From: an uncultured Bacteroidia bacterium
GTDB taxonomy: Bacteria; Bacteroidota; Bacteroidia; Bacteroidales; UBA932
Direction: 5' to 3'
Length of the DNA stretch: 64,000 nucleotides
NCBI GenBank assembly: GCA_902779765.1
Contig: CACZCQ010000002.1
Coordinates: forward strand, 1 to 64,000
In this document: one piece after another, positions 1 through 64,000 of the stretch
Layout of the letters: each line of letters starts with the position of its first letter
Position numbering within the stretch: position 1 is the first letter of the stretch
Program-made: the position numbers and the translations under genes
Notes under the pieces: generated by a model
The model's database searches: none
Seen by the model: the letters and a program-made list of their open reading frames with translations, nothing else
Told to the model about the DNA's origin: nothing

Positions 1-722
1 GTGGGTTGGAACGGCGGTTTGAATGGCTTGGAGCGGTCACTCCTGAAATCCATGCAGAGGTAGGCCATATCTTCCAGCGCGATCACATCGTACTTGGTGC
101 AGAGCTCTCCGATCGTCTTGAGTTCCCCTTCCGTCAGGTTTACCCAAGCGGGATTGTTAGGGTTGGAATATACAATGGCACAGACCTTTCCGTCCGCCAT
201 CATCTCCTCGAGCATCGGTCCGAGTTTTTCGCCGCGGTTATCATAGATATCCAATGAGCGGGCCTCCAGGCCGAGGATCTTCGCCTGCAGGAAGTGTGAC
301 GGGAAGCCGGGACTGAGATAGATGACCGCCTTGCGGCCCTCATGCAACTGTGAGCATTCCAGCAAAAGGTTGAAGCAACCCTGCATGGAACCGACCGTTG
401 GAATCACACATTCGGGGAACACGTCTATACCGACAAACGCCTTTATGAATGCGGAGGCATTCCACTTGAACTCGGGAATACCACCGGTCGGAGGATAAAC
501 TGCGGCTATTCCGGCATCCAAAGCCAGTTTCTGCATATCTACTCCGAACTGGGACGCCTTGATCCCGGGAACCCCGAATTCGAGGTGGACAAACCCCTCG
601 CCGGATACACGCTCAAGTTCCTGGGCAGTATTGACACACTGCCTGATGGTAGCGCTGGCAAGGTCCTTTATATTCATGCCCCGCAATACATCGTCGAGGC
701 TGGCTTTCGGGATAACTCTCAT
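1..722 (-). CDS. PLP-dependent aminotransferase, class I/II fold (partial, C-terminus outside window)
   Basis: About 240 codons are visible, starting at an ATG at 722 and running off the left edge. The translation contains the motif YSNPNNPAW followed by a conserved LEDMAYLCMDFR-type stretch, which is the PLP-pocket Asn/Asp region of class I/II aminotransferases; the Schiff-base lysine lies beyond the edge. The ATG overlaps the TGA of the upstream iorB by four bases (ATGA), so the two are probably translationally coupled. Placed after iorA and iorB, it most likely converts aromatic or branched amino acids to the 2-oxo acids the oxidoreductase uses. That substrate link is inferred from context; the fold assignment is secure. 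Confidence 0.85.
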   Translation of the reverse strand, partial: MRVIPKASLDDVLRGMNIKDLASATIRQCVNTAQELERVSGEGFVHLEFGVPGIKASQFGVDMQKLALDAGIAAVYPPTGGIPEFKWNASAFIKAFVGIDVFPECVIPTVGSMQGCFNLLLECSQLHEGRKAVIYLSPGFPSHFLQAKILGLEARSLDIYDNRGEKLGPMLEEMMADGKVCAIVYSNPNNPAWVNLTEGELKTIGELCTKYDVIALEDMAYLCMDFRSDRSKPFKPPFQP

Positions 723-1306
723 TTGCTGAACTTTTTAGATTCTTCCAATCCTGCGTTGAATGCCGCAATGTTGGCGGCGACTATCGCATCACCCTTGCGG
801 GAGAATATCGCTGCGATTCCCTCCCGGAGTTTATCCGGTCCGACAATATCCATCACAGCAGCCGAAGCCCCCAGAAGTACCATGTTCGCACTCCTGGGTG
901 AGCCGGTCTCCCTTGCAATCGCATCGCAGTCAAGGGTTATGACATTCGGCACCGAGTGCAACTCGGCCATGATATCATCGATCGCGGGATAGTTGGGAAT
1001 ATTCACGAACGGGGTGGTGTTGGTCACAATCCATCCGGTCCTGGAAAGCCAGGGCAGATACCTCAAGGCTTCCATCGGTTCGAGGGAGAGGATGAGGTCA
1101 CACTCCCCTTTCGGGATCAGGTCGCTGAATATGGGAACGGACGAAAGGCGGAGATTGCTCTGGACGTCCCCGCCACGCTGGCTCATGCCATGGACTTCGG
1201 CCTGCTTCAGGTGGAGGTTCTCCTCGAGGGCCGCCCATCCTATAACCGTAGCGATGGAGAGGATGCCTTGTCCCCCCACGCCGGAAAGTATGATATCCTT
1301 TTTCAT
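719..1306 (-). CDS. iorB: Indolepyruvate oxidoreductase beta subunit (IorB)
   Basis: 195 residues, a normal length for the gamma-type (POR_G) subunit of 2-oxoacid oxidoreductases. The N-terminus carries the glycine-rich GVGGQGILSIA motif and, further on, AEVHGMSQRGG, both characteristic of IorB. It pairs with IorA to decarboxylate aryl-pyruvates oxidatively to the acyl-CoA, passing electrons to ferredoxin, in the cytoplasm. It starts four bases after the iorA stop and ends in a 4-bp overlap with the aminotransferase, so the three genes form one compact operon. Confidence 0.93.
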   Translation of the reverse strand: MKKDIILSGVGGQGILSIATVIGWAALEENLHLKQAEVHGMSQRGGDVQSNLRLSSVPIFSDLIPKGECDLILSLEPMEALRYLPWLSRTGWIVTNTTPFVNIPNYPAIDDIMAELHSVPNVITLDCDAIARETGSPRSANMVLLGASAAVMDIVGPDKLREGIAAIFSRKGDAIVAANIAAFNAGLEESKKFSK

Positions 1307-1310
1307 ATTC

Positions 1311-2936
1311 TTACCTGTTTTTAGCGGCCAGGTGACGTTTGGCCGTCTGGATGCATTCCCTGCGGCATATCACCACAGATACTCCGTGATAATTGATTTC
1401 CTCTTCAATCACCTTTTCCATCTCGGGATAATTCTTCGGGAGCGGGACGATGGTCCTGATATGGTCCTCTTCCACTCCAATGGCTGCACATATCCTTTCG
1501 AGCTTGCCGGTCCCGGCAGAATCCTGGCCTCCTGTCATTCCGGTGGTCAGGTTGTCGGAGATGCAGAGCGTGATGTCCGCCTTTGAATTGACGGCATCCA
1601 GCAGACCGGTCATTCCGCTGTGGGTGAACGTAGAGTCTCCGATGACTCCGACCGACGGCCACACTCCGGAATTGGCAGCTCCTATAGCCATCGTGAGCGA
1701 AGCCCCCATTTCCACGCAGGAATGGATGGCATTGAAAGGAGACATATAGCCCAAGGTGTAGCAGCCTATGTCGCCGAATACCTTCGCTCCGTCATATTTC
1801 TTCAGGACAGCGTTCAAAGCGGTATAGAAATCCCTGTGGCCACAACCCTGGCAGAGTGCCGGCGGACGCGGGACAGTCATCTTAGCCTCTCCGAAGGCAT
1901 CCAGCGGCTCGAGACCGAGAGCATTCCTGACATGGTCGGGATTCAGCTCACCGGTCCTTGGAAGGGTTCCGTCAAGACGTCCCTTCACCTTGACAAAGCC
2001 ATTGCCTTCATTTTCGTCATACAGCAGCCCCCTGAGTTTCTCCTCAATCAGCGGCTGCCCCTCCTCGATGACCAGGATTGTCTTGCAGGACCCGGTCATC
2101 TTCTTAAGAAGCCTTGTCGGGAATGGATAACGGGTAACCTTAAGGACAGGATACTGGCAACCTTCGGGAAAATTCTCCATCAGGTAATTATATGCGATTC
2201 CGCATGTAACGATCCCACGGCTGTGGTCGGGGCCGTCCTTATACATATTATCGCCGGACAGCTCGGAATCCTGACGGAACTTGGCTTGCTCCTCTGCCAG
2301 TTCCTTGACACGTGCCCTGGATATCCCAGGCAGGGTGACCCAGAATCTTTCCCGGTCCTTCGGAGGGAAATGAAGTTCGTTCTCTGGGGCCGGTTGGTGA
2401 GCCTGTCGAACCACCGCACGGGAATGCGCCATACGCGTGGTGAGTCGCATCAGGACGGGAATATGGTTGGCTTCGGAGTAATCAAAAGCCTCCTGGACCA
2501 TATCGTAGGCTTCCTGCTGGTTGGACGGCTCGAAGCAAGGCATCATTGCAAAGTCTGCATAGAAGCGAGAATCCTGCTCGTTCTGGGATGAGTGCTGGGA
2601 AGGATCGTCGCAGGCAGCGATGACCAGACCTCCGTTGGCACCGGTCACGGCTGAATTGACGAAAGCATCGGCGCAGACATTCATTCCTACGTGTTTCATG
2701 CAGACAAGGGCGCGCTTGCCGGCAAACGATACTCCGAGGGCAGCTTCCATAGCTGTCTTTTCGTTGGTACACCAGTCGCAGTGGATGCCGCGTTCCTTTG
2801 CCAAAGGATGCCGCTGGATATACTCCGTAATCTCGGTCGAGGGGGTTCCCGGATAGGCATAGACTCCCGAAAGACCGGCATGCAGGGCACCCAGTGCCAA
2901 TGCCTCGTCTCCCAGAAGAAGGTGTTTGTCAACCAT
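1311..2936 (-). CDS. iorA: Indolepyruvate oxidoreductase alpha subunit (IorA) lacking the C-terminal ferredoxin domain
   Basis: 541 residues. The N-terminal pyrimidine domain has YAYPGTPSTEI near residues 27-36. The thiamine-diphosphate domain shows ALCQGCGHRDFY, then GDIGCYTLG, then GDSTFTHSG with a downstream Asn, matching the GDG-type Mg/ThDP site. Classical IorA proteins continue into a Cys-rich 4Fe-4S ferredoxin domain. This one stops after CRRECIQTAKRHLAAKNR with no such cluster motif, as I recall for other Bacteroidetes. Residues about 175-182 read VVRQAHQP and are encoded by a short palindromic repeat (2391-2414) absent from typical family members. It heads the operon with iorB and the aminotransferase. 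Confidence 0.93.
   Translation of the reverse strand: MVDKHLLLGDEALALGALHAGLSGVYAYPGTPSTEITEYIQRHPLAKERGIHCDWCTNEKTAMEAALGVSFAGKRALVCMKHVGMNVCADAFVNSAVTGANGGLVIAACDDPSQHSSQNEQDSRFYADFAMMPCFEPSNQQEAYDMVQEAFDYSEANHIPVLMRLTTRMAHSRAVVRQAHQPAPENELHFPPKDRERFWVTLPGISRARVKELAEEQAKFRQDSELSGDNMYKDGPDHSRGIVTCGIAYNYLMENFPEGCQYPVLKVTRYPFPTRLLKKMTGSCKTILVIEEGQPLIEEKLRGLLYDENEGNGFVKVKGRLDGTLPRTGELNPDHVRNALGLEPLDAFGEAKMTVPRPPALCQGCGHRDFYTALNAVLKKYDGAKVFGDIGCYTLGYMSPFNAIHSCVEMGASLTMAIGAANSGVWPSVGVIGDSTFTHSGMTGLLDAVNSKADITLCISDNLTTGMTGGQDSAGTGKLERICAAIGVEEDHIRTIVPLPKNYPEMEKVIEEEINYHGVSVVICRRECIQTAKRHLAAKNR
2391..2414. repeat. In-frame palindromic repeat unit inside iorA
   Basis: On the iorA coding strand the core reads GTTCGACAGGCTCACCAAC and is translated VVRQAHQP. 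The same unit, allowing a few substitutions, occurs in the DegT aminotransferase at 7191-7224 and the S9 peptidase at 44561-44649. It contains no stop in the frame used and falls between the conserved MAHSRAVV and PENEL segments of IorA, consistent with a tolerated loop insertion. Confidence 0.75.
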
Positions 2937-2965
2937 TGTTATAAAGTTTTCGTGTTATTCCGTTA

Positions 2966-2996
2966 CAAGTTACGAAATTTTCGGAATAATCAAAAA
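2966..2996 (-). promoter_or_regulatory. iorA: Possible iorA promoter
   Basis: Read on the minus strand, TTTTTG (2996-2991) is followed after about 18 bases by TAACTTG (2972-2966), about 30 bases before the iorA ATG. This resembles the Bacteroidetes -33 TTTG / -7 TAnnTTTG arrangement, but the -7 box is imperfect. It lies in the 111-bp gap after the dehydratase gene. Confidence 0.3.
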
Positions 2997-3047
2997 TTTC
3001 TTCCGATTTCAAATCAGAAGAACACGAAAGATAATGAAAAGGGATTC

Positions 3048-4970
3048 CTACCTGTCCAGCACTGAGAATGCGGAATGGTTGCTGACGTATTCCGGGACGA
3101 TCTGTTTCATCGCAGCCACGGTCTTCATGTCGTCATATTCGTATGAGATCTCGATTAGGCGGTCGATCTGATCGCAAATGGAAGCATAGTCATATTCGCG
3201 GACGGTGGCGATTCGGATCTTCTCGTTGAATGAGGGCTTGGTGGATTCCTCGGAGTCGAGCACTTCTTCATAAAGCTTTTCGCCGTCACGGAGTCCGGTA
3301 TACTTGATTTCAACTTCTTGCACGCCGCTGAGTTCAATCATCCTCTTCGCAAGGTCGGCTATGCGTACGGGCTTGCCCATGTCGAAAGCGAATATCTCGC
3401 CACCCTCCCCTTTCGTTCCGGCCTCAAGGACGAGCTTGCAAGCCTCGGGAATCAGCATGAAATACCTGACGATGTCGGGATGAGTCACGGTCACAGGACC
3501 GCCTTGCTTGATCTGGCGTTCGAATATCGGGATAACGGAACCGTTGGATCCCAGCACGTTGCCGAAACGGGTCGTTATGAATTGGGTATGTCCTTCGACC
3601 TCGCCCTCCTTCTCGGCCTTGTTCAGGCTCTGGACGTAAATCTCGCAGATACGCTTGGAACAACCCATCACGTTCGTCGGATTGACAGCCTTGTCGGTGG
3701 AGATCATAACGAATTTGGAAACTCCGTACTTGACCGAAAGGTCGGCGATTATCTTGGTCCCCTGGACGTTGTTCTGGATGCTCTCCGAAGGATTATACTC
3801 CATCATCGGAACGTGCTTGTAGGCAGCAGCATGGAAGACGTAGTCCGGACGGAAGTTCCTGAATATGGCTTCCATATGGGATTCGTTCACGATGCTGGTG
3901 ACGATGGTCGAGGTCTTGACGGCAGGATATTCACGGGCCATCATCAGCCTGATATCATGCTGCGGGGTCTCGGCCGAATCGATGAGCATCATCTCCGAGG
4001 GACCGAACGAAGCGACCTGATGCACGATCTCGCTTCCGATGCTGCCCGCCGAGCCTGTGATGAGTATCTTCTTGTCCCGGATATCTTTGGCAATCGAGTC
4101 CATGTCTATCTGGATCTCGTCGCGTGGCAGCAGGTCCTCGATCTTTACCTCGCTGATGGTCGCTGTCCCAAGGAGAGAGTCCTTGTCCCACTCCACCGCG
4201 GCATGGGAGAAATAGATCTTTGCTCCGGAACTGAGGATATAGTCCTGAAGCACAGTATCGTTACGGAAACGGTCAATCCTTCCCGGAGCGACGAGAACGG
4301 CCCTGATGCGACGTTTCTGCAATTCCTCGGGGAGGCTGTCATCTACGTCGAACACCGGCTCACCCATCAGGACGGTACCCTTGGCGCGAAGCGATGGGTC
4401 ATGGGAGATGAAACCACGGAGCTTGAAACGCATCGGCTTCTCGCCACGGATCGATTTGGCAAGTCCGATTCCTCCGGCGCGGATGCCGTAGATGAAAGCG
4501 GCTTGAGCTGCTTCGGTACGGAAGAAGGCGTCATAGACAGCCTTGATAACGATCCTGGCCAGCCACATGAGAGCCGTGGCCAACACGAATGTTACAAGCA
4601 GGAACCTGGCCGTAAGGTGGGCAAACAGCCAAGCCGGAGTCCCACTCAAAGGATAATGGATCAGGAATGCCACGATAAACGAGCATGCCATGGCCATCCC
4701 GATCCGGATCAAGTCGCTGAAAGATGAGTAGCGGATTATGCCCGTATATGTCTTGAAAACCCTGAAGAAGATACAGGTAATCGCAAGATAAATCAGCATC
4801 ACCCGCATCAATGGCAGGAAGTTACCTACCAGGAATGAAGCGCTGTGGAAAGCCCAGTAGACAACAATGCTGGAGAAAAGCAGGATAATGCAATCTATCA
4901 GAAGCACACACCAATAAGGAAGTGCCCCTTTTGAGAAATACCAGTCTATGATGTCCTTAAAGCTCCTCAT
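3048..4970 (-). CDS. Membrane nucleotide-sugar 4,6-dehydratase (CapD/WbpM/PglF family)
   Basis: 640 residues with about four N-terminal membrane helices (roughly 15-120), a CoA-binding-like middle domain, and a C-terminal extended SDR domain with the NAD-binding motif GSAGSIGSEI near residue 305. The catalytic Tyr of the usual YxxxK is replaced by Met: NVMGCSKR places Met435 and Lys439. This is the known signature of large WbpM/PglF-type UDP-GlcNAc 4,6-dehydratases. The YKHVPMME motif confirms the family. It likely makes the 4-keto-6-deoxy precursor used by the DegT aminotransferase two genes upstream. It is the last gene of a three-gene minus-strand set beginning at 7363. Confidence 0.92.
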   Translation of the reverse strand: MRSFKDIIDWYFSKGALPYWCVLLIDCIILLFSSIVVYWAFHSASFLVGNFLPLMRVMLIYLAITCIFFRVFKTYTGIIRYSSFSDLIRIGMAMACSFIVAFLIHYPLSGTPAWLFAHLTARFLLVTFVLATALMWLARIVIKAVYDAFFRTEAAQAAFIYGIRAGGIGLAKSIRGEKPMRFKLRGFISHDPSLRAKGTVLMGEPVFDVDDSLPEELQKRRIRAVLVAPGRIDRFRNDTVLQDYILSSGAKIYFSHAAVEWDKDSLLGTATISEVKIEDLLPRDEIQIDMDSIAKDIRDKKILITGSAGSIGSEIVHQVASFGPSEMMLIDSAETPQHDIRLMMAREYPAVKTSTIVTSIVNESHMEAIFRNFRPDYVFHAAAYKHVPMMEYNPSESIQNNVQGTKIIADLSVKYGVSKFVMISTDKAVNPTNVMGCSKRICEIYVQSLNKAEKEGEVEGHTQFITTRFGNVLGSNGSVIPIFERQIKQGGPVTVTHPDIVRYFMLIPEACKLVLEAGTKGEGGEIFAFDMGKPVRIADLAKRMIELSGVQEVEIKYTGLRDGEKLYEEVLDSEESTKPSFNEKIRIATVREYDYASICDQIDRLIEISYEYDDMKTVAAMKQIVPEYVSNHSAFSVLDR

Positions 4971-5006
4971 GACTCCAACTTAACAAATATAAGCATAAAT
5001 GGAGAT

Positions 5007-6089
5007 TTATTTCCATAAATGATACAAGATTTTAGTCTTGTACTCTTGAAATGCAATGTTACCGAACATCGGTATGACTTTCAGGTATCTCCGTGTAATG
5101 ACAATGAAATGCTTCGACGTATCCAGGAAACGATGACCGGACTCTGCCCATCTCTCATCCCATTCGTGGCCGAAATTACCCTCTTTCATAATCATCCCAA
5201 GCACCTTGTCGGATTCTCTTTTAACTGAAAGATCGAAAAAAGGCATATCTCCTTCCGGCAATCCAAGCTGGCGTACGGCAATCAGGCCGAACACTTTCCA
5301 TGGTTTGACCAGGTCCAGTTCATCTAGCATCCGGAAGAGACTCTTCCTGTCGATGCTGGACTGGTTGGCATGGAGTAACAACGACCAGTCACATATCTGC
5401 CTGAAACCGACTCCCGCCGCTACGAAATGACTCCAGATATGTTCAAGGATATACATTACATTAAATGTCGGACCTGGAGTATGTACGATGATGTCATCTA
5501 CATCAACCGATCCACAATCGCTGGCAATACCGGCATCAGAAAAACTCTGAAAAGCATCGTTGTATCTTGGAACAAGTACATCAGCAAATTGATGAAGCTC
5601 TATCGGTATGCCCTTAGTGACAATGGTAGAGTGCTTTTCAGACTCTTCAAACTTCTTTTCCTCAATGCATGCGATGTTGTCGGAAAGTATGTCGAAAGCC
5701 CTCTTGTATTGGTCTGGCCTTACATAAAGGTCGATATCTCCACACTCCCGCAGAAGGGGCTGATGGTAGTATGAAGCCACTCCATGCCCCTTAAGAAGGA
5801 TAGGTTCAATACCACCGCTGCGCAAGGCCTTGACAGCATCGGCAAGGATGTGCGAAATCTTGAAATTCATCGCAGCGATGGAAAGAATCTTCTTCTGAAG
5901 CATCTCGGATGCCTTAGGATGCATGCGACCCGTGTTCAGCAGTCCCTGGGCCACAAGTCCGCTGACAGCCTGTTTCTGCGCATCGGCCCAAATCCTCTTG
6001 AAATCGGCACCACGCAGGTCAGCCTCAGGAGCCTTGTTCCAGAGACCGGCCCGAAGGACCGAACAGAAGATGTCGATATAGCTGTCCAT
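5007..6089 (-). CDS. Nucleotidyltransferase-family protein (PF14907-like)
   Basis: 360 residues. The motifs ILLKGHGVASYYHQP and ECGDIDLYV (about residues 97-140) match the uncharacterised nucleotidyltransferase family often found in polysaccharide loci; the GDIDLY acidic pair would bind metal. The rest is alpha-helical and poorly conserved, with no signal peptide or membrane span. It begins two bases after the DegT aminotransferase stop, and the dehydratase follows after 36 bases, so all three are probably cotranscribed. The transferred group and its target are unknown. The length and context argue against the small MNT half of a toxin-antitoxin pair. Confidence 0.75.
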   Translation of the reverse strand: MDSYIDIFCSVLRAGLWNKAPEADLRGADFKRIWADAQKQAVSGLVAQGLLNTGRMHPKASEMLQKKILSIAAMNFKISHILADAVKALRSGGIEPILLKGHGVASYYHQPLLRECGDIDLYVRPDQYKRAFDILSDNIACIEEKKFEESEKHSTIVTKGIPIELHQFADVLVPRYNDAFQSFSDAGIASDCGSVDVDDIIVHTPGPTFNVMYILEHIWSHFVAAGVGFRQICDWSLLLHANQSSIDRKSLFRMLDELDLVKPWKVFGLIAVRQLGLPEGDMPFFDLSVKRESDKVLGMIMKEGNFGHEWDERWAESGHRFLDTSKHFIVITRRYLKVIPMFGNIAFQEYKTKILYHLWK

Positions 6090-6091
6090 CC

Positions 6092-7363
6092 CTATACCTC
6101 GATGGCTTCCTTGATCTTGGATACTATATACTTGACATCCTCATCCGTGACACAAGGGCCTGCGGGCAGGCAGAGTCCTTTCTTGAATATGGCTTCAGAG
6201 ACACCATTCACATATGCAGGGGCATTTCTGTAGACAGGCTGCCTGTGCATGGGCTTCCACAAAGGCCTGGCTTCGATTCCGGCCTCGTCGAGGAACATCC
6301 TGATGGCCTCGACATTAGTATTCGGCTCGCAATCCGTGTGTACTCCACCGCCGGCATGTATTACGCCGGCAGCACCACCGATGGCTTTGGTAATCGCCTC
6401 TGCATAAGCTCTCTCCTGCCCTTTTATCTTCAAGTCTTCATCAAGCGTGAGAGTACAGAGCCAGAAGTTTGAATCAAAGCGAGGGTCAGTCTGGCCATGG
6501 ACATGGATTCCCTTAACATCAGCAAGAAGCGCCTCATACATCTTCTGGACATGGCGGTGATGGGCAAGATGGTCATTGATTACCGTCATCTGGCCGCGAC
6601 CGATTCCGGCACAGATATTCGACAGGCGGTAATTGTAACCGATCGACTCATGCTGGTAGTATGGATATGCCTCTCTGGCCTGGGTGGCGTACCACATTAT
6701 CTTGTTCTTAGCCTCCATGTCCGGGCATATCAGGGCACCTCCGCCGGAGGTCGTGATCATCTTGTTGCCGTTGAAACTCAGGACGCCGTAATCTCCGAAG
6801 GTCCCGAGCACCCGCCCGTCGAACCGGCTGCCGAAGCCCTCGGCGGCATCTTCAATGACAGGGATGCCGTATTTTCGGGATATCTCCATGTATCGGTCAA
6901 TACGGTAAGGCATTCCGTATAAGGCAACGGGAACGATGGCCTTAGGCTTCCTTCCAGTCTTTGCGATACGGTCGGCAATCGCCTTGTCCAGCAGGTCCGG
7001 ATCCATATTCCAGGAATCCTCCTCTGAATCTACGAATACCGGGGTTGCGCCAAGGTATGTCACGGGATGGGATGACGCGCAGAAGGTAAAACTCTGGACC
7101 ATCACCTCGTCCCCGGGTCCCACTCCGCATGCAATCAACGCCAGATGAACCGCCGCCGTCCCAGAACTCAGTGCTACCACCTCCTTACTTGTTGGTGAGC
7201 TTGTCGAACCACTTGAGCCTGTTACAAATCTCTTCAAATCCTCCTCAAACCCATTGACATTCGGACCGAGCGGAACGACCCAGTTCGTATCGAATGCCTC
7301 CTGGATGTATTTCATCTCATTTCCACTCATATGAGCGAGACAGAGATATATTCTTTTACCCAT
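6092..7363 (-). CDS. DegT/DnrJ/EryC1/StrS-family sugar aminotransferase
   Basis: 423 residues. SSGTAAVHLAL (about 66-76), EDAAEGFGS (about 171-179) and FNGNKMITTSGGG with Schiff-base Lys201 define the family. The C-terminal RPLWKPMHRQPVY region is typical of enzymes that aminate nucleotide 4-keto-6-deoxy sugars. With the 4,6-dehydratase downstream it could make a UDP-4-amino-4,6-dideoxy-hexosamine (PglE-like); this pairing is inference. Residues about 47-60 (TGSSGSTSSPTS) are extra relative to the usual family alignment and are encoded by tandem palindromic repeat units at 7191-7224. A promoter box lies 25 bases upstream of the ATG. Confidence 0.9.
   Translation of the reverse strand: MGKRIYLCLAHMSGNEMKYIQEAFDTNWVVPLGPNVNGFEEDLKRFVTGSSGSTSSPTSKEVVALSSGTAAVHLALIACGVGPGDEVMVQSFTFCASSHPVTYLGATPVFVDSEEDSWNMDPDLLDKAIADRIAKTGRKPKAIVPVALYGMPYRIDRYMEISRKYGIPVIEDAAEGFGSRFDGRVLGTFGDYGVLSFNGNKMITTSGGGALICPDMEAKNKIMWYATQAREAYPYYQHESIGYNYRLSNICAGIGRGQMTVINDHLAHHRHVQKMYEALLADVKGIHVHGQTDPRFDSNFWLCTLTLDEDLKIKGQERAYAEAITKAIGGAAGVIHAGGGVHTDCEPNTNVEAIRMFLDEAGIEARPLWKPMHRQPVYRNAPAYVNGVSEAIFKKGLCLPAGPCVTDEDVKYIVSKIKEAIEV
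7191..7224. repeat. In-frame palindromic repeat (about 1.5 units) inside the DegT aminotransferase
   Basis: The coding strand has a partial unit ACAGGCTCAAGTGG followed directly by a full unit TTCGACAAGCTCACCAAC. It is translated TGSS-GSTSSPTS, a different frame from the copy in iorA (VVRQAHQP). It sits before the VVALSSGTA motif of the aminotransferase. Confidence 0.72.
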
Positions 7364-7387
7364 AGAAAGTCAAAGTCTTAAGCGGTA

Positions 7388-7395
7388 CAAAGATA
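7388..7395 (-). promoter_or_regulatory. -7 promoter box for the aminotransferase/nucleotidyltransferase/dehydratase genes
   Basis: On the minus strand the site reads TATCTTTG, an exact match to the Bacteroidetes -7 consensus TAnnTTTG. It lies 25 bases upstream of the ATG at 7363. It is one arm of a symmetric sequence whose other arm is the plus-strand box at 7404-7411. No clear -33 TTTG was found. Confidence 0.55.
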
Positions 7396-7403
7396 ATATT
7401 TTT

Positions 7404-7411
7404 TATCTTTG
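7404..7411 (+). promoter_or_regulatory. -7 promoter box for the sulfatase
   Basis: TATCTTTG matches TAnnTTTG and ends 23 bases before the sulfatase ATG at 7435. It is divergent from, and symmetric with, the minus-strand box at 7388-7395; the arms CAAAGATAA and TTATCTTTG are perfect inverted repeats separated by six bases. Confidence 0.55.
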
Positions 7412-7434
7412 TCTTTAACCAGATCGATCTCCAA

Positions 7435-9018
<1,584 letters not shown>

Positions 9019-9020
9019 AT

Positions 9021-9050
9021 CCGCTCGCCGGCGTAATCGATACGGCGGCC
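9021..9050. repeat. Copy 1 of a 30-bp direct repeat bracketing the 9.0-12.9 kb segment
   Basis: CTCGCCGGCGTAATCGATA here matches CTCGCCGGCATAATCGATA at 12911-12940. About 26 of 30 bases agree, in the same orientation. On the minus strand both copies can be read RIDYAGER-like, and here an upstream DLKMIFATVLG-like stretch (about 9051-9081) continues the frame, suggesting a remnant of a gene 3' end. It immediately follows the sulfatase stop. Confidence 0.6.
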
Positions 9051-9158
9051 GAGAACAGTAGCGAAAATCATCTTGAGATCAGTCTAGAAAGAATAGTTGC
9101 GAAGTTAAAATAAGTATAGGAAAGTATAATAAATCAACACTTATTTTATCCCATAAAC

Positions 9159-9166
9159 TAGTTTTG
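9159..9166 (+). promoter_or_regulatory. -7 promoter box for the acyltransferase
   Basis: TAGTTTTG fits TAnnTTTG and lies 28 bases before the ATG at 9194 in an A+T-rich gap. No convincing -33 element was found. Confidence 0.45.
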
Positions 9167-9193
9167 TGCCTAGCATGAATTATTTATTAATAA

Positions 9194-10267
9194 ATGAACG
9201 ATAAATACTTAACGATAGAATATCTTCGATTTATTTGTATAGGAGCAGTGGTATTATTACACGCCGTTGGTGCACCAGTAGAGGGTAGAGATATTATTTC
9301 ATGGCGTTATGGCATCTATGATATTATCCGTATCTTTTTTTCAGAAGGCATCTGTAGAGTAGCAGTACCGACTTTATTCCTTATTTCCGGATTTCTTTTT
9401 TTTACAAGGCTAGAAAAGTGGAGCGCAGATATTTGGGCAAATAAACTCAAGAGACGCGCCAAAACACTAATTCTTCCATACTTCATTTGGAATCTATTGT
9501 CGATTGTTTTTTCTCTTCTTATGCTTTATTTAATATTCGCATTAAGGGGGGGGGACGTTCCGATCATGGCTACGTGGTATAATCAAATTGGTGGTTTGAG
9601 GGCATTCTGGGATTCAGGAATAGGGGGACAACCTATAAATTACCCCTTATGGTATGTTAGAGATTTAATCGTTTTTGTAATACTGGCACCTTTAGTTTTC
9701 TATTCTTGTAAAATAACTGGGAGCGGAGGATTACTCTTTTTGTATATAGCATATTTATTCCATACTTGGAAAGATCTTCCAGGGCTTTCTATGGAGGGTT
9801 TTTTCTTTTTCACCTTTGGCGCCTTTCTAAAAATCCGTAGTATTAACATATCATACTTCTTCAAAAAACGTTTCATAATTGTAACGTGTTTAGCAATACC
9901 GACAGTATTAATAATGGTCTTTACGTATGGTAATAATAACGTTGCCTATAGATACGCATATCGTCTTTTCACATTGTTTGGTTCATCAAGCATAATTGGT
10001 TTTGTTACATTATTAGTTCAAAAGCAAAAAATAAATATCCACCCTATCCTTTTAAAGAGTTCTTTCTTCGTATATGCATCACATATAATGGTTCTGCCAT
10101 ATGTGCTTATTTCTCTAGGGAATTATTTGCCAAGCAATCAGATAGGTTTGATTATCAAGTACTTTTTGGCTCCTATTATTACAGTTATTATTTTAATTGT
10201 CTGCTATTATTATGCAAATAAATGGATTCCTAAAACTCTATCTGTTTTAACTGGTGGGCGAGAATAG
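9194..10267 (+). CDS. Membrane acyltransferase 3 family protein (O-acetyltransferase-like)
   Basis: 357 residues with about ten hydrophobic helices. The N-terminal IEYLRFICIGAVVLLHA with its His is the acyltransferase-3 signature, as in OatA/ExoZ-type enzymes that O-acetylate extracytoplasmic sugars at the inner membrane. It is much more A+T-rich than the two sulfatase sequences on either side, so it looks like a separate insertion. It stands alone on the plus strand behind its own promoter-like box. The probable role is acetylation of the local polysaccharide; the exact acceptor is unknown. Confidence 0.85.
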   Translation: MNDKYLTIEYLRFICIGAVVLLHAVGAPVEGRDIISWRYGIYDIIRIFFSEGICRVAVPTLFLISGFLFFTRLEKWSADIWANKLKRRAKTLILPYFIWNLLSIVFSLLMLYLIFALRGGDVPIMATWYNQIGGLRAFWDSGIGGQPINYPLWYVRDLIVFVILAPLVFYSCKITGSGGLLFLYIAYLFHTWKDLPGLSMEGFFFFTFGAFLKIRSINISYFFKKRFIIVTCLAIPTVLIMVFTYGNNNVAYRYAYRLFTLFGSSSIIGFVTLLVQKQKINIHPILLKSSFFVYASHIMVLPYVLISLGNYLPSNQIGLIIKYFLAPIITVIILIVCYYYANKWIPKTLSVLTGGRE

Positions 10268-10640
10268 CATTTTCACGGATAAAGAAATGAACGCTCCTAG
10301 AAGGGATTATTATCATGGAGAATAGGATTCACCTGTTACTTGTCACATTCTATTTATCTCAAACACTAATTCATACGCACTCGATGGAGCGCAACTCTCC
10401 ATTTAATGACCACTTACTAAAGCGTATTAGACATACAGACTAACTCAGCAGAAAAAACTCCACTTTAGGGAAACTGATACAACTATATAAATGATCCAAT
10501 CAAGGAAACAGACGAGTAATAAAAAATGCAACTTAAAAGATCATATGTCCCACAAGAAAGCCGACAACAGAAGCATGTGGAGAGATTCAAGGGGGAATCA
10601 ATGGAATACTAACACTGGTCAACTCCTTTTTCCAACGTTG
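10268..10640. other. A+T-rich gap without a recognisable gene
   Basis: No convincing coding sequence or RNA gene was seen on either strand. The sequence separates the acyltransferase from the sulfatase pseudogene and shows no clear similarity to the upstream part of the intact sulfatase, so the 5' end of the duplicate is lost rather than merely frameshifted. Confidence 0.5.
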
Positions 10641-11562
10641 CTGATACCAGAGTAACCTTCGTCTCGGAGCTGCTGCAGGTTTGTACCAGACCGCTAAGAT
10701 CAGCAAATTTCACATGCTGTACGAGCCCAAGGGATTCGACTGGTATTATGTCCTGAGTGGGCAGGGAGAATACTTTACCCCTGAATTCAAGAGCCATCTT
10801 TCAGAGGGGAAATATATCCCTGAAGAGGGATACGCCACCGCCAGGGCGGCATGGGAAGCGGCCTACGGTCCCAGGAACAGGGCTTTCCTGGAAAGTAATC
10901 TGGAAGGTGAGGAATTGCTGGAGTGGAAGTTCCAGAGGTATGTTAGGGATTACCTAAGGTGCATCCGCTCGGTAGACGATTCTGTCGGAGAGATCCTGGA
11001 ATATGTTGACTCACACGGCCTTGCCGACAATACGATAATCGTATATACCTCCGACCAGGGATTCTATATGGGCGAACACGGCTGGTTCGACAAACGCTTT
11101 ATGTACGAGGAATCCTTCAGGACTCCCCTAATAATCCGTTATCCGGGAGGCCGGGGAGGACTGGTCTCGAACGCATTTGTCCAGAACCTGGATTTCGCGC
11201 CTACCTATCTCGATGTCGCCGGAGTCGACAAGCCGGAAGAGATGTCGGGACGGTCGCTGCTGCCGGTCATAAAGCATAACGGGAAACAGCAATGCAAGTG
11301 GCGTAGGTACATGTACTACCACTACTACGACCTTCCGTCAGAGCATAACGTACTGAAGCATGACGGCGTGGCCGACAAGTGCTTCAAGCTGATTCATTTC
11401 TATGGTGGGGAAAACGGAGATTACGATGAGTTCTACGATCTCCGCAAGGATCCGGACGAGATGCACAACTGCATCTCAGAACGCCGCTATGCCCGCCGCG
11501 TACGCAGGCTCCGGAAGCAATTGGATAAGTTCAGGGAAGAGTTAGGGGTGGATGAGTATTAG
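10641..11562 (+). pseudogene. Decayed partial duplicate of the upstream sulfatase
   Basis: Similarity to the intact sulfatase begins near GTAACCTTCGTCTC (about 10651) and runs to the shared stop. The first third, including the signal peptide and the Ser-Thr-Pro-Ser-Arg catalytic motif, is absent. A small frameshift follows the CTGCTGCAG near 10677, so the open frame from 10681 is only the remainder (293 codons). An in-frame 333-bp segment is also missing: EEGYAT joins directly to ARAAWEAAYG, where the intact copy has ACCGACAGGG (7960-7969) and ACCGCCAGGG (8293-8302) as near-identical ends. The remaining part is nearly identical to the parent, indicating recent duplication. It cannot be an active sulfatase. 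The 267 bases after it hold nothing recognisable. Confidence 0.88.
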
Positions 11563-11829
11563 AAATGCCATCAACGGAAATCAGTAACCGGTATGATCAA
11601 CTTATATTTTACTGCTTGATGGCAATATAATCGAATGTATCAAACACGATATTGTAATACTTGATGGCTTATCTGCAGACCAAGTATTCATAGTGTAAGT
11701 CTCAAATGTAAGAATAGATCTTACAAGTAACATATGAGGGAACAGGCAGTAAAAGAAATTACTATATGAAGCCCTCAAGAGGGCAAGGGTAAAACAAGGG
11801 CAACGGTCGTTAAGCGGTTAAGCATAACA

Positions 11830-12873
11830 TCATTTATCTGAAAAGAATAGAGCCATTTTTTTTATTACATTCCTAAGACGGTTCTTATCTAAAACAGCTT
11901 GATCAATTTTGTACAAAGTATCAATATCTCCTTTAATAATCGGATCCATATGTGGGAACCTATCCATCCCACGTTTAACAATCGTACACGCTTCTTTTAC
12001 GTCAGGAAATGCAAGAACCCGCTTAACTTCTTCCTTAAATGAAGCCTCAGATGCCTTGTTATACTCAAGAAGACTGCAGAAATATGTATTAATATAGTTT
12101 ATTAGTTCGATTGAAGTCGTATAGATAAATGGTAGGGAAAACTTTTCGATGAGATTCTTTTTCAGACGAAAACCAGTTAATGCTGTTTCCAATATAGTAG
12201 AATCAAAGTGATTTGTCCATCCCCCCCAGCGATAAAGGTATGTAACATCTGGAATGACGGCTATTCGATTAGCATAAGGAAGCACATGCATATTATATGA
12301 TAAATCTTCAATAATGCAGTTTGTCAAAGGTGGCTCAGGAATACTATCAAGAAATGACTTCTTATATAGTTTATTCCAAATATTCACTGGGAAATCATTA
12401 ATTCCAAAAAAAGATTGATAATAATCCTTCATAAAAGAATCATGCTTGATTACCCTAGATTCAGTTAGGGATGGACAATCCTTTTCTCCAAATCTTACTC
12501 TGGGATTAAAGATAAATCTCGCATTATTCGAGACAACTACATCTGCGTCTGTTTTCTCGGCTACATCTATAAAATGATGGAAAGCATTGGGCAAATAGAT
12601 ATCATCTTGATCAATGTGTAAGATATAATCGCCGTGAGCATATTTCAGGCCCTCGCGCCGTGCAGATTCAACACCTCCGTTATCTTTACTGACAATATGG
12701 ACCTTGCCAGAACGATAATGTGATAGTACATCAAGCGTATCATCTTTTGAACCATCATTAATCAATAAGACCTCGATATCCGAAAAAGATTGAGACAGTA
12801 CTGATTCTATTGCTGTCTGAAATACACGCTTTTTCCTGCCAATATTATAGACAGGCATTATAACACTAATCAT
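11830..12873 (-). CDS. Glycosyltransferase family 2
   Basis: 347 residues. ISVIMPVYNIGRKK, LINDGSKDDT and a DQDD motif (the DXD-type metal site, near residue 92) define a GT-A fold GT2 enzyme; no membrane span is evident. It would add one sugar to the repeat unit on the cytoplasmic face. It is separated from the next upstream polysaccharide gene by 78 bases containing the second copy of the 9021-9050 repeat. It converges on the sulfatase pseudogene. Sugar specificity is unknown. Confidence 0.88.
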   Translation of the reverse strand: MISVIMPVYNIGRKKRVFQTAIESVLSQSFSDIEVLLINDGSKDDTLDVLSHYRSGKVHIVSKDNGGVESARREGLKYAHGDYILHIDQDDIYLPNAFHHFIDVAEKTDADVVVSNNARFIFNPRVRFGEKDCPSLTESRVIKHDSFMKDYYQSFFGINDFPVNIWNKLYKKSFLDSIPEPPLTNCIIEDLSYNMHVLPYANRIAVIPDVTYLYRWGGWTNHFDSTILETALTGFRLKKNLIEKFSLPFIYTTSIELINYINTYFCSLLEYNKASEASFKEEVKRVLAFPDVKEACTIVKRGMDRFPHMDPIIKGDIDTLYKIDQAVLDKNRLRNVIKKMALFFSDK

Positions 12874-12910
12874 ATAATACCTCTAAATACTATTAAATAC
12901 CCTTTCAAAC

Positions 12911-12940
12911 CCTCTCGCCGGCATAATCGATAAGGCGCGA
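12911..12940. repeat. Copy 2 of the 30-bp direct repeat
   Basis: Matches 9021-9050 with about four differences, in the same orientation. It lies between the GT2 gene and the ATP-grasp gene. Together the copies enclose the acyltransferase, the sulfatase pseudogene and the GT2 gene (about 3.9 kb). Confidence 0.6.
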
Positions 12941-12951
12941 TGATAGTTATA

Positions 12952-13959
12952 CTATAACACCGGGAACTCTGCAGACAAAAGATCGGCTTTACGCTTGATG
13001 ACAACGTCATCGTACATCATCATGACAATATCTTCGTCATATTGGCCAATAATACTCTGGTTCTCAATACCATCAATATTATTCATAATCAGCTTGATGA
13101 AATCGACGCCAGCACCATACGCATGCAAATACGCACCTCCAAAACGAGGATTAATTTCTGAGAGATAGTATTCTCCATCCTTGATGAAAAAGTCCATATC
13201 ACATGGGCCATAGAATTCCAGAACTGAACATACTTCTTCAACAAATGAGAACAGCTTGGAATCCTTGAATGATATTGTCTTGCTGGCCCCTCCTATCCGG
13301 CTCTCAATTTTTCTCTTCGAAAAGATGGCTACAGGTCTATTCGTTATGCAATCTACATAAACGTCAGCATCGCAATCCCCTCCCGTCATCAATTCCTGAA
13401 TGATATATTGAAACTTCCCATCATTCCATTTTTCTTGAACCTCCTCAATATTATCACATCTTCCTATTCCAACGCTACCACTTCCCGAAATTGGTTTCAT
13501 GAATACCGGGAACGTAATCTCGCCAGAAGATAGGCCTGCCATGAAAGACTCCATGGAATCATATGTCAAAACTGTTCTTACTCCCCTGGATCGCAAGAAC
13601 TTGAACATATCATATTTATTGAAACAAAGATGTGCCGAATGTTGCGATGGACAAAGAGGTAAAATTCCTTTATCAATAAAGGACTCTCTGTGTAAAGCCA
13701 GCAATTCTATTTCCGGATCAATCAATGTTGTAATAGCTTTGACATGGCTTTGATCGCAAATTTCCAAAACCCTCTGAATATAACCAGGATCAGTAATTCT
13801 AGGAACAAGGTATGCCTCATCTGCAAATGCAAGTGCAGGAGCGACAGGGCTGAGATCTGTAGCAATTATTCTCCCACATTCCCCCATGGATTCCCTGAAA
13901 TCCATCAGGAGACGTGCCCTCCGTCCAACGCTGCAAAACAAGATATTCTTATCATTCAT
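12952..13959 (-). CDS. ATP-grasp domain protein (carboxylate-amine ligase-like)
   Basis: 335 residues. An N-terminal Rossmann-like region (ILFCSVGRRARLL) is followed by the ATP-grasp core: FPVFMKPISGSGSVGIG as the phosphate-binding loop and DMDFFIKDGEYYLSEINPR as the metal-binding strand. Such enzymes activate a carboxylate as acyl phosphate and join it to an amine. Its ATG overlaps the stop of the decarboxylase by four bases, and that gene overlaps the initiating sugar transferase, so all three are coupled. A role in attaching an amino acid or amine to the polysaccharide is my inference; the substrate is unknown. Confidence 0.82.
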   Translation of the reverse strand: MNDKNILFCSVGRRARLLMDFRESMGECGRIIATDLSPVAPALAFADEAYLVPRITDPGYIQRVLEICDQSHVKAITTLIDPEIELLALHRESFIDKGILPLCPSQHSAHLCFNKYDMFKFLRSRGVRTVLTYDSMESFMAGLSSGEITFPVFMKPISGSGSVGIGRCDNIEEVQEKWNDGKFQYIIQELMTGGDCDADVYVDCITNRPVAIFSKRKIESRIGGASKTISFKDSKLFSFVEEVCSVLEFYGPCDMDFFIKDGEYYLSEINPRFGGAYLHAYGAGVDFIKLIMNNIDGIENQSIIGQYDEDIVMMMYDDVVIKRKADLLSAEFPVL

Positions 13960-15182
13960 AATACTATGCTCTTTTGTAAATATTCAATGACCGTCCATCT
14001 ATCGCGGACTAATCGATAATCTTCTCCATCCCAGGAATAAACAGCAGGAAGGTACCTAATAAACATCGGTGTCAAACACATTGTATAAGCACCTACATTA
14101 TTATATCTGATACGGTCGCCGATTCTAAGCAATGGAGATTGAGTCATCGTAAACAAGCGGTCGCTTTCCAAACAAGTACAACCTGTTATTATTTGTTGTC
14201 CGACAATTACATCACTCCCTTCAGTAATTAGTTCCTTTAAATAATCGGTTTTTCTGAAGAACGGATCTATATCATTTCTACTCCCATCGGTCGTAATAAA
14301 CCACAGATCTCTTTCAACATGTTTGACATCAATAACTTCTGTCAGGAAAGAGAAACAAGATGCAACTAACGCATTACCTGGCTCAACGATTACTTCAAGA
14401 TTATCCAAACCATATTCTGATAGAATATCTTTGAAAGAGTCGGCATATTGCTGATAAGTAGGTTTATCAGAGAAAATACCGAAATAACCTCCTCCAATAT
14501 CTAGGTAATCAAGATTCAGATCGTACTTGTTTATAGTTTCACAAGCAAAGCGGATACTGTTACGATAAAAATTAATACTGCGGCTATGCGCAGTTCTATG
14601 TATATGAAGGCCACTAAGCTTTATATTCGAGAGCTTTGACAGCTGTTCAATTGCCTCATGAAAATCGTCCGTCCCGTCCGAAAAGCCAAAGCGACTATTA
14701 TCATCAAAGCAATCTGCATCTTCAGGAGAAACCTTAGTAATATTGACATTAAGTCTCAACCCCACCTTAAAAATATCGTCGTTCGGTAAATCCTTCAGCC
14801 AGTCAATTTCACGATGTGTTTCTAAATTCACAATCGCCCCATTAATAATAGCATCGATAAAAGTATCGTGCGATTTCATCGGCCCATTGTAGATAATGCG
14901 ATCCTTTACGAATCCACATCTTAAGGCTAATTCATACTCATCAGCAGAAACGACCTCTGCGAAGCAACCTTTTTCATTAGCCATTTGCAAGCAATATGGC
15001 AAAGAATTCGTTTTTACAGAATACCCCACCGAAGATCGTACAAAGCGACTATTCAAGGCCTCCTGAAAACCTATGATACTACGTTGAAACTCTTGATTAT
15101 CTATAATAAAACACGGAGTCGCAAGATTCTGAAAAGCCCTCATCAGATGTCTGTCTTTATTATATTCAGTTAGTTCCATCAA
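13956..15182 (-). CDS. PLP fold-type III decarboxylase (LysA/carboxynorspermidine decarboxylase-like)
   Basis: 408 residues. VGYSVKTNS with PLP lysine Lys57 opens the alanine-racemase-like barrel; LDIGGGYFG carries the glycine-rich phosphate loop; the C-terminal beta domain has GCTCLESD and NNVGAYTM, matching the Cys-x-x-x-Asp and GAY substrate-site elements of diaminopimelate/ornithine-type decarboxylases. It is probably not the housekeeping LysA, since it sits inside a polysaccharide operon between the initiating sugar transferase (17-bp overlap) and an ATP-grasp ligase (4-bp overlap). It may make or trim an amino-acid-derived decoration. Confidence 0.87.
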   Translation of the reverse strand: MMELTEYNKDRHLMRAFQNLATPCFIIDNQEFQRSIIGFQEALNSRFVRSSVGYSVKTNSLPYCLQMANEKGCFAEVVSADEYELALRCGFVKDRIIYNGPMKSHDTFIDAIINGAIVNLETHREIDWLKDLPNDDIFKVGLRLNVNITKVSPEDADCFDDNSRFGFSDGTDDFHEAIEQLSKLSNIKLSGLHIHRTAHSRSINFYRNSIRFACETINKYDLNLDYLDIGGGYFGIFSDKPTYQQYADSFKDILSEYGLDNLEVIVEPGNALVASCFSFLTEVIDVKHVERDLWFITTDGSRNDIDPFFRKTDYLKELITEGSDVIVGQQIITGCTCLESDRLFTMTQSPLLRIGDRIRYNNVGAYTMCLTPMFIRYLPAVYSWDGEDYRLVRDRWTVIEYLQKSIVL

Positions 15183-15786
15183 ATACAGGTTCTGTTATGT
15201 TGTTTTCAGACGCTTCAGTATTATTAATGCTCTCCTTCCTAAAAACTTTCATAATTGTCATATAAACGATCTTGCAATCAAGAAGAAAAGTAAGGTGATC
15301 TACATACCAGACATCAAACTTGAATTTTTCAGACCATGTGAGATTATTACGGCCATTGACTTGTGCCCATCCGCTGATTCCTGGACGGACATCATGGCGT
15401 CTCATTTGCTCTTCCGTATAAAGCGGCATATACTGAGTAAGTAAAGGGCGTGGCCCTATCAAAGCCATATCTCCCTTCAACACATTGAACAACTGCGGTA
15501 ACTCATCTATCGAGGTAGAACGAACAATCTTACCAATTCTGGTAACACGAAGGAGATCCGGAAGAAGTTTGCCGTCATCCCCCCGCTTTTCGTTCATGGT
15601 CTTGAACTTTATTACTTTGAAAATCTTTCCTTTCAGACCAGGGCGTTCCTGCAAGAAGAAAACGCCAGCCCCTTCATTGGCAAAATAAAGAAGAGCCGAA
15701 ACAACTATTAATAATGGGGAAATACAGATAATCGCCACTAAAGCGATAAAAAAATCTAACAGTCTTTTGAAGAAATGCCGGTACAT
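15166..15786 (-). CDS. Initiating sugar-phosphate transferase (PglC/WbaP catalytic-domain type)
   Basis: 206 residues, the short monotopic form with one reentrant N-terminal hydrophobic segment (about 10-35). The catalytic Asp-Glu dyad is Asp94-Glu95 in STSIDELPQLFN, with KFKTMN before it and GPRPLL and RPGISGWAQVNGR after it. It would transfer a sugar phosphate from a UDP-sugar to undecaprenyl phosphate at the inner face of the cytoplasmic membrane, starting the repeat unit. The C-terminus is extended by a polar tail of about 20 residues that overlaps the decarboxylase start. It sits near the 3' end of the transcript, four bases after the SDR gene. Confidence 0.93.
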   Translation of the reverse strand: MYRHFFKRLLDFFIALVAIICISPLLIVVSALLYFANEGAGVFFLQERPGLKGKIFKVIKFKTMNEKRGDDGKLLPDLLRVTRIGKIVRSTSIDELPQLFNVLKGDMALIGPRPLLTQYMPLYTEEQMRRHDVRPGISGWAQVNGRNNLTWSEKFKFDVWYVDHLTFLLDCKIVYMTIMKVFRKESINNTEASENNITEPVFDGTN

Positions 15787-15789
15787 AGT

Positions 15790-16803
15790 TCATTCAGTAT
15801 AATCCTCCTTCGTCCCCCAAAGCATAGCAAAAGGTTCCGTTTCCATCTCTTGTTTGAAATCCTTCAACTGATCAATATAAGAGTACTTCGGGCGGTAGTT
15901 CAATTCATCGAAAATCTTGGATACATCAAAAGCATTTTGAAGGGGATCCGGTTTTTCAGGGCAATAGATGACTGGAGATTTATTGCCTTCGGGGCTAAAT
16001 ACATCAATAATCCCCAATATTTGTTCCTCCAAGGTAACTTGCCAACCATTTCCAACATTGAAACATCCTCCTTCACTATCACTCTCAATGCAACATTTGA
16101 CCAAACGGATGAAATCCTTAATATAGACCATCTCTTTGGCTTTCTTGCAGTCTCCCCAAATCTCAATCGGCAGTCCCTTGCTTGCCCTGTCCATCAGCAT
16201 GCGGTAGGGCATCATCCTACGCTTGAAATCTGCATAATGATAGGCATTGGGATGATACTGATATATGGTAAAGAATCTCAATGCGAAGAAACGGATGCCA
16301 AACTCTGCGTGATAATGTTCCATCAGATCCACAGCGGCATTTTTAGCAATTGTATAAACGGCATGGTCTCCTGTCAGAGGGAAATGCCTCGGGGCATCCT
16401 CAGGAATCAGGCCTGGGCGATTATGGTATTTAGCCATATCTGAAGGAGTCTGGGGGAAAACAATTGTCTTACAATTACATTCCCGCATCCATTCCAATAC
16501 ATGAAGGGTGCCGATTGTGATTGATTCGATCAAGTCCTGTGGATCATAAGCATATCTGGACGGAAGTGTGCTAGCAAAATGACAGACTGCATAATAATCC
16601 TCTTTAGGAAGACACTCAAAAGAGTTTCGATCCTTGATATCAACTGAATAATATGGAATTCCTTTTGTTGCAAAGAACCCGTTATCTGAAGAGCGTCTCC
16701 CGACAGCGACCACATCATAACCGCTATCTTTCAAATAAACAGAAAGATAAGCTCCAATATTACCAGTTGCACCGAAAACAACTACCTTCTTCTTTCCTGT
16801 CAT
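15790..16803 (-). CDS. NAD-dependent epimerase/dehydratase (extended SDR)
   Basis: 337 residues. FGATGNIGAYL is the Rossmann motif and YTIAKNAAVDL provides the YxxxK catalytic pair; FFTIYQYHPNAYHYADF and a C-terminal nucleotide-sugar binding region fit the sugar epimerase/dehydratase class. It likely prepares a nucleotide sugar for this locus. No residue pattern seen here settles whether it epimerises, reduces or dehydrates. It is packed between a GT4 gene (6 bases) and the sugar transferase (3 bases). Confidence 0.85.
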   Translation of the reverse strand: MTGKKKVVVFGATGNIGAYLSVYLKDSGYDVVAVGRRSSDNGFFATKGIPYYSVDIKDRNSFECLPKEDYYAVCHFASTLPSRYAYDPQDLIESITIGTLHVLEWMRECNCKTIVFPQTPSDMAKYHNRPGLIPEDAPRHFPLTGDHAVYTIAKNAAVDLMEHYHAEFGIRFFALRFFTIYQYHPNAYHYADFKRRMMPYRMLMDRASKGLPIEIWGDCKKAKEMVYIKDFIRLVKCCIESDSEGGCFNVGNGWQVTLEEQILGIIDVFSPEGNKSPVIYCPEKPDPLQNAFDVSKIFDELNYRPKYSYIDQLKDFKQEMETEPFAMLWGTKEDYTE

Positions 16804-16809
16804 AATATA

Positions 16810-17967
16810 CTATTCCAATTCTTTATACATGGACAGCAACGCATCCCAGACATCATTCTGCTCATATTTGGATACTATGATGTTTCTGCAATTCATTGCC
16901 ATCTGTTCGACTCCTTCAGGATGCTCAATGAACCACGTCATCTTTTCTATAAGGGCTTCCTGATCCCTGGGCGGAATAATCATGCCATTAAAGCCTTCTG
17001 AAACGACCTCATTACAACCATTGATATCCGTAACTATTGATGGCAAACCCATAGCTCCAGCTTGAAGAACGACGTTAGGGAAACCCTCCCTGTATGATGG
17101 GAAAACCAGAGCATCTGCAGCTAACAGATATGGCCGTACATCCATTTGGCGTCCCACATACTTAACGTTTGGAGACGTTTTAAAGAACTCCTCATTGCCT
17201 GGTGCCAATGGATCCAATTCAGACTCAAAAGATCCGACCAAAATCAATTTAGCCGTAGCATGAGTCCTGCCTAAGATGCGCATTGATTCTGCAAGTTCAT
17301 TCATCCCCTTATCACGTACGATGCGACCGATAAAAATGAAAACAAAATCATCCTTGGACAACCCTATTTCTGAACGGATATCTTCTCTGGATTTTGGAGA
17401 GGCTTCCCGAGAAAAATATGTGGTATCTATACCGTTGATATTACCATTATGAATAACCCCTAATGGCTTCTTTGTTATATGGTCTTTCAAAAGGGTTTTC
17501 TTGACGCCCTCGCCTTCAGGAATCACTTTAGTCGCACACAAGCATGTGATACGTTCCATAGTTTTTAAAAGCCACTTACCTGCACCAGATGCACCTTGAT
17601 AGCGAAGTCCTGTTACAAGGTACAATCTATGAGGGACTCTTGTCAGTTTAGCAGCTATCATCGATAATAAACTACCTTTCGGAGTATTGGAATGAACGAT
17701 ATCTGGCTGCTCCTTTCGGAAAATGCGGATCAGTTTAATAAGACACTTAAAATCAGAAATCAAAGAGATTTCCCTGTGCATCGGCACATCGATAACACGT
17801 ATTCCTTCCCGCTCCCCAACAGCCTTTAACACACCGGTATCTGCTGCAAGACCGACTACCTCGAATTCAGTGCTTAAGAAACGGAGTTGGCCTTTCAGCA
17901 ATGAAGCAAGACTTATGTCTGCGGTAGTAACGCGGATTAATCTATTCATATCGTCATTTTTGCTCAA
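16810..17967 (-). CDS. Glycosyltransferase family 4
   Basis: 385 residues with the GT-B layout. The N-terminal domain contains QPDIVHSNTPKGSL and the C-terminal donor domain FVFIFIGRIVRDKGMNELAES and FPSYREGFPNVVLQAGAMG, the E-x7-E nucleotide-sugar site. It resembles transferases that act early in O-antigen or capsule units, such as those elongating a PglC-type primer. It lies directly upstream of the SDR and initiating transferase genes, which makes the second-sugar role plausible but unproven. The start given avoids overlap with the SDR upstream (one-base gap). Confidence 0.9.
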   Translation of the reverse strand: MSKNDDMNRLIRVTTADISLASLLKGQLRFLSTEFEVVGLAADTGVLKAVGEREGIRVIDVPMHREISLISDFKCLIKLIRIFRKEQPDIVHSNTPKGSLLSMIAAKLTRVPHRLYLVTGLRYQGASGAGKWLLKTMERITCLCATKVIPEGEGVKKTLLKDHITKKPLGVIHNGNINGIDTTYFSREASPKSREDIRSEIGLSKDDFVFIFIGRIVRDKGMNELAESMRILGRTHATAKLILVGSFESELDPLAPGNEEFFKTSPNVKYVGRQMDVRPYLLAADALVFPSYREGFPNVVLQAGAMGLPSIVTDINGCNEVVSEGFNGMIIPPRDQEALIEKMTWFIEHPEGVEQMAMNCRNIIVSKYEQNDVWDALLSMYKELE

Positions 17968-17968
17968 A

Positions 17969-19003
17969 TTAATTGCTGCTCTCTTGATAAGAAAGAGAAT
18001 TCAACGTTTCAAGCAGGCCATCTTTTATACAATAAAGTGATATCCAGCCAAGTGTATTTAGTTGTACAGCGCTGAACAGGGATTTTACCACCCGATTGTA
18101 TCCGGCAGATTCTGAGTAGCTTGACTCTTGCCGTACAACTTTCTTATTACCAATCTCTGCAATTATTTCTGCAAATTCTTTAATTGAAACATTAGAATCT
18201 TTACTAACGATGTTATATGCCTCACCTCTTTCCCCCTTCAACAAGATGTAAAATAACGCAGAGGCACAATCCACCACATAGCACCATGAGCGGAACTGTT
18301 CACCAGCACTCTTCAATACAATATCCTGATCGTTAAGAATATTCCTAAGGAATTGGGCAAAAACTCGATTATCAGATTCTGTAAATTGAGGGCCATATAC
18401 ATGGCATGGACGAGCTATAACTGTATCTATGTCATATTCTTTTGAATATGCTACACATAGGTTCTCAGCAGCAATTTTCGAAACAGGATATGAAGAACGG
18501 GGACTCATGTGGTCGATAGATCCTCGATATGATTCATCAATGATCATTCCCTCTCCTTCACCATATATTTCTCCGGAAGAAACATACAGAAGCCTTTTAA
18601 GTCCGTGATTCTTACCATAATCCAGAAGATTACATAGTCCGAGAATATTCGCTTTAACAATTTCTACTGGGCTTGATACAAAAAAGGCGGGGCTAGCATT
18701 GCTTGCAGCGTGAACAATATAATGAAACTCAATATCAGAATCTAGAGGAGTCATCACATCGTAACTGATGTAATGAAAGAATGGGCTATCATAATAATCT
18801 GAAAAGAGGAATCGCGCGCGATGTTGATTTCTGCCTGAGGCATAGACATGATAGTCGATATTATTATTAGCCATCAACGCATCAACGAGCGCAGATCCAA
18901 TCAGCCCGGTTGCACCTGTGATAAGGATGTTTTCACCTGATAACTTTTCTATGGGCAACCCAGGAAGAGTTAATACCTTCCTTATAGATTCTCTGTAAGT
19001 CAT
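17969..19003 (-). CDS. NAD-dependent epimerase/dehydratase or reductase next to an IspD-like gene
   Basis: 344 residues. ILITGATGLIGSALVD is the nucleotide motif and YPVSKIAAENL gives YxxxK; YVSSGEIYGEGEG provides the conserved Ser. Its ATG shares one base with the stop of the IspD/TarI-like gene (TAATG), so the two are translationally coupled. Such pairing suggests the product acts on the CDP-activated compound or its precursor, comparable to SDR partners that reduce a pentulose phosphate before cytidylylation. A plain UDP-sugar epimerase role remains possible. Confidence 0.82.
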   Translation of the reverse strand: MTYRESIRKVLTLPGLPIEKLSGENILITGATGLIGSALVDALMANNNIDYHVYASGRNQHRARFLFSDYYDSPFFHYISYDVMTPLDSDIEFHYIVHAASNASPAFFVSSPVEIVKANILGLCNLLDYGKNHGLKRLLYVSSGEIYGEGEGMIIDESYRGSIDHMSPRSSYPVSKIAAENLCVAYSKEYDIDTVIARPCHVYGPQFTESDNRVFAQFLRNILNDQDIVLKSAGEQFRSWCYVVDCASALFYILLKGERGEAYNIVSKDSNVSIKEFAEIIAEIGNKKVVRQESSYSESAGYNRVVKSLFSAVQLNTLGWISLYCIKDGLLETLNSLSYQESSN

Positions 19004-19719
19004 TATTTAAGCCAAGATTCCTTATGAGTGTGCATCAATGCCTTAAGAATTTCCAAATCCTCAGTTGTAGTAATTTTAATATTCTTTTCAGATCCTGGTA
19101 CTACGTGCATGTCACGACCTCCGACTTCAGCTATGAGGGTACACGATGCGACGGAATTCATAATTCCCTTAGCCTTAGCCTCCTCATGGACAGAAATAAT
19201 ATTGCCCAGTCTAAATGTCTGCGGAGTTTGTGTCCTTATCAGAGTATCACGAGGTATGCTTGTCCTAGTGACAAAACCATCATCACTCTGCAAGATTGCC
19301 TCCCTGCATTGGATACCAGTTATTGCACATCCATATTCTTTGCAAATAGCTATATTATTTGATATTATTTCCTGAGAAAGTAATGGGCGTACAGAGTCAT
19401 GAATCAACACAAAATCATCATCTTCATAGCCATCTTCTTTTAGGCCATATATGCCATTGTGAATTGATTCCATACCAGTGCTTCCACCAGGATAGATATG
19501 CTCCAACTTAGAGATGGAGAATTGATTTGCATAGGATTGGAGAACGGTTTCCCAACCTTTTAGACAAACTACGGCAATAGAATGAATATCAGGATGATTC
19601 TGAAATGCAAGCAAAGTATGGATAATAATAGGGCAACCGTCAACGTGGATAAACTGTTTTGGTATATCCTGTCCCATTCTGTTACCGGATCCTCCGGCAA
19701 TTACCAGTGCTATATTCAT
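19003..19719 (-). CDS. IspD/TarI-type cytidylyltransferase
   Basis: 238 residues. VIAGGSGNRMGQDIPKQF (about 6-23) is the CTP-binding signature and VLIHDSVRPL matches the conserved HDxxRP motif. The family includes MEP cytidylyltransferase (IspD) and polyol-phosphate cytidylyltransferases (TarI, Bcs1). Its place in a polysaccharide operon, coupled to an SDR and just after a LicD gene, favours synthesis of a CDP-polyol such as CDP-ribitol over isoprenoid synthesis. This is inference; a second ispD elsewhere in the genome would support it. Confidence 0.85.
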   Translation of the reverse strand: MNIALVIAGGSGNRMGQDIPKQFIHVDGCPIIIHTLLAFQNHPDIHSIAVVCLKGWETVLQSYANQFSISKLEHIYPGGSTGMESIHNGIYGLKEDGYEDDDFVLIHDSVRPLLSQEIISNNIAICKEYGCAITGIQCREAILQSDDGFVTRTSIPRDTLIRTQTPQTFRLGNIISVHEEAKAKGIMNSVASCTLIAEVGGRDMHVVPGSEKNIKITTTEDLEILKALMHTHKESWLK

Positions 19720-19735
19720 AACAAAAAATGATAAA

Positions 19736-19743
19736 CAAAAATA
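19736..19743 (-). promoter_or_regulatory. Possible internal promoter box upstream of the IspD-like gene
   Basis: The minus strand reads TATTTTTG, fitting TAnnTTTG, 17 bases before the ATG at 19719 and within the 90-bp gap after the LicD gene, one of the larger gaps in this operon. The region is A+T-rich, so a chance match is possible. Confidence 0.3.
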
Positions 19744-19809
19744 GTGAATGTAAAATCTGAATGCTAATCCTGAAGGAGTTACAGATAATTATAATCTAGG
19801 AGAATATGA

Positions 19810-20724
19810 CTAAGTCTCTTCACATGAATCTAGGCTGATGGACCGAATAATATGCCTCTCGCGTTTTTCAACACTAGGTAGGGCCATATAGTCGCCATAA
19901 AGATTCTTCAGATAGAGATCCCATTCTCTTGGTATGTATATTAATTCAGTCTCAAAAGTAGCAACAATGGTCTGGCAAAACACGGAAGAGGGCAATAATT
20001 CCCCAAGGTAACGCTTTCTTCCCGAGGCGATTGTCGCAAATTCTTTCATAGTTGGATTGGAGACAAAGCGATCAAACCAATAAACCCATCTACGATGAGG
20101 AATGATTGAACAGATTCTTCCGATAAAACGGCGAATCTTTATGGTGTGCATCAAATCAGGATCAGATGAATAGAATTCAATTTCAGTATCAGACAATGGA
20201 TGAAAGTCATACACAGTATTAGCAGCAAATCTTAAACCATCTGATATTATCCCTTTCAATCTTCTAGCTAATCTATTCGAGGGAGTCCCATCTATAGGGA
20301 AAACATCAATACAGACCTTCTGGGGAAATCGTTCATCATCAGATAAGCCGACTAGTTTAGTTTTGTTCTTATATATTTTTAAAAAGGATATTGGGGCATC
20401 TTGTTTGCCGTTTGGATATAAATACGAATAATCGGTCTGCAAAAAGCCTTTATCTAAGAGAACGAGTAATCTCTGATAATCTTCTCTTGGCATCATTATA
20501 TCCAAATCATCATCCCATGGAATGAAGCCTTTGTGACGGACTGCGCCTAAACAACTGCCACCGGAGAGCATATAACAAAGATTATTAGCATCACATAAAT
20601 CAGCTACAGCCTTGAATATCTCCAATAAGCAGGACTTAAGCGCAGCGGACTCTGTTTGAGTTAACTCTCGACAAACTGAATTCTTCTTTAAAGCATCATT
20701 TATTTGTTCTTTATATGTTTTCAT
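19810..20724 (-). CDS. LicD-family phosphotransferase
   Basis: 304 residues. LSGGSCLGAVRHKGFIPWDD followed by DLDIMMPREDY is the LicD/fukutin-like nucleotidyltransferase core, with the acidic DDDLD metal site near residues 70-80. LicD proteins move phosphocholine, ribitol phosphate or similar groups from a CDP donor onto a glycan. The cytidylyltransferase gene follows at once in the transcript, which fits a matched donor-maker and transferase. No choline uptake or kinase genes are visible, so a polyol phosphate is more likely than phosphocholine. Confidence 0.88.
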   Translation of the reverse strand: MKTYKEQINDALKKNSVCRELTQTESAALKSCLLEIFKAVADLCDANNLCYMLSGGSCLGAVRHKGFIPWDDDLDIMMPREDYQRLLVLLDKGFLQTDYSYLYPNGKQDAPISFLKIYKNKTKLVGLSDDERFPQKVCIDVFPIDGTPSNRLARRLKGIISDGLRFAANTVYDFHPLSDTEIEFYSSDPDLMHTIKIRRFIGRICSIIPHRRWVYWFDRFVSNPTMKEFATIASGRKRYLGELLPSSVFCQTIVATFETELIYIPREWDLYLKNLYGDYMALPSVEKRERHIIRSISLDSCEET

Positions 20725-20747
20725 AAATACCTATAGACTGGATTAAA

Positions 20748-21857
20748 CTAATATAAACTTATATAGAACTCTTGTAAACGAAGAGCAGATATAGCCGCAT
20801 TATATCCAGCTATTGTTATATCATCAATATGAGACCTTCTCTGATATGAGATTTCATTAAGTATACGACTGGTCCAGAAACTTACGCCTTTCTCCAGAGG
20901 CAAAAAAGAGACCAACCCGGTTTTGTCTGATTCACGAGGGACTCCTTCGGATACAAAGCATCGCAATCCTGAGACTTGAGCTTCAATCAATGAAAGGGGT
21001 ATTCCCTCATTAATTGAGGGCAGTATGAAGAAATCCATCGCTTGAACATAATCTGATACATTTGGCACTGTACCAACAAAATGGACTCTATCCGATAGCC
21101 CAAGTTCCTGTACCTGATTCTCAATTTCGAATCTAAGTTCTCCCCCACCTAACAATAGTAACACAGAATCTCTTACAAGCTTATTAAATTCATTGAACAC
21201 ACACAACAAAAACCGATGATTCTTCTGAAAAGAGAATCGGGCAGTACATCCCAAAACTACTGTAGATTCTGGGATGCCAAGCAGATTTCTAATCTCGTAC
21301 CTTCGTTCTTTAGAGAAACTGAATAACTCTGCTTCAATGACGTTTGGGACAATAAGAACTCTGCCATTATTAAAGTACTTTTTGCCATACAACCAAATAG
21401 CAGCTTCTACACCACAAGCACAGAAATGAGTAGCAACTCGCTTCAAAGGCAATTTCAGACAATTTCTAAAAAAACCTCCTAGGCCAGCCTCAGATTTAGT
21501 ATTGTGTGAATGGCAAATTCTTACTGGTATTCCGATCAACTTAGCAATCAGGAGCGGAAAGAAACTTTTAGATGAAGTATGCGAATGAACAATCCGATAT
21601 TCGGGATGAGACTTATAAAAACGCCATACACCAACAAGATAAGGGAAGGGATTCCTCATGGTCAACCGCGGTACTCTGAATACTCGCCCACCAAGGCTGA
21701 GAATCTCATCCTCAAACTGGCATTTGGAAGGTTCCGTCAGCAAGAAATCGAACTGCACCTTTTCCCGGTCGATATGGCGATAGTAGTTCATTATCGCATT
21801 CTCAGCACCGCCACGGTTCATGGAATGGAGGATATGCAATACTCTTATTGGTTCCAT
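20748..21857 (-). CDS. Glycosyltransferase family 4
   Basis: 369 residues, GT-B fold. The N-terminus VLHILHSMNRGGAENAIMNY and the donor-site region FILPSINEGIPLSLIEAQVSG are typical of EpsF-like retaining transferases. It starts one base after the GT2 gene upstream, so the two form a GT2-GT4 pair like those at 28558-31712. Acceptor and donor are unknown. Confidence 0.9.
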   Translation of the reverse strand: MEPIRVLHILHSMNRGGAENAIMNYYRHIDREKVQFDFLLTEPSKCQFEDEILSLGGRVFRVPRLTMRNPFPYLVGVWRFYKSHPEYRIVHSHTSSKSFFPLLIAKLIGIPVRICHSHNTKSEAGLGGFFRNCLKLPLKRVATHFCACGVEAAIWLYGKKYFNNGRVLIVPNVIEAELFSFSKERRYEIRNLLGIPESTVVLGCTARFSFQKNHRFLLCVFNEFNKLVRDSVLLLLGGGELRFEIENQVQELGLSDRVHFVGTVPNVSDYVQAMDFFILPSINEGIPLSLIEAQVSGLRCFVSEGVPRESDKTGLVSFLPLEKGVSFWTSRILNEISYQRRSHIDDITIAGYNAAISALRLQEFYISLY

Positions 21858-21858
21858 G

Positions 21859-22758
21859 TCAACCGATCTTCATCTTTAAACCATGATGCACCATATACCG
21901 CGTTCTGAAATACAAACCAATTCCAGGAAGTAGGGCGAATATCGTCATTATCGGACACGGATTATTAAACAGTTCCTCACGCTTGCGCGCCCGGATTGAG
22001 TGAGATACGTAATGGATGCATGACTTGAATCTCCCTTTGAATGAATGATACAACCTCATGTGCTCTTTCCGCAAGAACATGAACCCATTAGGATTGTTCC
22101 AATACTGGCGATACATATTAAAGCTGGATCCATCCGTCTGGTAATCGACTATAACCAGCGGCTCATTAAGTGTGAGAAGTTTGTAGTCCTGATCGATAAG
22201 AAGATATTTATAGCCGAGAGAAAAGTACTTCTCTCCTGCAAATAGAGGATATTCAGAGTACTTGAGAACGACTTCCGTCCTATAAACCAACTTTTTATCA
22301 CCTTTTCCTCCGTTAGCGTAGAAACCATTAAGGGTAGTTTCTTTCATCTCTTCAGGGAATTCCGTTCCGATCAGTCCTCCACCTTCAGCATAGTCAAGTC
22401 CAACGATACCGGCATATTCATCTGAGCCATGGGCCTTCCAGAATGAGACTATCTTTTCAACGGCATCGGATGGCATATAATCATCAGAATCGATGCACGT
22501 GTTAAGTTCCGTCGTGATATTCTTATATGCAGTGTTGTGCGCCCCATGCATTCCCTGATTCTCCTGATAAACATAACGGATTGGAATCTTTCCCTCTGCA
22601 ATCCAACCGCTGACCAATTCCCTGGTGCCATCAGAAGATCCGTCATCAATAATCAGCCACTCGAAATCCTTACAAGTCTGAGAAAGAAGACTTGCATAGG
22701 TACGCGGAAGCGTATGGGCCCGGTTATAAGCTGGAGTAAATACCGTGAGAATACGCAT
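21859..22758 (-). CDS. Glycosyltransferase family 2
   Basis: 299 residues. LTVFTPAYNRAHTLPRTYAS, LIIDDGSSDGT and CIDSDDYMP give the nucleotide-binding and DXD-type motifs. Its N-terminal half closely resembles the GT2 at 29695-30585 (both open with TVFTP, NRA and TLPR elements), suggesting they are paralogues. It follows the EpsG-like gene after nine bases. Confidence 0.9.
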   Translation of the reverse strand: MRILTVFTPAYNRAHTLPRTYASLLSQTCKDFEWLIIDDGSSDGTRELVSGWIAEGKIPIRYVYQENQGMHGAHNTAYKNITTELNTCIDSDDYMPSDAVEKIVSFWKAHGSDEYAGIVGLDYAEGGGLIGTEFPEEMKETTLNGFYANGGKGDKKLVYRTEVVLKYSEYPLFAGEKYFSLGYKYLLIDQDYKLLTLNEPLVIVDYQTDGSSFNMYRQYWNNPNGFMFLRKEHMRLYHSFKGRFKSCIHYVSHSIRARKREELFNNPCPIMTIFALLPGIGLYFRTRYMVHHGLKMKIG

Positions 22759-22767
22759 AATAAACTA

Positions 22768-23868
22768 TCAGACAAAGAATGCCATAACCAAAGTGAATGC
22801 CAGATGTGCCATCATGATTATAGCAGTTTTACGCCCTTGGGACTTGGGCCAAATCTTCAATTTCAACAATGGATACGCCAAGACTACAGGATAAAGGAAC
22901 CACGATAGATATGCAAATCTATTAGAGTACTCAGCACGAATGACCATTATCCAAAAGGCATTAGCCAAGATATATGTTCCCAATAAGAGAATGTACGACT
23001 TATTAATGACTTTCTTCTTATTGATAATATACCAACCTAATATGATAGGCATCGCGCTATATAATAAAAAATCCCATCTAAAGCCAACGCGAGAAAACAT
23101 ATTCTCGTCTACATCAACTAATATATAATCAGAAAGTCTATCATCAAAGCCCAATCCAGCAAAAATGTTCGCAACCGCATTCCCTGCCAAAAGACTTATC
23201 AATATAGAGAGAGCCCAAAAGTAGAAAAACCATTTCGGTTTTCTAATGAAAAAAGCCGCTATCATACAAATAACAGGTAGAGCCGCTGAAGCATGAAATG
23301 CTATTCCTAGTAAAGACAGTATTGCACAAATAATTATATTCCAAGCACCACTCTTCATAAATGTCATTGCAAGGAACACAAAACTCAGTGCAACGCCATT
23401 CCTTAAACCATTGACTCCATAAGTAAAAAAGGAAAAAGCAGCAAAGCAGAAGATAAGTCCGATGTCAGCGTTATTATGCATCAAGCGGTAGCATCCCCAT
23501 ACTATAGGAAGGATATATAATATTTCAATTATGAAGAAGAACCAGTTTACGCTCATGAACTGTGAGCACAACCACATAAAAGAATAGAAAAACGAATCTT
23601 TTGAGGATGTAATACCTTCGGAAATCCGGCTAAAACTATTGTATGTCCTAGCATAATTGACAGTATCACCAAAAGCCGCTGATATAGGTCGAAAACCAAC
23701 AGCTACAATAAAAAGAATAGCATAAATGTAAACCAACGAAAGACTTTTCTTTCTGTGTAATACTTTCTCTGCGTTCTTGGGGCTCAAAACTACCGTAAAA
23801 TACAGAGAAAGAAAAAGGACAACAAGTAAATGAGCCTTTTCGTAAAAGAAAGGATCAAATAATTGCAT
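22768..23868 (-). CDS. EpsG-family membrane protein, candidate repeat-unit polymerase (Wzy)
   Basis: 366 residues with about ten hydrophobic helices spread over the whole length. The segments VGFRPISAAFGDTVNYARTY and FFTYGVNGLRNGVALSFVF are the conserved EpsG/Wzy-like loop and helix elements, the latter with the RNG/R-x-G pattern. As the only polymerase-like protein recognised in the locus, it is the best candidate for joining flipped repeat units in the periplasm. It lies between a GT2 and a GT32 gene. Confidence 0.85.
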   Translation of the reverse strand: MQLFDPFFYEKAHLLVVLFLSLYFTVVLSPKNAEKVLHRKKSLSLVYIYAILFIVAVGFRPISAAFGDTVNYARTYNSFSRISEGITSSKDSFFYSFMWLCSQFMSVNWFFFIIEILYILPIVWGCYRLMHNNADIGLIFCFAAFSFFTYGVNGLRNGVALSFVFLAMTFMKSGAWNIIICAILSLLGIAFHASAALPVICMIAAFFIRKPKWFFYFWALSILISLLAGNAVANIFAGLGFDDRLSDYILVDVDENMFSRVGFRWDFLLYSAMPIILGWYIINKKKVINKSYILLLGTYILANAFWIMVIRAEYSNRFAYLSWFLYPVVLAYPLLKLKIWPKSQGRKTAIIMMAHLAFTLVMAFFV

Positions 23869-23870
23869 AA

Positions 23871-24602
23871 TTAATTAGTAATAAATCTTTTAAAGAATGC
23901 AATAAAACTATCTCCAAACGCACGCCTCATAAGACGTTTTACGAATACCTTTGCACGATTCTCACCTGGCATCCAACTTTTCATGAACCAATGGATGGTC
24001 CTGGTATTCTCTGTCTTCCTCAGCCTGCCGGTCGCGTCATCAAGAGGATTGAAATAGTCAGGTGCATAAACGAAAATACCCTCTATATTCTGAACACTGA
24101 ATAAACCATTTAGGCCCGTCGATTTCATGATGTCTGTCACCATAGGTATCATAGTATACTGATTCCTTGAGCCATCAGGAAGATGATAATTTAACTTAGC
24201 AAATTCCTCAAGAATAGTCGCATATATTGGGTTACCTGACTCACAAGCTATGCCTAAACCGGGGTTAATCTTGCAATCATGTCCAGGTATCTCCAAACCC
24301 ATAAAGGGACCAAGTGCTATAATATCGTCCATTGATTTGATTACCTCAACATCAGTATCAAAATACACTCCTCCGTAATGATACAGAATCCAGAATCTGG
24401 CATAATCACTCACGAAAGCATATTTACCATCTGCATATGCATCATTGGTGTATGGAATGATATTCACATCAAAATTATCCTCATTCCATTCCTTAATTAC
24501 GTAATCAGGAAAGAATGCTCTCCAGCTCGCAATGCACTTTACGGCCATCTTGGGAAGAGGATTCCTTCCAAACCAGCAATAGTGAATAACTTTGGGAATC
24601 AT
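23871..24602 (-). CDS. GT32-like glycosyltransferase (DXD sugar-binding family)
   Basis: 243 residues. IPKVIHYCWFGRNPLPKMA at the N-terminus and YHYGGVYFDTDVEVIKSMD with the DTD metal motif identify the OCH1/capsular-type GT32 (Gly_transf_sug) family. The enzyme is soluble or peripheral and should add a hexose or HexNAc to the growing unit. It ends three bases before the EpsG-like start. Confidence 0.9.
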   Translation of the reverse strand: MIPKVIHYCWFGRNPLPKMAVKCIASWRAFFPDYVIKEWNEDNFDVNIIPYTNDAYADGKYAFVSDYARFWILYHYGGVYFDTDVEVIKSMDDIIALGPFMGLEIPGHDCKINPGLGIACESGNPIYATILEEFAKLNYHLPDGSRNQYTMIPMVTDIMKSTGLNGLFSVQNIEGIFVYAPDYFNPLDDATGRLRKTENTRTIHWFMKSWMPGENRAKVFVKRLMRRAFGDSFIAFFKRFITN

Positions 24603-24620
24603 GACAGATCAATTATATAT

Positions 24621-25862
24621 TTATCGGAGAAGGACGTCTATCCCTTTTACTGCTGATAAGTTCCCGAAATCCGTCATTGAAAGATTCGAAGAAATACGCC
24701 TAATCAGGATAGTATCATTGAAAAGCTTGACAATGCCTTCGGCACAACTTTCATTGTCCATAGGAACGACAATTCCATCACCCCCATCTCTTACCTGATT
24801 GCGTGAGGTAGGATAGTCCGTTACAACTACAGGTATGCACAATATTTGTGCTTCTCTCACTGTCACCGAGTTCCCCTCATACCTCGAAGGCTGCACAAAG
24901 ATATCACAAGCTTTTATGTAAGGATAGGGATTAGATTTCTTCCCTAGAATGATTACATGATTCTCCATCCCTGCTTCTGCAATCTTCGACCGGATCAACG
25001 GCTCATCTCCTCCATATCCGATAAGGTACCAGCGCACATTCACTCCAGATTCAATAATCCTCTTGCAGATGTCCGGCACATTATCGTAGTTCTTTGCATA
25101 ACAAAAACGCCCCACGGAAAGAAGATTGGTCACGCCATTTTCTTTTGGCATTTCCTTTCTAACAACCTCTGGCGGAATCTGCTCTGCCCGCTCCCTGACA
25201 AAGATTGGTGATAATATATTGTCTATCCTTACTATCTTGTCTTTCAAAGATGGGAACACGCCCAGGAAGTTTTCAGTTACCTGATCGGATATGCTAACAA
25301 CATGATCGAACTTCGACCAAACCGGCAACTCTAATTCGGCATCAACGTCAATCTTTGAATAATCAGTGTGAATCCAGGCTGCCTTCTTCTTCGCCTTCAC
25401 CTTCTCGGCCACGATATTATGAGGTGTCAAGAAAGAAATAGCAAGATCATATTCTCCAAGATAATCAAGCGAGGGAAGCACTGGTGTCACGGAGTCAAAC
25501 ACATACCCAAATACCGCTCCATTGTCAACAGGATGCTTGGATTTCTTGTACCGTGCAAATCTTCTCTTGGCAATCAGTCGCCTCAACACTATCCTCCAAT
25601 ACCCGTCTTTCAGAGCATCCTTCATCGGCCTCTCAATCTGGGCATATTCTGGAATCTCCGGAAGCAGATTGACTTCCTTCGGAATGAACTGCATCAACTC
25701 TCCCCTATGGCTATAGACGAACAGATCCACGTCGTATTTGCTATAGTCGAGAGCTTGCAGTAGACTGATGAGACTGATCTCTGCTCCGCCTAGTTCTAGA
25801 TAATGTATTGCAACAACAATACGTCTTTTCTTCGTTTCTCTAATTATGCTCAAAACATCCAA
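24621..25862 (-). CDS. Glycosyltransferase family 4
   Basis: 413 residues, GT-B. IVVAIHYLELGGAEISLISL starts the acceptor domain; the donor domain has LLSVGRFCYAKNYDNVPDIC and FVQPSRYEGNSVTVREAQIL. The central part, with KKKAAWIHTDYSKIDVD, resembles the GT4 proteins at 28558-29691 and 30582-31712, marking a paralogous group within the locus. Confidence 0.9.
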   Translation of the reverse strand: MDVLSIIRETKKRRIVVAIHYLELGGAEISLISLLQALDYSKYDVDLFVYSHRGELMQFIPKEVNLLPEIPEYAQIERPMKDALKDGYWRIVLRRLIAKRRFARYKKSKHPVDNGAVFGYVFDSVTPVLPSLDYLGEYDLAISFLTPHNIVAEKVKAKKKAAWIHTDYSKIDVDAELELPVWSKFDHVVSISDQVTENFLGVFPSLKDKIVRIDNILSPIFVRERAEQIPPEVVRKEMPKENGVTNLLSVGRFCYAKNYDNVPDICKRIIESGVNVRWYLIGYGGDEPLIRSKIAEAGMENHVIILGKKSNPYPYIKACDIFVQPSRYEGNSVTVREAQILCIPVVVTDYPTSRNQVRDGGDGIVVPMDNESCAEGIVKLFNDTILIRRISSNLSMTDFGNLSAVKGIDVLLR

Positions 25863-25879
25863 TCAGTAAAAGCACTATA

Positions 25880-27031
25880 CTATATTCCGGTCAAAATCTC
25901 ACCTGCTTGCCAAGCCCATTCCACATAAGATGGCATAATGAAAGAGTAGTGATTCCTTATTTCAATTTCATGATCCATAAGCCAACGAAACTCATCAATT
26001 AGTACATTAGGATTGTTTATAGATTGGACAGGAATAACATAATGATCATCCGATCCAAAGAGATCCTGCGCGATGCCTCTTGATTTTACAGAATAGCCTA
26101 ATACTAATGTAGGCACCTGAGTTGAATACGCTGCTATAGACGCATGTGTACGAGCAGCAACCATAAATCTACACCGAGCAATTATTCCTTTAAGAGCTTC
26201 GCATGATTGGTCCTCAATCATAATAATCCTACCTGTTTTTTCAAAAAAAGAAAACAATCTTGACAACGGTTCCCTATCATCATTATGATCCCACACTACA
26301 TGAGGTATTAAGGCAACCTGCATCTTTGTATTATGAATAATATAATCAATGAGATTATAATAATTATTCATTATCATACCTTTCTTATACTCCCTCTCTA
26401 TGATTAATGGACTTACATTAATACCTACAGTATCATTTTCTTTAAAACCGAGCGGCAAATCAACATCCTTACTATCTAAGGTAAAAGCTGGATCTGGGAA
26501 TAAACAAACATTTGTCAGACCATTAGAAACCATTGAGGAATATGTAATACTCTCACGTGCCACAATTCTAACGTATCCTTTTAAATCGTCAAGCAATTCT
26601 CCATGAATCAAGTCTGGGTCAACAGAGCATCCCCAAAGAATAGTCTTAACATTACGCTTCCTAAACTCGCGATTTAAAAGATAGATAAAATGAGGAATTC
26701 CATAACAATAATTATCTCCGCCAATTGAGAAAGCATAATCATAATTACAACAAGAAGAGATTTCGGGGGAATATAGCGCCTTATCAAAAGCAAAAGTGTC
26801 ACCCAAAAGATGATTACGAAACCAAGCAGAAACGAATCTTAAGGTAAAGTAGTTCAAAGGAGATGTATCCTCCCTCAAATTACAAATATCACTTAATCCA
26901 TATCGAAAATCTTCTTCGACTCTAGTGGAATACAATGTCGCATCCGAATGAGTAATATGTACAGTAGAACGTACTATCGCCTCGCATCCATGATTACCAC
27001 TACCACCATGTGGATACAATAGAATCTTCAT
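25880..27031 (-). CDS. Polysaccharide pyruvyl transferase family protein
   Basis: 383 residues. LYPHGGSGNHGCEAIVRST opens the fold and VAARTHASIAAYS with its His and the VLGYSVKSRGIAQDLFG segment are typical of the CsaB/WcaK-like family (PF04230). Such enzymes transfer pyruvyl from PEP to a sugar as a ketal, adding negative charge. Its start overlaps the upstream GT2 stop by four bases. Confidence 0.88.
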   Translation of the reverse strand: MKILLYPHGGSGNHGCEAIVRSTVHITHSDATLYSTRVEEDFRYGLSDICNLREDTSPLNYFTLRFVSAWFRNHLLGDTFAFDKALYSPEISSCCNYDYAFSIGGDNYCYGIPHFIYLLNREFRKRNVKTILWGCSVDPDLIHGELLDDLKGYVRIVARESITYSSMVSNGLTNVCLFPDPAFTLDSKDVDLPLGFKENDTVGINVSPLIIEREYKKGMIMNNYYNLIDYIIHNTKMQVALIPHVVWDHNDDREPLSRLFSFFEKTGRIIMIEDQSCEALKGIIARCRFMVAARTHASIAAYSTQVPTLVLGYSVKSRGIAQDLFGSDDHYVIPVQSINNPNVLIDEFRWLMDHEIEIRNHYSFIMPSYVEWAWQAGEILTGI

Positions 27032-28011
27032 TTACTAGCAAATAAAAAATAAACTCTAAAAGGAATAACACACCTATGGAGGATTGCTTGCTTAATCCAT
27101 TCAGAACACTTAAAACAATCCTTATACTTCTTCAACTCAGTAATTTCAGGAATTGCTAATATTCTTTTTACGTATAAATTAGAAAGATTTGGGAAATGAG
27201 GAAGCATAAAAATGCCATCATAGACTATCCCCCATAGACGCTGATATAATAAAACCTTGCTGTCATGCACCAACATGCTTTTCCTTTCGTAGAACTCTCT
27301 CAGCACCTTCCATTGTTCATATTCAATATTAAATTGATCAACGCGTAAAATTGTAGATAAGGAGGAATTGCTTCCAACACGCCTATAATGATAAATAGCT
27401 TTTAGTGTGGAAACAATGCTAGATGAATAAGCTAAATAATCATAATTAAAGATTAAATCTTCACCATATGATTTACCAACAGGGAAAATGATGTGATAGT
27501 CTCTAATAATAGATAAACGATACAATTTCACACATGGCCCATATAACATGTGACGTCTATTCAAAGAAATAAATTGCTCAATGTGTTGTTTATCAATTGA
27601 AAAGGCAATTTCTTCTAACGAATCTTGTTCATCTACAATCATTCCATCACTATAATGAGAGATCAATTGCCCTACCGCTAAATCAGTGTTCTTTTGCGTT
27701 ATAGAACAAAATAAGGATAACAAAAAATCACGATCTACCCAGTCATCACTATCAATGAAAGTCACATAGTCACCATTAGTAAGCTCTAAACCTTTATTGC
27801 GAGCTGCGGATACACCTCTATTTTCCTGATGAAAAACTCGAATCCTAGGATCCTTTCTTCCCCAATTATCGCAGATATACTCACTACCATCAAAAGAGCC
27901 GTCGTCTATCAAGATACATTCCCAATCGGCATAGGATTGATCCACAACTGATTGAATACACTCATCAAGATATGAAGCAACATTATAAACTGGAATGACT
28001 ATGGATATCAT
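27028..28011 (-). CDS. Glycosyltransferase family 2
   Basis: 327 residues. ISIVIPVYNVASYLDECIQS, LIDDGSFDGS and FIDSDDWVD are the GT2 landmarks. The helical C-terminal half is of the type seen in capsular galactosyl or glucosyl transferases, with no membrane span. It overlaps the pyruvyltransferase by four bases and begins two bases after the acetyltransferase. Confidence 0.9.
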   Translation of the reverse strand: MISIVIPVYNVASYLDECIQSVVDQSYADWECILIDDGSFDGSEYICDNWGRKDPRIRVFHQENRGVSAARNKGLELTNGDYVTFIDSDDWVDRDFLLSLFCSITQKNTDLAVGQLISHYSDGMIVDEQDSLEEIAFSIDKQHIEQFISLNRRHMLYGPCVKLYRLSIIRDYHIIFPVGKSYGEDLIFNYDYLAYSSSIVSTLKAIYHYRRVGSNSSLSTILRVDQFNIEYEQWKVLREFYERKSMLVHDSKVLLYQRLWGIVYDGIFMLPHFPNLSNLYVKRILAIPEITELKKYKDCFKCSEWIKQAILHRCVIPFRVYFLFASK

Positions 28012-28013
28012 AA

Positions 28014-28568
28014 TTATTCTACAAAGCCAATGGAAGACTTCAAAGCTTTTTTCATTTCTTCCTTTTTAACCTCTGATATAACGTCTATCTTAAACGAAGA
28101 ATCAAACACGGGTGTTTTTGACATCTCATTTTTTCGTTTTTGCATGTATTCCTCATATGTACAAAGCACCCTAGCTGGATTACCTACAACAACGGAATTA
28201 TCTGGAATTGATTTAGAGACTATTGTTCCTGCACCAATAATCACCCGACTTCCAATTATTACTCCCGGAAGAATAATACTACCGGCGCCGACAAAAACGT
28301 CATTACCTATTATCACTCGACCAATTACTGCATATCCAAGCTCTCTTTTTGTGCTGGCATCATGTGCTAAGAGATGAACACGTGGCGCCAAAGTAACTCG
28401 ATCGCCAATCTCTATCAGCCAACAGTGTCCAGGATCGATAATTACTTCCCCCATAATGGAACAATCTTTACCAATTGATAAACCATTCTCTATAGCTATC
28501 GACAATTGACTTCTATCATCAATATGTAGTAAATGGCGCCTTAGCCACAAATAAAACCTATAAAACAT
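28014..28568 (-). CDS. Left-handed beta-helix (hexapeptide) acetyltransferase
   Basis: 184 residues. Repeated hexapeptides such as VIIGNDVFVGAGSIILPGVI and IIGAGTIVSKSIPDNSVVVG, with PARV following, define the LbH acyltransferase fold (WbbJ/Maa-like). It probably transfers acetyl from acetyl-CoA to a sugar hydroxyl or amino group in the cytoplasm. The gene overlaps the upstream GT4 stop by 11 bases. A PglD-like N-acetylation of an amino sugar is possible but cannot be distinguished here. Confidence 0.88.
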   Translation of the reverse strand: MFYRFYLWLRRHLLHIDDRSQLSIAIENGLSIGKDCSIMGEVIIDPGHCWLIEIGDRVTLAPRVHLLAHDASTKRELGYAVIGRVIIGNDVFVGAGSIILPGVIIGSRVIIGAGTIVSKSIPDNSVVVGNPARVLCTYEEYMQKRKNEMSKTPVFDSSFKIDVISEVKKEEMKKALKSSIGFVE

Positions 28569-29691
28569 CGTTAATTATGCTAATAATTCTATCCATTGAA
28601 TCTCGCAATCCTAAAAAATGACTTCGACTTTCGGCCTTCTTTTCATATTGTACTTTAAGAGAGGGATTATTGAGTATCATTTTCATAGCATCATACAAAC
28701 CATCTTCAGAATTATCAGCTACTAATCCAAACTCACTTGCTCCTAAAAGCTCAGAAGTAGATGAACAATTGGTCATTAGAATAGCTTTATTCAATACAAG
28801 TCCTTCAAGGACAACTAGTCCCAAACCTTCTACATAAGATGGTACGATAATCCAATCAGCCATACTCATATATGGATAAGGATTATCTTTATGCCCAAGA
28901 AAACAGACACTATTTAATTGATTCTCTATACAATACGACTTGAATTGTGAGCTATCACCACCGCCTACAATCAAGGTTTTAAATGAATATCCCTCTGAAT
29001 TAAGCTTATTAATAACACGCAGATAACGGTCATACCCCTTAACATTTACAAGCCGTCCAACAGAAACAAACAGTGGACAATCTGGCTTAGAAATAGAAAC
29101 CGGTTCAAACGCCATCGCTTTAATCACGTCAATATCAATTGGATTATATGCCACACAAACCTTATCTACTAAATCAGGGAACAACAAAACAAAACTATCC
29201 GCTACTCCATGCGAGACAGCAACAATCTTTTCGAAGTTCTTATAGTCATTTACCGCATCTTCTAAACTCGCCTTAGATTTTCCTTTTTGTGACAACGATG
29301 TACTAGTATGCAACCATGCGACTTTACGCCCGCGTTTCAATTTCGCATTAGAAATAAAATGTGTCGGTGCCCCTTCATAGAAGGCAATCACTATATCGTA
29401 TTTATCACCAATAAATAAAGCATATATCAAAGAAGGGACACGATTCAGTAAAAAATTAAACAGATAAAACAAAATCTTAAAATCATTATTCACTAAAAAG
29501 CGATAGGTAATATGGGGTTTAAAATGCTTAGATACTTCAACTCGATAATTAGAATACACGCTTCGTTTAAAAATACTAATAACCGAAACATCAAACAAAT
29601 CCCGATCAAAATTGTTTGCGATGTCAACAAGAACTCTCTCAGCTCCTCCTAACGCGAAGGACTCAATCAAAAAAAGAATTTTTGTCTTCAT
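28558..29691 (-). CDS. Glycosyltransferase family 4
   Basis: 377 residues, GT-B. KILFLIESFALGGAERVLVD at the start, KVAWLHTSTSL in the middle and FVSVGRLVNVKGYDRYLRVI with IVPSYVEGLGLVVLEGLVL at the donor site. It is clearly paralogous to the 30582-31712 protein, which opens with RVLFLIESLSGGGAEKVLST. It is preceded by a GT2 gene three bases away, giving a repeated GT4-GT2-GT4 order. Confidence 0.9.
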   Translation of the reverse strand: MKTKILFLIESFALGGAERVLVDIANNFDRDLFDVSVISIFKRSVYSNYRVEVSKHFKPHITYRFLVNNDFKILFYLFNFLLNRVPSLIYALFIGDKYDIVIAFYEGAPTHFISNAKLKRGRKVAWLHTSTSLSQKGKSKASLEDAVNDYKNFEKIVAVSHGVADSFVLLFPDLVDKVCVAYNPIDIDVIKAMAFEPVSISKPDCPLFVSVGRLVNVKGYDRYLRVINKLNSEGYSFKTLIVGGGDSSQFKSYCIENQLNSVCFLGHKDNPYPYMSMADWIIVPSYVEGLGLVVLEGLVLNKAILMTNCSSTSELLGASEFGLVADNSEDGLYDAMKMILNNPSLKVQYEKKAESRSHFLGLRDSMDRIISIINDVL

Positions 29692-29694
29692 ATG

Positions 29695-30585
29695 CTATGA
29701 ATAATGCTTGATTTGCATTTTGCGACGAATAGATAATAACCAACCTATGGGAAATAACAAAAAAACGAGGCGACTATTACACCTAGCTAAATAATTATAC
29801 TCTTTAGCCAAACAACAGCAAGAAACAAACTGAATAACAGTTATAATCCTATTACTCTTAATATATTTTAATCTTGTATTATATAACATTGCATAACCCA
29901 TGGGGTTCCTTTTAAGTAAACTCCATGACGAATTTGTTAAACCATCAGGTTGGTATTCACAAAAATAGATGCTTTTTTCGAACCACCTCAGTTTGAAACC
30001 ATCAATCGCTATTTGATCCCATACTACAGCCTCTGGAGTGAAATACTCATTAGCCCAAACAGGGAATTTGTATTTCTGTAACTTACTCGTAAAGAAAACC
30101 TCTGCCATATCTGCTTGCAGATTATAGATCGGTCTTTCAATATTGTTACAATCGACGTAACCTATAGATGAATCAATCAAAGGCCTTTGATTTAGATATT
30201 TACCATCAAAAGAAACTTTTAATGCGGAGATACCAATAAAAGAATAATCGTCCTGTGGCAATGAATGAAAACCACTAATTATAAAAGAAATTGCATCAGG
30301 GGCAAGTGAATCATCAGAATCGACAATAAAAAAGAAGTCACCTGCCGCTAAAGCAAGCGCTTTATTAATTGCACGTTGCTTTCCTCCATTTTTTACTACA
30401 TAATACCGAATCACAAAACGATTATTGTCTTCAAGCCAATTCTTAAAAAGCTCATCAGTCCCATCAGTCGAACCGTCATTAATCACTAACCACTCAAAGT
30501 TAAAGCAATCCTGATTACGAAGAGATTCGTAAAGTCTTGGCAATGTATTTGCGCGATTAAATGTAGGGGTAAAAACAGTTATCAC
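29695..30585 (-). CDS. Glycosyltransferase family 2
   Basis: 296 residues. ITVFTPTFNRANTLPRLYES, VINDGSTDGT and FIVDSDDSL mark the GT-A core. It is similar to the GT2 at 21859-22758 over the N-terminal domain. Start and upstream GT4 stop overlap by four bases. Confidence 0.9.
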   Translation of the reverse strand: MITVFTPTFNRANTLPRLYESLRNQDCFNFEWLVINDGSTDGTDELFKNWLEDNNRFVIRYYVVKNGGKQRAINKALALAAGDFFFIVDSDDSLAPDAISFIISGFHSLPQDDYSFIGISALKVSFDGKYLNQRPLIDSSIGYVDCNNIERPIYNLQADMAEVFFTSKLQKYKFPVWANEYFTPEAVVWDQIAIDGFKLRWFEKSIYFCEYQPDGLTNSSWSLLKRNPMGYAMLYNTRLKYIKSNRIITVIQFVSCCCLAKEYNYLARCNSRLVFLLFPIGWLLSIRRKMQIKHYS

Positions 30586-31712
30586 GACAGAAGCAGTCTC
30601 TCAATTGAATTCACACGAGTTTCTAACAGAGAATTCTTGTTCCAAAGTTCAGCATTACGCTTAAAATAAGCATATAAATCTTTATTAAGTAAAACTCTTT
30701 TTATCCCTTCAAAGAGAGCGTCTTCATTGTTTTCAGTAATAAGCCCACATGAACCTCCACCTAGTAATTCTGTCATACCAGAACAGTTAGTAGTAACAAT
30801 AGGTAAGCCTAAAACTAAAGCTTCTGTCACAGCCGTACTATAACCCTCACTCAAGGATGAACAAACAAACAAATCACTTTGTGCATAATAACCATAAGGA
30901 TTGGCTTGGAACCCAAATAAGGTGACAGAATCTTGCAAATTCTTTTCATGAATCAATGATTCTAGAAAAGAATGCTCTTCGCCACTACCTAAAAGCCATA
31001 ATTCAACTATAAATCCATCTTCTCTTAATCTCTCCATTATCCGAATTAAACGATCAAAAGCCTTAACAGATGTAAGCCTTCCTGCGGAGACAAGCCGGAA
31101 ACTATTTTTAGGGAATCTAGGAGCCACATCGGCAAGATGCTTGATAATAATATCATCTATAGGATTATATAATGTTATAATCGGAGGTTGAAGACAAAAA
31201 TAATCTTTAATTGCTCCTTCAACTGTTCTAGCCACTGCTACAATTTGATTATAAGAATTATATACACATTCTTCTTCAGAATCATTTAAATATAAGGATT
31301 TCGTCCAATGGTGATTCCTAAAGTCGGTATGTACCCAAGCTATCTTTTTAGCACAGATATTTGAGGAATGAGCTAGCAATTTTGTCGAAAAACCTTCAAT
31401 AAATGCAATTTCTACATCATTCTTTTTAGGGATAAAAAGAGAATAAACTAATTGGAGAGGAAGCCAATCATATATGAGATGATACTTAATATGATATAAC
31501 AAGTTTTGCACAGATATTCTTTTACAAGGTCTATTCAAAAGAGCTTTATATTTAACATAATCCCTAACTATGTTTTCATATTGCCCGCCTCCTACGATAG
31601 AACATACAGATACGTCGAAAACATTTTTATTAAGATGGCAGACCAGTGTAGAAAGAACCTTTTCTGCCCCTCCTCCCGAAAGAGACTCAATGAGAAACAA
31701 AACCCTTTTCAT
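30582..31712 (-). CDS. Glycosyltransferase family 4
   Basis: 376 residues, GT-B. KKIAWVHTDFRNHHW in the acceptor domain, FRLVSAGRLTSVKAFDRLIR and LFVCSSLSEGYSTAVTEALV in the donor domain. It is paralogous to the GT4 two genes downstream. It follows the flippase after 25 bases. Confidence 0.9.
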   Translation of the reverse strand: MKRVLFLIESLSGGGAEKVLSTLVCHLNKNVFDVSVCSIVGGGQYENIVRDYVKYKALLNRPCKRISVQNLLYHIKYHLIYDWLPLQLVYSLFIPKKNDVEIAFIEGFSTKLLAHSSNICAKKIAWVHTDFRNHHWTKSLYLNDSEEECVYNSYNQIVAVARTVEGAIKDYFCLQPPIITLYNPIDDIIIKHLADVAPRFPKNSFRLVSAGRLTSVKAFDRLIRIMERLREDGFIVELWLLGSGEEHSFLESLIHEKNLQDSVTLFGFQANPYGYYAQSDLFVCSSLSEGYSTAVTEALVLGLPIVTTNCSGMTELLGGGSCGLITENNEDALFEGIKRVLLNKDLYAYFKRNAELWNKNSLLETRVNSIERLLLS

Positions 31713-31737
31713 GCATTAATATGAAATAATTTGTTAA

Positions 31738-33297
31738 TCAATGCTTAAATCGCTTAATAATAGGATCTAGAAGATGCCTTTCATATTGATTCATAATCAA
31801 AACCCAGTTAATAACGAAATATAATAGCGTAAAAGAAATAATTCCGATTAAAAGAACATACAGATTATAGAAATCTATCCATTTACCAATAATTAAGAAA
31901 AGGAATGATAATAAAGAAGGGGCAAGAAATGTCGGTGATATTTCTCGCCAAAATCGTTTAACATTTAAACCAATTTTATTATCATAAAACCAATTCATTA
32001 TAATGCCCTGCCCAAGGAGCATAGCAATCCCAGTCATTGCTGCAGCTCCAACAACTCCAATTTTCCTTATCAAAATCCAGGACCCCAGAACATTCAGTGC
32101 CGCTATTATCAAATAAACTATAGATCTAAAACGATGTTTGTTTTTTGCAACAACTACGTTTAGAAAAACATTCTGTATTATGGGAATAATATAGGGAATC
32201 ATAATCATTATTGCCACGAGATAAGAATTATTATAATCAGGGCCGGCATAATAATAAATAAATGGACGGCCGAAAGAAATGAATCCGCCTATTAATAAAC
32301 AAATAATCAATGACTGGATCCTTGCAATTCTGATTCCATAGTTAGTTAATTCCTCTTCCGTTGTTCCTTGAAACACCATTCTATTAACTCTTGGTGACAG
32401 AAGAGTAGAAATACCTAAGCCAACGGTGAAAACAATTCCGCTGAAAACCGTACCCATATTATATACAGCAACTGCACCTGTTCCTAAATCTGGAACGGCA
32501 CCTATTAATGCTGTATCAGTAGCCGAATATAACTTATCAACGATTTCTGCCAATAATACCCAGAATGCAAAAGAAAAAACTTGTTTAAGATCTTGACTTT
32601 TTATCTTTGTGTATACCGGCTTCAAAAGAAGACTATGTTTTGAATAATAAAGATAAGCAAATTGAATTAATAACTGAATAATAAGTGATGAGGTAGCTAA
32701 TCCTATCGAAGCATAACCGAGGAAAAGAACAATTAAATTAATTATCGGGATTAACAATGTTGAAAGAATACCCAATATCTGGATGAATACATATCTTTCA
32801 TGAGCAGATACAATTGATGCATACGGAGCAAGGAGAAAAGACATTGAAATATTAACCGACATAATCAACATAAGTATCCGCATTCGCGATAATTCCTCAG
32901 GTGATAATGCCGCCGCATACCATGATGAGCATTTATGTATTAAAACAAATCCAACCAATAAGGATATAATTGAAATAACTCGAAAAATAATAATAAACAA
33001 TGCGAATACCCTTTCTTCTGCCTCCTTCCCACTTTCTTCTCGCGCTTTAATAATGAATCTACTTAGAGTCGCTCCCATTCCAAGAGAAACAAGTGATAGA
33101 TAGCTCGTTAAAGATGAAGATAATTTGTAAAGTCCGTACTCACTCTGACCAAGGATACGCAACATAATTGGCGTATAAAAAATTGGTATCAGAGAACTTA
33201 ATCCTAATTTAATATAATTGAGAACTACTCCTAAACGAAATTGATTAGTTTGGCTATCTCGCATTAACTTCATTTTTATTGGGCGACTATTTAACAC
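31738..33297 (-). CDS. wzx: Oligosaccharide flippase (Wzx, MATE-like)
   Basis: 519 residues with about 12-14 hydrophobic helices. The N-terminal LGLSSLIPIFYTPIMLRILG and GLYKLSSSLTSYLSLVSLG are typical of polysaccharide exporters of the PST/Wzx type. It would move the undecaprenyl-linked unit across the cytoplasmic membrane. The first ATG abuts the upstream stop; Met9 or Met12 are alternative starts. It is very A+T-rich like its neighbours. Confidence 0.9.
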   Translation of the reverse strand: MLNSRPIKMKLMRDSQTNQFRLGVVLNYIKLGLSSLIPIFYTPIMLRILGQSEYGLYKLSSSLTSYLSLVSLGMGATLSRFIIKAREESGKEAEERVFALFIIIFRVISIISLLVGFVLIHKCSSWYAAALSPEELSRMRILMLIMSVNISMSFLLAPYASIVSAHERYVFIQILGILSTLLIPIINLIVLFLGYASIGLATSSLIIQLLIQFAYLYYSKHSLLLKPVYTKIKSQDLKQVFSFAFWVLLAEIVDKLYSATDTALIGAVPDLGTGAVAVYNMGTVFSGIVFTVGLGISTLLSPRVNRMVFQGTTEEELTNYGIRIARIQSLIICLLIGGFISFGRPFIYYYAGPDYNNSYLVAIMIMIPYIIPIIQNVFLNVVVAKNKHRFRSIVYLIIAALNVLGSWILIRKIGVVGAAAMTGIAMLLGQGIIMNWFYDNKIGLNVKRFWREISPTFLAPSLLSFLFLIIGKWIDFYNLYVLLIGIISFTLLYFVINWVLIMNQYERHLLDPIIKRFKH

Positions 33298-34962
33298 TTA
33301 TTGTACACTTAACAAGTGAGTATTATTACTAACGCTGATAGAAATATCATCTCCATTTTTATAAACAAGGCGAATAGATGAAACATCATTTCTAAGGGGA
33401 ATTGCCATAAATACCACGCCCCTATATTCAAAATCAAAATAATTGCAGTTAATTGAATTCGTTCTTGTAGGGCAAATTAATAATGAAATAATACCCCTCT
33501 TAATTATATTTGAATCATTATTCTGCTTCAAACATAAAACACTATCAATATCACACACATCGACGAAAGGAATAAACCAATAAGGTAGGTTATCAAATAG
33601 AAGAGAATTATCTCTGATTACATAAAACAAATCCACCGGTAAAGCTTGAACATATTCTTTGCCATAATAGAAAGAACGTACGCGATTATGGAACTGGTAG
33701 CGGTCTAGATTCACCGTTGTTGCATAAACAAATCTCGAACTCGAAATAGGTTTAGCCTCAATCACACACTTAGAAGGGGATGTTAAAATTCGTCTTTCAA
33801 CGTCAGCACTATAGACACAATATTCTCTTGTCTTACCTATAGCTTTTACTCCTTGCGGTAAGCATATAAAAAGAATCAAGATTGTTATTATACTAATCGT
33901 ATTTCTATTAATGTGATAATGGTCCTCAGAATTACATACAGCAATAACAATAATCAAAGTACAAATAACAGAAAGGCCGAAAAACACTCTATGATCTGTC
34001 AAACCTAGCAGGAAACAAAACAGTGCCGTACAAAGAAAGGCTAGTAAGAACAAAGAACTACCTTCGATTAAGAAACTAAACTTTTTAAAACACGACACTA
34101 ACAGCAATAGAAGGACTATTAATAATATTGGTAAATCTTTCAATAAAAAAACAGAATTGATAACACGTGATGAAACCATCTGTAGGATTGTCAGTTCAGT
34201 ATTGATTTCTCCGGATGCAGCTCGATTCATGGTTCCAGGAGAAAGCAAGATCAAAAGGCAGCCGAGAAGATATCCAATAACAATCCAACGCGAAACTCCA
34301 ACAAAGCGATCTCTGTGAATAAAGAAAAACACTACTATTCCCCCTCCAATGCCAAAAGATATGCTTTCGTTCATCCATCCGGCAAAAATGGCAAACAAGA
34401 AGAGTAAAAAGGTAGCAATAATTGATCGCTTTCCACCTACCATCAAAAACTTTATGACAATCAGCGAAAAAGTTGCTGACCAAAGATAATTGATACTTCC
34501 TGTTAACCAAAGCATTGTCTGCCCTGGAAATGGCAGCAAATACATTACAGAGGCAACGACAATTGCTAGAGGTAACAGTTTTCTTTTCCCGCAAGACAAG
34601 AAAACTATTAGATCGCAGAACAATAAAAAAATGAATGTGTTAAAAAAATTAAACACACTCTTCCCAAGAAGACCGCAAAACAGTTGAATGATAAAATGTG
34701 AAGTAAACCTCCCATTGACAGCATTATAGTGATTCCACATGGAAGGGAATATCTGCCAGAATGAGGTAATCGGCTCTGATGTAGGTCTTTCTATTGCACT
34801 ATTAGAGTCGTAATAATAATGATATGCAAGATCATCATGCATAAAAGGGGTATTCCAGTTCAGAATCAAGAACCAGAAACCAACAGCGAACAGAATAATG
34901 AAGTATAGAACCGTTCCGCTATTAAATTTATGTAGACTCTTTATCATTATGCTTGAAAACAA
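33298..34962 (-). CDS. Multi-pass membrane protein, DUF6056-like, candidate GT-C glycosyltransferase
   Basis: 554 residues with about ten predicted helices and a C-terminal soluble part (about 400-554). The first periplasmic loop has FMHDDLAYHYYYDS; an acidic pair after the first helix is the place where GT-C enzymes carry catalytic Asp residues. It overlaps the 3' end of gtrA by 35 bases (20 if Met6 is the start), and a GtrB-like gene lies further upstream. By analogy with gtrA-gtrB-gtr(type) loci it may transfer a lipid-linked sugar to the glycan in the periplasm. The DUF assignment is from pattern memory and the activity is inferred. Confidence 0.7.
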   Translation of the reverse strand: MFSSIMIKSLHKFNSGTVLYFIILFAVGFWFLILNWNTPFMHDDLAYHYYYDSNSAIERPTSEPITSFWQIFPSMWNHYNAVNGRFTSHFIIQLFCGLLGKSVFNFFNTFIFLLFCDLIVFLSCGKRKLLPLAIVVASVMYLLPFPGQTMLWLTGSINYLWSATFSLIVIKFLMVGGKRSIIATFLLFLFAIFAGWMNESISFGIGGGIVVFFFIHRDRFVGVSRWIVIGYLLGCLLILLSPGTMNRAASGEINTELTILQMVSSRVINSVFLLKDLPILLIVLLLLLVSCFKKFSFLIEGSSLFLLAFLCTALFCFLLGLTDHRVFFGLSVICTLIIVIAVCNSEDHYHINRNTISIITILILFICLPQGVKAIGKTREYCVYSADVERRILTSPSKCVIEAKPISSSRFVYATTVNLDRYQFHNRVRSFYYGKEYVQALPVDLFYVIRDNSLLFDNLPYWFIPFVDVCDIDSVLCLKQNNDSNIIKRGIISLLICPTRTNSINCNYFDFEYRGVVFMAIPLRNDVSSIRLVYKNGDDISISVSNNTHLLSVQ

Positions 34963-35332
34963 AACGAACCATCAGGAAATTGATCGGAATTGCAATTGCA
35001 TAAACGGGTATTGGTGCAAGATCCTCCTTAACTCCCAACAATATAAAAAAGTTGAGTAGAAGCATTTGTAATAGATAATTACACAGATGAGCTCCACCAA
35101 ACCCTAACCCTCGTTTCAATGACGCCTTTTTCTTGAATGTGAAATATGATGTAAGGAAGAAATTGCACACAAAACTAGTTGCATATCCGATTGTATATGC
35201 AATGTTAACATTAATCCATTTATTCAATAACCAATAAATAAGATAATGGATGGCCGTCGCTACACAACCGACAATGCCAAAACGAAGTATTTCTCCCAAA
35301 GTTTTTGGGGATAGCGTAATAGGTTCCCTCAA
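34928..35332 (-). CDS. gtrA: GtrA-family membrane protein (putative lipid-linked sugar flippase)
   Basis: 134 residues with four hydrophobic helices. ILRFGIVGCVATAIHYLIYW, FVCNFFLTSYFTF with the FNF/CNFFL element, and the C-terminal NFLMVRFVF are characteristic of GtrA. GtrA proteins are thought to flip undecaprenyl-phosphate-glucose made by GtrB. Its start overlaps the acyltransferase stop by four bases. Confidence 0.9.
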   Translation of the reverse strand: MREPITLSPKTLGEILRFGIVGCVATAIHYLIYWLLNKWINVNIAYTIGYATSFVCNFFLTSYFTFKKKASLKRGLGFGGAHLCNYLLQMLLLNFFILLGVKEDLAPIPVYAIAIPINFLMVRFVFKHNDKEST

Positions 35333-36378
35333 GATACAAATATTGCCTTAAATCTTACAAATAGAATATTAAATCTATTTGAGACTATTTCCTCAAAAGG
35401 AGAAAAAAGTTTAATCCTAACAGAGTCAATAACTACTGATAATAAATAAAGAATGACCGGAAATACAATTAGAACTGTTATATACTTTAAGCCATTAAAA
35501 TTCCCCAAATGAAAAAAGGATGTGGCCCACTCCCACATTCCCGGTCCTTGATGGATCAAATAGACTGCAAGACAGTTATTTGCCAAGCGGTTAATAATTG
35601 TTGAAGAAAAAGACAATCGTTCAAAAAACAAGAATAGCCCCAATGCTGATATAAAAACAAACAGTGAATTATATGCAAACAAGGATTTGAACTCATATCC
35701 CAAAACCAGGCTGACGATCGGCTGCAGAAGAGCAAGAATAGAGCAAGATACAATATAAGTTATCAAGAAGGAGAACTTGCTATAACTTGGAAACAAGCCA
35801 TATTCATGAATATATCGTCCTAAAAGGTATAGATAGATAAAATTTACGATTCCATAACCATTATCTGATATCAACTGATTTGCAAGAACTAAAGAATTGA
35901 AAGTCGGCCATAAATAGAAAAGGACAAAACAGATTATGAGAATAGTCTTCAGTTGTTCTTTACTCAATAGTGCAAAAACAATGTTGATAAATGGTGAAAG
36001 CAGATACAATACAGCATAGCAAGTTACGAACCAATACCTCTTGGTTATGATAGGTATTAAGGCATGAAAATCCAAAACACCGATTTCATGATATCCTATA
36101 ATAATTAAAAAAAGAAGGGATGCAATACTATAGAATAGTGTTTGCAAGTCCAAAGAGACTAATCGATTAAGCCTAAAATGGATACCAAAGTAGCCAGATA
36201 TCAAGACAAAAACATCAACGGCACAAATACAAAAACTACGAACAATCCAACTGATCCAATCCGAGTAACCTAGGATTTCAATATGTGATTTAACAATATG
36301 CAATGCCACTATCATAAGCATGCATATTATTCTCAACAATTCATAACTGCTTTGCCGGGATAAACTATTTGTACTCAT
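35329..36378 (-). CDS. Membrane acyltransferase 3 family protein
   Basis: 349 residues with about ten helices. YELLRIICMLMIVALHIVKS near the N-terminus is the family signature with the conserved His. It likely O-acetylates the glycan from the periplasmic side. Its place inside the Gtr-like module (GtrB upstream, GtrA downstream with 4-bp overlap) suggests acetylation of the same side branch. Confidence 0.87.
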   Translation of the reverse strand: MSTNSLSRQSSYELLRIICMLMIVALHIVKSHIEILGYSDWISWIVRSFCICAVDVFVLISGYFGIHFRLNRLVSLDLQTLFYSIASLLFLIIIGYHEIGVLDFHALIPIITKRYWFVTCYAVLYLLSPFINIVFALLSKEQLKTILIICFVLFYLWPTFNSLVLANQLISDNGYGIVNFIYLYLLGRYIHEYGLFPSYSKFSFLITYIVSCSILALLQPIVSLVLGYEFKSLFAYNSLFVFISALGLFLFFERLSFSSTIINRLANNCLAVYLIHQGPGMWEWATSFFHLGNFNGLKYITVLIVFPVILYLLSVVIDSVRIKLFSPFEEIVSNRFNILFVRFKAIFVS

Positions 36379-36396
36379 TTATTAATAATTAAAAAC

Positions 36397-37341
36397 TCAA
36401 AATAGTTTATCCTTAATTATATATAAGGGTCGATGCTTAACTTCTGTATAAATACGTCCAATGTAAATGCCAATTACACCAAGAGCAATCAATAATATCC
36501 CACCAATGAACCAAACGGATACCATCAAAGAAGACCATCCCGGAACTACTTCGTCTTTAAAATATTTAATGATAACATATATAATTAAGCAAAAACTTAT
36601 AGCAGTAAAAAGAAGGCCCACATGAATAATGGACATAATAGGCTTTGATGAGAAAGAAGTTATTCCATCCAAAGCCAATGACATCATTTTTCTAAATGAG
36701 TATTTGCTCTTTCCGGCTGTTCTTGCAATAATAACATCATCAACAGTTGTGGCTGGAAGTCCCATTAACGGAATAATACCTCGTAAAAAAAGATTTGACT
36801 CTTGATAAGTAGAAAGAATTTCAAGAGCTTTGGAACTCAGTAATCTGAAATCAGCATGATTATATACTGTTTCTATATGGGCATAACGTTTTTGGAACTT
36901 ATAAAAGGCCTGAGCTGACATCTTTTTTAAACAGGAGTCACCTTCTCTCGATACTTTTACACCATATACAATATCATTTCCCTCAAAAAAACCATCGATC
37001 ATCTTCTCAATAGCCGTGACATCATCTTGAAGATCTGCATCAATTGTAACAACAGCATCGCACATCCCCCTGACTGCCATCATTCCTGCCATGAGAGCGT
37101 TTTGATGCCCCACATTATGTGCTAGATTAAGTCCCTTGATGGAGGGAGTAGAATTATGCATTTGAGAAATAATATCCCATGTTGAATCAGAACTGCCATC
37201 ATTAACAAATAATACAAAGCTATCAGCAGAAATCTTACCTTTGCCTTCGAGATCACTTAAAACATTAAGAAGTCTACTAGAAGAGGAAATTAAAACTTCC
37301 TCTTCATTATAACAAGGAGAAACAATAGCAAGTTTAAGCAT
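36397..37341 (-). CDS. gtrB: GtrB/DPM-like glycosyltransferase (GT2 with two C-terminal membrane helices)
   Basis: 314 residues. LAIVSPCYNEEEVL, FVNDGSSDSTWDII and TIDADLQDD give the GT2 dolichol-phosphate-mannose-synthase-like core; two hydrophobic helices near residues 235-260 and 270-300 anchor it. It would make undecaprenyl-phosphate-glucose or a similar lipid-linked sugar for a periplasmic transferase. The acyltransferase, gtrA and the candidate GT-C follow on the same transcript. Confidence 0.9.
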   Translation of the reverse strand: MLKLAIVSPCYNEEEVLISSSSRLLNVLSDLEGKGKISADSFVLFVNDGSSDSTWDIISQMHNSTPSIKGLNLAHNVGHQNALMAGMMAVRGMCDAVVTIDADLQDDVTAIEKMIDGFFEGNDIVYGVKVSREGDSCLKKMSAQAFYKFQKRYAHIETVYNHADFRLLSSKALEILSTYQESNLFLRGIIPLMGLPATTVDDVIIARTAGKSKYSFRKMMSLALDGITSFSSKPIMSIIHVGLLFTAISFCLIIYVIIKYFKDEVVPGWSSLMVSVWFIGGILLIALGVIGIYIGRIYTEVKHRPLYIIKDKLF

Positions 37342-37352
37342 AATAATATTAA

Positions 37353-39422
37353 CTATTTATAAGAATTATTATAACTAAAAACAATAGTCTTCTTGTCGTT
37401 ATATTTATTCTCTGAACTTATATTATTGTCATGAACGAAAGCAACACGTGTCATGTATTTTAAGCCTAACTTCATCGAACCATCATAATCCGACATTCTC
37501 CAAGATGATAACCATAAAGGCTCTCCCTCAAAAAGGTTATGATGAATATTGCATAAAATACAATTATATAAAGAAACAGGAGAATCTGAGATATTATCAT
37601 GGAAATCAAATGTATACACTCCGAATAAAAGCTTTCCAATTGAGTTTGATGTCCTAAAGAAAGAACAACCATAGATATTAAGATCCTTCGCAAAACTATC
37701 CTCAAAATTAATATGATAATTAGTTCCACCGATAGTAAAGATTGGTATCAATTTACCTAAATAGTTTACTTTTCCAAGGTTTTTGCTAAAAACGCAACAC
37801 CTAATAATCACCCCATTACAACCGCCTGAAATCCCTCCCCTATGATTATCATGGATAAAACAATTTTCAACAACTAAGTTACTTGAAATCACATCAGAGA
37901 TTGTTCCACTATGTTGAAAACCCTCCTGCCCTATGCCATCATCGTACCAAGATTGAATCCTCACTCCTGTTTCTTCGGAACTAAGTTCAAATCTTCCCAG
38001 GTATGATGTTTTGATAATTCTTAATGGATTCTCTGTCGATACTTTTTCATTAAATGTAAGTATCTCAACATTATGATAGTTATTAATAAGTCTTGTATAG
38101 CCTAGATTATTGTTTAACGAATAAAACCTTTTTGATGCAATTTTCCGAATTACAGCAAAATTATCATAATAATGACTTGTCAGTCTAAGATAATTTGAAA
38201 CTGTGCAATAGTCGGCCTCCGCATTATCTTTTTCAATAGTTCCATTTCTAAAAACGAATTTACCAGGTATAGACTTTCCTGCCCATGTCATCTTAGAAGT
38301 ATAATAGCGGGACTCATATTCTGGCATCCAATTACCAAACTGGGCACAGTTGATACCATCAGCCATGAAATCTAGCATCTCAAGATGGTGCAGCCGTATA
38401 TTCTGGCAATAACCTGCAACAGCGAATGCTCTTGAATTCTCTAATGCTCTTTCGGCACCGTCATCATAATCCCTCAAAGCACGGTCTCCAACCATTCGGC
38501 CATTGTGGATCTGGAGATTGATGCAGGCTGCAATGAAGAACATCGTTCCCCCCTGGGCATAAGGCTTCTCAGGAGAATTGACATAGTACTTGGATTTCCT
38601 TTTGCTGTCAAGGATCAGATAGTACGATCCGCCGCCTAGGTCGATGTCGTACTTTTCATAGTCCTGCACCAGGACCATAGGTCCTTCCTCAGGCTTTTCG
38701 TTCTTTGTTGTCCTGGGAGTAAAGCAATAGTCATTCTTAGGGAACCGGATTCCATCGTAACCGTTATCGTATGCCCAACGTATGGCTTTCGTGAAGCCAA
38801 TGCCGTTGTTGTACATGAGGTCATACTGCTTGTCGGTGTAGTGGTTGTCACTCCCCCGCTTCTGGTAGCCGGGAGTAATGCCGAACTTTTTTAGATCGAC
38901 CAAGTAAACCTTCTTAGGAGCTGTAGTATCCCAGGGGAAAAGTGGCTCAGTCTGTTCGCCCCAGAGATCGACCAGAGTCTCGTAGTATTCACCGGAGACC
39001 TTGACCTTGCTGATGTTGCGCTCCTTGGATATGCCGTAGATGGGAGTTACAAGGGTGGTATTCATCTTCAACGAACCGTTCTTGAGGCTTCCCTGTTCAA
39101 GGTCGAGGATGCATCCGTCAGGCATGGAGATAGTTTTCCCACCAAGGTCCATGGAGCCGTTGACGACATAACGCCGGTATGGAGTGCTGATCTTATCCTG
39201 TGTCAAAGAATTACCCTTCAGTTCTATCCTTTCCAGGACCGAACCGATGGCACCGATATGCTCACGGTACCCCTGCTGGGCGGATTGCACGGCTTTTTCT
39301 GTCTTCTTCTTGCCGAGCAACTGGTCCAACGAAATGCTTTTGACAGGCTTACTTCCCTGCCCATACCCAATTCCGGTAAAGACAAGGGAGAAAAGGACAA
39401 CAGAGATTATCAGTCGTTTCAT
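37353..39422 (-). CDS. Secreted right-handed beta-helix protein of unknown function
   Basis: 689 residues with a signal peptide (about 1-21, ending near TGIGYGQ). Short repeated strands such as NLQIHNGRMVGD, NIRLHHLEMLDF, NLVVENCFIHDN and VIIRCCVFSKN indicate a pectate-lyase-like parallel beta-helix from about residue 290 onward. No catalytic signature was recognised. It is encoded between the phosphatase (4-bp overlap) and the GtrB gene, so it may bind or process the exported polysaccharide. Base composition changes inside the gene: the 5' part matches the export genes, while downstream of about 38.3 kb it becomes A+T-rich like the imported cassette. Confidence 0.75.
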   Translation of the reverse strand: MKRLIISVVLFSLVFTGIGYGQGSKPVKSISLDQLLGKKKTEKAVQSAQQGYREHIGAIGSVLERIELKGNSLTQDKISTPYRRYVVNGSMDLGGKTISMPDGCILDLEQGSLKNGSLKMNTTLVTPIYGISKERNISKVKVSGEYYETLVDLWGEQTEPLFPWDTTAPKKVYLVDLKKFGITPGYQKRGSDNHYTDKQYDLMYNNGIGFTKAIRWAYDNGYDGIRFPKNDYCFTPRTTKNEKPEEGPMVLVQDYEKYDIDLGGGSYYLILDSKRKSKYYVNSPEKPYAQGGTMFFIAACINLQIHNGRMVGDRALRDYDDGAERALENSRAFAVAGYCQNIRLHHLEMLDFMADGINCAQFGNWMPEYESRYYTSKMTWAGKSIPGKFVFRNGTIEKDNAEADYCTVSNYLRLTSHYYDNFAVIRKIASKRFYSLNNNLGYTRLINNYHNVEILTFNEKVSTENPLRIIKTSYLGRFELSSEETGVRIQSWYDDGIGQEGFQHSGTISDVISSNLVVENCFIHDNHRGGISGGCNGVIIRCCVFSKNLGKVNYLGKLIPIFTIGGTNYHINFEDSFAKDLNIYGCSFFRTSNSIGKLLFGVYTFDFHDNISDSPVSLYNCILCNIHHNLFEGEPLWLSSWRMSDYDGSMKLGLKYMTRVAFVHDNNISSENKYNDKKTIVFSYNNSYK

Positions 39423-40132
39423 GCCAGCATCAAATCTTTGAGTTGAGCGAGAGTGGATTCCTTGAGTTTGATGTCGGTGTACTGCTTCCGGATTGCGCGG
39501 AACCTATGGCAGTCGGAGCCGACCATGGTATAGAATCCCTTGTCGAGTAGCTTCTGGGCCTTGACTTGGACTTCTTCTCCATAAGCTCCGAGAATAGAAG
39601 GGAGGTTGAGTTGGAGGACTGTACCCATTGTGCGTAGACGCTCATAATCTTTCATGGTCATGTAGCGGTAACGCTCCGGATGAGCGATGAGGGGACGATA
39701 GCCATAGCTCATCATCCTTTCAAGAATCTCCCAAAGATCGATTGGCGGAGCCCAAGTCGAGGTCTCGACCAGGACGGTATCGCGTCCGTGAGTAAGAAGG
39801 TCACGCTCCTCAAGCCGCTGCTCGAAAAGGGTGTCGATCATGTATTCAGAAGCCAAAAGAAGCTCGATAGGGCCGGAATAGATAGCCTTGAGCTCTGCAA
39901 AACGAGATTTCAGCCCCTCAGAAGTATTCGGGACATCCTCCATGGTGTGAGGAGTAAGCCAGAGTGTCTTCAGGCCCAGTTCCTCGTAAAGGTCGAGAAT
40001 CGCGAGGGTATCTTCCTGGGTCTTGACTCCGTCATCCAGTCCCCACAGGATGTGGGAATGATTGTCAGTGGCCCCACGGAGGAGGCCACTCGCTTCTATT
40101 GTCTTTTTTGGTTTGAGGAATCCGAACATCAA
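39419..40132 (-). CDS. PHP-domain tyrosine-protein phosphatase (CpsB/YwqE type)
   Basis: 237 residues. DNHSHILWGLDDGVKTQED supplies the N-terminal metal-binding His residues, LIAHPERYRYM the middle one and GSDCHRF the C-terminal Asp/His, matching the PHP phosphoesterases that dephosphorylate capsule tyrosine kinases. Start and kinase stop overlap by four bases, as does its stop with the beta-helix gene. It presumably resets the Tyr-rich tail of the adjacent kinase, controlling chain length and export. Confidence 0.9.
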   Translation of the reverse strand: MMFGFLKPKKTIEASGLLRGATDNHSHILWGLDDGVKTQEDTLAILDLYEELGLKTLWLTPHTMEDVPNTSEGLKSRFAELKAIYSGPIELLLASEYMIDTLFEQRLEERDLLTHGRDTVLVETSTWAPPIDLWEILERMMSYGYRPLIAHPERYRYMTMKDYERLRTMGTVLQLNLPSILGAYGEEVQVKAQKLLDKGFYTMVGSDCHRFRAIRKQYTDIKLKESTLAQLKDLMLA

Positions 40133-42618
40133 TCCTTGCCCTTCTTTTTCTTCTTGCCGTCCTCATCGTCCTGCTCTCCATAGCTGCCGTAACCGTAGCC
40201 ATAGCCATGACCCTTACCATAGCCATAACTGCCGTATCCGTAGCCATAGCTTCCGCTGCCGTAGTGCTGACCATAGGTGCCCTGCATCCTCTCGACTCCG
40301 TTGAGGATAAAGGCCATCCGGCTATAGTTGCCCCTGGCATAAAGCTCATCAAGGGCGGGCAGTGCCTGCTTGTCGAAGAGACCGGCTCGGATAATGAAAA
40401 CAGTTATGTCGGCGCTATGGGAGATGATCGAGGTGTCGGCCACGATGTCCACCGGAGGGCAGTCCATGAAGATGTATTGGTACTCATCCCTCATTGAGGC
40501 AATCATCTGCTTGAACTTGTCTGAAACGAGGAGTTCAGCGGGGTTGGGGGGCAACGAACCAACCGGAAGGATCGAAAGGCTCTCTGCGACTTCCTGGATA
40601 TGCGGATGGTAATCATCTGCGCGTCCATTGAGGAACGACGCTACTCCGGAGCCTTTAACCCCAAGGGCCTTGCTCAAGGAAGCTTTGCGAAGGTCGAGGT
40701 CCAGGAGAAGCACCTTCGAGCCCTTGACCGCCATGGAAGCGGCCATATTCATGGTCGTAAAGGTCTTACCGGCATTGGGGTTGAATGAGGTGACCATCAC
40801 CACATGGCAGGCATCAGTGTAGCCGGTCATCATGTCGAGGTTGGTCCTCAGGACCCTGAACGCCTCGTTGACGACATCACGCTTACCCTGCTGGACCATG
40901 ATCTTGTTGCTCTTTTCGTCAAACCGGTTAGGTTTACGGAAACTGAAGAAGCTCTTCTTCTCGAGTCCCATCTGTGGGATCTCTGCAAGGAAGGGTACCT
41001 TCAGCTTCGCCACATCTGCCCTGGAGCGGACGGTTGTATTGAAAAGGATGCGCAGGAAGAAGATGGCGAAGGGAATTCCAAGGCCTAGCAGGAGTGCGAT
41101 CAGATATATCTTCTTGGCTACAGGGGATATCGGGACCCCATTGGTAGCCGACTGTATCAGCCTGTTGTTCGAGACATTCAGCTGGGTCGCGAGTTCGTTC
41201 TCCTCACGCTTCTGGAGGAGGTAGATGTACAGGGACTCCTTGACCTTCTGGTCGCGGCTCATGGACTGGAGTTCAAGAGCCTGGCCAGTAGTAGAACTAA
41301 GTTTTCCCATGATCGCACCCTCCTGGGCCATGATCTTGTTCTGCTGAAGTTGGAGGGCCGAGATGTTGTTGTCGATGGACCGCGTGATATTGGCCTTCAT
41401 CGCATCCAGGTTGGCATTGAGGTCAGCGACCATAGGATTGGCCTCTGAACTCTCGCTGAGGTACTTGTCCCTCTTCATGAGGGTAGCGTTGTACTCGCTG
41501 ATCTGGCCTTCGATATTGGCATTCGTAAGACCTGAATTCGAAGGGAGCAAGGTGCTGCTCTGGGTCGGATCGGTCAGACGGTCCCGAATCATCTGCGATA
41601 TCGCGAGTTGGTTGCTGTTGGCAAAGGCTTTCTCCGAATAAGCAGAAGATTCAGCAAGATACTGGCCGGATACGGCACCGACATCGGTGATTCTGTTCTG
41701 CTGCTTGTATTCCTTGATGTCGTTGTCTATGTCGCCGAGTTCCTGCTGGAGGATCACGAGCCTCTCGGCTATGAACTCGGATGTATTGGCGGCCGCCCTG
41801 TTCTTGTTCTCGACCCACTGTTCGTTGTAGATGTCGAGTACTGTTGCAAGGATATTCCTGGCGCGCTCAGGGGTATAGTCGGTCATAGATAGAGTCACAA
41901 CCGATGACTCATCCCTGGAAGCGGATACCCCCATGCGGCCGGCATAGGCCGCTGCCCTGCTCCGTGCATTTGCCCAGGAGACACGTATATCATCACCCCA
42001 GGTGTGGAAATAATTTGATTCTGTAAGGCGGATGCTCCCCACAGGAGTAACCAGGGAGTCCCCGAAGGAGCCGACTATAGGCTTCGCCTCCATCTCGACA
42101 CCGCCTACCGTGAAACTGTCAAGGATGAATGAACTCTTGTCCCTCTTCCTGACTATGAACGAGAAAGAAGAGGCTCCGTTGTCTTCTCCGAGGATCGACA
42201 TGAAGTACGGGGTCTTGTTGTATAGTTCCCGCTCACGCATCAGCATCAGGTCGGTATAGTTGGTCTCAAGACCCAGGCGTTCGACAGCCTTCGTCATCAG
42301 GTCCGAAGACTTGAAGGCCACGATCTCATTGGCCACGTTCTGGCCGTAATATGACCGGCGCCTCATGGATGCAGACATGTCGCTCAGTACATCTGCACTC
42401 TGATCAGTCTCGATGATAATCTTTTCCGTGCTCTGGTAGAGCTTCGGTGTGCGGTAAAGATAGAAATATGCAATAGCACCTGCCAGGATCAGCGAGAGCA
42501 AGTACCACCATTTGTGCCCCCAGAAAAGGGCCCATATATCACGGATAGAGAAAAGCTTCTCGTCGGAATCATCCTGGGCGGACCAGGACTGCATGTCAAG
42601 TTCTTCTGCCATAATCAT
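40129..42618 (-). CDS. wzc: Polysaccharide co-polymerase and tyrosine autokinase (Wzc/BY-kinase)
   Basis: 829 residues. A Wzz-type domain with a first membrane helix near residues 35-53, a long periplasmic coiled-coil region (about 250-480), and a second helix near 510 precede the cytoplasmic BY-kinase domain: Walker A FNPNAGKTFTTM near 611, Walker A' LLLDLDLRKAS near 640 and Walker B YIFMDCPPVD near 718. The C-terminal tail from about residue 775 carries 11 tyrosines in glycine-rich GYG and GSYG repeats, then an acidic/lysine-rich end; these are the expected autophosphorylation sites. It overlaps both the Wza-like and phosphatase genes by four bases. Confidence 0.93.
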   Translation of the reverse strand: MIMAEELDMQSWSAQDDSDEKLFSIRDIWALFWGHKWWYLLSLILAGAIAYFYLYRTPKLYQSTEKIIIETDQSADVLSDMSASMRRRSYYGQNVANEIVAFKSSDLMTKAVERLGLETNYTDLMLMRERELYNKTPYFMSILGEDNGASSFSFIVRKRDKSSFILDSFTVGGVEMEAKPIVGSFGDSLVTPVGSIRLTESNYFHTWGDDIRVSWANARSRAAAYAGRMGVSASRDESSVVTLSMTDYTPERARNILATVLDIYNEQWVENKNRAAANTSEFIAERLVILQQELGDIDNDIKEYKQQNRITDVGAVSGQYLAESSAYSEKAFANSNQLAISQMIRDRLTDPTQSSTLLPSNSGLTNANIEGQISEYNATLMKRDKYLSESSEANPMVADLNANLDAMKANITRSIDNNISALQLQQNKIMAQEGAIMGKLSSTTGQALELQSMSRDQKVKESLYIYLLQKREENELATQLNVSNNRLIQSATNGVPISPVAKKIYLIALLLGLGIPFAIFFLRILFNTTVRSRADVAKLKVPFLAEIPQMGLEKKSFFSFRKPNRFDEKSNKIMVQQGKRDVVNEAFRVLRTNLDMMTGYTDACHVVMVTSFNPNAGKTFTTMNMAASMAVKGSKVLLLDLDLRKASLSKALGVKGSGVASFLNGRADDYHPHIQEVAESLSILPVGSLPPNPAELLVSDKFKQMIASMRDEYQYIFMDCPPVDIVADTSIISHSADITVFIIRAGLFDKQALPALDELYARGNYSRMAFILNGVERMQGTYGQHYGSGSYGYGYGSYGYGKGHGYGYGYGSYGEQDDEDGKKKKKGKD
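40180..40284. repeat. Low-complexity GYG-coding tandem repeats in the kinase tail
   Basis: Degenerate 6-12 bp units related to CCATAGCCGTAACC (minus strand GGTTACGGCTATGG) encode the alternating Gly-Tyr tail. The arrangement could expand or contract by slippage in multiples of six bases, changing tyrosine number without a frameshift. Confidence 0.7.
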
Positions 42619-43460
42619 TTGCTTAAAAATTCTCCATTCTGAATTGCTATGATCATCAATGTAGTCATAGCAAGTGATGATGCCATAGAAACCATAGATG
42701 TCCAGAATGTTACACTTCTAAGATTATTCTCGTTAACCTTGGATTGGCCAGCACGGACCTTATTCGGGTAAACATAGATTACATCACTTTGCTGAAGATA
42801 ATATGCCGGGGAATTGAAGATCTCAGTATCACGAAGGTCGAGATGATAGAAAGTCCTCTCCTTGCCCTGCTCGCGGAGCACCGTAATGTTGTCACGCTTT
42901 CCCATGATGGTAAGGTCTCCGGCCAAACTGAGGGCCTGAAGGATAGTAACCTTGTCGCCGGCAATCGTATAGGTACCGGGAGAACCGACCTCACCCAACA
43001 CCGAGACCTTGAAATTCAGGAATTCGACCGTCACTGTCGGATCCTTCAGGAGGTTACGGTCGATCAGTTCCTGTCGGACATAGTTGGACAGTTCCCAACG
43101 GTTCATCCCTGCCACATGGATCTGACCAAGCCCAGCCATATTGATGTTTCCACTGTTGTCAACGACATAACCCATAACGCCATTAGTACTGCCACCAGCA
43201 TTATCCCCTTCTCCGCTCATAGAATTGTTGACCCGCACTAGATTGAACATCGCCGCCAGATCCGGGGTCCTTGCAGATACCACTATCGAAATCTTGTCCT
43301 GGGGTTGGATAACGATTCCCCTGTTGACAGCCATCGGGAGGGACATGTCCTCTTCGACATCCTGGAAATAAGCTATGTTCTTGTAGGTCCTGCGACCGCA
43401 AGAAGCTGCCACCACGACCAGGGCCGCAAGCAACAGCAGTTTTAAATGTGTTTTAAGCAT
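42615..43460 (-). CDS. wza: Polysaccharide export outer-membrane lipoprotein (Wza-like)
   Basis: 281 residues. The signal peptide ends in a lipobox with Cys21 (VVAASC). The polysaccharide-export domain is seen around IQPQDKISIVVSARTPDLAA, followed by SLBB-type segments (VSVLGEVGSPGTYTIAGDKV). A hydrophobic segment near residues 252-272 (TFWTSMVSMASSLAMTTLMI) fits the C-terminal amphipathic or membrane helix that lines the outer-membrane pore. The gene lies 11 bases downstream of the antiterminator gene and overlaps the autokinase start by four bases. Confidence 0.92.
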   Translation of the reverse strand: MLKTHLKLLLLAALVVVAASCGRRTYKNIAYFQDVEEDMSLPMAVNRGIVIQPQDKISIVVSARTPDLAAMFNLVRVNNSMSGEGDNAGGSTNGVMGYVVDNSGNINMAGLGQIHVAGMNRWELSNYVRQELIDRNLLKDPTVTVEFLNFKVSVLGEVGSPGTYTIAGDKVTILQALSLAGDLTIMGKRDNITVLREQGKERTFYHLDLRDTEIFNSPAYYLQQSDVIYVYPNKVRAGQSKVNENNLRSVTFWTSMVSMASSLAMTTLMIIAIQNGEFLSK

Positions 43461-43471
43461 TGGTATTGGAT

Positions 43472-44014
43472 TTAATATTTATTTTCTTCGATCTTTTCGA
43501 GGCATGACGGAGGGATGAACCTCGTCGCAAAGGCGGCCACTCCCTCTATGGTGACGATCAGCTTCCGGTCGTGGCGGATGCGCTTGATATGGCCTTCGAA
43601 GCCTTTGAATATCCCTTCAGTCACCCTCACGCGGTCTCCCAGATGATACTTGGCATCGTCGCCGCCAAGGTATTCAAGTCCGGAATCCCTCATCTCACAG
43701 AGCTTGATGAACTGGTCCATCTGCCTGCCGGGAACCACGAGCGGAGAATGTTCCGACTTGTCATAGTAAAGCGCGATGGAACCCCCGAACTTTGAGCGCA
43801 TCAGGTGAAGACGATCAAGGGTGGTCCTCACGAACAGTAGTGAACGGACAAGTGGCTCGGGAACGAACTTAAGGCCGGAGGGTGTCGGTTTCTCGACCAG
43901 GCGGGTCGGGTAGAAATACTCGACGTCAGATTCGTCCAGTGCGGTCTTGATCATTTCCGCCCTGCCGAAGAATACCCTGATGGGGTACCAATTCGTCTTG
44001 ATTTGTTCAGCCAC
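43472..44014 (-). CDS. upxY: UpxY-family transcription antiterminator (NusG paralogue)
   Basis: 180 residues. The N-terminal NGN domain begins NWYPIRVFFGRAEMIKTAL and includes PLVRSLLFVRTT; the C-terminal KOW domain is LGDRVRVTEGIFKGFEGHIK. Such proteins act on RNA polymerase in the 5' leader of their own capsule operon and prevent early termination in long polysaccharide transcripts. This is the first gene of the minus-strand locus, behind a structured leader. No UpxZ-like partner gene was found beside it. Confidence 0.92.
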   Translation of the reverse strand: MAEQIKTNWYPIRVFFGRAEMIKTALDESDVEYFYPTRLVEKPTPSGLKFVPEPLVRSLLFVRTTLDRLHLMRSKFGGSIALYYDKSEHSPLVVPGRQMDQFIKLCEMRDSGLEYLGGDDAKYHLGDRVRVTEGIFKGFEGHIKRIRHDRKLIVTIEGVAAFATRFIPPSCLEKIEENKY

Positions 44015-44231
44015 AGTAATCTACCAGAATCAGGCCTCTTTGTATCAGTATTTGTCAGATGCGACCATTTACCCGGCTAGGGCGCGAAGCGCAGGGAGCA
44101 TCGACAAATACTGATACAACAAAAAGTGTCCCCTGGCAAATGCCAGAGTACCCTACGGTCGTCAGCCTTTCGATGCCTGATCCCGGACCGCTCCAATCCA
44201 AGAGCCCTTTCCGCAACCGATTTAAAACTTA
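44015..44231 (-). promoter_or_regulatory. Structured 5' leader of the polysaccharide operon
   Basis: Between the promoter-like box at 44232-44239 and the antiterminator gene lie about 210 noncoding bases that can form three stem-loops. These are CGGTC/GACCG enclosing TCAG/CTGA (44156-44190), CTGGCAAATGCCAG (about 44133-44146), and a long stem of 21 pairs with one bulged base (44041-44062 with 44098-44118; 16 pairs are perfect at the base). No U-run follows the last stem on the minus strand, so it is not an ordinary intrinsic terminator. It is a plausible site for UpxY loading or pausing. Confidence 0.55.
44041..44118. repeat. Long inverted repeat in the operon leader
   Basis: TGTATCAGTATTTGTC at 44041-44056 is the exact reverse complement of 44103-44118, and GATGC/GCATC (44058-44062, 44098-44102) extends it with a single bulged A. 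The loop between is about 35 bases. It contains no TAnnTTTG box in either direction. Confidence 0.8.
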
Positions 44232-44239
44232 CAAATTTA
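44232..44239 (-). promoter_or_regulatory. -7 promoter box for the polysaccharide operon
   Basis: The minus strand reads TAAATTTG, an exact TAnnTTTG match. Start of transcription near 44225 would give a leader of about 210 bases before the antiterminator ATG at 44014. No strong -33 TTTG is seen at the expected distance; the area upstream is A+T-rich. Confidence 0.5.
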
Positions 44240-44289
44240 GCCATTTTCGCCCTAAAATAAAATATATATTAAATAAGAATGATTTTTAC

Positions 44290-44297
44290 TATCTTTG
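44290..44297 (+). promoter_or_regulatory. -7 promoter box for the S9 peptidase
   Basis: TATCTTTG matches TAnnTTTG and lies about 50 bases upstream of the ATG at 44349, in the divergent region shared with the polysaccharide operon. Confidence 0.55.
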
Positions 44298-44348
44298 AAA
44301 AAGGGCTCCTGACAGCCTGAAACGGACTTTTACGGAAACAATTAATCA

Positions 44349-47261
44349 ATGATAGATATGAACATCAAGTTACTGCAACTTGCGGCACTATGTGCCGCAC
44401 TGTACATGCCTGCCCAGGTGTCTGCGCAGAAAAAACCTCTCGATCACGATGTCTACGACTCCTGGCAGAGTGTCTCAGGTGTAAAGATGAGTGACGACGG
44501 GAAGGTTCTGGTGTGGAATGTCAACCCGCAGGAGGGAGATGGGACGTTGTATATCAAAACGGTTGGTGAGCCCCGTCGAATCACCGGCCCTTCGGCAAGC
44601 TCAGGGACCGGAAAGGCCAAAGTCCTCCGACAGGCTCAGAGTCCGAAGGAAGTCGCCGTTCCCCGCGGCTACCAGCCGACGATTGATCCTGCCGGAAGAT
44701 GGGTAGTCTGCCGTATCAAGCCAGAATTCGCCAAGACGCGCAAGGAACGCATCGACAAGAAAAAGAAGGATGACCAGTCCAAAGATACGCTTGCGGTAAT
44801 CGATATTACTTCAATGGTAATCAAAAAGTTCGCATCAGTGGATTCATATTCATCAGGATCTTTCGGGATGCCTTTCATCGCATACAAGTCATCCTGGAAG
44901 GAGGCCAAGAAGGCTAAGTCAGGCCTGATACTCCTGACACCCGGAACCTGGCAAGCGGACACGTTGAAAAATGTCGACAGCTACACTTTCAGCAACAGCG
45001 GGTCACTCCTGGCGCTGACCACCAAGAAGGACAAGAAGGATTCGCTATCGGCGACCTCCATCATCCTCGCCAGCTATCCGGCATCCGGAGTCCTGACCTT
45101 AGACACTCTCAAGAAGGGTGCTGAGCAGTATTATCATCCTGTTTTCGACGATGCCGAGGCACAGCTCGCGTTCACGGCTACGACCGACACCAACAAGACC
45201 GGCAGCAAGAGGTGCGGGATGTACCTGGCGGGCCTGAAAAACGGCCCTTCGACTAGCTCAGGAACCGTTACGGAACTCATTCCCCAGGGCACTAAGGTCG
45301 CCGGAACCGACGGATGGACTCTCACGGAAAACAGCAGCATGTATTTCACTCCTGACGGCAGCAGGATCATGACCGGGATTGCCCCTGTGAGGCCCCCGAA
45401 GGATACTACCATCGTTGACTTCGAGACTGCACAGTTAGACATATGGAACTGGGATGCCCCCTACACCCCGCCGCAGCAGAAGAAAAGGCTGGATGCGACG
45501 CTGAAGAAGACGTATCCTGCGGTAATCAACCTCGGCCCTTCGGCAGGCTCTATCATCCCTCTCACAACTTCAGCTTTCGACAATATCAGACTGATCGCAG
45601 GAGGCAAGACGGGCCTTGCCCTCTCGCGAGACAATTCTGAATATGCCCGCGAATCGATGTGGGTGGACGGCAGCTTCGCCGACTATTACCTGGTCAAAAT
45701 AAATGACGGCAGCCGCAAGCTGATCGCCAAGAATTACAACGCAGGACGCTTCGATGTTTCTCCAGGAGGCAACTACCTTATATGGTTTGACAGCAACGAG
45801 AAACAGTGGTATACCTACAATATCGCTTCAGGTGCCAAGGCCAACCTCACCGCCAAGACCGGAGTCGCTTTCTACACCGAGGACGACGACCATCCGTCAG
45901 CCTATCCGGGAGCTTACGAAGGATCTCCCAAATGGCTGGATAACGACCAGGCCGTCCTTATCATAGACCGCTATGACGTCTGGAAGTTCGCTCCCGACGG
46001 ATCCAAGGCCGAGAACCTTACCGGCGGAGTCGGACGCCAGACCCGAAACAGGTTCAGGACCATGGACTTGAGGCAGGACAAGCGCACTGACAGCGAGCGC
46101 AGGAGTGGGGTGATCAATGCCTTCAAGGCCAAGGATGACCTTTTCCTCAGCCTCATCAACGAGGACGACAAAAAGAACGGCTACGGAAGGCTGAACCTTG
46201 CCAAACCGACCAAGACACTCAAGTATTTCACGGACACGGTAACCTTCCAGGGTCCCCAGATGGCCCCGGACGGCAGTATAGCCTTCCTGAAGGGCAACTT
46301 CCGCCACCCCTTCGACCTGTACAGAACCACCGATTTCTTCGCTTCCAGTGAGAAACTCTCCGCCATCAACCCGCAGATGGCCGACTACCGCTGGGGCAGC
46401 GCCAACCTGTTCGAGTGGAAAGCCTACGATGGGACGCCCCTGAAGGGTCTCGTATTCATACCTGACGGCATCAAGCCAGGCGAAAAACTGCCCGTCATGA
46501 TATATTTCTACGAGAAATATTCGGACCAGCTCTACAACTTCTGGCAGCCTGCCCCTTCCCGCTCGACGGTCAACCTTAGTTTCTATACCTCAAGGGGTTA
46601 CGTTGTATTTGTCCCGGACATCGTCTACAAGGACGGCCACCCCGGAGAGAGCGCATACAACTGCATCTGTTCAGGTGCCGAAGCCCTCTGTGAGAAGTAT
46701 CCATTCGCCGACAGGAGCAAGATGGCCATCCAGGGCCAGAGCTGGGGCGGCTACCAGACAGCCTGGCTCGTTACGCGTACGAATATGTTCGCGGCCGCAG
46801 GTGCTGGAGCACCGGTCAGCAACATGACCTCGGCTTACGGCGGAATCCGCTGGGAATCAGGAATGACGCGCGCCGGACAGTATGAACATGGCCAGAGCCG
46901 CATCGGAAAGACCCTCTGGGACGAAGGCGGGCTCGACCTTTACATCGAAAACTCCCCCATCTTCCACGCCGACAAGGTCGAGACTCCCCTGCTGATCATG
47001 CATAATGACAATGACGGGGCCGTGCCGTGGTACCAGGGAATCGAATATTTCTCCGACCTGAGGCGTCTCGGCAAGCCCTGCTGGCTCCTTGAATATAACA
47101 ACGAAGCCCACAACCTGGTGGAGCGCCGCAACTGCAAGGACCTCTCCAGGAGGCTCCAGCAGTTCTTCGACCACTACCTCAAAGGCGAACCGATGCCAGC
47201 CTGGATGAAGTCCGGAGTTCCTACCGACCGCAAGGGAGAGTACTTCGGTTTCGAGTATTAG
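44349..47261 (+). CDS. Secreted S9-family peptidase (prolyl-oligopeptidase type)
   Basis: 970 residues with a signal peptide (about 1-26, ending VSAQ). A beta-propeller-like region leads into the C-terminal alpha/beta-hydrolase domain with nucleophile Ser798 in GQSWGGYQ, Asp889 in HNDNDGAVPW and His921 in NNEAHNLVERRN. It should cleave peptides in the periplasm. The propeller half contains up to five short segments encoded by a palindromic repeat: VGEPRRIT, GPSASSGT, VLRQAQSPK, GPSTSSGT and GPSAGS. It converges with and overlaps the LytTR gene by three bases at their stops. Confidence 0.92.
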   Translation: MIDMNIKLLQLAALCAALYMPAQVSAQKKPLDHDVYDSWQSVSGVKMSDDGKVLVWNVNPQEGDGTLYIKTVGEPRRITGPSASSGTGKAKVLRQAQSPKEVAVPRGYQPTIDPAGRWVVCRIKPEFAKTRKERIDKKKKDDQSKDTLAVIDITSMVIKKFASVDSYSSGSFGMPFIAYKSSWKEAKKAKSGLILLTPGTWQADTLKNVDSYTFSNSGSLLALTTKKDKKDSLSATSIILASYPASGVLTLDTLKKGAEQYYHPVFDDAEAQLAFTATTDTNKTGSKRCGMYLAGLKNGPSTSSGTVTELIPQGTKVAGTDGWTLTENSSMYFTPDGSRIMTGIAPVRPPKDTTIVDFETAQLDIWNWDAPYTPPQQKKRLDATLKKTYPAVINLGPSAGSIIPLTTSAFDNIRLIAGGKTGLALSRDNSEYARESMWVDGSFADYYLVKINDGSRKLIAKNYNAGRFDVSPGGNYLIWFDSNEKQWYTYNIASGAKANLTAKTGVAFYTEDDDHPSAYPGAYEGSPKWLDNDQAVLIIDRYDVWKFAPDGSKAENLTGGVGRQTRNRFRTMDLRQDKRTDSERRSGVINAFKAKDDLFLSLINEDDKKNGYGRLNLAKPTKTLKYFTDTVTFQGPQMAPDGSIAFLKGNFRHPFDLYRTTDFFASSEKLSAINPQMADYRWGSANLFEWKAYDGTPLKGLVFIPDGIKPGEKLPVMIYFYEKYSDQLYNFWQPAPSRSTVNLSFYTSRGYVVFVPDIVYKDGHPGESAYNCICSGAEALCEKYPFADRSKMAIQGQSWGGYQTAWLVTRTNMFAAAGAGAPVSNMTSAYGGIRWESGMTRAGQYEHGQSRIGKTLWDEGGLDLYIENSPIFHADKVETPLLIMHNDNDGAVPWYQGIEYFSDLRRLGKPCWLLEYNNEAHNLVERRNCKDLSRRLQQFFDHYLKGEPMPAWMKSGVPTDRKGEYFGFEY
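44561..44649. repeat. Cluster of three palindromic repeat units inside the S9 peptidase
   Basis: Unit a (44561-44585, GGTTGGTGAGCCCCGTCGAA) is inverted relative to unit b (44586-44609, CCTTCGGCAAGCTCAGGGACC without its first C), so the two can form a hairpin. Unit c (44622-44649, CCTCCGACAGGCTCAGAGTC) follows. They are read VGEPRRIT, GPSASSGT and VLRQAQSPK, that is, in three different frames of the same element. Confidence 0.78.
45244..45266. repeat. Palindromic repeat unit inside the S9 peptidase
   Basis: CCCTTCGACTAGCTCAGGAA, translated GPSTSSGT, matching unit b of the 44.6-kb cluster with a few differences. Confidence 0.72.
45536..45558. repeat. Degenerate palindromic repeat unit inside the S9 peptidase
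   Basis: CCCTTCGGCAGGCTCTATCA, translated GPSAGSII; only the first half of the unit is well kept, so this may be an old copy or chance. Confidence 0.5.
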
Positions 47262-48076
47262 AGCATATCGGCCAGCTGGTTGTAGTACTGCTTGCTGACA
47301 GGGATTCGTTCAAGTCCGTCCCGGGTGAACTCGGTGTAGATGATCCCGTCCTTGCCACGACTTAACACCTTGATATGCCGTGGATTGACATAAAATGACC
47401 TGTGACAGCGGACGAGGCCGTGCCTGAGGGCGTCGGCCTCGAAGCTTTTCATGGAGTTACGGAGCTGGTAGACCTTAACCCGGTCACTCTCCAGATAATG
47501 GATCTTGATATAATTGGCATCTGCACCGACGAAAAGGATGGCGGAAGGATCTATGGTGAGTTTCAGGCGTTTGTGTTCATCATAGAATTTCACCAGACCC
47601 TCTTCCGGTTCCCTCCCGGCTGTCTCGATATCCTTGGATTTGTTATCGATAATCCGGAGGAGGATAGCGATGAGATATGGATAGATCATGGTCATCACTC
47701 CCATCCGGAAGCAATATGAGAGCGCAGAGAAGTATGGCATCCCGCCGCTTTTGAGGTAGAACAGCGACATGTAAAGGGCGAAGAACAATGAAACTGTCAG
47801 CACCTCACCCAGGCACCAGACTACATAATGCCACCACTTGAACGGAATATATTTGTACAGGGATGAAAAGACCAACCTGGTCAAGGCAAGAACACCTGCC
47901 ATGATCGAAGACAGCATCAAGAGGTGGAATGTCCAGGATTTGCCTCCGACATCGAACCATTCCTTGAAAGAGAAGGGCTGATATATCAATATGAAGGCGA
48001 AGAAAAAAGCAGGGAACAGTATCGCATATTTGACCTGGTTCCTGTAACCTTTCGAGACGCGCAAAGGGGTATTCAT
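47258..48076 (-). CDS. Membrane-anchored LytTR-family DNA-binding regulator
   Basis: 272 residues. Four hydrophobic helices (about 18-38, 45-70, 80-108 and 120-145) are followed by a cytoplasmic LytTR domain (about 165-272) with ILFVGADANYIKIHYLESD and LVRCHRSFYVNPRHIKVLSR. No receiver or kinase domain is present, so it may sense a signal directly through the membrane part. Its stop overlaps that of the S9 peptidase by three bases in convergent orientation. A TATATTTG box lies at 48158-48165 upstream. Confidence 0.88.
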   Translation of the reverse strand: MNTPLRVSKGYRNQVKYAILFPAFFFAFILIYQPFSFKEWFDVGGKSWTFHLLMLSSIMAGVLALTRLVFSSLYKYIPFKWWHYVVWCLGEVLTVSLFFALYMSLFYLKSGGMPYFSALSYCFRMGVMTMIYPYLIAILLRIIDNKSKDIETAGREPEEGLVKFYDEHKRLKLTIDPSAILFVGADANYIKIHYLESDRVKVYQLRNSMKSFEADALRHGLVRCHRSFYVNPRHIKVLSRGKDGIIYTEFTRDGLERIPVSKQYYNQLADML

Positions 48077-48157
48077 TGCCTAAAAATTAATCCCATACTT
48101 ATACATCACATCCCCGAATATGAAGGGATAAAAATACCAAAACCGATATTTTCGTCC

Positions 48158-48165
48158 CAAATATA
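48158..48165 (-). promoter_or_regulatory. -7 promoter box for the LytTR gene
   Basis: TATATTTG on the minus strand matches TAnnTTTG, 81 bases upstream of the ATG. A TTTG lies at 48184-48181, 15 bases further upstream, shorter than the usual spacing. Confidence 0.45.
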
Positions 48166-48249
48166 GGCCAAATTTCCCGCCAAAGCAAGTTTTAATCACA
48201 TTTAGCAGTTCTTATACCACACATATTTCGTCACATTGACTCATATGTC

Positions 48250-48257
48250 TATTTTTG
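48250..48257 (+). promoter_or_regulatory. -7 promoter box for the thioesterase-like gene
   Basis: TATTTTTG matches TAnnTTTG and ends 30 bases before the ATG at 48288, in the divergent gap with the LytTR gene. Confidence 0.5.
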
Positions 48258-48287
48258 TGTTGAGCAAGAAAACAAGCAACGTACATT

Positions 48288-48851
48288 ATGAAAACCTTTG
48301 AATACTCGGTCAGCCACAAGGCAGTCGCCAAGGACGGGCTGGCAACCGTATCTTCCATCTGCGGCTACATAGTCAACGCCGCCTACAGGACCCTTATAGA
48401 CGAAGGATATGGCATGTGCTACCTCTCCAGGTGCTCAGTCGAGATAGATGAACGCCCAAGAAGCGGCGAAATGGTCACAATAAGGGTGGATTCGAGCCTT
48501 AACAATATTGTTACACTGCTTAACAGAAATGTTGTATTAACTGATAGTGAGGGTAATGAGATTGGAAGGGGTAAAGTCGAGTGGCTTATGCCCAAGTTAT
48601 CCGAAACCGGTGAGATTTACGAAAATCCCTCCCGTTTAGCCAAGAGATACATCAACAGATTCCATGGAATCGTACCGGATATCGACTCGATGGCCGACCT
48701 CCAGATAAGGATCGACCTCGATTTCAGGGAAAAGGCAAGAAAGAAGGGCGACTTTTCCGTCGCCCTAAAGAAGATCTGCGATTCCCGCTATTTCTTCCTT
48801 GCCCGGTCAGGCTCCGACACATTATGCCGGGCCATGCTCCAGACCGCGTAA
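48288..48851 (+). CDS. Acyl-ACP thioesterase-like hotdog protein, shortened
   Basis: 187 residues. The first hotdog resembles bacterial acyl-ACP thioesterases: AAYRTLIDEGYGMCYLSRCSV-like helix and strand, then DERPRSGEMVTIRVDS and GNEIGRGKVEWLMPKLSETG. The usual second hotdog, with its catalytic residues and NGHVN-type motif, is largely missing; the protein ends SGSDTLCRAMLQTA where full-length members (about 245 residues) also end with a CR-type strand. It may be a divergent, possibly non-catalytic relative. It converges on the GIN-domain gene with a four-base gap. Confidence 0.6.
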   Translation: MKTFEYSVSHKAVAKDGLATVSSICGYIVNAAYRTLIDEGYGMCYLSRCSVEIDERPRSGEMVTIRVDSSLNNIVTLLNRNVVLTDSEGNEIGRGKVEWLMPKLSETGEIYENPSRLAKRYINRFHGIVPDIDSMADLQIRIDLDFREKARKKGDFSVALKKICDSRYFFLARSGSDTLCRAMLQTA

Positions 48852-48855
48852 TACT

Positions 48856-49764
48856 TTATTTCATCCTTGTAACCGATGAACCGCGTCCTATCGAGCGGAT
48901 ATCCAGCTTAAGGTTATCGTTGTCCACATACCTGAGGCTGGAGGCACCGCTAGCTTCAACCTGGAGAGACTTCACTGCATTCACTTCGCAGAAGGAAGCG
49001 CCTGAAACACTGGCCTTCACCTCATTGACGGTGGCCCGTGCCATCTCTGCCTTGGCGGCACCCGACACTTCGATTTCCATCACATCGGCAGCTCCCTTGA
49101 AAGAGAATACTCCTGCACCGGAGGCCTCTGCATCGATCCTGGCGAACTCTCCCGTATGGTAGGCCTTCGCTGCCCCGCTGATTTCCTGGTTCAATATGTC
49201 TGCACTGATTTCGAATTCGCATTTTGCCGCTCCCCCCATCTCGATCTTGGCATTTTCGAAGTCACCCCTGAGGGTAGCGGATGTTGCTCCGGACATTTCC
49301 ATATCCAGATCCCTGGCAACGATGTCCAGGCCTTGAGCCTTGGCCGCTCCACTGATGTCGAGCCTGAAATCCTTGTCCCTGATGTCGAATGCATCGGCGC
49401 ATTCGAACTTGGCGGCACCCGAAAGGGTCAGACTGGTGAAAACGGGCATGGCTACTTTTGCCGTCACATTCCAGTTCTTGAAATTCCTGCTGATTTTCAA
49501 CGGAACCTGTTTCATCGACAGCGACAGCTTACCGTTGCTCACCCTGACGACAATGTACTCTTCAAGTACCTCGGGGCATGTCACGCTCACTTTCCAGTTG
49601 TTGGATTTTACCATTTCAATCTCGAAGATTCCGCTGGCGACTATTCCAGTGAAATCCTTCAGGTTATAATCCTTCGTAGTGTACCTGTCACTTGACACTT
49701 CCGCTGCAGCAAGGCTGGAAAAAGCCATGAAAACAGCAGCAAATACAATAATCAACTTTTTCAT
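48856..49764 (-). CDS. Secreted GIN-domain (DUF2807) protein
   Basis: 302 residues with a signal peptide (about 1-21). A head-GIN-type beta-helical repeat dominates: VASGIFEIEM, LTLSGAAKFECAD, MEMSGATSATLRG and SGAAKAYHTGEF recur with the SGAA/SGAS core. Such proteins are exported and often accompany ECF sigma/anti-sigma pairs, as here. The molecular role is not established; the common label of putative autotransporter adhesin is weak. Confidence 0.85.
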   Translation of the reverse strand: MKKLIIVFAAVFMAFSSLAAAEVSSDRYTTKDYNLKDFTGIVASGIFEIEMVKSNNWKVSVTCPEVLEEYIVVRVSNGKLSLSMKQVPLKISRNFKNWNVTAKVAMPVFTSLTLSGAAKFECADAFDIRDKDFRLDISGAAKAQGLDIVARDLDMEMSGATSATLRGDFENAKIEMGGAAKCEFEISADILNQEISGAAKAYHTGEFARIDAEASGAGVFSFKGAADVMEIEVSGAAKAEMARATVNEVKASVSGASFCEVNAVKSLQVEASGASSLRYVDNDNLKLDIRSIGRGSSVTRMK

Positions 49765-49796
49765 GTTCGTGTAGTTTATTATTATTACTTATATAA

Positions 49797-50330
49797 TTAC
49801 TTCATATTCTTGATTCTGTCCAATCCCTCGAGAAGATCGCCATAATACTCTTTGAGCACCGCTGCCTTCGCATCGGGATCCATCTCATCTGGAAGCTGCT
49901 CGATCATGGGTATAGTCTCCTTTGTAATCGTCTCTATGGTATTCTGCATATCCCCGTCCGGATATTTCCGGAGCAACACTTCATAGCATTCGGCGACCTT
50001 GTCGTAATAGGCGTTGCAGATTGCGAACTCGTCGTTCCCTATTCCGGCGAACCAGTCATGTGTGCTTACCTTCGGCCGGTTTAAGAATATGATGCCGGCC
50101 ATTGCGGCTGCAACTGCAACCGATGTCCAGGCTAACCGGCGTATCAGTCCACGTCTTTCACCTTGTTTTCGCTTCTGCCTTTTCTGGCCGGAACCACTAT
50201 CGAGCAGAGCTTCGAACCTATCAAGATGTCCTTCCGGAATCTCCTGTTCATCAAATGATTCCCGATTCAGCCTGATGTATTCCTTCAAGTTATCCATGTT
50301 ACCTTTATTTTCCGATTTCATCTTTTTCAT
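49797..50330 (-). CDS. Single-pass membrane protein, probable anti-sigma factor
   Basis: 177 residues. An N-terminal cytoplasmic helix-rich part with LKEYIRLNRESFDEQEIPEG, one membrane helix (about 68-86, AWTSVAVAAAMAGIIFL) and a C-terminal helical periplasmic part. The start overlaps the end of the ECF sigma gene by 26 bases, the usual arrangement for a cognate anti-sigma. No zinc-binding HxxxCxxC motif is seen, so the assignment rests mainly on context. Shorter starts at Met4 or Met11 are possible. Confidence 0.65.
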   Translation of the reverse strand: MKKMKSENKGNMDNLKEYIRLNRESFDEQEIPEGHLDRFEALLDSGSGQKRQKRKQGERRGLIRRLAWTSVAVAAAMAGIIFLNRPKVSTHDWFAGIGNDEFAICNAYYDKVAECYEVLLRKYPDGDMQNTIETITKETIPMIEQLPDEMDPDAKAAVLKEYYGDLLEGLDRIKNMK

Positions 50331-50862
50331 TCAATCTTGCCACCAGCATTTTCCTGGCTCTGGAATATTGCGTCCTGATCGTTCCTTCCCTCTCACCCGT
50401 ATAGCTGCTTATCTCCTCATAGTCCAACCCCTCGATCAGCACCAGGTCCAGCACAAGCCGGTACGGATCCTTCAATGAATAGATGGCTTCGCGGATCCTC
50501 GCGATTCCTATCTGATCGGCGCTGATGGAAGCCTCTTCATCAGAATCCGATGAATCATCCTTCACGGCAGCATAGTCATCCAGGAAGAGTCTTTCACGTT
50601 TCCGTTTCCTCAAAGCATCTATGGATGCCCTGATGCATGTCCTTGCCAGCCACGCCGCTTCAGCAGTGGAAGCATGTGCAGCAGCGAACATCCCCGATGG
50701 AGTGACTGGGTGCATGATGTATTTCATGATGGTATCCTGCATGATCTCCTCGGCCACGCCACTGTCACGGACGATCCTCAGGCTGATATTGTACAGCCTC
50801 CTGGAATGTGCCTTGTAGAATGCTATGGATTCTTCCCTTGTCATCTTGAATCGAACTGCCAC
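50305..50862 (-). CDS. ECF-type RNA polymerase sigma factor
   Basis: 185 residues. Region 2 reads FYKAHSRRLYNISLRIVRDS with VAEEIMQDTIMKYI, and region 4 has LVLIEGLDYEEISSYTGERE followed by GTIRTQYSRARKMLVARL, the -35 recognition helix. A Ser/Asp-rich acidic linker (about residues 107-120) joins them. It is followed by a membrane protein overlapping its 3' end and then the GIN-domain gene, a typical sigma/anti-sigma/target set. Confidence 0.9.
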   Translation of the reverse strand: MAVRFKMTREESIAFYKAHSRRLYNISLRIVRDSGVAEEIMQDTIMKYIMHPVTPSGMFAAAHASTAEAAWLARTCIRASIDALRKRKRERLFLDDYAAVKDDSSDSDEEASISADQIGIARIREAIYSLKDPYRLVLDLVLIEGLDYEEISSYTGEREGTIRTQYSRARKMLVARLNEKDEIGK

Positions 50863-51022
50863 ATTTCGGACGTCACTTGTGACGCTTCTACCTAATAAAC
50901 GAAAATCATTCCGGATTGTTACAATCTTCGAGGTATTTTCTGCGGTTTATGGAGATTTCTATAGGTTTCTACGGTTTCTACAGTTTCCCATATTCCCCAT
51001 CATTCATTGCTCCTAAGAATCA

Positions 51023-51060
51023 AACCCTCTCCCCATCATGCAACCCTCTTCCATCATGCC
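51023..51060. repeat. Two tandem 19-bp units
   Basis: AACCCTCTCCCCATCATGC (51023-51041) is followed directly by AACCCTCTTCCATCATGCC (51042-51060), differing at a few positions. Confidence 0.7.
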
Positions 51061-51142
51061 ATGTGTGCGTCCAACTGGACCACATGGCACGTTTCGGCCG
51101 GGTATTCAGACCATATGTGCCTCTATTTGGACCACATGGCAC
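51059..51142. repeat. Two 32-bp direct repeats with internal dyad, 52-bp period
   Basis: Units at 51059-51090 and 51111-51142 agree at about 27 of 32 positions. Each opens with CCATRTGTGC and closes with TGGACCACATGGCAC; in the first unit GCCATGTG and CACATGGC are inverted, so each could form a short hairpin or bind a dimeric protein. Confidence 0.7.
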
Positions 51143-51256
51143 AAAAAGGAGGTAGTTTCATAAAAAAATGCACGGACGAGAAATCCATGCATTATATAAA
51201 TATCTAAATATCAAACTCTTCCGAAAGACTTCCGCCCAAAAAGGGAAGCCGAAGAA

Positions 51257-51619
51257 CTAGTTATCCCCTCCGTCATCATCTCCGCCGTACTGGGAGATGT
51301 TGTCATCGGGAAGGGTGCCGTCAGACCCGGAATCGGAGGATCCTGCTACCTCCTCGTTCTCTGCATCTTCCTCACCCTCGAGCCATCTCTCCAGAGCCTC
51401 GGCATCATCCGTCTTGACCTTGATCTTGACCAGATAGATAGAGTCCGGAGTCTCGATGGTCACCGCGTTGAAGGGAGTGCCGTCCGGCTTGGTATACTTC
51501 ACAAGATCCTGAAGATAATCGCTGAACCCCCTGGGATACTTCTCATTGAAGATCGCGGCAAGTTCTTCCGACATGTTCTCGTAGCTGACTACGTGTCTTT
51601 TCCTCGAGTCTGGAGCCAT
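51257..51619 (-). CDS. Small acidic-tailed hypothetical protein
   Basis: 120 residues. The N-terminal part (about 1-75) is compact, with YENMSEELAAIFNEKYPRGF, YTKPDGTPFNAVTIETPDSI and YLVKIKVK strands; the C-terminus (about 80-120) is strongly acidic and Gly/Ser-rich, ending in DDDGGDN. I recall similar proteins in other Bacteroidales but no known function. The strong codon bias and conserved-looking core support a real gene. It stands alone, with 72 bases to the YgiQ gene stop upstream. Confidence 0.72.
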   Translation of the reverse strand: MAPDSRKRHVVSYENMSEELAAIFNEKYPRGFSDYLQDLVKYTKPDGTPFNAVTIETPDSIYLVKIKVKTDDAEALERWLEGEEDAENEEVAGSSDSGSDGTLPDDNISQYGGDDDGGDN

Positions 51620-51691
51620 TTTTGTCTATTTATTCAGAGTTGGTTTGCGGTACAATATTAAGACTTTTTTCTGAATTGCAACACAGTGGGG

Positions 51692-53416
51692 CTACTTTTT
51701 TCTGAAGAAAAATGATTTCTGCCTTCTCTTGCGCTCAGGATCGCGTTCCACGAAGACAGGTTTCATGGTTCTGGGGTCAAGTCCCGTATAGTACATCACC
51801 GAGGAAGTGGTCATAGGCGTAGGGGTGAAATCCTGCACCTGATCCATGAAAATACCCTTCAGGGCCGGGTGTCTGGAAAGGTTCTCCATATCCTTCATTG
51901 TACATCCGGGATGCGAGGATATGAAGTATGGTACGATGCCCGTCCTGCGTCCGTTGTCACGGCATATCCGGTCGAATTCATAGCGCAGCCTCTCGAACAG
52001 TTTGAAAGACGGCTTCCCGAGATATTGGAGCACCCTGTCCTCGGTATGTTCCGGCGCCACTTTAAGACGTCCGGAAGTATGGTCCAGGATCAGTGTCTTC
52101 AGATATGGCCTGGAAGTGTCGTCCACGAAACCTTTCTCATCCAGGAATAGGTCGTAGCGTATTCCGCTTCCTATATATGAATGACGTACTCCCGGAACTG
52201 CATCAACTGCCTTGTAGAGTTCCAGCAACTGCCTGTGGGAGCGGTTCATATTCGTACATACGGACGGGAATAGGCAGGATTTCCTGCGGCATTTCGCGCA
52301 GAGGGACTGGTCCTTGCCCGTCATCATGTACATATTGGCTGTTGGGGCGCCGAGGTCGGAAATATTCCCGGAGAATTCCGGCATGGCCGCCAGTTTGCGG
52401 ACCTCCGCAAGTATCGATTCCTTGGACCTGGACTGGATGAACTTGCCCTGATGGGCGGCTATGGTGCAGAAATTACATCCTCCGAAGCAACCACGGTGCG
52501 TGATGATGGAATCCTTGATCATGTCGTATGCAGGAATCCTCTTTCCCTTGTAGCGCGGATGCGGAAGCTTGGTGAAAGGCAGGTCCCAGAAAGAGTCCAT
52601 CTCCTCGGTGGTCGAAGGCAGGCATGGAGGATTGACCTGCACATACCCGTCCCCCACCGGTTCGACGATGGTACGGGCGTGCATCATGTTGGCGTTGGTC
52701 TCAATCAGGTGGAAGTTCTCGGCCACGGCCTTCTTGTCGGCAAGGCACTCCTCGTAGGAATGGAGCACGAGAGGATCCTTGGCCTTCCACTTCCCGCTCA
52801 TTCGGAAAGCTATTTGCGGAAGCTGATGGATCTGGTGCATGCTGCGACGGTCCTCGATGGCCCTCGTCAGCTCCAACATCGGTTTCTCCCCCATCCCGTA
52901 ACAGAGATAGTCAGCCGGACACCAGTCCAAAATGGACGGGAGCAGCTTGTCTTTCCAGTAATCGTAATGTGTCAGACGGCGGAGGGACGCTTCCACTCCT
53001 CCGATCACGACCGGCACATCAGGATAAAGGTCTTTAAGAATCTTTGTATAGACGCTGACAGCATAGTCCGGACGGGCGCCGAACTTGCCCTCAGGAGTAT
53101 ATGCGTCATCATGGCGGAGCCTCTTTCCTGCCGTATAATGGTTGACCATGGAATCCATAGCACCGGAATTCACGGCGAAATAGAGCCTGGGAGCACCCAG
53201 TTTCCTGAAATCCCTGAGGTCGTCCCTCCAGTTGGGCTGGGGTATCACTGCAACCCTGTACCCGAATTTCTGGAGCCATCGGGAGATGCAGGCGGTCCCG
53301 AAGGAAGGATGGTCGACAAATGCGTCCCCGGTGAAGAAGATGATGTCGATGTAGTCCCATCCAAGGGCCTCGACCTCCTTCTTCGACGTCGGGAACATAT
53401 AATCATTGCCCACCAT
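51692..53416 (-). CDS. ygiQ: YgiQ-family radical SAM protein
   Basis: 574 residues. The N-terminal domain has DIIFFTGDAFVDHPSFG and GGVEASLRRLTHYDYW; the radical SAM cluster motif HRGCFGGCNFC (CxxxCxxC) is near residues 306-316; KVAPEHTEDRVL and ISSHPGC follow. The family is widespread but its reaction is not established. The first ATG adds six residues before the more usual start at Met7 (MFPTSKKEVEAL). It lies 13 bases after the esterase gene. Confidence 0.93.
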   Translation of the reverse strand: MVGNDYMFPTSKKEVEALGWDYIDIIFFTGDAFVDHPSFGTACISRWLQKFGYRVAVIPQPNWRDDLRDFRKLGAPRLYFAVNSGAMDSMVNHYTAGKRLRHDDAYTPEGKFGARPDYAVSVYTKILKDLYPDVPVVIGGVEASLRRLTHYDYWKDKLLPSILDWCPADYLCYGMGEKPMLELTRAIEDRRSMHQIHQLPQIAFRMSGKWKAKDPLVLHSYEECLADKKAVAENFHLIETNANMMHARTIVEPVGDGYVQVNPPCLPSTTEEMDSFWDLPFTKLPHPRYKGKRIPAYDMIKDSIITHRGCFGGCNFCTIAAHQGKFIQSRSKESILAEVRKLAAMPEFSGNISDLGAPTANMYMMTGKDQSLCAKCRRKSCLFPSVCTNMNRSHRQLLELYKAVDAVPGVRHSYIGSGIRYDLFLDEKGFVDDTSRPYLKTLILDHTSGRLKVAPEHTEDRVLQYLGKPSFKLFERLRYEFDRICRDNGRRTGIVPYFISSHPGCTMKDMENLSRHPALKGIFMDQVQDFTPTPMTTSSVMYYTGLDPRTMKPVFVERDPERKRRQKSFFFRKK

Positions 53417-53429
53417 CGGAAGCTATGTC

Positions 53430-54584
53430 CTAAAGGATGACGGTAATCCTGGCCGGGAATATGAAGCCGGGGTCGTTGCGCTGGGCAAGTGACTCCTGCA
53501 TGAGAGCGGCGGAACGCTGCAGCCTTCCCTTGAAGAGGGTCTTCCCGGCATATTCCACCTGCACGGGCTTGTCGAGGTTGACAATACGGTCGTTGAGCCA
53601 GAGGGTAACGGACGGATAGTCGCACTTCTCGATGACGATCCTGTTGCCCTTGACTTCCAGACGCACTTCCTTGTCGCGTGCAAGCTGGTCCCTGGGAGCT
53701 TCGATCCAGTAGAAGGCCTTCCTCAGGACATCGGCCTGCCTCCAGACCACCTTCTTGGGAGCGGTATTCCTGGTATAAGGGGCCATCCATGCCACGGCTG
53801 CGGTGTCGACCCTGTTCATCCAGTGGCCAGCACCCTCTACGATTGTGGTCTTGTGGATATAGCCTTCAGGGTCGCCCTTCTGGAGTTCGTCCATGACGAC
53901 TCCCCTGTCGGCGCATTCCTTGTTGCGGTTGTACGCCGAATCATTGCCACCGCACCATATCATGAACGGAGTATTGCGGAGATTCACCAGCGACACGTCG
54001 CCGGGATGCCCTGCCATCATCGATGCGGCTGCCCAGTGGTCGGCCATACGCGGGGCCTCGCGCCAGACGCCGTCACCTCCTGCTGAATATCCCATGATGT
54101 AGACCTTGTCGGGATTAACGTCCAGGTATGCGACGCACATGCGGATAACCTGCTCGTACAGAGGGTCGATCCCTTCGTGGAACCAGAGATCCCACGTATT
54201 CCATGGAGCCCTGGGAGCTACGTACACGGCGTTCTGCGGGGCATAAAGACGTTTCTGGTTCTCCCACTGCTGGTCGTTCAGACGGGGTGGCGCACCACCG
54301 CCGCCGTGCAACGAGATGTACAGTGAATATCCGCCTTCCGGCTTGGTGCCATAGGTCGTCCACCACAGCGGCATCTCCAGTTCGCCGTCCTTTGCGACCT
54401 TGCTGTTGTAAACGTCAGCCATGGCCACCCTGCTGTCGGCGATCCATTTCGCGGTCAGGTCCTTTGAATACTTTTCCGCTTCAGCACGGGAAAGGCTCTT
54501 CGAGCCGTCAGTGGAGGCCTTAAGACCTCCGCAGCCTGTGCAGAGCAATGCGATCACTGAAATAGTTACGATCAGTCTGTTCAT
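53430..54584 (-). CDS. Esterase-like alpha/beta-hydrolase lipoprotein
   Basis: 384 residues. A lipoprotein signal with Cys18 (ALLCTGC) indicates membrane anchoring. YISLHGGGGAPPR supplies an oxyanion-type loop; YIMGYSAGGDGVWR gives the nucleophile Ser near residue 166; WCGGNDSAYN and GAGHWMN fit the acidic and His partners. It resembles PHB-depolymerase or feruloyl-esterase-like hydrolases. The natural ester is unknown. It sits between argS and the YgiQ gene, 22 bases after argS. Confidence 0.82.
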   Translation of the reverse strand: MNRLIVTISVIALLCTGCGGLKASTDGSKSLSRAEAEKYSKDLTAKWIADSRVAMADVYNSKVAKDGELEMPLWWTTYGTKPEGGYSLYISLHGGGGAPPRLNDQQWENQKRLYAPQNAVYVAPRAPWNTWDLWFHEGIDPLYEQVIRMCVAYLDVNPDKVYIMGYSAGGDGVWREAPRMADHWAAASMMAGHPGDVSLVNLRNTPFMIWCGGNDSAYNRNKECADRGVVMDELQKGDPEGYIHKTTIVEGAGHWMNRVDTAAVAWMAPYTRNTAPKKVVWRQADVLRKAFYWIEAPRDQLARDKEVRLEVKGNRIVIEKCDYPSVTLWLNDRIVNLDKPVQVEYAGKTLFKGRLQRSAALMQESLAQRNDPGFIFPARITVIL

Positions 54585-54606
54585 GATGTGGATCAGGTTA
54601 TACTGG

Positions 54607-56394
54607 TTACATCCTCTCAGGCAGTTCTATGCCGAGGATGCCCATTGCGCGACGCAGGACGGCTGAGATCGTGTCAATAAGCACCAGGCGGGCCTGCAAC
54701 AGCATAGGATCCTCTTCCTTGAGGATCGGAGTCTCGTGATAGTACTGGTTGAATTCCTTTGCGAGGTCGTAGGCGTAATTGGCTATCACCGCCGGTGAAT
54801 ATGCCGCCGCGCCTTCCGCAACCTTGGAAGGGAACAGGTTGAGAAGCTTTACTAGCCTTATCTCCTTCGCGCTCATGTCGACTGAAGGAATATCCGAGGC
54901 CGAATATGCGATACCCTTCTCTTCCGCCTTGCGGAGGATGGAACGGATACGTGCGTGAGTATACTGAATGAAGGGGCCGGTATTGCCGTTGAAATCGATG
55001 GATTCCTTAGGGTTGAAGAGCATTGTCTTCTTGGGATCCACCTTGATTATGAAATACTTCAATGCTCCGAGCCCGATCATACGGAACAGTTTCTCCTTCT
55101 CTTCCTCGGGAAGGTCGGCGAGCTTTCCGGATTCTTCCGAAGTTGCCCTGGCCTCTTCGTACATCTTCTGGATCAGGTCGTCGGCATCCACGACGGTGCC
55201 CTCGCGGGATTTCATCTTGCCTTCGGGGAGTTCGACCATCCCGTAGGAAAGATGGAAGATATTGTCTGACCAGTCGAAACCGAGTTTCTTGAGGATGAGC
55301 TTCAGTACCTTGAAATGGTAGTTCTGCTCGTCTCCGACGACGTACACGTGGGAATCGAGGTTGAACTCGGCGAAACGCCTTTCAGCAGTTCCGAGGTCCT
55401 GGGTGATATAGACGGAAGTACCGTCGGAGCGCAGCAGGAGCTTGCGGTCGAGACCGTCAGCCGTGAGGTCGCACCACACCGAACCGTCGGGATCCTTTAC
55501 GAATACCCCCATGTCGAGTCCCTTCTGCACGAGGGACTTGCCGAGCAGGTAGGTCTGGCTTTCGTAATAAACCTTGTCGAAAGATATCCCGAGCGATTTG
55601 TAGGTAGAATCGAAGCCGTCGAGGACCCACTTGTTCATCCTGGCCCAGAGGTCGCGGACTTCAGGGTCGCCGGCCTCCCACTTCTGGAGCATCTCATGGG
55701 CTTCCTTGAGGCAGGGAGCCTCCTTCTTGGCCTGCTCCTTGTCCATACCGCCGGCCACGAGGGCGTCGACTTCCTTGGTGAAGATATCGTTGAAGGCCAC
55801 GTACATGTCTCCGACGAGATGGTCACCCTTCTTGCCGGTGGATTCGGGCGTAGCCCCGTTGCCGACCTTCTGCCATGCCAGCATGGACTTGCAGATATGG
55901 ACTCCCCTGTCATTCACCAGGGTGGTCTTTATCACATTGTTACCGCTGGCCTTGAGCAGCCTCGAGACGGAATCACCGAGGAGGTTGTTCCTGATATGGC
56001 CGAGATGCAGAGGCTTGTTGGTATTCGGGGAACTGAACTCGATCATCACGTTCCTGCCGGTCGACGGCAGGAAACCGAAGCTGTCGTTGCCGGCTATCTC
56101 GGCGAAGAGCTCGTTCCAGTAAAGATTGGATAACAGGAGGTTCAGGAATCCCTTGACGCAGTTGAAACCGGATATCTCCGGAACATTCGCGACCAGCCAT
56201 TCCCCTATTGCATTACCTGTATTCTCCGGTGTCGAACGGGAGACACGTAAAAGAGGGAAGACGACCAGTGTATAGTCGCCTTCGAACTCTTTCCTTGTCA
56301 CTCCAACTTGAAGGGCAGATGCTTCGATGTCCGCACCGTAGATTGCCTTGATGGCTTCTGAAGCCTTCGAGGCTATGAACATGTCCGGAGTCAT
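54607..56394 (-). CDS. argS: Arginyl-tRNA synthetase
   Basis: 595 residues, normal length. The HIGH-type motif is in NKPLHLGHIRNNL (about 126-138), with SSPNTNK before it, and a KMSKS-like KMKSREGT lies near residue 392. The C-terminal anticodon-binding DALR domain ends GILGIELPERM. Class I synthetase that charges tRNA-Arg. Its ATG directly abuts the rpoD stop (TAG-ATG), so they are cotranscribed. Confidence 0.97.
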   Translation of the reverse strand: MTPDMFIASKASEAIKAIYGADIEASALQVGVTRKEFEGDYTLVVFPLLRVSRSTPENTGNAIGEWLVANVPEISGFNCVKGFLNLLLSNLYWNELFAEIAGNDSFGFLPSTGRNVMIEFSSPNTNKPLHLGHIRNNLLGDSVSRLLKASGNNVIKTTLVNDRGVHICKSMLAWQKVGNGATPESTGKKGDHLVGDMYVAFNDIFTKEVDALVAGGMDKEQAKKEAPCLKEAHEMLQKWEAGDPEVRDLWARMNKWVLDGFDSTYKSLGISFDKVYYESQTYLLGKSLVQKGLDMGVFVKDPDGSVWCDLTADGLDRKLLLRSDGTSVYITQDLGTAERRFAEFNLDSHVYVVGDEQNYHFKVLKLILKKLGFDWSDNIFHLSYGMVELPEGKMKSREGTVVDADDLIQKMYEEARATSEESGKLADLPEEEKEKLFRMIGLGALKYFIIKVDPKKTMLFNPKESIDFNGNTGPFIQYTHARIRSILRKAEEKGIAYSASDIPSVDMSAKEIRLVKLLNLFPSKVAEGAAAYSPAVIANYAYDLAKEFNQYYHETPILKEEDPMLLQARLVLIDTISAVLRRAMGILGIELPERM

Positions 56395-57255
56395 CTAGCC
56401 TAGATAGGTTTTTAAAAGCTTGCTTGCTGAAGGTTTCTTAAGCTTACGGATGGCCTTCTCCTTGATCTGGCGCACGCGCTCCCTGGTAAGGTCGAGCCTT
56501 TCTCCGATTTCCTCGAGCGTCATCTCCTGGCAGCCTATTCCGAAGAAGCTCTTGATGATCTCGCGCTCACGGGCCGTGAGAATCTGGAGGGACCTCTCGA
56601 TCTCGGTGCTCAGGGACTCGTTCACGAGGCCCTTGTCGGCCATCGGTGAATCATCGTTGGGGATGACGTCCAGCAGGCTGTTGTCCTCACCCTCGACGAA
56701 GGGGGCGTCGACCGATACATGCCTTCCGGAGACCCTCAGGGTATCGGAAATCTTGTCCTGGGGGATGTCGATCATCTCGGCAAGTTCCTCGTTGGAAGGT
56801 GCCCTCTCGTTCTTCTGCTCGAACTGGGACAGGGCCTTGTTGATCTTGTTGAGCGAACCTACCTGGTTCAGCGGGAGCCTGACAATCCTGGACTGCTCTG
56901 CAAGAGCCTGCAGGATGGACTGGCGGATCCACCATACCGCATAGGAGATGAATTTGAATCCCCTGGTCTCGTCGAACTTCTCGGCGGCCTTGATCAGGCC
57001 GAGGTTGCCCTCGTTGATGAGGTCCGGCAGGCTGAGACCCTGGTTCTGGTACTGCTTCGCCACGGAAACCACGAACCTGAGGTTCGCCCTGGTAAGCTTC
57101 TCAAGGGCCTTCTGGTCGCCTTTACGGATCCTCTGTGAAAGTTCGACTTCCTCTTCGGGAGAAACCAACTCTTCGCGGCCGATCTCCTGGAGATATTTGT
57201 CCAGCGACGCGCTCTCGCGGTTGGTGATGGATTTGGTAATCTTAAGTTGCCTCAT
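56395..57255 (-). CDS. rpoD: Primary sigma factor RpoD (sigma-70 family)
   Basis: 286 residues, the short form typical of Bacteroidetes without region 1.1. Region 1.2 includes [20 protein letters not shown]; region 2 has [20 protein letters not shown] and [15 protein letters not shown] (-10 recognition); region 4 has [20 protein letters not shown] (-35 helix). It lies between the HtrA gene and argS in a compact minus-strand operon. The unusual promoter consensus of this phylum depends on this factor. Confidence 0.96.
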
Positions 57256-57270
57256 AAATGTTTTGTGTGA

Positions 57271-58758
57271 CTATTCCTTCCCAAAGCCGAAGAATGACTT
57301 CCTGCCGTTGGCGGTTACGCCTTCGACGTAGACAGACCTCTTGGCGGCCTTGGCGATGTCAATGACATCCTGAGGTTTGCTGACGGCCTGGTCGTTTACG
57401 TAAGTGATGACCATGCCCTCGGTGGCTCCTGCCTCCTGCATCTTTCCGGTTCCGACCGATGTCACGAGGACACCGCTCTTCAGACCGAACTTGTCAAGGG
57501 TCTCCTTCGGGGCTTCCTTCAGAGTGGTGCCGTAGAAGGCGATTTCACCATCGCCCATCACAGTACCGTTCTCCGTGGCGCTTCCCTGGAAAGTGACATC
57601 GATGCTCTTCTCCTTGCCATCCCTGAGGATGGTAAGCTTGGCCTTGTCGCCCGGATGATAAGAATTGACCTTCACCTGTACGGCCGATCCGTTCTTCATC
57701 TTCAATCCGTCAATGGCCAGAAGCACATCGCCCTTCTTGATGCCAGCCTTGTCGGCTGAACCACCTTTGACAACCTCATCAATATATACGCCGTCCAGCG
57801 AAGAAAGTTTCAAATTTTTCGACATGTCGTCGACGGACTCATATTCGAGTTTCTTGGCCAGGCCTTCGGTGAGGTCAACCATCTGGATTCCGAGCACGGC
57901 CCTCTTGACGGAACCGAAGTCGATGAGGTCACCGACGATCTTCTTCACGATGTTCACCGGAACCGCGAAGGAATATCCTGAATATGAACCAGTCTGGGAT
58001 ACGATGGCCGTGTTGATGCCAACGAGTTCACCGGTCTTGTTGACAAGGGCTCCACCCGAATTGCCGGGGTTGACGGCGGCATCGGTCTGGATGAAGGATT
58101 CGATCTGGAGGGTCACCTTCTCCCTGGGGTCATGGGCCATCTGGCGGCCCTTCGCACTGACGATACCGGCAGTGATGGTTCCCCTGAGCTGGTAGCCCAT
58201 AGGACTTCCGACCGCGAGGACCCACTCACCCAGCCTGAGCTTGTCGGAATCTCCGAAAGGAAGGGTGGAAAGGCCTTCGGCGTTGATCTTAATCAGGGCG
58301 ATGTCGGTCGCCGGATCCGTGCCGATGACGGTGGCGTCATAGGTCTTGTTGTTGTTCAGGGTAACGCTGATCTTGGTGGCGTTGGCTACGACGTGGTTGT
58401 TCGTGACTATGTAACCGTCGGGACGGATGATGACACCGGAACCGCTGCCCTGGACCTGCCTGGACTGGGGGGCTCCGTCTCCGAAGAAGAAACGGTAGAA
58501 GGGATCGTCGATCTGGTACTGCTGGGTTGCAGTGACTTCCACATAGACGACTGCATCGACTGCCGCCTCGGCGGCATAGGTGAGGTCAGGATAGTCAGAC
58601 TGCGCCAGATTGACAGTCCTGGTAACCGAATTGACCGATGGATTTGACACTTTGTCCGATTGATTCACGGTGGCCGCCTTTACGACACCGTAGGCCGCCA
58701 GCATGCTGAGCGCTACTGAAAGCAGCACTGAGATAATACCTTTTTTCATTTCTGACAT
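57271..58758 (-). CDS. htrA: HtrA/DegQ-family periplasmic serine protease
   Basis: 495 residues with an N-terminal signal or anchor (about 7-28). The trypsin-like domain has NNHVV with the catalytic His, ATDIALIKI with the Asp and NPGNSGGALV with the Ser near residue 231. Two PDZ regions follow (about 275-380 and 400-490, the second degenerate). It is a quality-control protease and chaperone in the periplasm. It ends 15 bases before rpoD, suggesting joint transcription. Confidence 0.95.
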   Translation of the reverse strand: MSEMKKGIISVLLSVALSMLAAYGVVKAATVNQSDKVSNPSVNSVTRTVNLAQSDYPDLTYAAEAAVDAVVYVEVTATQQYQIDDPFYRFFFGDGAPQSRQVQGSGSGVIIRPDGYIVTNNHVVANATKISVTLNNNKTYDATVIGTDPATDIALIKINAEGLSTLPFGDSDKLRLGEWVLAVGSPMGYQLRGTITAGIVSAKGRQMAHDPREKVTLQIESFIQTDAAVNPGNSGGALVNKTGELVGINTAIVSQTGSYSGYSFAVPVNIVKKIVGDLIDFGSVKRAVLGIQMVDLTEGLAKKLEYESVDDMSKNLKLSSLDGVYIDEVVKGGSADKAGIKKGDVLLAIDGLKMKNGSAVQVKVNSYHPGDKAKLTILRDGKEKSIDVTFQGSATENGTVMGDGEIAFYGTTLKEAPKETLDKFGLKSGVLVTSVGTGKMQEAGATEGMVITYVNDQAVSKPQDVIDIAKAAKRSVYVEGVTANGRKSFFGFGKE

Positions 58759-58855
58759 ATTGTTTTCATTTGTTAATATTCCGGCACTCTTTTTTTCAAA
58801 TAAAATGCCACGAAATAAAATGTCGCTGAATACGGGATTATTCCCGGATTATTCT

Positions 58856-58863
58856 TATATTTG
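58856..58863 (+). promoter_or_regulatory. -7 promoter box for dnaN
   Basis: TATATTTG matches TAnnTTTG and ends 56 bases before the dnaN ATG. It lies in the divergent gap with htrA; a small GGGATTATTCCC dyad is just upstream (about 58834-58845). Confidence 0.5.
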
Positions 58864-58919
58864 TATTTACGGTTCAATGAACCGTCTGAGGAACATTCGA
58901 AATCAAAAAACACCGGAAT

Positions 58920-60041
58920 ATGAAATTCAACGTATCCAGCACAGAACTGCTCAAGGGCTTGATGAGTATATCGAAGGCTATCCCTGCCAAGTCCGCCCTG
59001 CCAATCCTAGAGAACTTCCTTTTCGACCTCAAGGGTAATCTCCTCGAGGTCACCGCTTCGGATTCCGAGCTCACCCTCAGGACCGAGATCGAGGTCGACA
59101 CGACCGAGGAAGAAGGCAAGATCGCCGTTCCTGCAAGGCATATCATCGACTTGCTCAAGGAACTCCCGGACCAGCCCGTGTCCCTCAGGACCTCGAGCGA
59201 CAGTTCGATCGAGTGCAACTGGACCAGCGGCAACTCCGTACTCCCCTTCTTCCCTGCCGAGGACTATCCCGAGATCAAGGGTGCCGGAGAGGATGCAGAA
59301 ACCATAGCGTTCCCTGCCTCCAGCCTCATCGAAGGTATCAACAGTACCGTCTATGCCACTGCCGACGACGAGATCAGGCCCGCGATGAACGGAATATTCT
59401 TCGATTTCGATACTGACTCAACGACCCTGGTGGCCTCCGATTCCCACAAGCTGATCTGCTACACCACCAATGACGTGAAGGCTCCCCAGAAGTGCTCCTT
59501 CATCCTTCACAAGAAGCCTGCGAACGTATTGAAGGCGATCGTTGACAAGGAAGACGGGAACGTGGACATCACCTTCGACTCGAGCACTGTGGTATTCACC
59601 TTCGGCAGGACCACGATGGTCTGCAGGCTCATTGTCGGCAAGTATCCCAAGTACCGTGACGTCATTCCCCAGAACAACTCTTCCGTACTCAAGATAGACA
59701 GGGTACGCTTCCTGAACACCGTGCGCCGCGTGGCTGTCTGCGCAAACAAGGCGTCCAACCATATCAAGCTGGAGTTGAAGCCCGGCCAGATGGAGATCAC
59801 GGCCCAGGATCTCGGATTTGCGATCGCCGCATACGAGAAGGTGAACTGCGACTACAACGGCGACGACCTCGCCATCGGCTTCAAGTCCACTTTCCTCGGA
59901 GAGATCCTCTCCAACATGAACTGCGAGACCGTCGTGATGAAGTTCGCGGATGCCCGCAGGGCCGCCCTTATCGTTCCTTCCGAGGAAGACGCCGAAAGCG
60001 AGAAGATCTGCGGCATCCTGATGCCAATCATGGTCCAGTAG
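58920..60041 (+). CDS. dnaN: DNA polymerase III beta subunit (sliding clamp)
   Basis: 373 residues, the usual length with three clamp domains. SKAIPAKSALPILENFLFDL near the N-terminus, ASDSELTLRTEIEV and the C-terminal KICGILMPIMVQ (the MPMR/L-type end) are hallmarks. It forms the ring that holds replicative polymerase on DNA. No dnaA box cluster or gyrB is nearby, so this is not a classical origin neighbourhood. The exonuclease gene follows after four bases. Confidence 0.97.
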   Translation: MKFNVSSTELLKGLMSISKAIPAKSALPILENFLFDLKGNLLEVTASDSELTLRTEIEVDTTEEEGKIAVPARHIIDLLKELPDQPVSLRTSSDSSIECNWTSGNSVLPFFPAEDYPEIKGAGEDAETIAFPASSLIEGINSTVYATADDEIRPAMNGIFFDFDTDSTTLVASDSHKLICYTTNDVKAPQKCSFILHKKPANVLKAIVDKEDGNVDITFDSSTVVFTFGRTTMVCRLIVGKYPKYRDVIPQNNSSVLKIDRVRFLNTVRRVAVCANKASNHIKLELKPGQMEITAQDLGFAIAAYEKVNCDYNGDDLAIGFKSTFLGEILSNMNCETVVMKFADARRAALIVPSEEDAESEKICGILMPIMVQ

Positions 60042-60045
60042 AATA

Positions 60046-61032
60046 ATGGAACTTTCACTCAAAAGGCCCCTGCTGTTCTTCGACATTGAAAGCACGGGGC
60101 TGAACATCGTAACCGACTGCATCGTCGAACTCAGTTTCGTCAAGGTATTCCCGGACGGTCATCACGAGACCAAGACCTGGAGGGTCTTCCCGTATGACTA
60201 TGTCAACAACTGCCAGAAGCGCATGGACCCCAGGGCCAGCGAGGTCAACGGCATCAAGGACGAGGACCTGGTCGGTGAGAAGAAATTCATCGAGATAGCT
60301 CCGGAGGTCGTCGAATGGCTGAAGAACAGTGACCTGGCCGGTTTCAATTCGGCCAAGTTCGACCTCCCGATGCTTTCTGAAGAGATCGAGAGGGTCAGGG
60401 CATACTGCCAGAAGAGGATCAACGACCCGCGTACCCCGCAGGCCAACCGTGAAAGGGCAAGGCAGATGCTCGAGAGCGTGGATGTAGACCTCCATTCCAA
60501 GCTTATGGTCGATGTCCAGACAATCTATCACTACATGGAACCCCGGAATCTCAGGGCCGCTTACAGGTTCTACTGCGGTGGAGATGACTTCGAGAACGCC
60601 CACTCCGCGGAGGCCGATACCATGGCCACCTACGAGGTGCTGAAGGGACAGCTTGAGATGTACAAGGAGGCTGACAAGTATCACGAGGTGGTCTTGAAGA
60701 ACGACGTCGACTTCCTGGCCGGAGTCGCCGGCAGGCCGCGAACGATCGATTATGCCGGCAGGCTGGTCTATGGGAAGGATGACGAACCCACCATCAGCTT
60801 CGGGAAGCACAAGGGACGCACCGCCCGTGAAGTCTACGAGACTGAACCTGCGTACTTCGCCTGGATAGAGAACGGTGAGTTCACCATGGATACGAAAAGG
60901 CAGTTCGCCCGTCTCAAGGAGCAGTTCGACAGGGAAAGGAAGGAAGCGATGAGCAAGCCCCTGGAAGGTGAGGCTTTGAACGACGCCCTGGCCAGGCTGC
61001 AAGGCAAGTTCCAAAGTGGCAAGTTATTCTGA
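60046..61032 (+). CDS. DnaQ-like 3'-5' exonuclease with C-terminal ExoX-like domain
   Basis: 328 residues. FFDIESTGLNIVTDCIVELS is the Exo I motif with DxE; FNSAKFDLPML is Exo II; HSAEADTMATYEVL is Exo III with the catalytic His and Asp (DEDDh). A C-terminal segment TISFGKHKGRTAREVYETEP (about 250-275) is the small GKxKG domain found in exonuclease X-like and DUF3820-like proteins. It probably acts in proofreading or repair, consistent with its four-base spacing from dnaN. Confidence 0.9.
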   Translation: MELSLKRPLLFFDIESTGLNIVTDCIVELSFVKVFPDGHHETKTWRVFPYDYVNNCQKRMDPRASEVNGIKDEDLVGEKKFIEIAPEVVEWLKNSDLAGFNSAKFDLPMLSEEIERVRAYCQKRINDPRTPQANRERARQMLESVDVDLHSKLMVDVQTIYHYMEPRNLRAAYRFYCGGDDFENAHSAEADTMATYEVLKGQLEMYKEADKYHEVVLKNDVDFLAGVAGRPRTIDYAGRLVYGKDDEPTISFGKHKGRTAREVYETEPAYFAWIENGEFTMDTKRQFARLKEQFDRERKEAMSKPLEGEALNDALARLQGKFQSGKLF

Positions 61033-62115
61033 ATGAGATACTTCTTCCATGCCGCATCAATCCTCCTGCTCCTAAGCATCTGCTACAGTTGCAAACCGGT
61101 CGGGAACGGGGACGGCGTTGAGGATGTCACCCTGCCGAAATTCCTCCAAATCATCGACAATGAAGGTGCCTTGAAAGCGGTGTCCATCTCCCCTTTCGAC
61201 GGTAGCCGTGACACACTTGCGATAGACGGTCCAATGGACAGGCTCATCGTAATGAGCACCTCCCATATCGGATTCCTCGAGGCCATCGACAGGACCGGTG
61301 TGATAGCCGGTGTGTCCGGACTTGATTATGTGTATTCCCAGGATGTCGATGCGGTAGACGTAGGTTACGATGCATCTCCGGACTATGAGAAGATAGTCTC
61401 GCTCAAGCCTGACCTGCTCCTGACATATTCAGTTTCCGCCGCGAAATCTCCTTTCATAGCGAAGCTGGAACAGCTCGGTATACGGGTGTTCACAGTCAAC
61501 GAGCATCTCGAGAGCCATCCGCTGGCAAGAGCATCTTACGTCCGCCTTTTCGGCGCCTTGACTGGAACCATGGACAAGGCGGATTCCGTACTGGACGCCG
61601 TCCGTTCATCATACACATCACTTGCGGATTCACTGGCCACATCGATCCTGAATAAAAGGAAGGTCCTTCTCAACATACCGTACAACGACCAATGGTTCGT
61701 CCCATCGGAGAGCAACTACCTTACGGCAATGATCCGGGATGCAGGAGGAGAAGTCCTGGGGTGCGAGGACGGCCGTACGGTTTCGTCGGTCATGTCGGTC
61801 GAGAAGGCATATTCATTGAGCAAGGATGCCGACTGCTGGATGAACGTTGGATGGTGCTCGACAATGGGGCAGCTCCTTTCGGTCAATCCGGTGTTCGGGG
61901 ATATGGCCGGCAACATACGGTCAAACGCCGACGCTCACGGATATGCAGGGACGTCGGTCATCTGGAACGACAACAGGAGGCTGAGTCCGAAGGGAGGGAA
62001 CGATATCTGGGAGAGCGGTGTCGCCAGGCCAGACCTCGTCCTCAGGGACATCGCATCCATCCTTCACCCATCCCCTGCCTCACCAGTCCCGACATATTAC
62101 CTCCCTCTCGATTGA
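61033..62115 (+). CDS. ABC-transporter substrate-binding lipoprotein (BtuF/FepB type)
   Basis: 360 residues. Lipobox Cys20 (SICYSC). The two-lobed periplasmic-binding fold is visible from RLIVMSTSHIGFLEAI and VGYDASPDYEKIVSLKPDLL to MNVGWCSTMGQLL. This class binds cobalamin, haem or iron siderophores for uptake. The rest of the transporter (permease, ATPase) is not in the window. Its ATG follows the exonuclease stop with no gap. Specificity cannot be told from sequence. Confidence 0.88.
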   Translation: MRYFFHAASILLLLSICYSCKPVGNGDGVEDVTLPKFLQIIDNEGALKAVSISPFDGSRDTLAIDGPMDRLIVMSTSHIGFLEAIDRTGVIAGVSGLDYVYSQDVDAVDVGYDASPDYEKIVSLKPDLLLTYSVSAAKSPFIAKLEQLGIRVFTVNEHLESHPLARASYVRLFGALTGTMDKADSVLDAVRSSYTSLADSLATSILNKRKVLLNIPYNDQWFVPSESNYLTAMIRDAGGEVLGCEDGRTVSSVMSVEKAYSLSKDADCWMNVGWCSTMGQLLSVNPVFGDMAGNIRSNADAHGYAGTSVIWNDNRRLSPKGGNDIWESGVARPDLVLRDIASILHPSPASPVPTYYLPLD

Positions 62116-62145
62116 CCTTCCGACTTTTTTCGTATATTTATATGG

Positions 62146-62270
62146 CCGCCACCCCTTCTGCCAAGAACCACTGCCACCCTCGGCACGTTAAGAGGGGGGA
62201 CCGGAGCGGAACGAAGTGAAGCGAGCGGTGGGGCCGCGAAGCGGCGGTTCGGGTAGAAGGAGTGGCGGCA
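62146..62270. repeat. Intergenic palindromic element of about 125 bp
   Basis: GCCGCCACCCCTTCTGCC (62146-62163) pairs with GGGTAGAAGGAGTGGCGGC (62252-62270) over about 17 positions. Between them are smaller GCGAAGCGG, GGAACGAAGTGAAGCGAGCG and CCGCGAAGCGGCGG elements with local dyads. It fills the gap between the binding lipoprotein and the MalY-type gene and looks like a REP/MITE-like element. Confidence 0.72.
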
Positions 62271-62288
62271 AAGAATAATTGAAGAATT

Positions 62289-63539
62289 ATGGGAAAATAC
62301 GATTTTGACGAGATGACGGTGCGTCGCGGCACCGACTGCGTAAAATGGGATGCCGACAGCCCGGCGGGGCCGATCGATGAAGATGTCATCCCTCTCTGGG
62401 TGGCTGACATGGACTTCAAGGTAGCTCCGGAGATTACGGAGGCACTGCGAAAGAGGGTGGAGCATGGAGTATTCGGCTACACCCATATTCCTGACAGTTA
62501 TTACGAATCTGCGATCCGCTGGTGGGAGCGCAGGCGCGGTTGGCATACCGAAAAGGAATGGTATCTCCCGGTCGCGGGAATAGTCCCCGCAATGTCCATC
62601 GTCATCAAGGCCCTGACACAGTTCGAAATCGATGGGAACGGCAATGTCGTGGAGAAACCGGACCACGGAAGGGGCCCCGGCGGGGAACTTCCGAAAGTCA
62701 TCATCCAGACGCCTGCTTACAACTGCTTCTTCTCATCGGTACGCAACGACCTGTGCGAACTGCTTCCGAACGCCCTGATATATGATACGGAAGGAGACCA
62801 GGCCACCTGGTACCTGGATTTCGACGACCTGGAGAGGAAGGCTTCGGACCCAATGACAAAGGTCCTTCTGTTCTGCAATCCCCACAACCCCTGCGGACGC
62901 GTATGGCCGAAGGAAGACCTGCAGAAGGTGGCCGAGATCTGCCGCAGGAACGGGGTCATAGTCGTAAGCGACGAAATCCACTGCGAACTCGAGATGCCCG
63001 GATACCATTTCACACCGATGGCCGTGATAGACCAGGAGAATACGATCACGATGAATTCCCCGAGCAAGTCCTTCAACATCGCCGGACTCGGAATATCCAA
63101 CATCATCACAGACAATCCCGTATGGAGGAAACTGATCGACAAGGTCATCAACCTCTGGGAGCACTGCGACCTCAATCCTTTCGGAGTGATCGCCCTGCAG
63201 GCTGCCTATGACGAAGGTGAGCCCTGGCTTGACGAGCTGAAGGAATACATCTACGGTAATTACAGGCTTATGTTGGATTACTTCGAGCGCGACCTGCCCA
63301 TGTTCCCTGTCAGCAAGTTGGAAGGCACATACCTCGCCTGGGTGGACGTGAGCGCAATCGGCATGCCTTCGATGGAGATCGAGAAGAGCCTTATCGAAGA
63401 AGAGAAGGTCTGGATAAACGGTGGGACCATGTATGGCCGGGACGGTTTCATGAGGGTCAACCTTGCCTGTCCCAAGGCACGGCTGGAAGAAGGCCTGAAG
63501 CGGATCGTCAAGGGATTCAAGAGACTGATGGATAAATAA
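62289..63539 (+). CDS. MalY/PatB-type PLP-dependent C-S lyase or aminotransferase
   Basis: 416 residues. IPLWVADMDFKVAPEI and GVFGYTHIPDSYYES at the N-terminus and HNPCGRVWPKEDL, VSDEIHCELEMPG and SPSKSFNIAGLG with PLP Lys260 are diagnostic of the MalY/PatB branch of fold-type I enzymes. The usual reaction is cystathionine beta-elimination giving homocysteine. An insertion of about 15 residues near 120-135 (DGNGNVVEKPDHGRGPGGEL) is longer than usual. An M64 peptidase gene follows after nine bases. Confidence 0.9.
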   Translation: MGKYDFDEMTVRRGTDCVKWDADSPAGPIDEDVIPLWVADMDFKVAPEITEALRKRVEHGVFGYTHIPDSYYESAIRWWERRRGWHTEKEWYLPVAGIVPAMSIVIKALTQFEIDGNGNVVEKPDHGRGPGGELPKVIIQTPAYNCFFSSVRNDLCELLPNALIYDTEGDQATWYLDFDDLERKASDPMTKVLLFCNPHNPCGRVWPKEDLQKVAEICRRNGVIVVSDEIHCELEMPGYHFTPMAVIDQENTITMNSPSKSFNIAGLGISNIITDNPVWRKLIDKVINLWEHCDLNPFGVIALQAAYDEGEPWLDELKEYIYGNYRLMLDYFERDLPMFPVSKLEGTYLAWVDVSAIGMPSMEIEKSLIEEEKVWINGGTMYGRDGFMRVNLACPKARLEEGLKRIVKGFKRLMDK

Positions 63540-63548
63540 TTGACTGTC

Positions 63549-64000
63549 ATGAAAAAGGTTTTCTTACTGCTGGCCTCCTTGGTTCTGGCGGCTTTTACGG
63601 CAAACAGCCAATCCGGGAATGGGAATATCCCCCAGCTCAACCTAGACAGGACGCTGAGGGTCAATTATATCTTCAGCGGAACCGACAAGACCCAGGAGAT
63701 CGCGCTGGCTGAGTTATGCTCGATTGACGGCTGGGCCGGACGAAGGGTCAACATGGACAAACTCCCCCTTCGCGGCAACGGCCAGGTGGTCATGAGCGTG
63801 AAAGGCCCTGAAGGGGAATTCGACGATATCGTCTATATGATGTCCTTCTCCACCCTGTTCCAGGAATGGCAGGCCACCGAGGAAGCCACCACGACAAGGA
63901 AGGCATTCGAAAACGTATTCCTTCTCCCGATGCCTGCCACCCAGGCCCGGGTCACCGTCAGGCTGTTCGATTTTCACGGCAATGTTTCCTGCGAGTATTC
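63549..64000 (+). CDS. IgA-peptidase-like M64 family metallopeptidase, N-terminal part (partial)
   Basis: 150 codons from the ATG at 63549 to the window edge, too far from a stop to be closed here. A signal peptide (about 1-20, ending TANSQ) is followed by LRVNYIFSGTDKTQEIALAE, WAGRRVNMDKLPLRGNGQVV and FSTLFQEWQATEEA, the conserved N-terminal domain of Bacteroidales M64 peptidases. The catalytic HExxH part lies beyond the window. The family is secreted; the natural substrate in this organism is unknown. Confidence 0.85.
   Translation, partial: MKKVFLLLASLVLAAFTANSQSGNGNIPQLNLDRTLRVNYIFSGTDKTQEIALAELCSIDGWAGRRVNMDKLPLRGNGQVVMSVKGPEGEFDDIVYMMSFSTLFQEWQATEEATTTRKAFENVFLLPMPATQARVTVRLFDFHGNVSCEY

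Follow-up and report, generated by a model that had tools for sequence, protein, structure and literature searches.

The window analysed here is a stretch of 64,000 nucleotides from an uncultured Bacteroidales bacterium (UBA932; assembly GCA_902779765.1, contig CACZCQ010000002.1, positions 1-64,000), and it carries copies of a palindromic DNA repeat of about 26 bp, built around the core TTCGRCARGCTCA and termed family A, inside three genes. These are iorA, encoding the alpha subunit of indolepyruvate ferredoxin oxidoreductase (1311..2936, minus strand), a DegT/DnrJ/EryC1/StrS aminotransferase gene (PF01041; 6092..7363, minus strand) and a gene for an S9 family peptidase (44349..47261, plus strand), in whose close homologues PF00326 is found. 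The iorA copy (2390..2415, minus strand) has the form GGTGG-core-CCAACCGG and is read as VVRQAHQP, and that in the DegT/DnrJ/EryC1 aminotransferase (7191..7212, minus strand) is read as GSTSSPT. The units in the S9 gene all lie on the plus strand: a degenerate antisense unit (44561..44586, read as VGEPRRIT); in loop 1, a copy read as GPSASSGT (44584..44611) and a decayed one read as VLRQAQSPK (44621..44646), with one core mismatch and one of three stem pairs kept; in loop 2, a copy read as GPSTSSGT (45241..45269); and in loop 3, a half element that has lost its 3' arm, read as GPSAGS (45534..45551). Exact cores are present at 2398-2410 (minus), 7196-7208 (minus) and 44591-44603 (plus), and one-mismatch cores at 44626, 45248, 45539 and 58236, the last without a palindromic flank. 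With up to two mismatches the window has 20 core matches against 4.7 expected, and 20 was reached by none of 100 shuffles. The original prediction had placed copies at these sites with their translations, and was right in both; the frames used are LRQAQ (iorA and S9), PSTSSG (DegT and S9) and antisense VGEP (S9), so that its reading of three frames in both orientations without a stop is borne out in the window.

The consensus, given for the TGAGC strand, reads CCGGT-CCC-TGAGCYTGTCGAA-GGG; a second form reads CCGGT-TGG-TGAGCYTGTCGAA-CCA. Among the 54 exact copies in the whole genome, the outer stem pairs -1/+1, -2/+2 and -3/+3 are Watson-Crick in 48, 48 and 45 copies respectively, being C-G in 35-38 and a compensatory G-C or T-A in 10-11. 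The inner stem after these three pairs runs T-A, G.A, A.G, G-C, where the pairing status of G.A is a matter of definition. The tag CCGGT is one-sided, each of its bases being kept in 39-48 of the 54 copies while the opposite end is less conserved, and in the consensus fold some pairing of its outer bases with the opposite flank is possible. The hairpin with its one-sided tag is a REP-like design. In addition, 12 of the 54 exact copies, against 2.8 expected, have a truncated half unit (CCCTTCGAC-like) immediately upstream of the core.

Folded as RNA, the two consensus forms reach -9.0 to -12.5 kcal/mol, a range obtained without a shuffle control, and this, together with the compensatory stem changes, could indicate that a function at the mRNA or DNA level, such as stability, attenuation or protein binding, maintains the hairpin and that the peptide is incidental. 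We regard such a function as an unlikely reason for the repeat, as covariation is also expected if mobility alone needs the hairpin, and the variable loops, the unrelated host genes, the use of both orientations and the strong frame bias described below are not predicted by an RNA role.

A search of the whole genome (2.48 Mb in 31 contigs) gave 54 exact cores and none for the reversed-pattern control, and with up to one mismatch 120 sites against 17 for the reversed pattern; the outcome named as refuting the original prediction, no more copies than expected by chance, was thus not seen. That the peptides are chance or convergent low-complexity loops rich in Gly, Ser and Pro, with no mobile element behind them, might be thought from the likeness of PSTSSG peptides to ordinary linkers. 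The control counts (54 vs 0) refute this, and with the identity at the DNA level, the several frames, both strands and the conserved flanks they leave it a probability close to nil.

The DNA around all 54 exact copies was analysed together with that around 30 of the 66 one-mismatch sites, and genes were predicted by our own dicodon caller, trained on the window. A palindromic-flank filter, requiring at least two of the three outer pairs, was passed by 49 of the 54 exact copies, of which 41 are genic and eight intergenic. The claim that no copy is intergenic therefore stands in the window and fails for the genome. The 41 genic copies are read as antisense PELVE (18), sense PSTSSG (14) or sense LRQAQ (9); none of them uses FDKL or LSLSK, which are also open, or the frame closed by TGA. 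If the five open frames were equally used, which is the assumption made by the null, this would have a probability of 0.6^41 = 8e-10 (chi-square p 2e-6). The five exact copies failing the filter, including those in the DNA ligase and serpin genes, comprise two FDKL and one each of LSLSK, PELVE and PSTSSG, and without the filter the genic frames are PELVE 19, PSTSSG 15, LRQAQ 9, FDKL 2 and LSLSK 1. An origin of the frame bias in natural matches was considered and rejected, since dropping these five copies sharpens the bias. Thirteen of the 30 one-mismatch sites passed the filter (LRQAQ 4, PELVE 4, PSTSSG 2, LSLSK 1, intergenic 2). The rare frames do exist: the 34 genic copies of three sister genomes include three LSLSK and one FDKL, and the 11 genic palindromic one-mismatch copies of the window's genome include one LSLSK.

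The genic share, 41 of 49, is close to the coding share of the analysed DNA (0.91; binomial p 0.08), which does not demonstrate a positive preference for genes. Were genic hits mostly harmful, one would expect a majority of intergenic copies, such as is found elsewhere, and the window's genome does not have one. A near-random genic share combined with strict frame use may mean either that many hits have been purged, with intergenic losses too, or that permissive coding sites are the preferred targets of insertion.

Before filtering, the 46 genic exact copies are spread over 43 ORFs. Pfam scans, which left out S9, iorA and one low-scoring ORF, gave matches with E up to 0.001 in 39 of the 40 host ORFs scanned, one of them, a TPR protein, being below Pfam's own cut-off. 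The hosts, for some of which the short gene names are our own assignment, include ribosomal protein S2 (rpsB), DXS, DnaG, SSB, PriA, RelA/SpoT, a Mur ligase, TilS, TruB, a RadA-like ATPase, a semialdehyde dehydrogenase, thiamin pyrophosphokinase and AdoHcyase; the copies in four others that were scanned (DNA ligase, serpin, a PEP-utiliser domain protein and DHFR) all fail the filter. In a two-domain GDPD protein the element, at residue 284, lies between domains spanning residues 29-269 and 304-566. A tandem in-frame array of GGTTCGACTCCGCTCACCAACC units was also observed in a GDPD protein linker (L302).

In the predicted structure of the S9 peptidase (mean pLDDT 73.6, and so indicative only) the three sites fall in coils, two of them with pLDDT under 50: loop 1 lies between strands 66-71 and 101-105, with pLDDT < 50 over residues 75-96, loop 2 between strands 290-295 and 307-311, and loop 3 is a coil after strand 389-394. 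In the iorA model, which is likewise indicative only (mean pLDDT 71.8), the element begins at a predicted strand end and runs into coil. As a description of the class, the "surface loops" of the original prediction are not supported as worded, as the hosts include DXS, DnaG, TilS and S2; "permissive loops, linkers and termini" fits better.

Orthologues from distant genera with the same residues in unrelated codons had been named beforehand as evidence that would speak against an element; this test did not refute the prediction, as orthologues lack the residues. For iorA, four proteins 92-98% identical share VVRQAHQP, and five at 88-91% carry other residues, four of these having nearly the same total length; one close contrast is between 92% identity with the element residues and 90% without. 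The iorA protein has 541 aa, and of sixteen orthologues without these residues (P0006-P0021) fifteen have 539-544 and one 527. Judged from these sequences, the element in iorA is a replacement of a variable loop at nearly unchanged length and not a plain insertion. Elsewhere residues are gained: DXS has 633 aa here vs 626 in many 82% identical homologues without the element, a gain of 7-8 residues, and thiamin pyrophosphokinase gains 10-11, in both cases relative to orthologues without any palindrome. The word "inserted" thus suits DXS and thiamin pyrophosphokinase (7-11 residues) and does not suit iorA. PSTGSG-like loops were counted by eye in 23 of 120 close homologues of DXS, including some 97% and 93% identical, three being the genome's own. 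The DegT orthologue L173 is without the loop, and L252, L162 and L174 have other sequence there; this gene stands outside the count of 12 hosts given below.

The S9 peptidase varies in the same way. A close relative (P0122, 97% identity) is without part of the 44561..44586 unit, one loop is filled across relatives by GPSTSSGT, ALRQAQGT or LRSFDKLRTAPAQGP, and the loops of other relatives hold RSAQDD, HSERSEES or VIPGLTGDL peptides, the DNA being repeat-like at the loci checked. That three S9 loops are filled by different palindromes across species might suggest adaptive diversification, in which the element is favoured for changing protein surfaces or binding. This seems improbable: for the most part the hosts are housekeeping enzymes without a shared theme, and the near same-length replacement in iorA and the two low-confidence loops of S9 suggest tolerance instead. 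The window's genome comes in 31 contigs, and most of the relatives named for it are metagenome assemblies, so that an assembly or binning artefact had to be considered; this is very improbable, as the same element is found in the same place in other database proteins (P0002-P0005 for iorA, P0244 for DXS and P0122 for S9).

Twelve host genes were compared across eight genomes of the genus, a thirteenth site being left out, and 50 orthologous loop windows of the 96 possible pairs were analysed (30 located loci and 20 stretches picked before their sequence was seen). A TGAG-N4..9-CGAA hairpin is present in 15 of the 50, in eight of the 12 hosts, whereas the remainder of these loci would predict 0.41. 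The hairpin pattern was drawn up once the repeats were known, and the windows are not independent of one another, four of them coming from U32. Seven of the eight positive hosts have, in their orthologues, a palindrome that differs in type or frame from the one here. The RelA loop reads PSTGSG here and CHPERSEG in other species, the UDP-sugar dehydrogenase loop PELVEG here and CHSERSEES or nested CHSERCPELVEGRSEES in others, and the AdoHcyase loop LRQAQ here and LRCAQDD in others. In semialdehyde dehydrogenase the orthologue palindrome matches in both type and frame and could have been inherited. The compared orthologues of the other four hosts (thiamin pyrophosphokinase, DXS, the Mur ligase and TruB) have no palindrome. 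Repeated hits on, or rewriting of, a permissive loop would explain why orthologues hold different palindromes at one loop.

A second family, B, has the TGAG..CGAA core in common with A. The dominant family differs between species, the counts of A (searched with one more fixed base) and B being 41/2 in the window's genome, 7/69 in G071, 1/59 in G188, 53/73 in G089 and 0/0 in G092. In the sister species G071, 35 of the 69 B copies were read, with no flank filter: 21 are genic and 14 intergenic. The genic ones use all four open frames (CHPERSEG 7, VILSEAKD 7, LRSAQDD 5, FASLRMT 2) and none the closed frames, and some genes carry several copies, as in the four of an S9 gene. The base after CTCAG (loci L324-L343) is A in 14 of 14 intergenic copies and G in 17 of 21 genic ones (Fisher p 2e-6), and AATGAC follows the core in all 14 intergenic copies. 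Sub-families of B therefore differ by location in the G071 sample.

Copies of A are also nested in the apex of B hairpins, several times in G048 (L254-L263; EILRSALRQAQGSAQDD, CHPETCPELAEGRSEGS) and also in G089 (L306; CHSERCPELVEGRSEES), in frame where genic. Such nesting is what would be seen if loops were rewritten serially and not struck by fresh insertions, a loop once seeded being converted in place by insertion at the apex or by template switching between TGAG-CGAA hairpins. The core common to A and B, the excess of upstream half units noted above, and AdoHcyase and U32, where the LRQAQ of this genome corresponds in phase to the LRCAQ or LRSAQ of others, point the same way. Residues are, however, also gained beside palindrome-free orthologues (thiamin pyrophosphokinase +10/11, DXS +7/8), and the frame of several loops differs from one species to another, an outcome not expected of simple loop conversion. 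Serial rewriting is accordingly a possibility that we keep in play while leaning against it. A broader proposal, which we make tentatively and with slightly less than even confidence, is that the REPs of this genus have diverged into sub-families living in genes and others living between them, the former acting as a genus-wide loop-writing system through which the same permissive housekeeping loops are filled, emptied and refilled by palindromes of differing family and frame in the course of species divergence. If that were true, these loops would be the fastest-changing parts of essential enzymes.

At least one copy was found in 47 of 61 sampled genomes of the genus, and the window's genome has the most (54). 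Exact TTCGACARGCTCA is present in 159 of 296 sampled genomes of the phylum, with at least 30 copies in eight, the window's included. The habit of the repeat was compared between the genomes with most copies among the 61 and an outside group of four more distant Bacteroidota whose places were listed. Genic copies make up 16 of 21 in the sister genome G039, nine of 10 in G003 (12 of 13 copies analysed, two dropped by the flank filter) and nine of 12 in G048 (one of 13 dropped), and, among the copies listed outside the genus, four of 15 in G311, one of 14 in G356, one of 13 in G371 and none of 11 in G348 (two of 13 dropped by the filter). The four species of the genus, including the window's, together have 75 genic and 17 intergenic copies against six genic and 47 intergenic for the four outside it (Fisher p 3e-17), and genic location thus marks the window's genus relative to more distant Bacteroidota. 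The original prediction placed similar short repeats of other bacterial genomes mainly between genes, which holds true of the same core in these four genomes.

The tags differ as well. With a lax match, a GTC-type tag, which is the published CGTC/TGTC type, is present in 33 of the 47 intergenic copies outside the genus, as a TGAC-like tag (GTCA on the other strand) in 12 of 12 in G371, eight of 11 in G311, eight of 11 in G348 and five of 13 in G356. The TGA of the G371 consensus tag closes the PSTSSG frame, whereas the CCGGT form leaves it open. In G311 (L200, L204) flanks like GGGACC or GGGTCC accompany three of the four genic copies, in similar proteins, in place of the TGAC found at most intergenic ones. 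Of 300 genomes of the genus, the nearest one found has a DNA identity of about 72-78%, and at this distance no target-site footprint could be read. As to a possible viral vehicle, fourteen viral contig stretches in IMG/VR (L344-L357) hold a 21-base form of the element.

The dispersed copies, the compensatory hairpin, the one-sided tag, the frame use, the genic habit and the related palindromes at the same loops are, in our judgement, probably the outcome of a REP-type family that is mainly genic in this genus, spreads through its hairpin and is kept in frame in tolerant loops, linkers or termini. Copying would proceed through a DNA hairpin, probably single-stranded, by the action of some protein. 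The copies would be translated and harmless, surviving only where they are read in frame and where the loop, linker or terminus concerned can bear added or exchanged residues; PELVE, PSTSSG and LRQAQ may be kept as their peptides fit loops, with FDKL and LSLSK mostly lost. A shift of the tag from (C/T)GTC to CCGGT may have helped coding use by removing the in-frame TGA from the PSTSSG frame, and a permissive loop has probably been hit or rewritten repeatedly. Repeats known mainly from intergenic DNA would in this case appear as a recurrent source of new loops in essential genes, drawing on more than one family and read in several frames. The long-argued proposal, made for Rickettsia, that selfish palindromes make protein sequence becomes testable with orthologous loops, some holding palindromes and others not, as natural replicates in a genus of >300 species; coding palindromes have reportedly been found in Methanocaldococcus too. 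The annotation of Bacteroidales proteins is also affected, as loop peptides such as PSTGSGT, PVPELVEG, HPERSEG or RSAQDD can be repeat-encoded.

REPs are imperfect, high-copy palindromes of 20-40 nt, mainly extragenic, with a conserved unpaired tag at one end. The element agrees in palindrome, copy number and one-sided tag and departs in being genic in 41 of 49 copies in the window's genome, whereas outside the genus the core is extragenic in the same sense (47 of 53 intergenic). The CGTC superfamily is presented in Di Nocera 2013 (PMC3733652) as a short imperfect palindrome with an unpaired tag at one end, compensatory stem variants, some intragenic copies and no linked transposase, reported in Bacteroidetes, with the short RPE-4 and RPE-6 equated with CGTC repeats; its members have a CGTC, TGTC or CCTC tag, A-T at the first two stem positions, a stem of 8-9 bp and a loop of 4-5. 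By that description the element resembles the superfamily in its one-end tag and compensatory stem changes and is set apart by its CCGGT tag, a stem starting CCC or TGG and not A-T, and its mostly genic habit. The Rickettsia palindromic elements, as described in PMC2229807, are in-frame palindromes of 105-146 bp in many unrelated conserved protein genes, and the likeness in idea that was originally proposed, a protein-coding palindromic element, is upheld by the many copies in several frames, on both strands and in loops; the element, again by description, is about 26 bp long and from another phylum. The coding-capable MITEs ERIC and Yersinia YPAL (127-168 bp, fused in frame to genes, in the same review) are also small in-frame repeats, but the element is far shorter. 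Searches of the open-access literature, outside of which most subscription papers lie, with the DNA strings of the element and the loop peptides gave only one chance match, a hedgehog paper, and no description was found there of a CCGGT-tagged family with a mainly coding habit or of several families refilling the same loops. The kind of element is already known; the CCGGT-tagged, mainly coding family and the loop refilling were not found described in these searches.

The GTAG REPs, REPINs and RAYT systems share a hairpin and tag with the element, but it is without the GTAG tag and does not flank the Y1_Tnp genes, whose end repeats differ. Four such genes are present in the window's genome, ending with repeats of their own. 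Their number (1-6 per genome) does not track that of the repeat: G092 has two Y1_Tnp genes and no copy of A or B, and G082 has four, with no A and three B. A RAYT gene had been suggested as something to look for. A copy of the element lies <1 kb from two of the four ORFs, inside neighbouring genes, seemingly more often than copy density would suggest, and a link may exist. On contig C8 (L073) a one-mismatch copy is about 0.4 kb from the Y1_Tnp ORF, in an ORF which we take to be ksgA, and on C3 a copy lies about 0.9 kb away inside an MFS gene. A RAYT as the mobiliser was set aside, with the reservation given by these two copies within 1 kb, as the Y1_Tnp ends carry other repeats and the gene numbers do not follow the element, and no mobilising gene could be tied to it among the Y1_Tnp genes and their ends. 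The Y1_Tnp loci L071, L072 and L073 have direct and inverted terminal repeats of their own, such as AACCACATG/CATGTGGTT units, about 52 bp long, next to L072, and are candidate TIRYT units.
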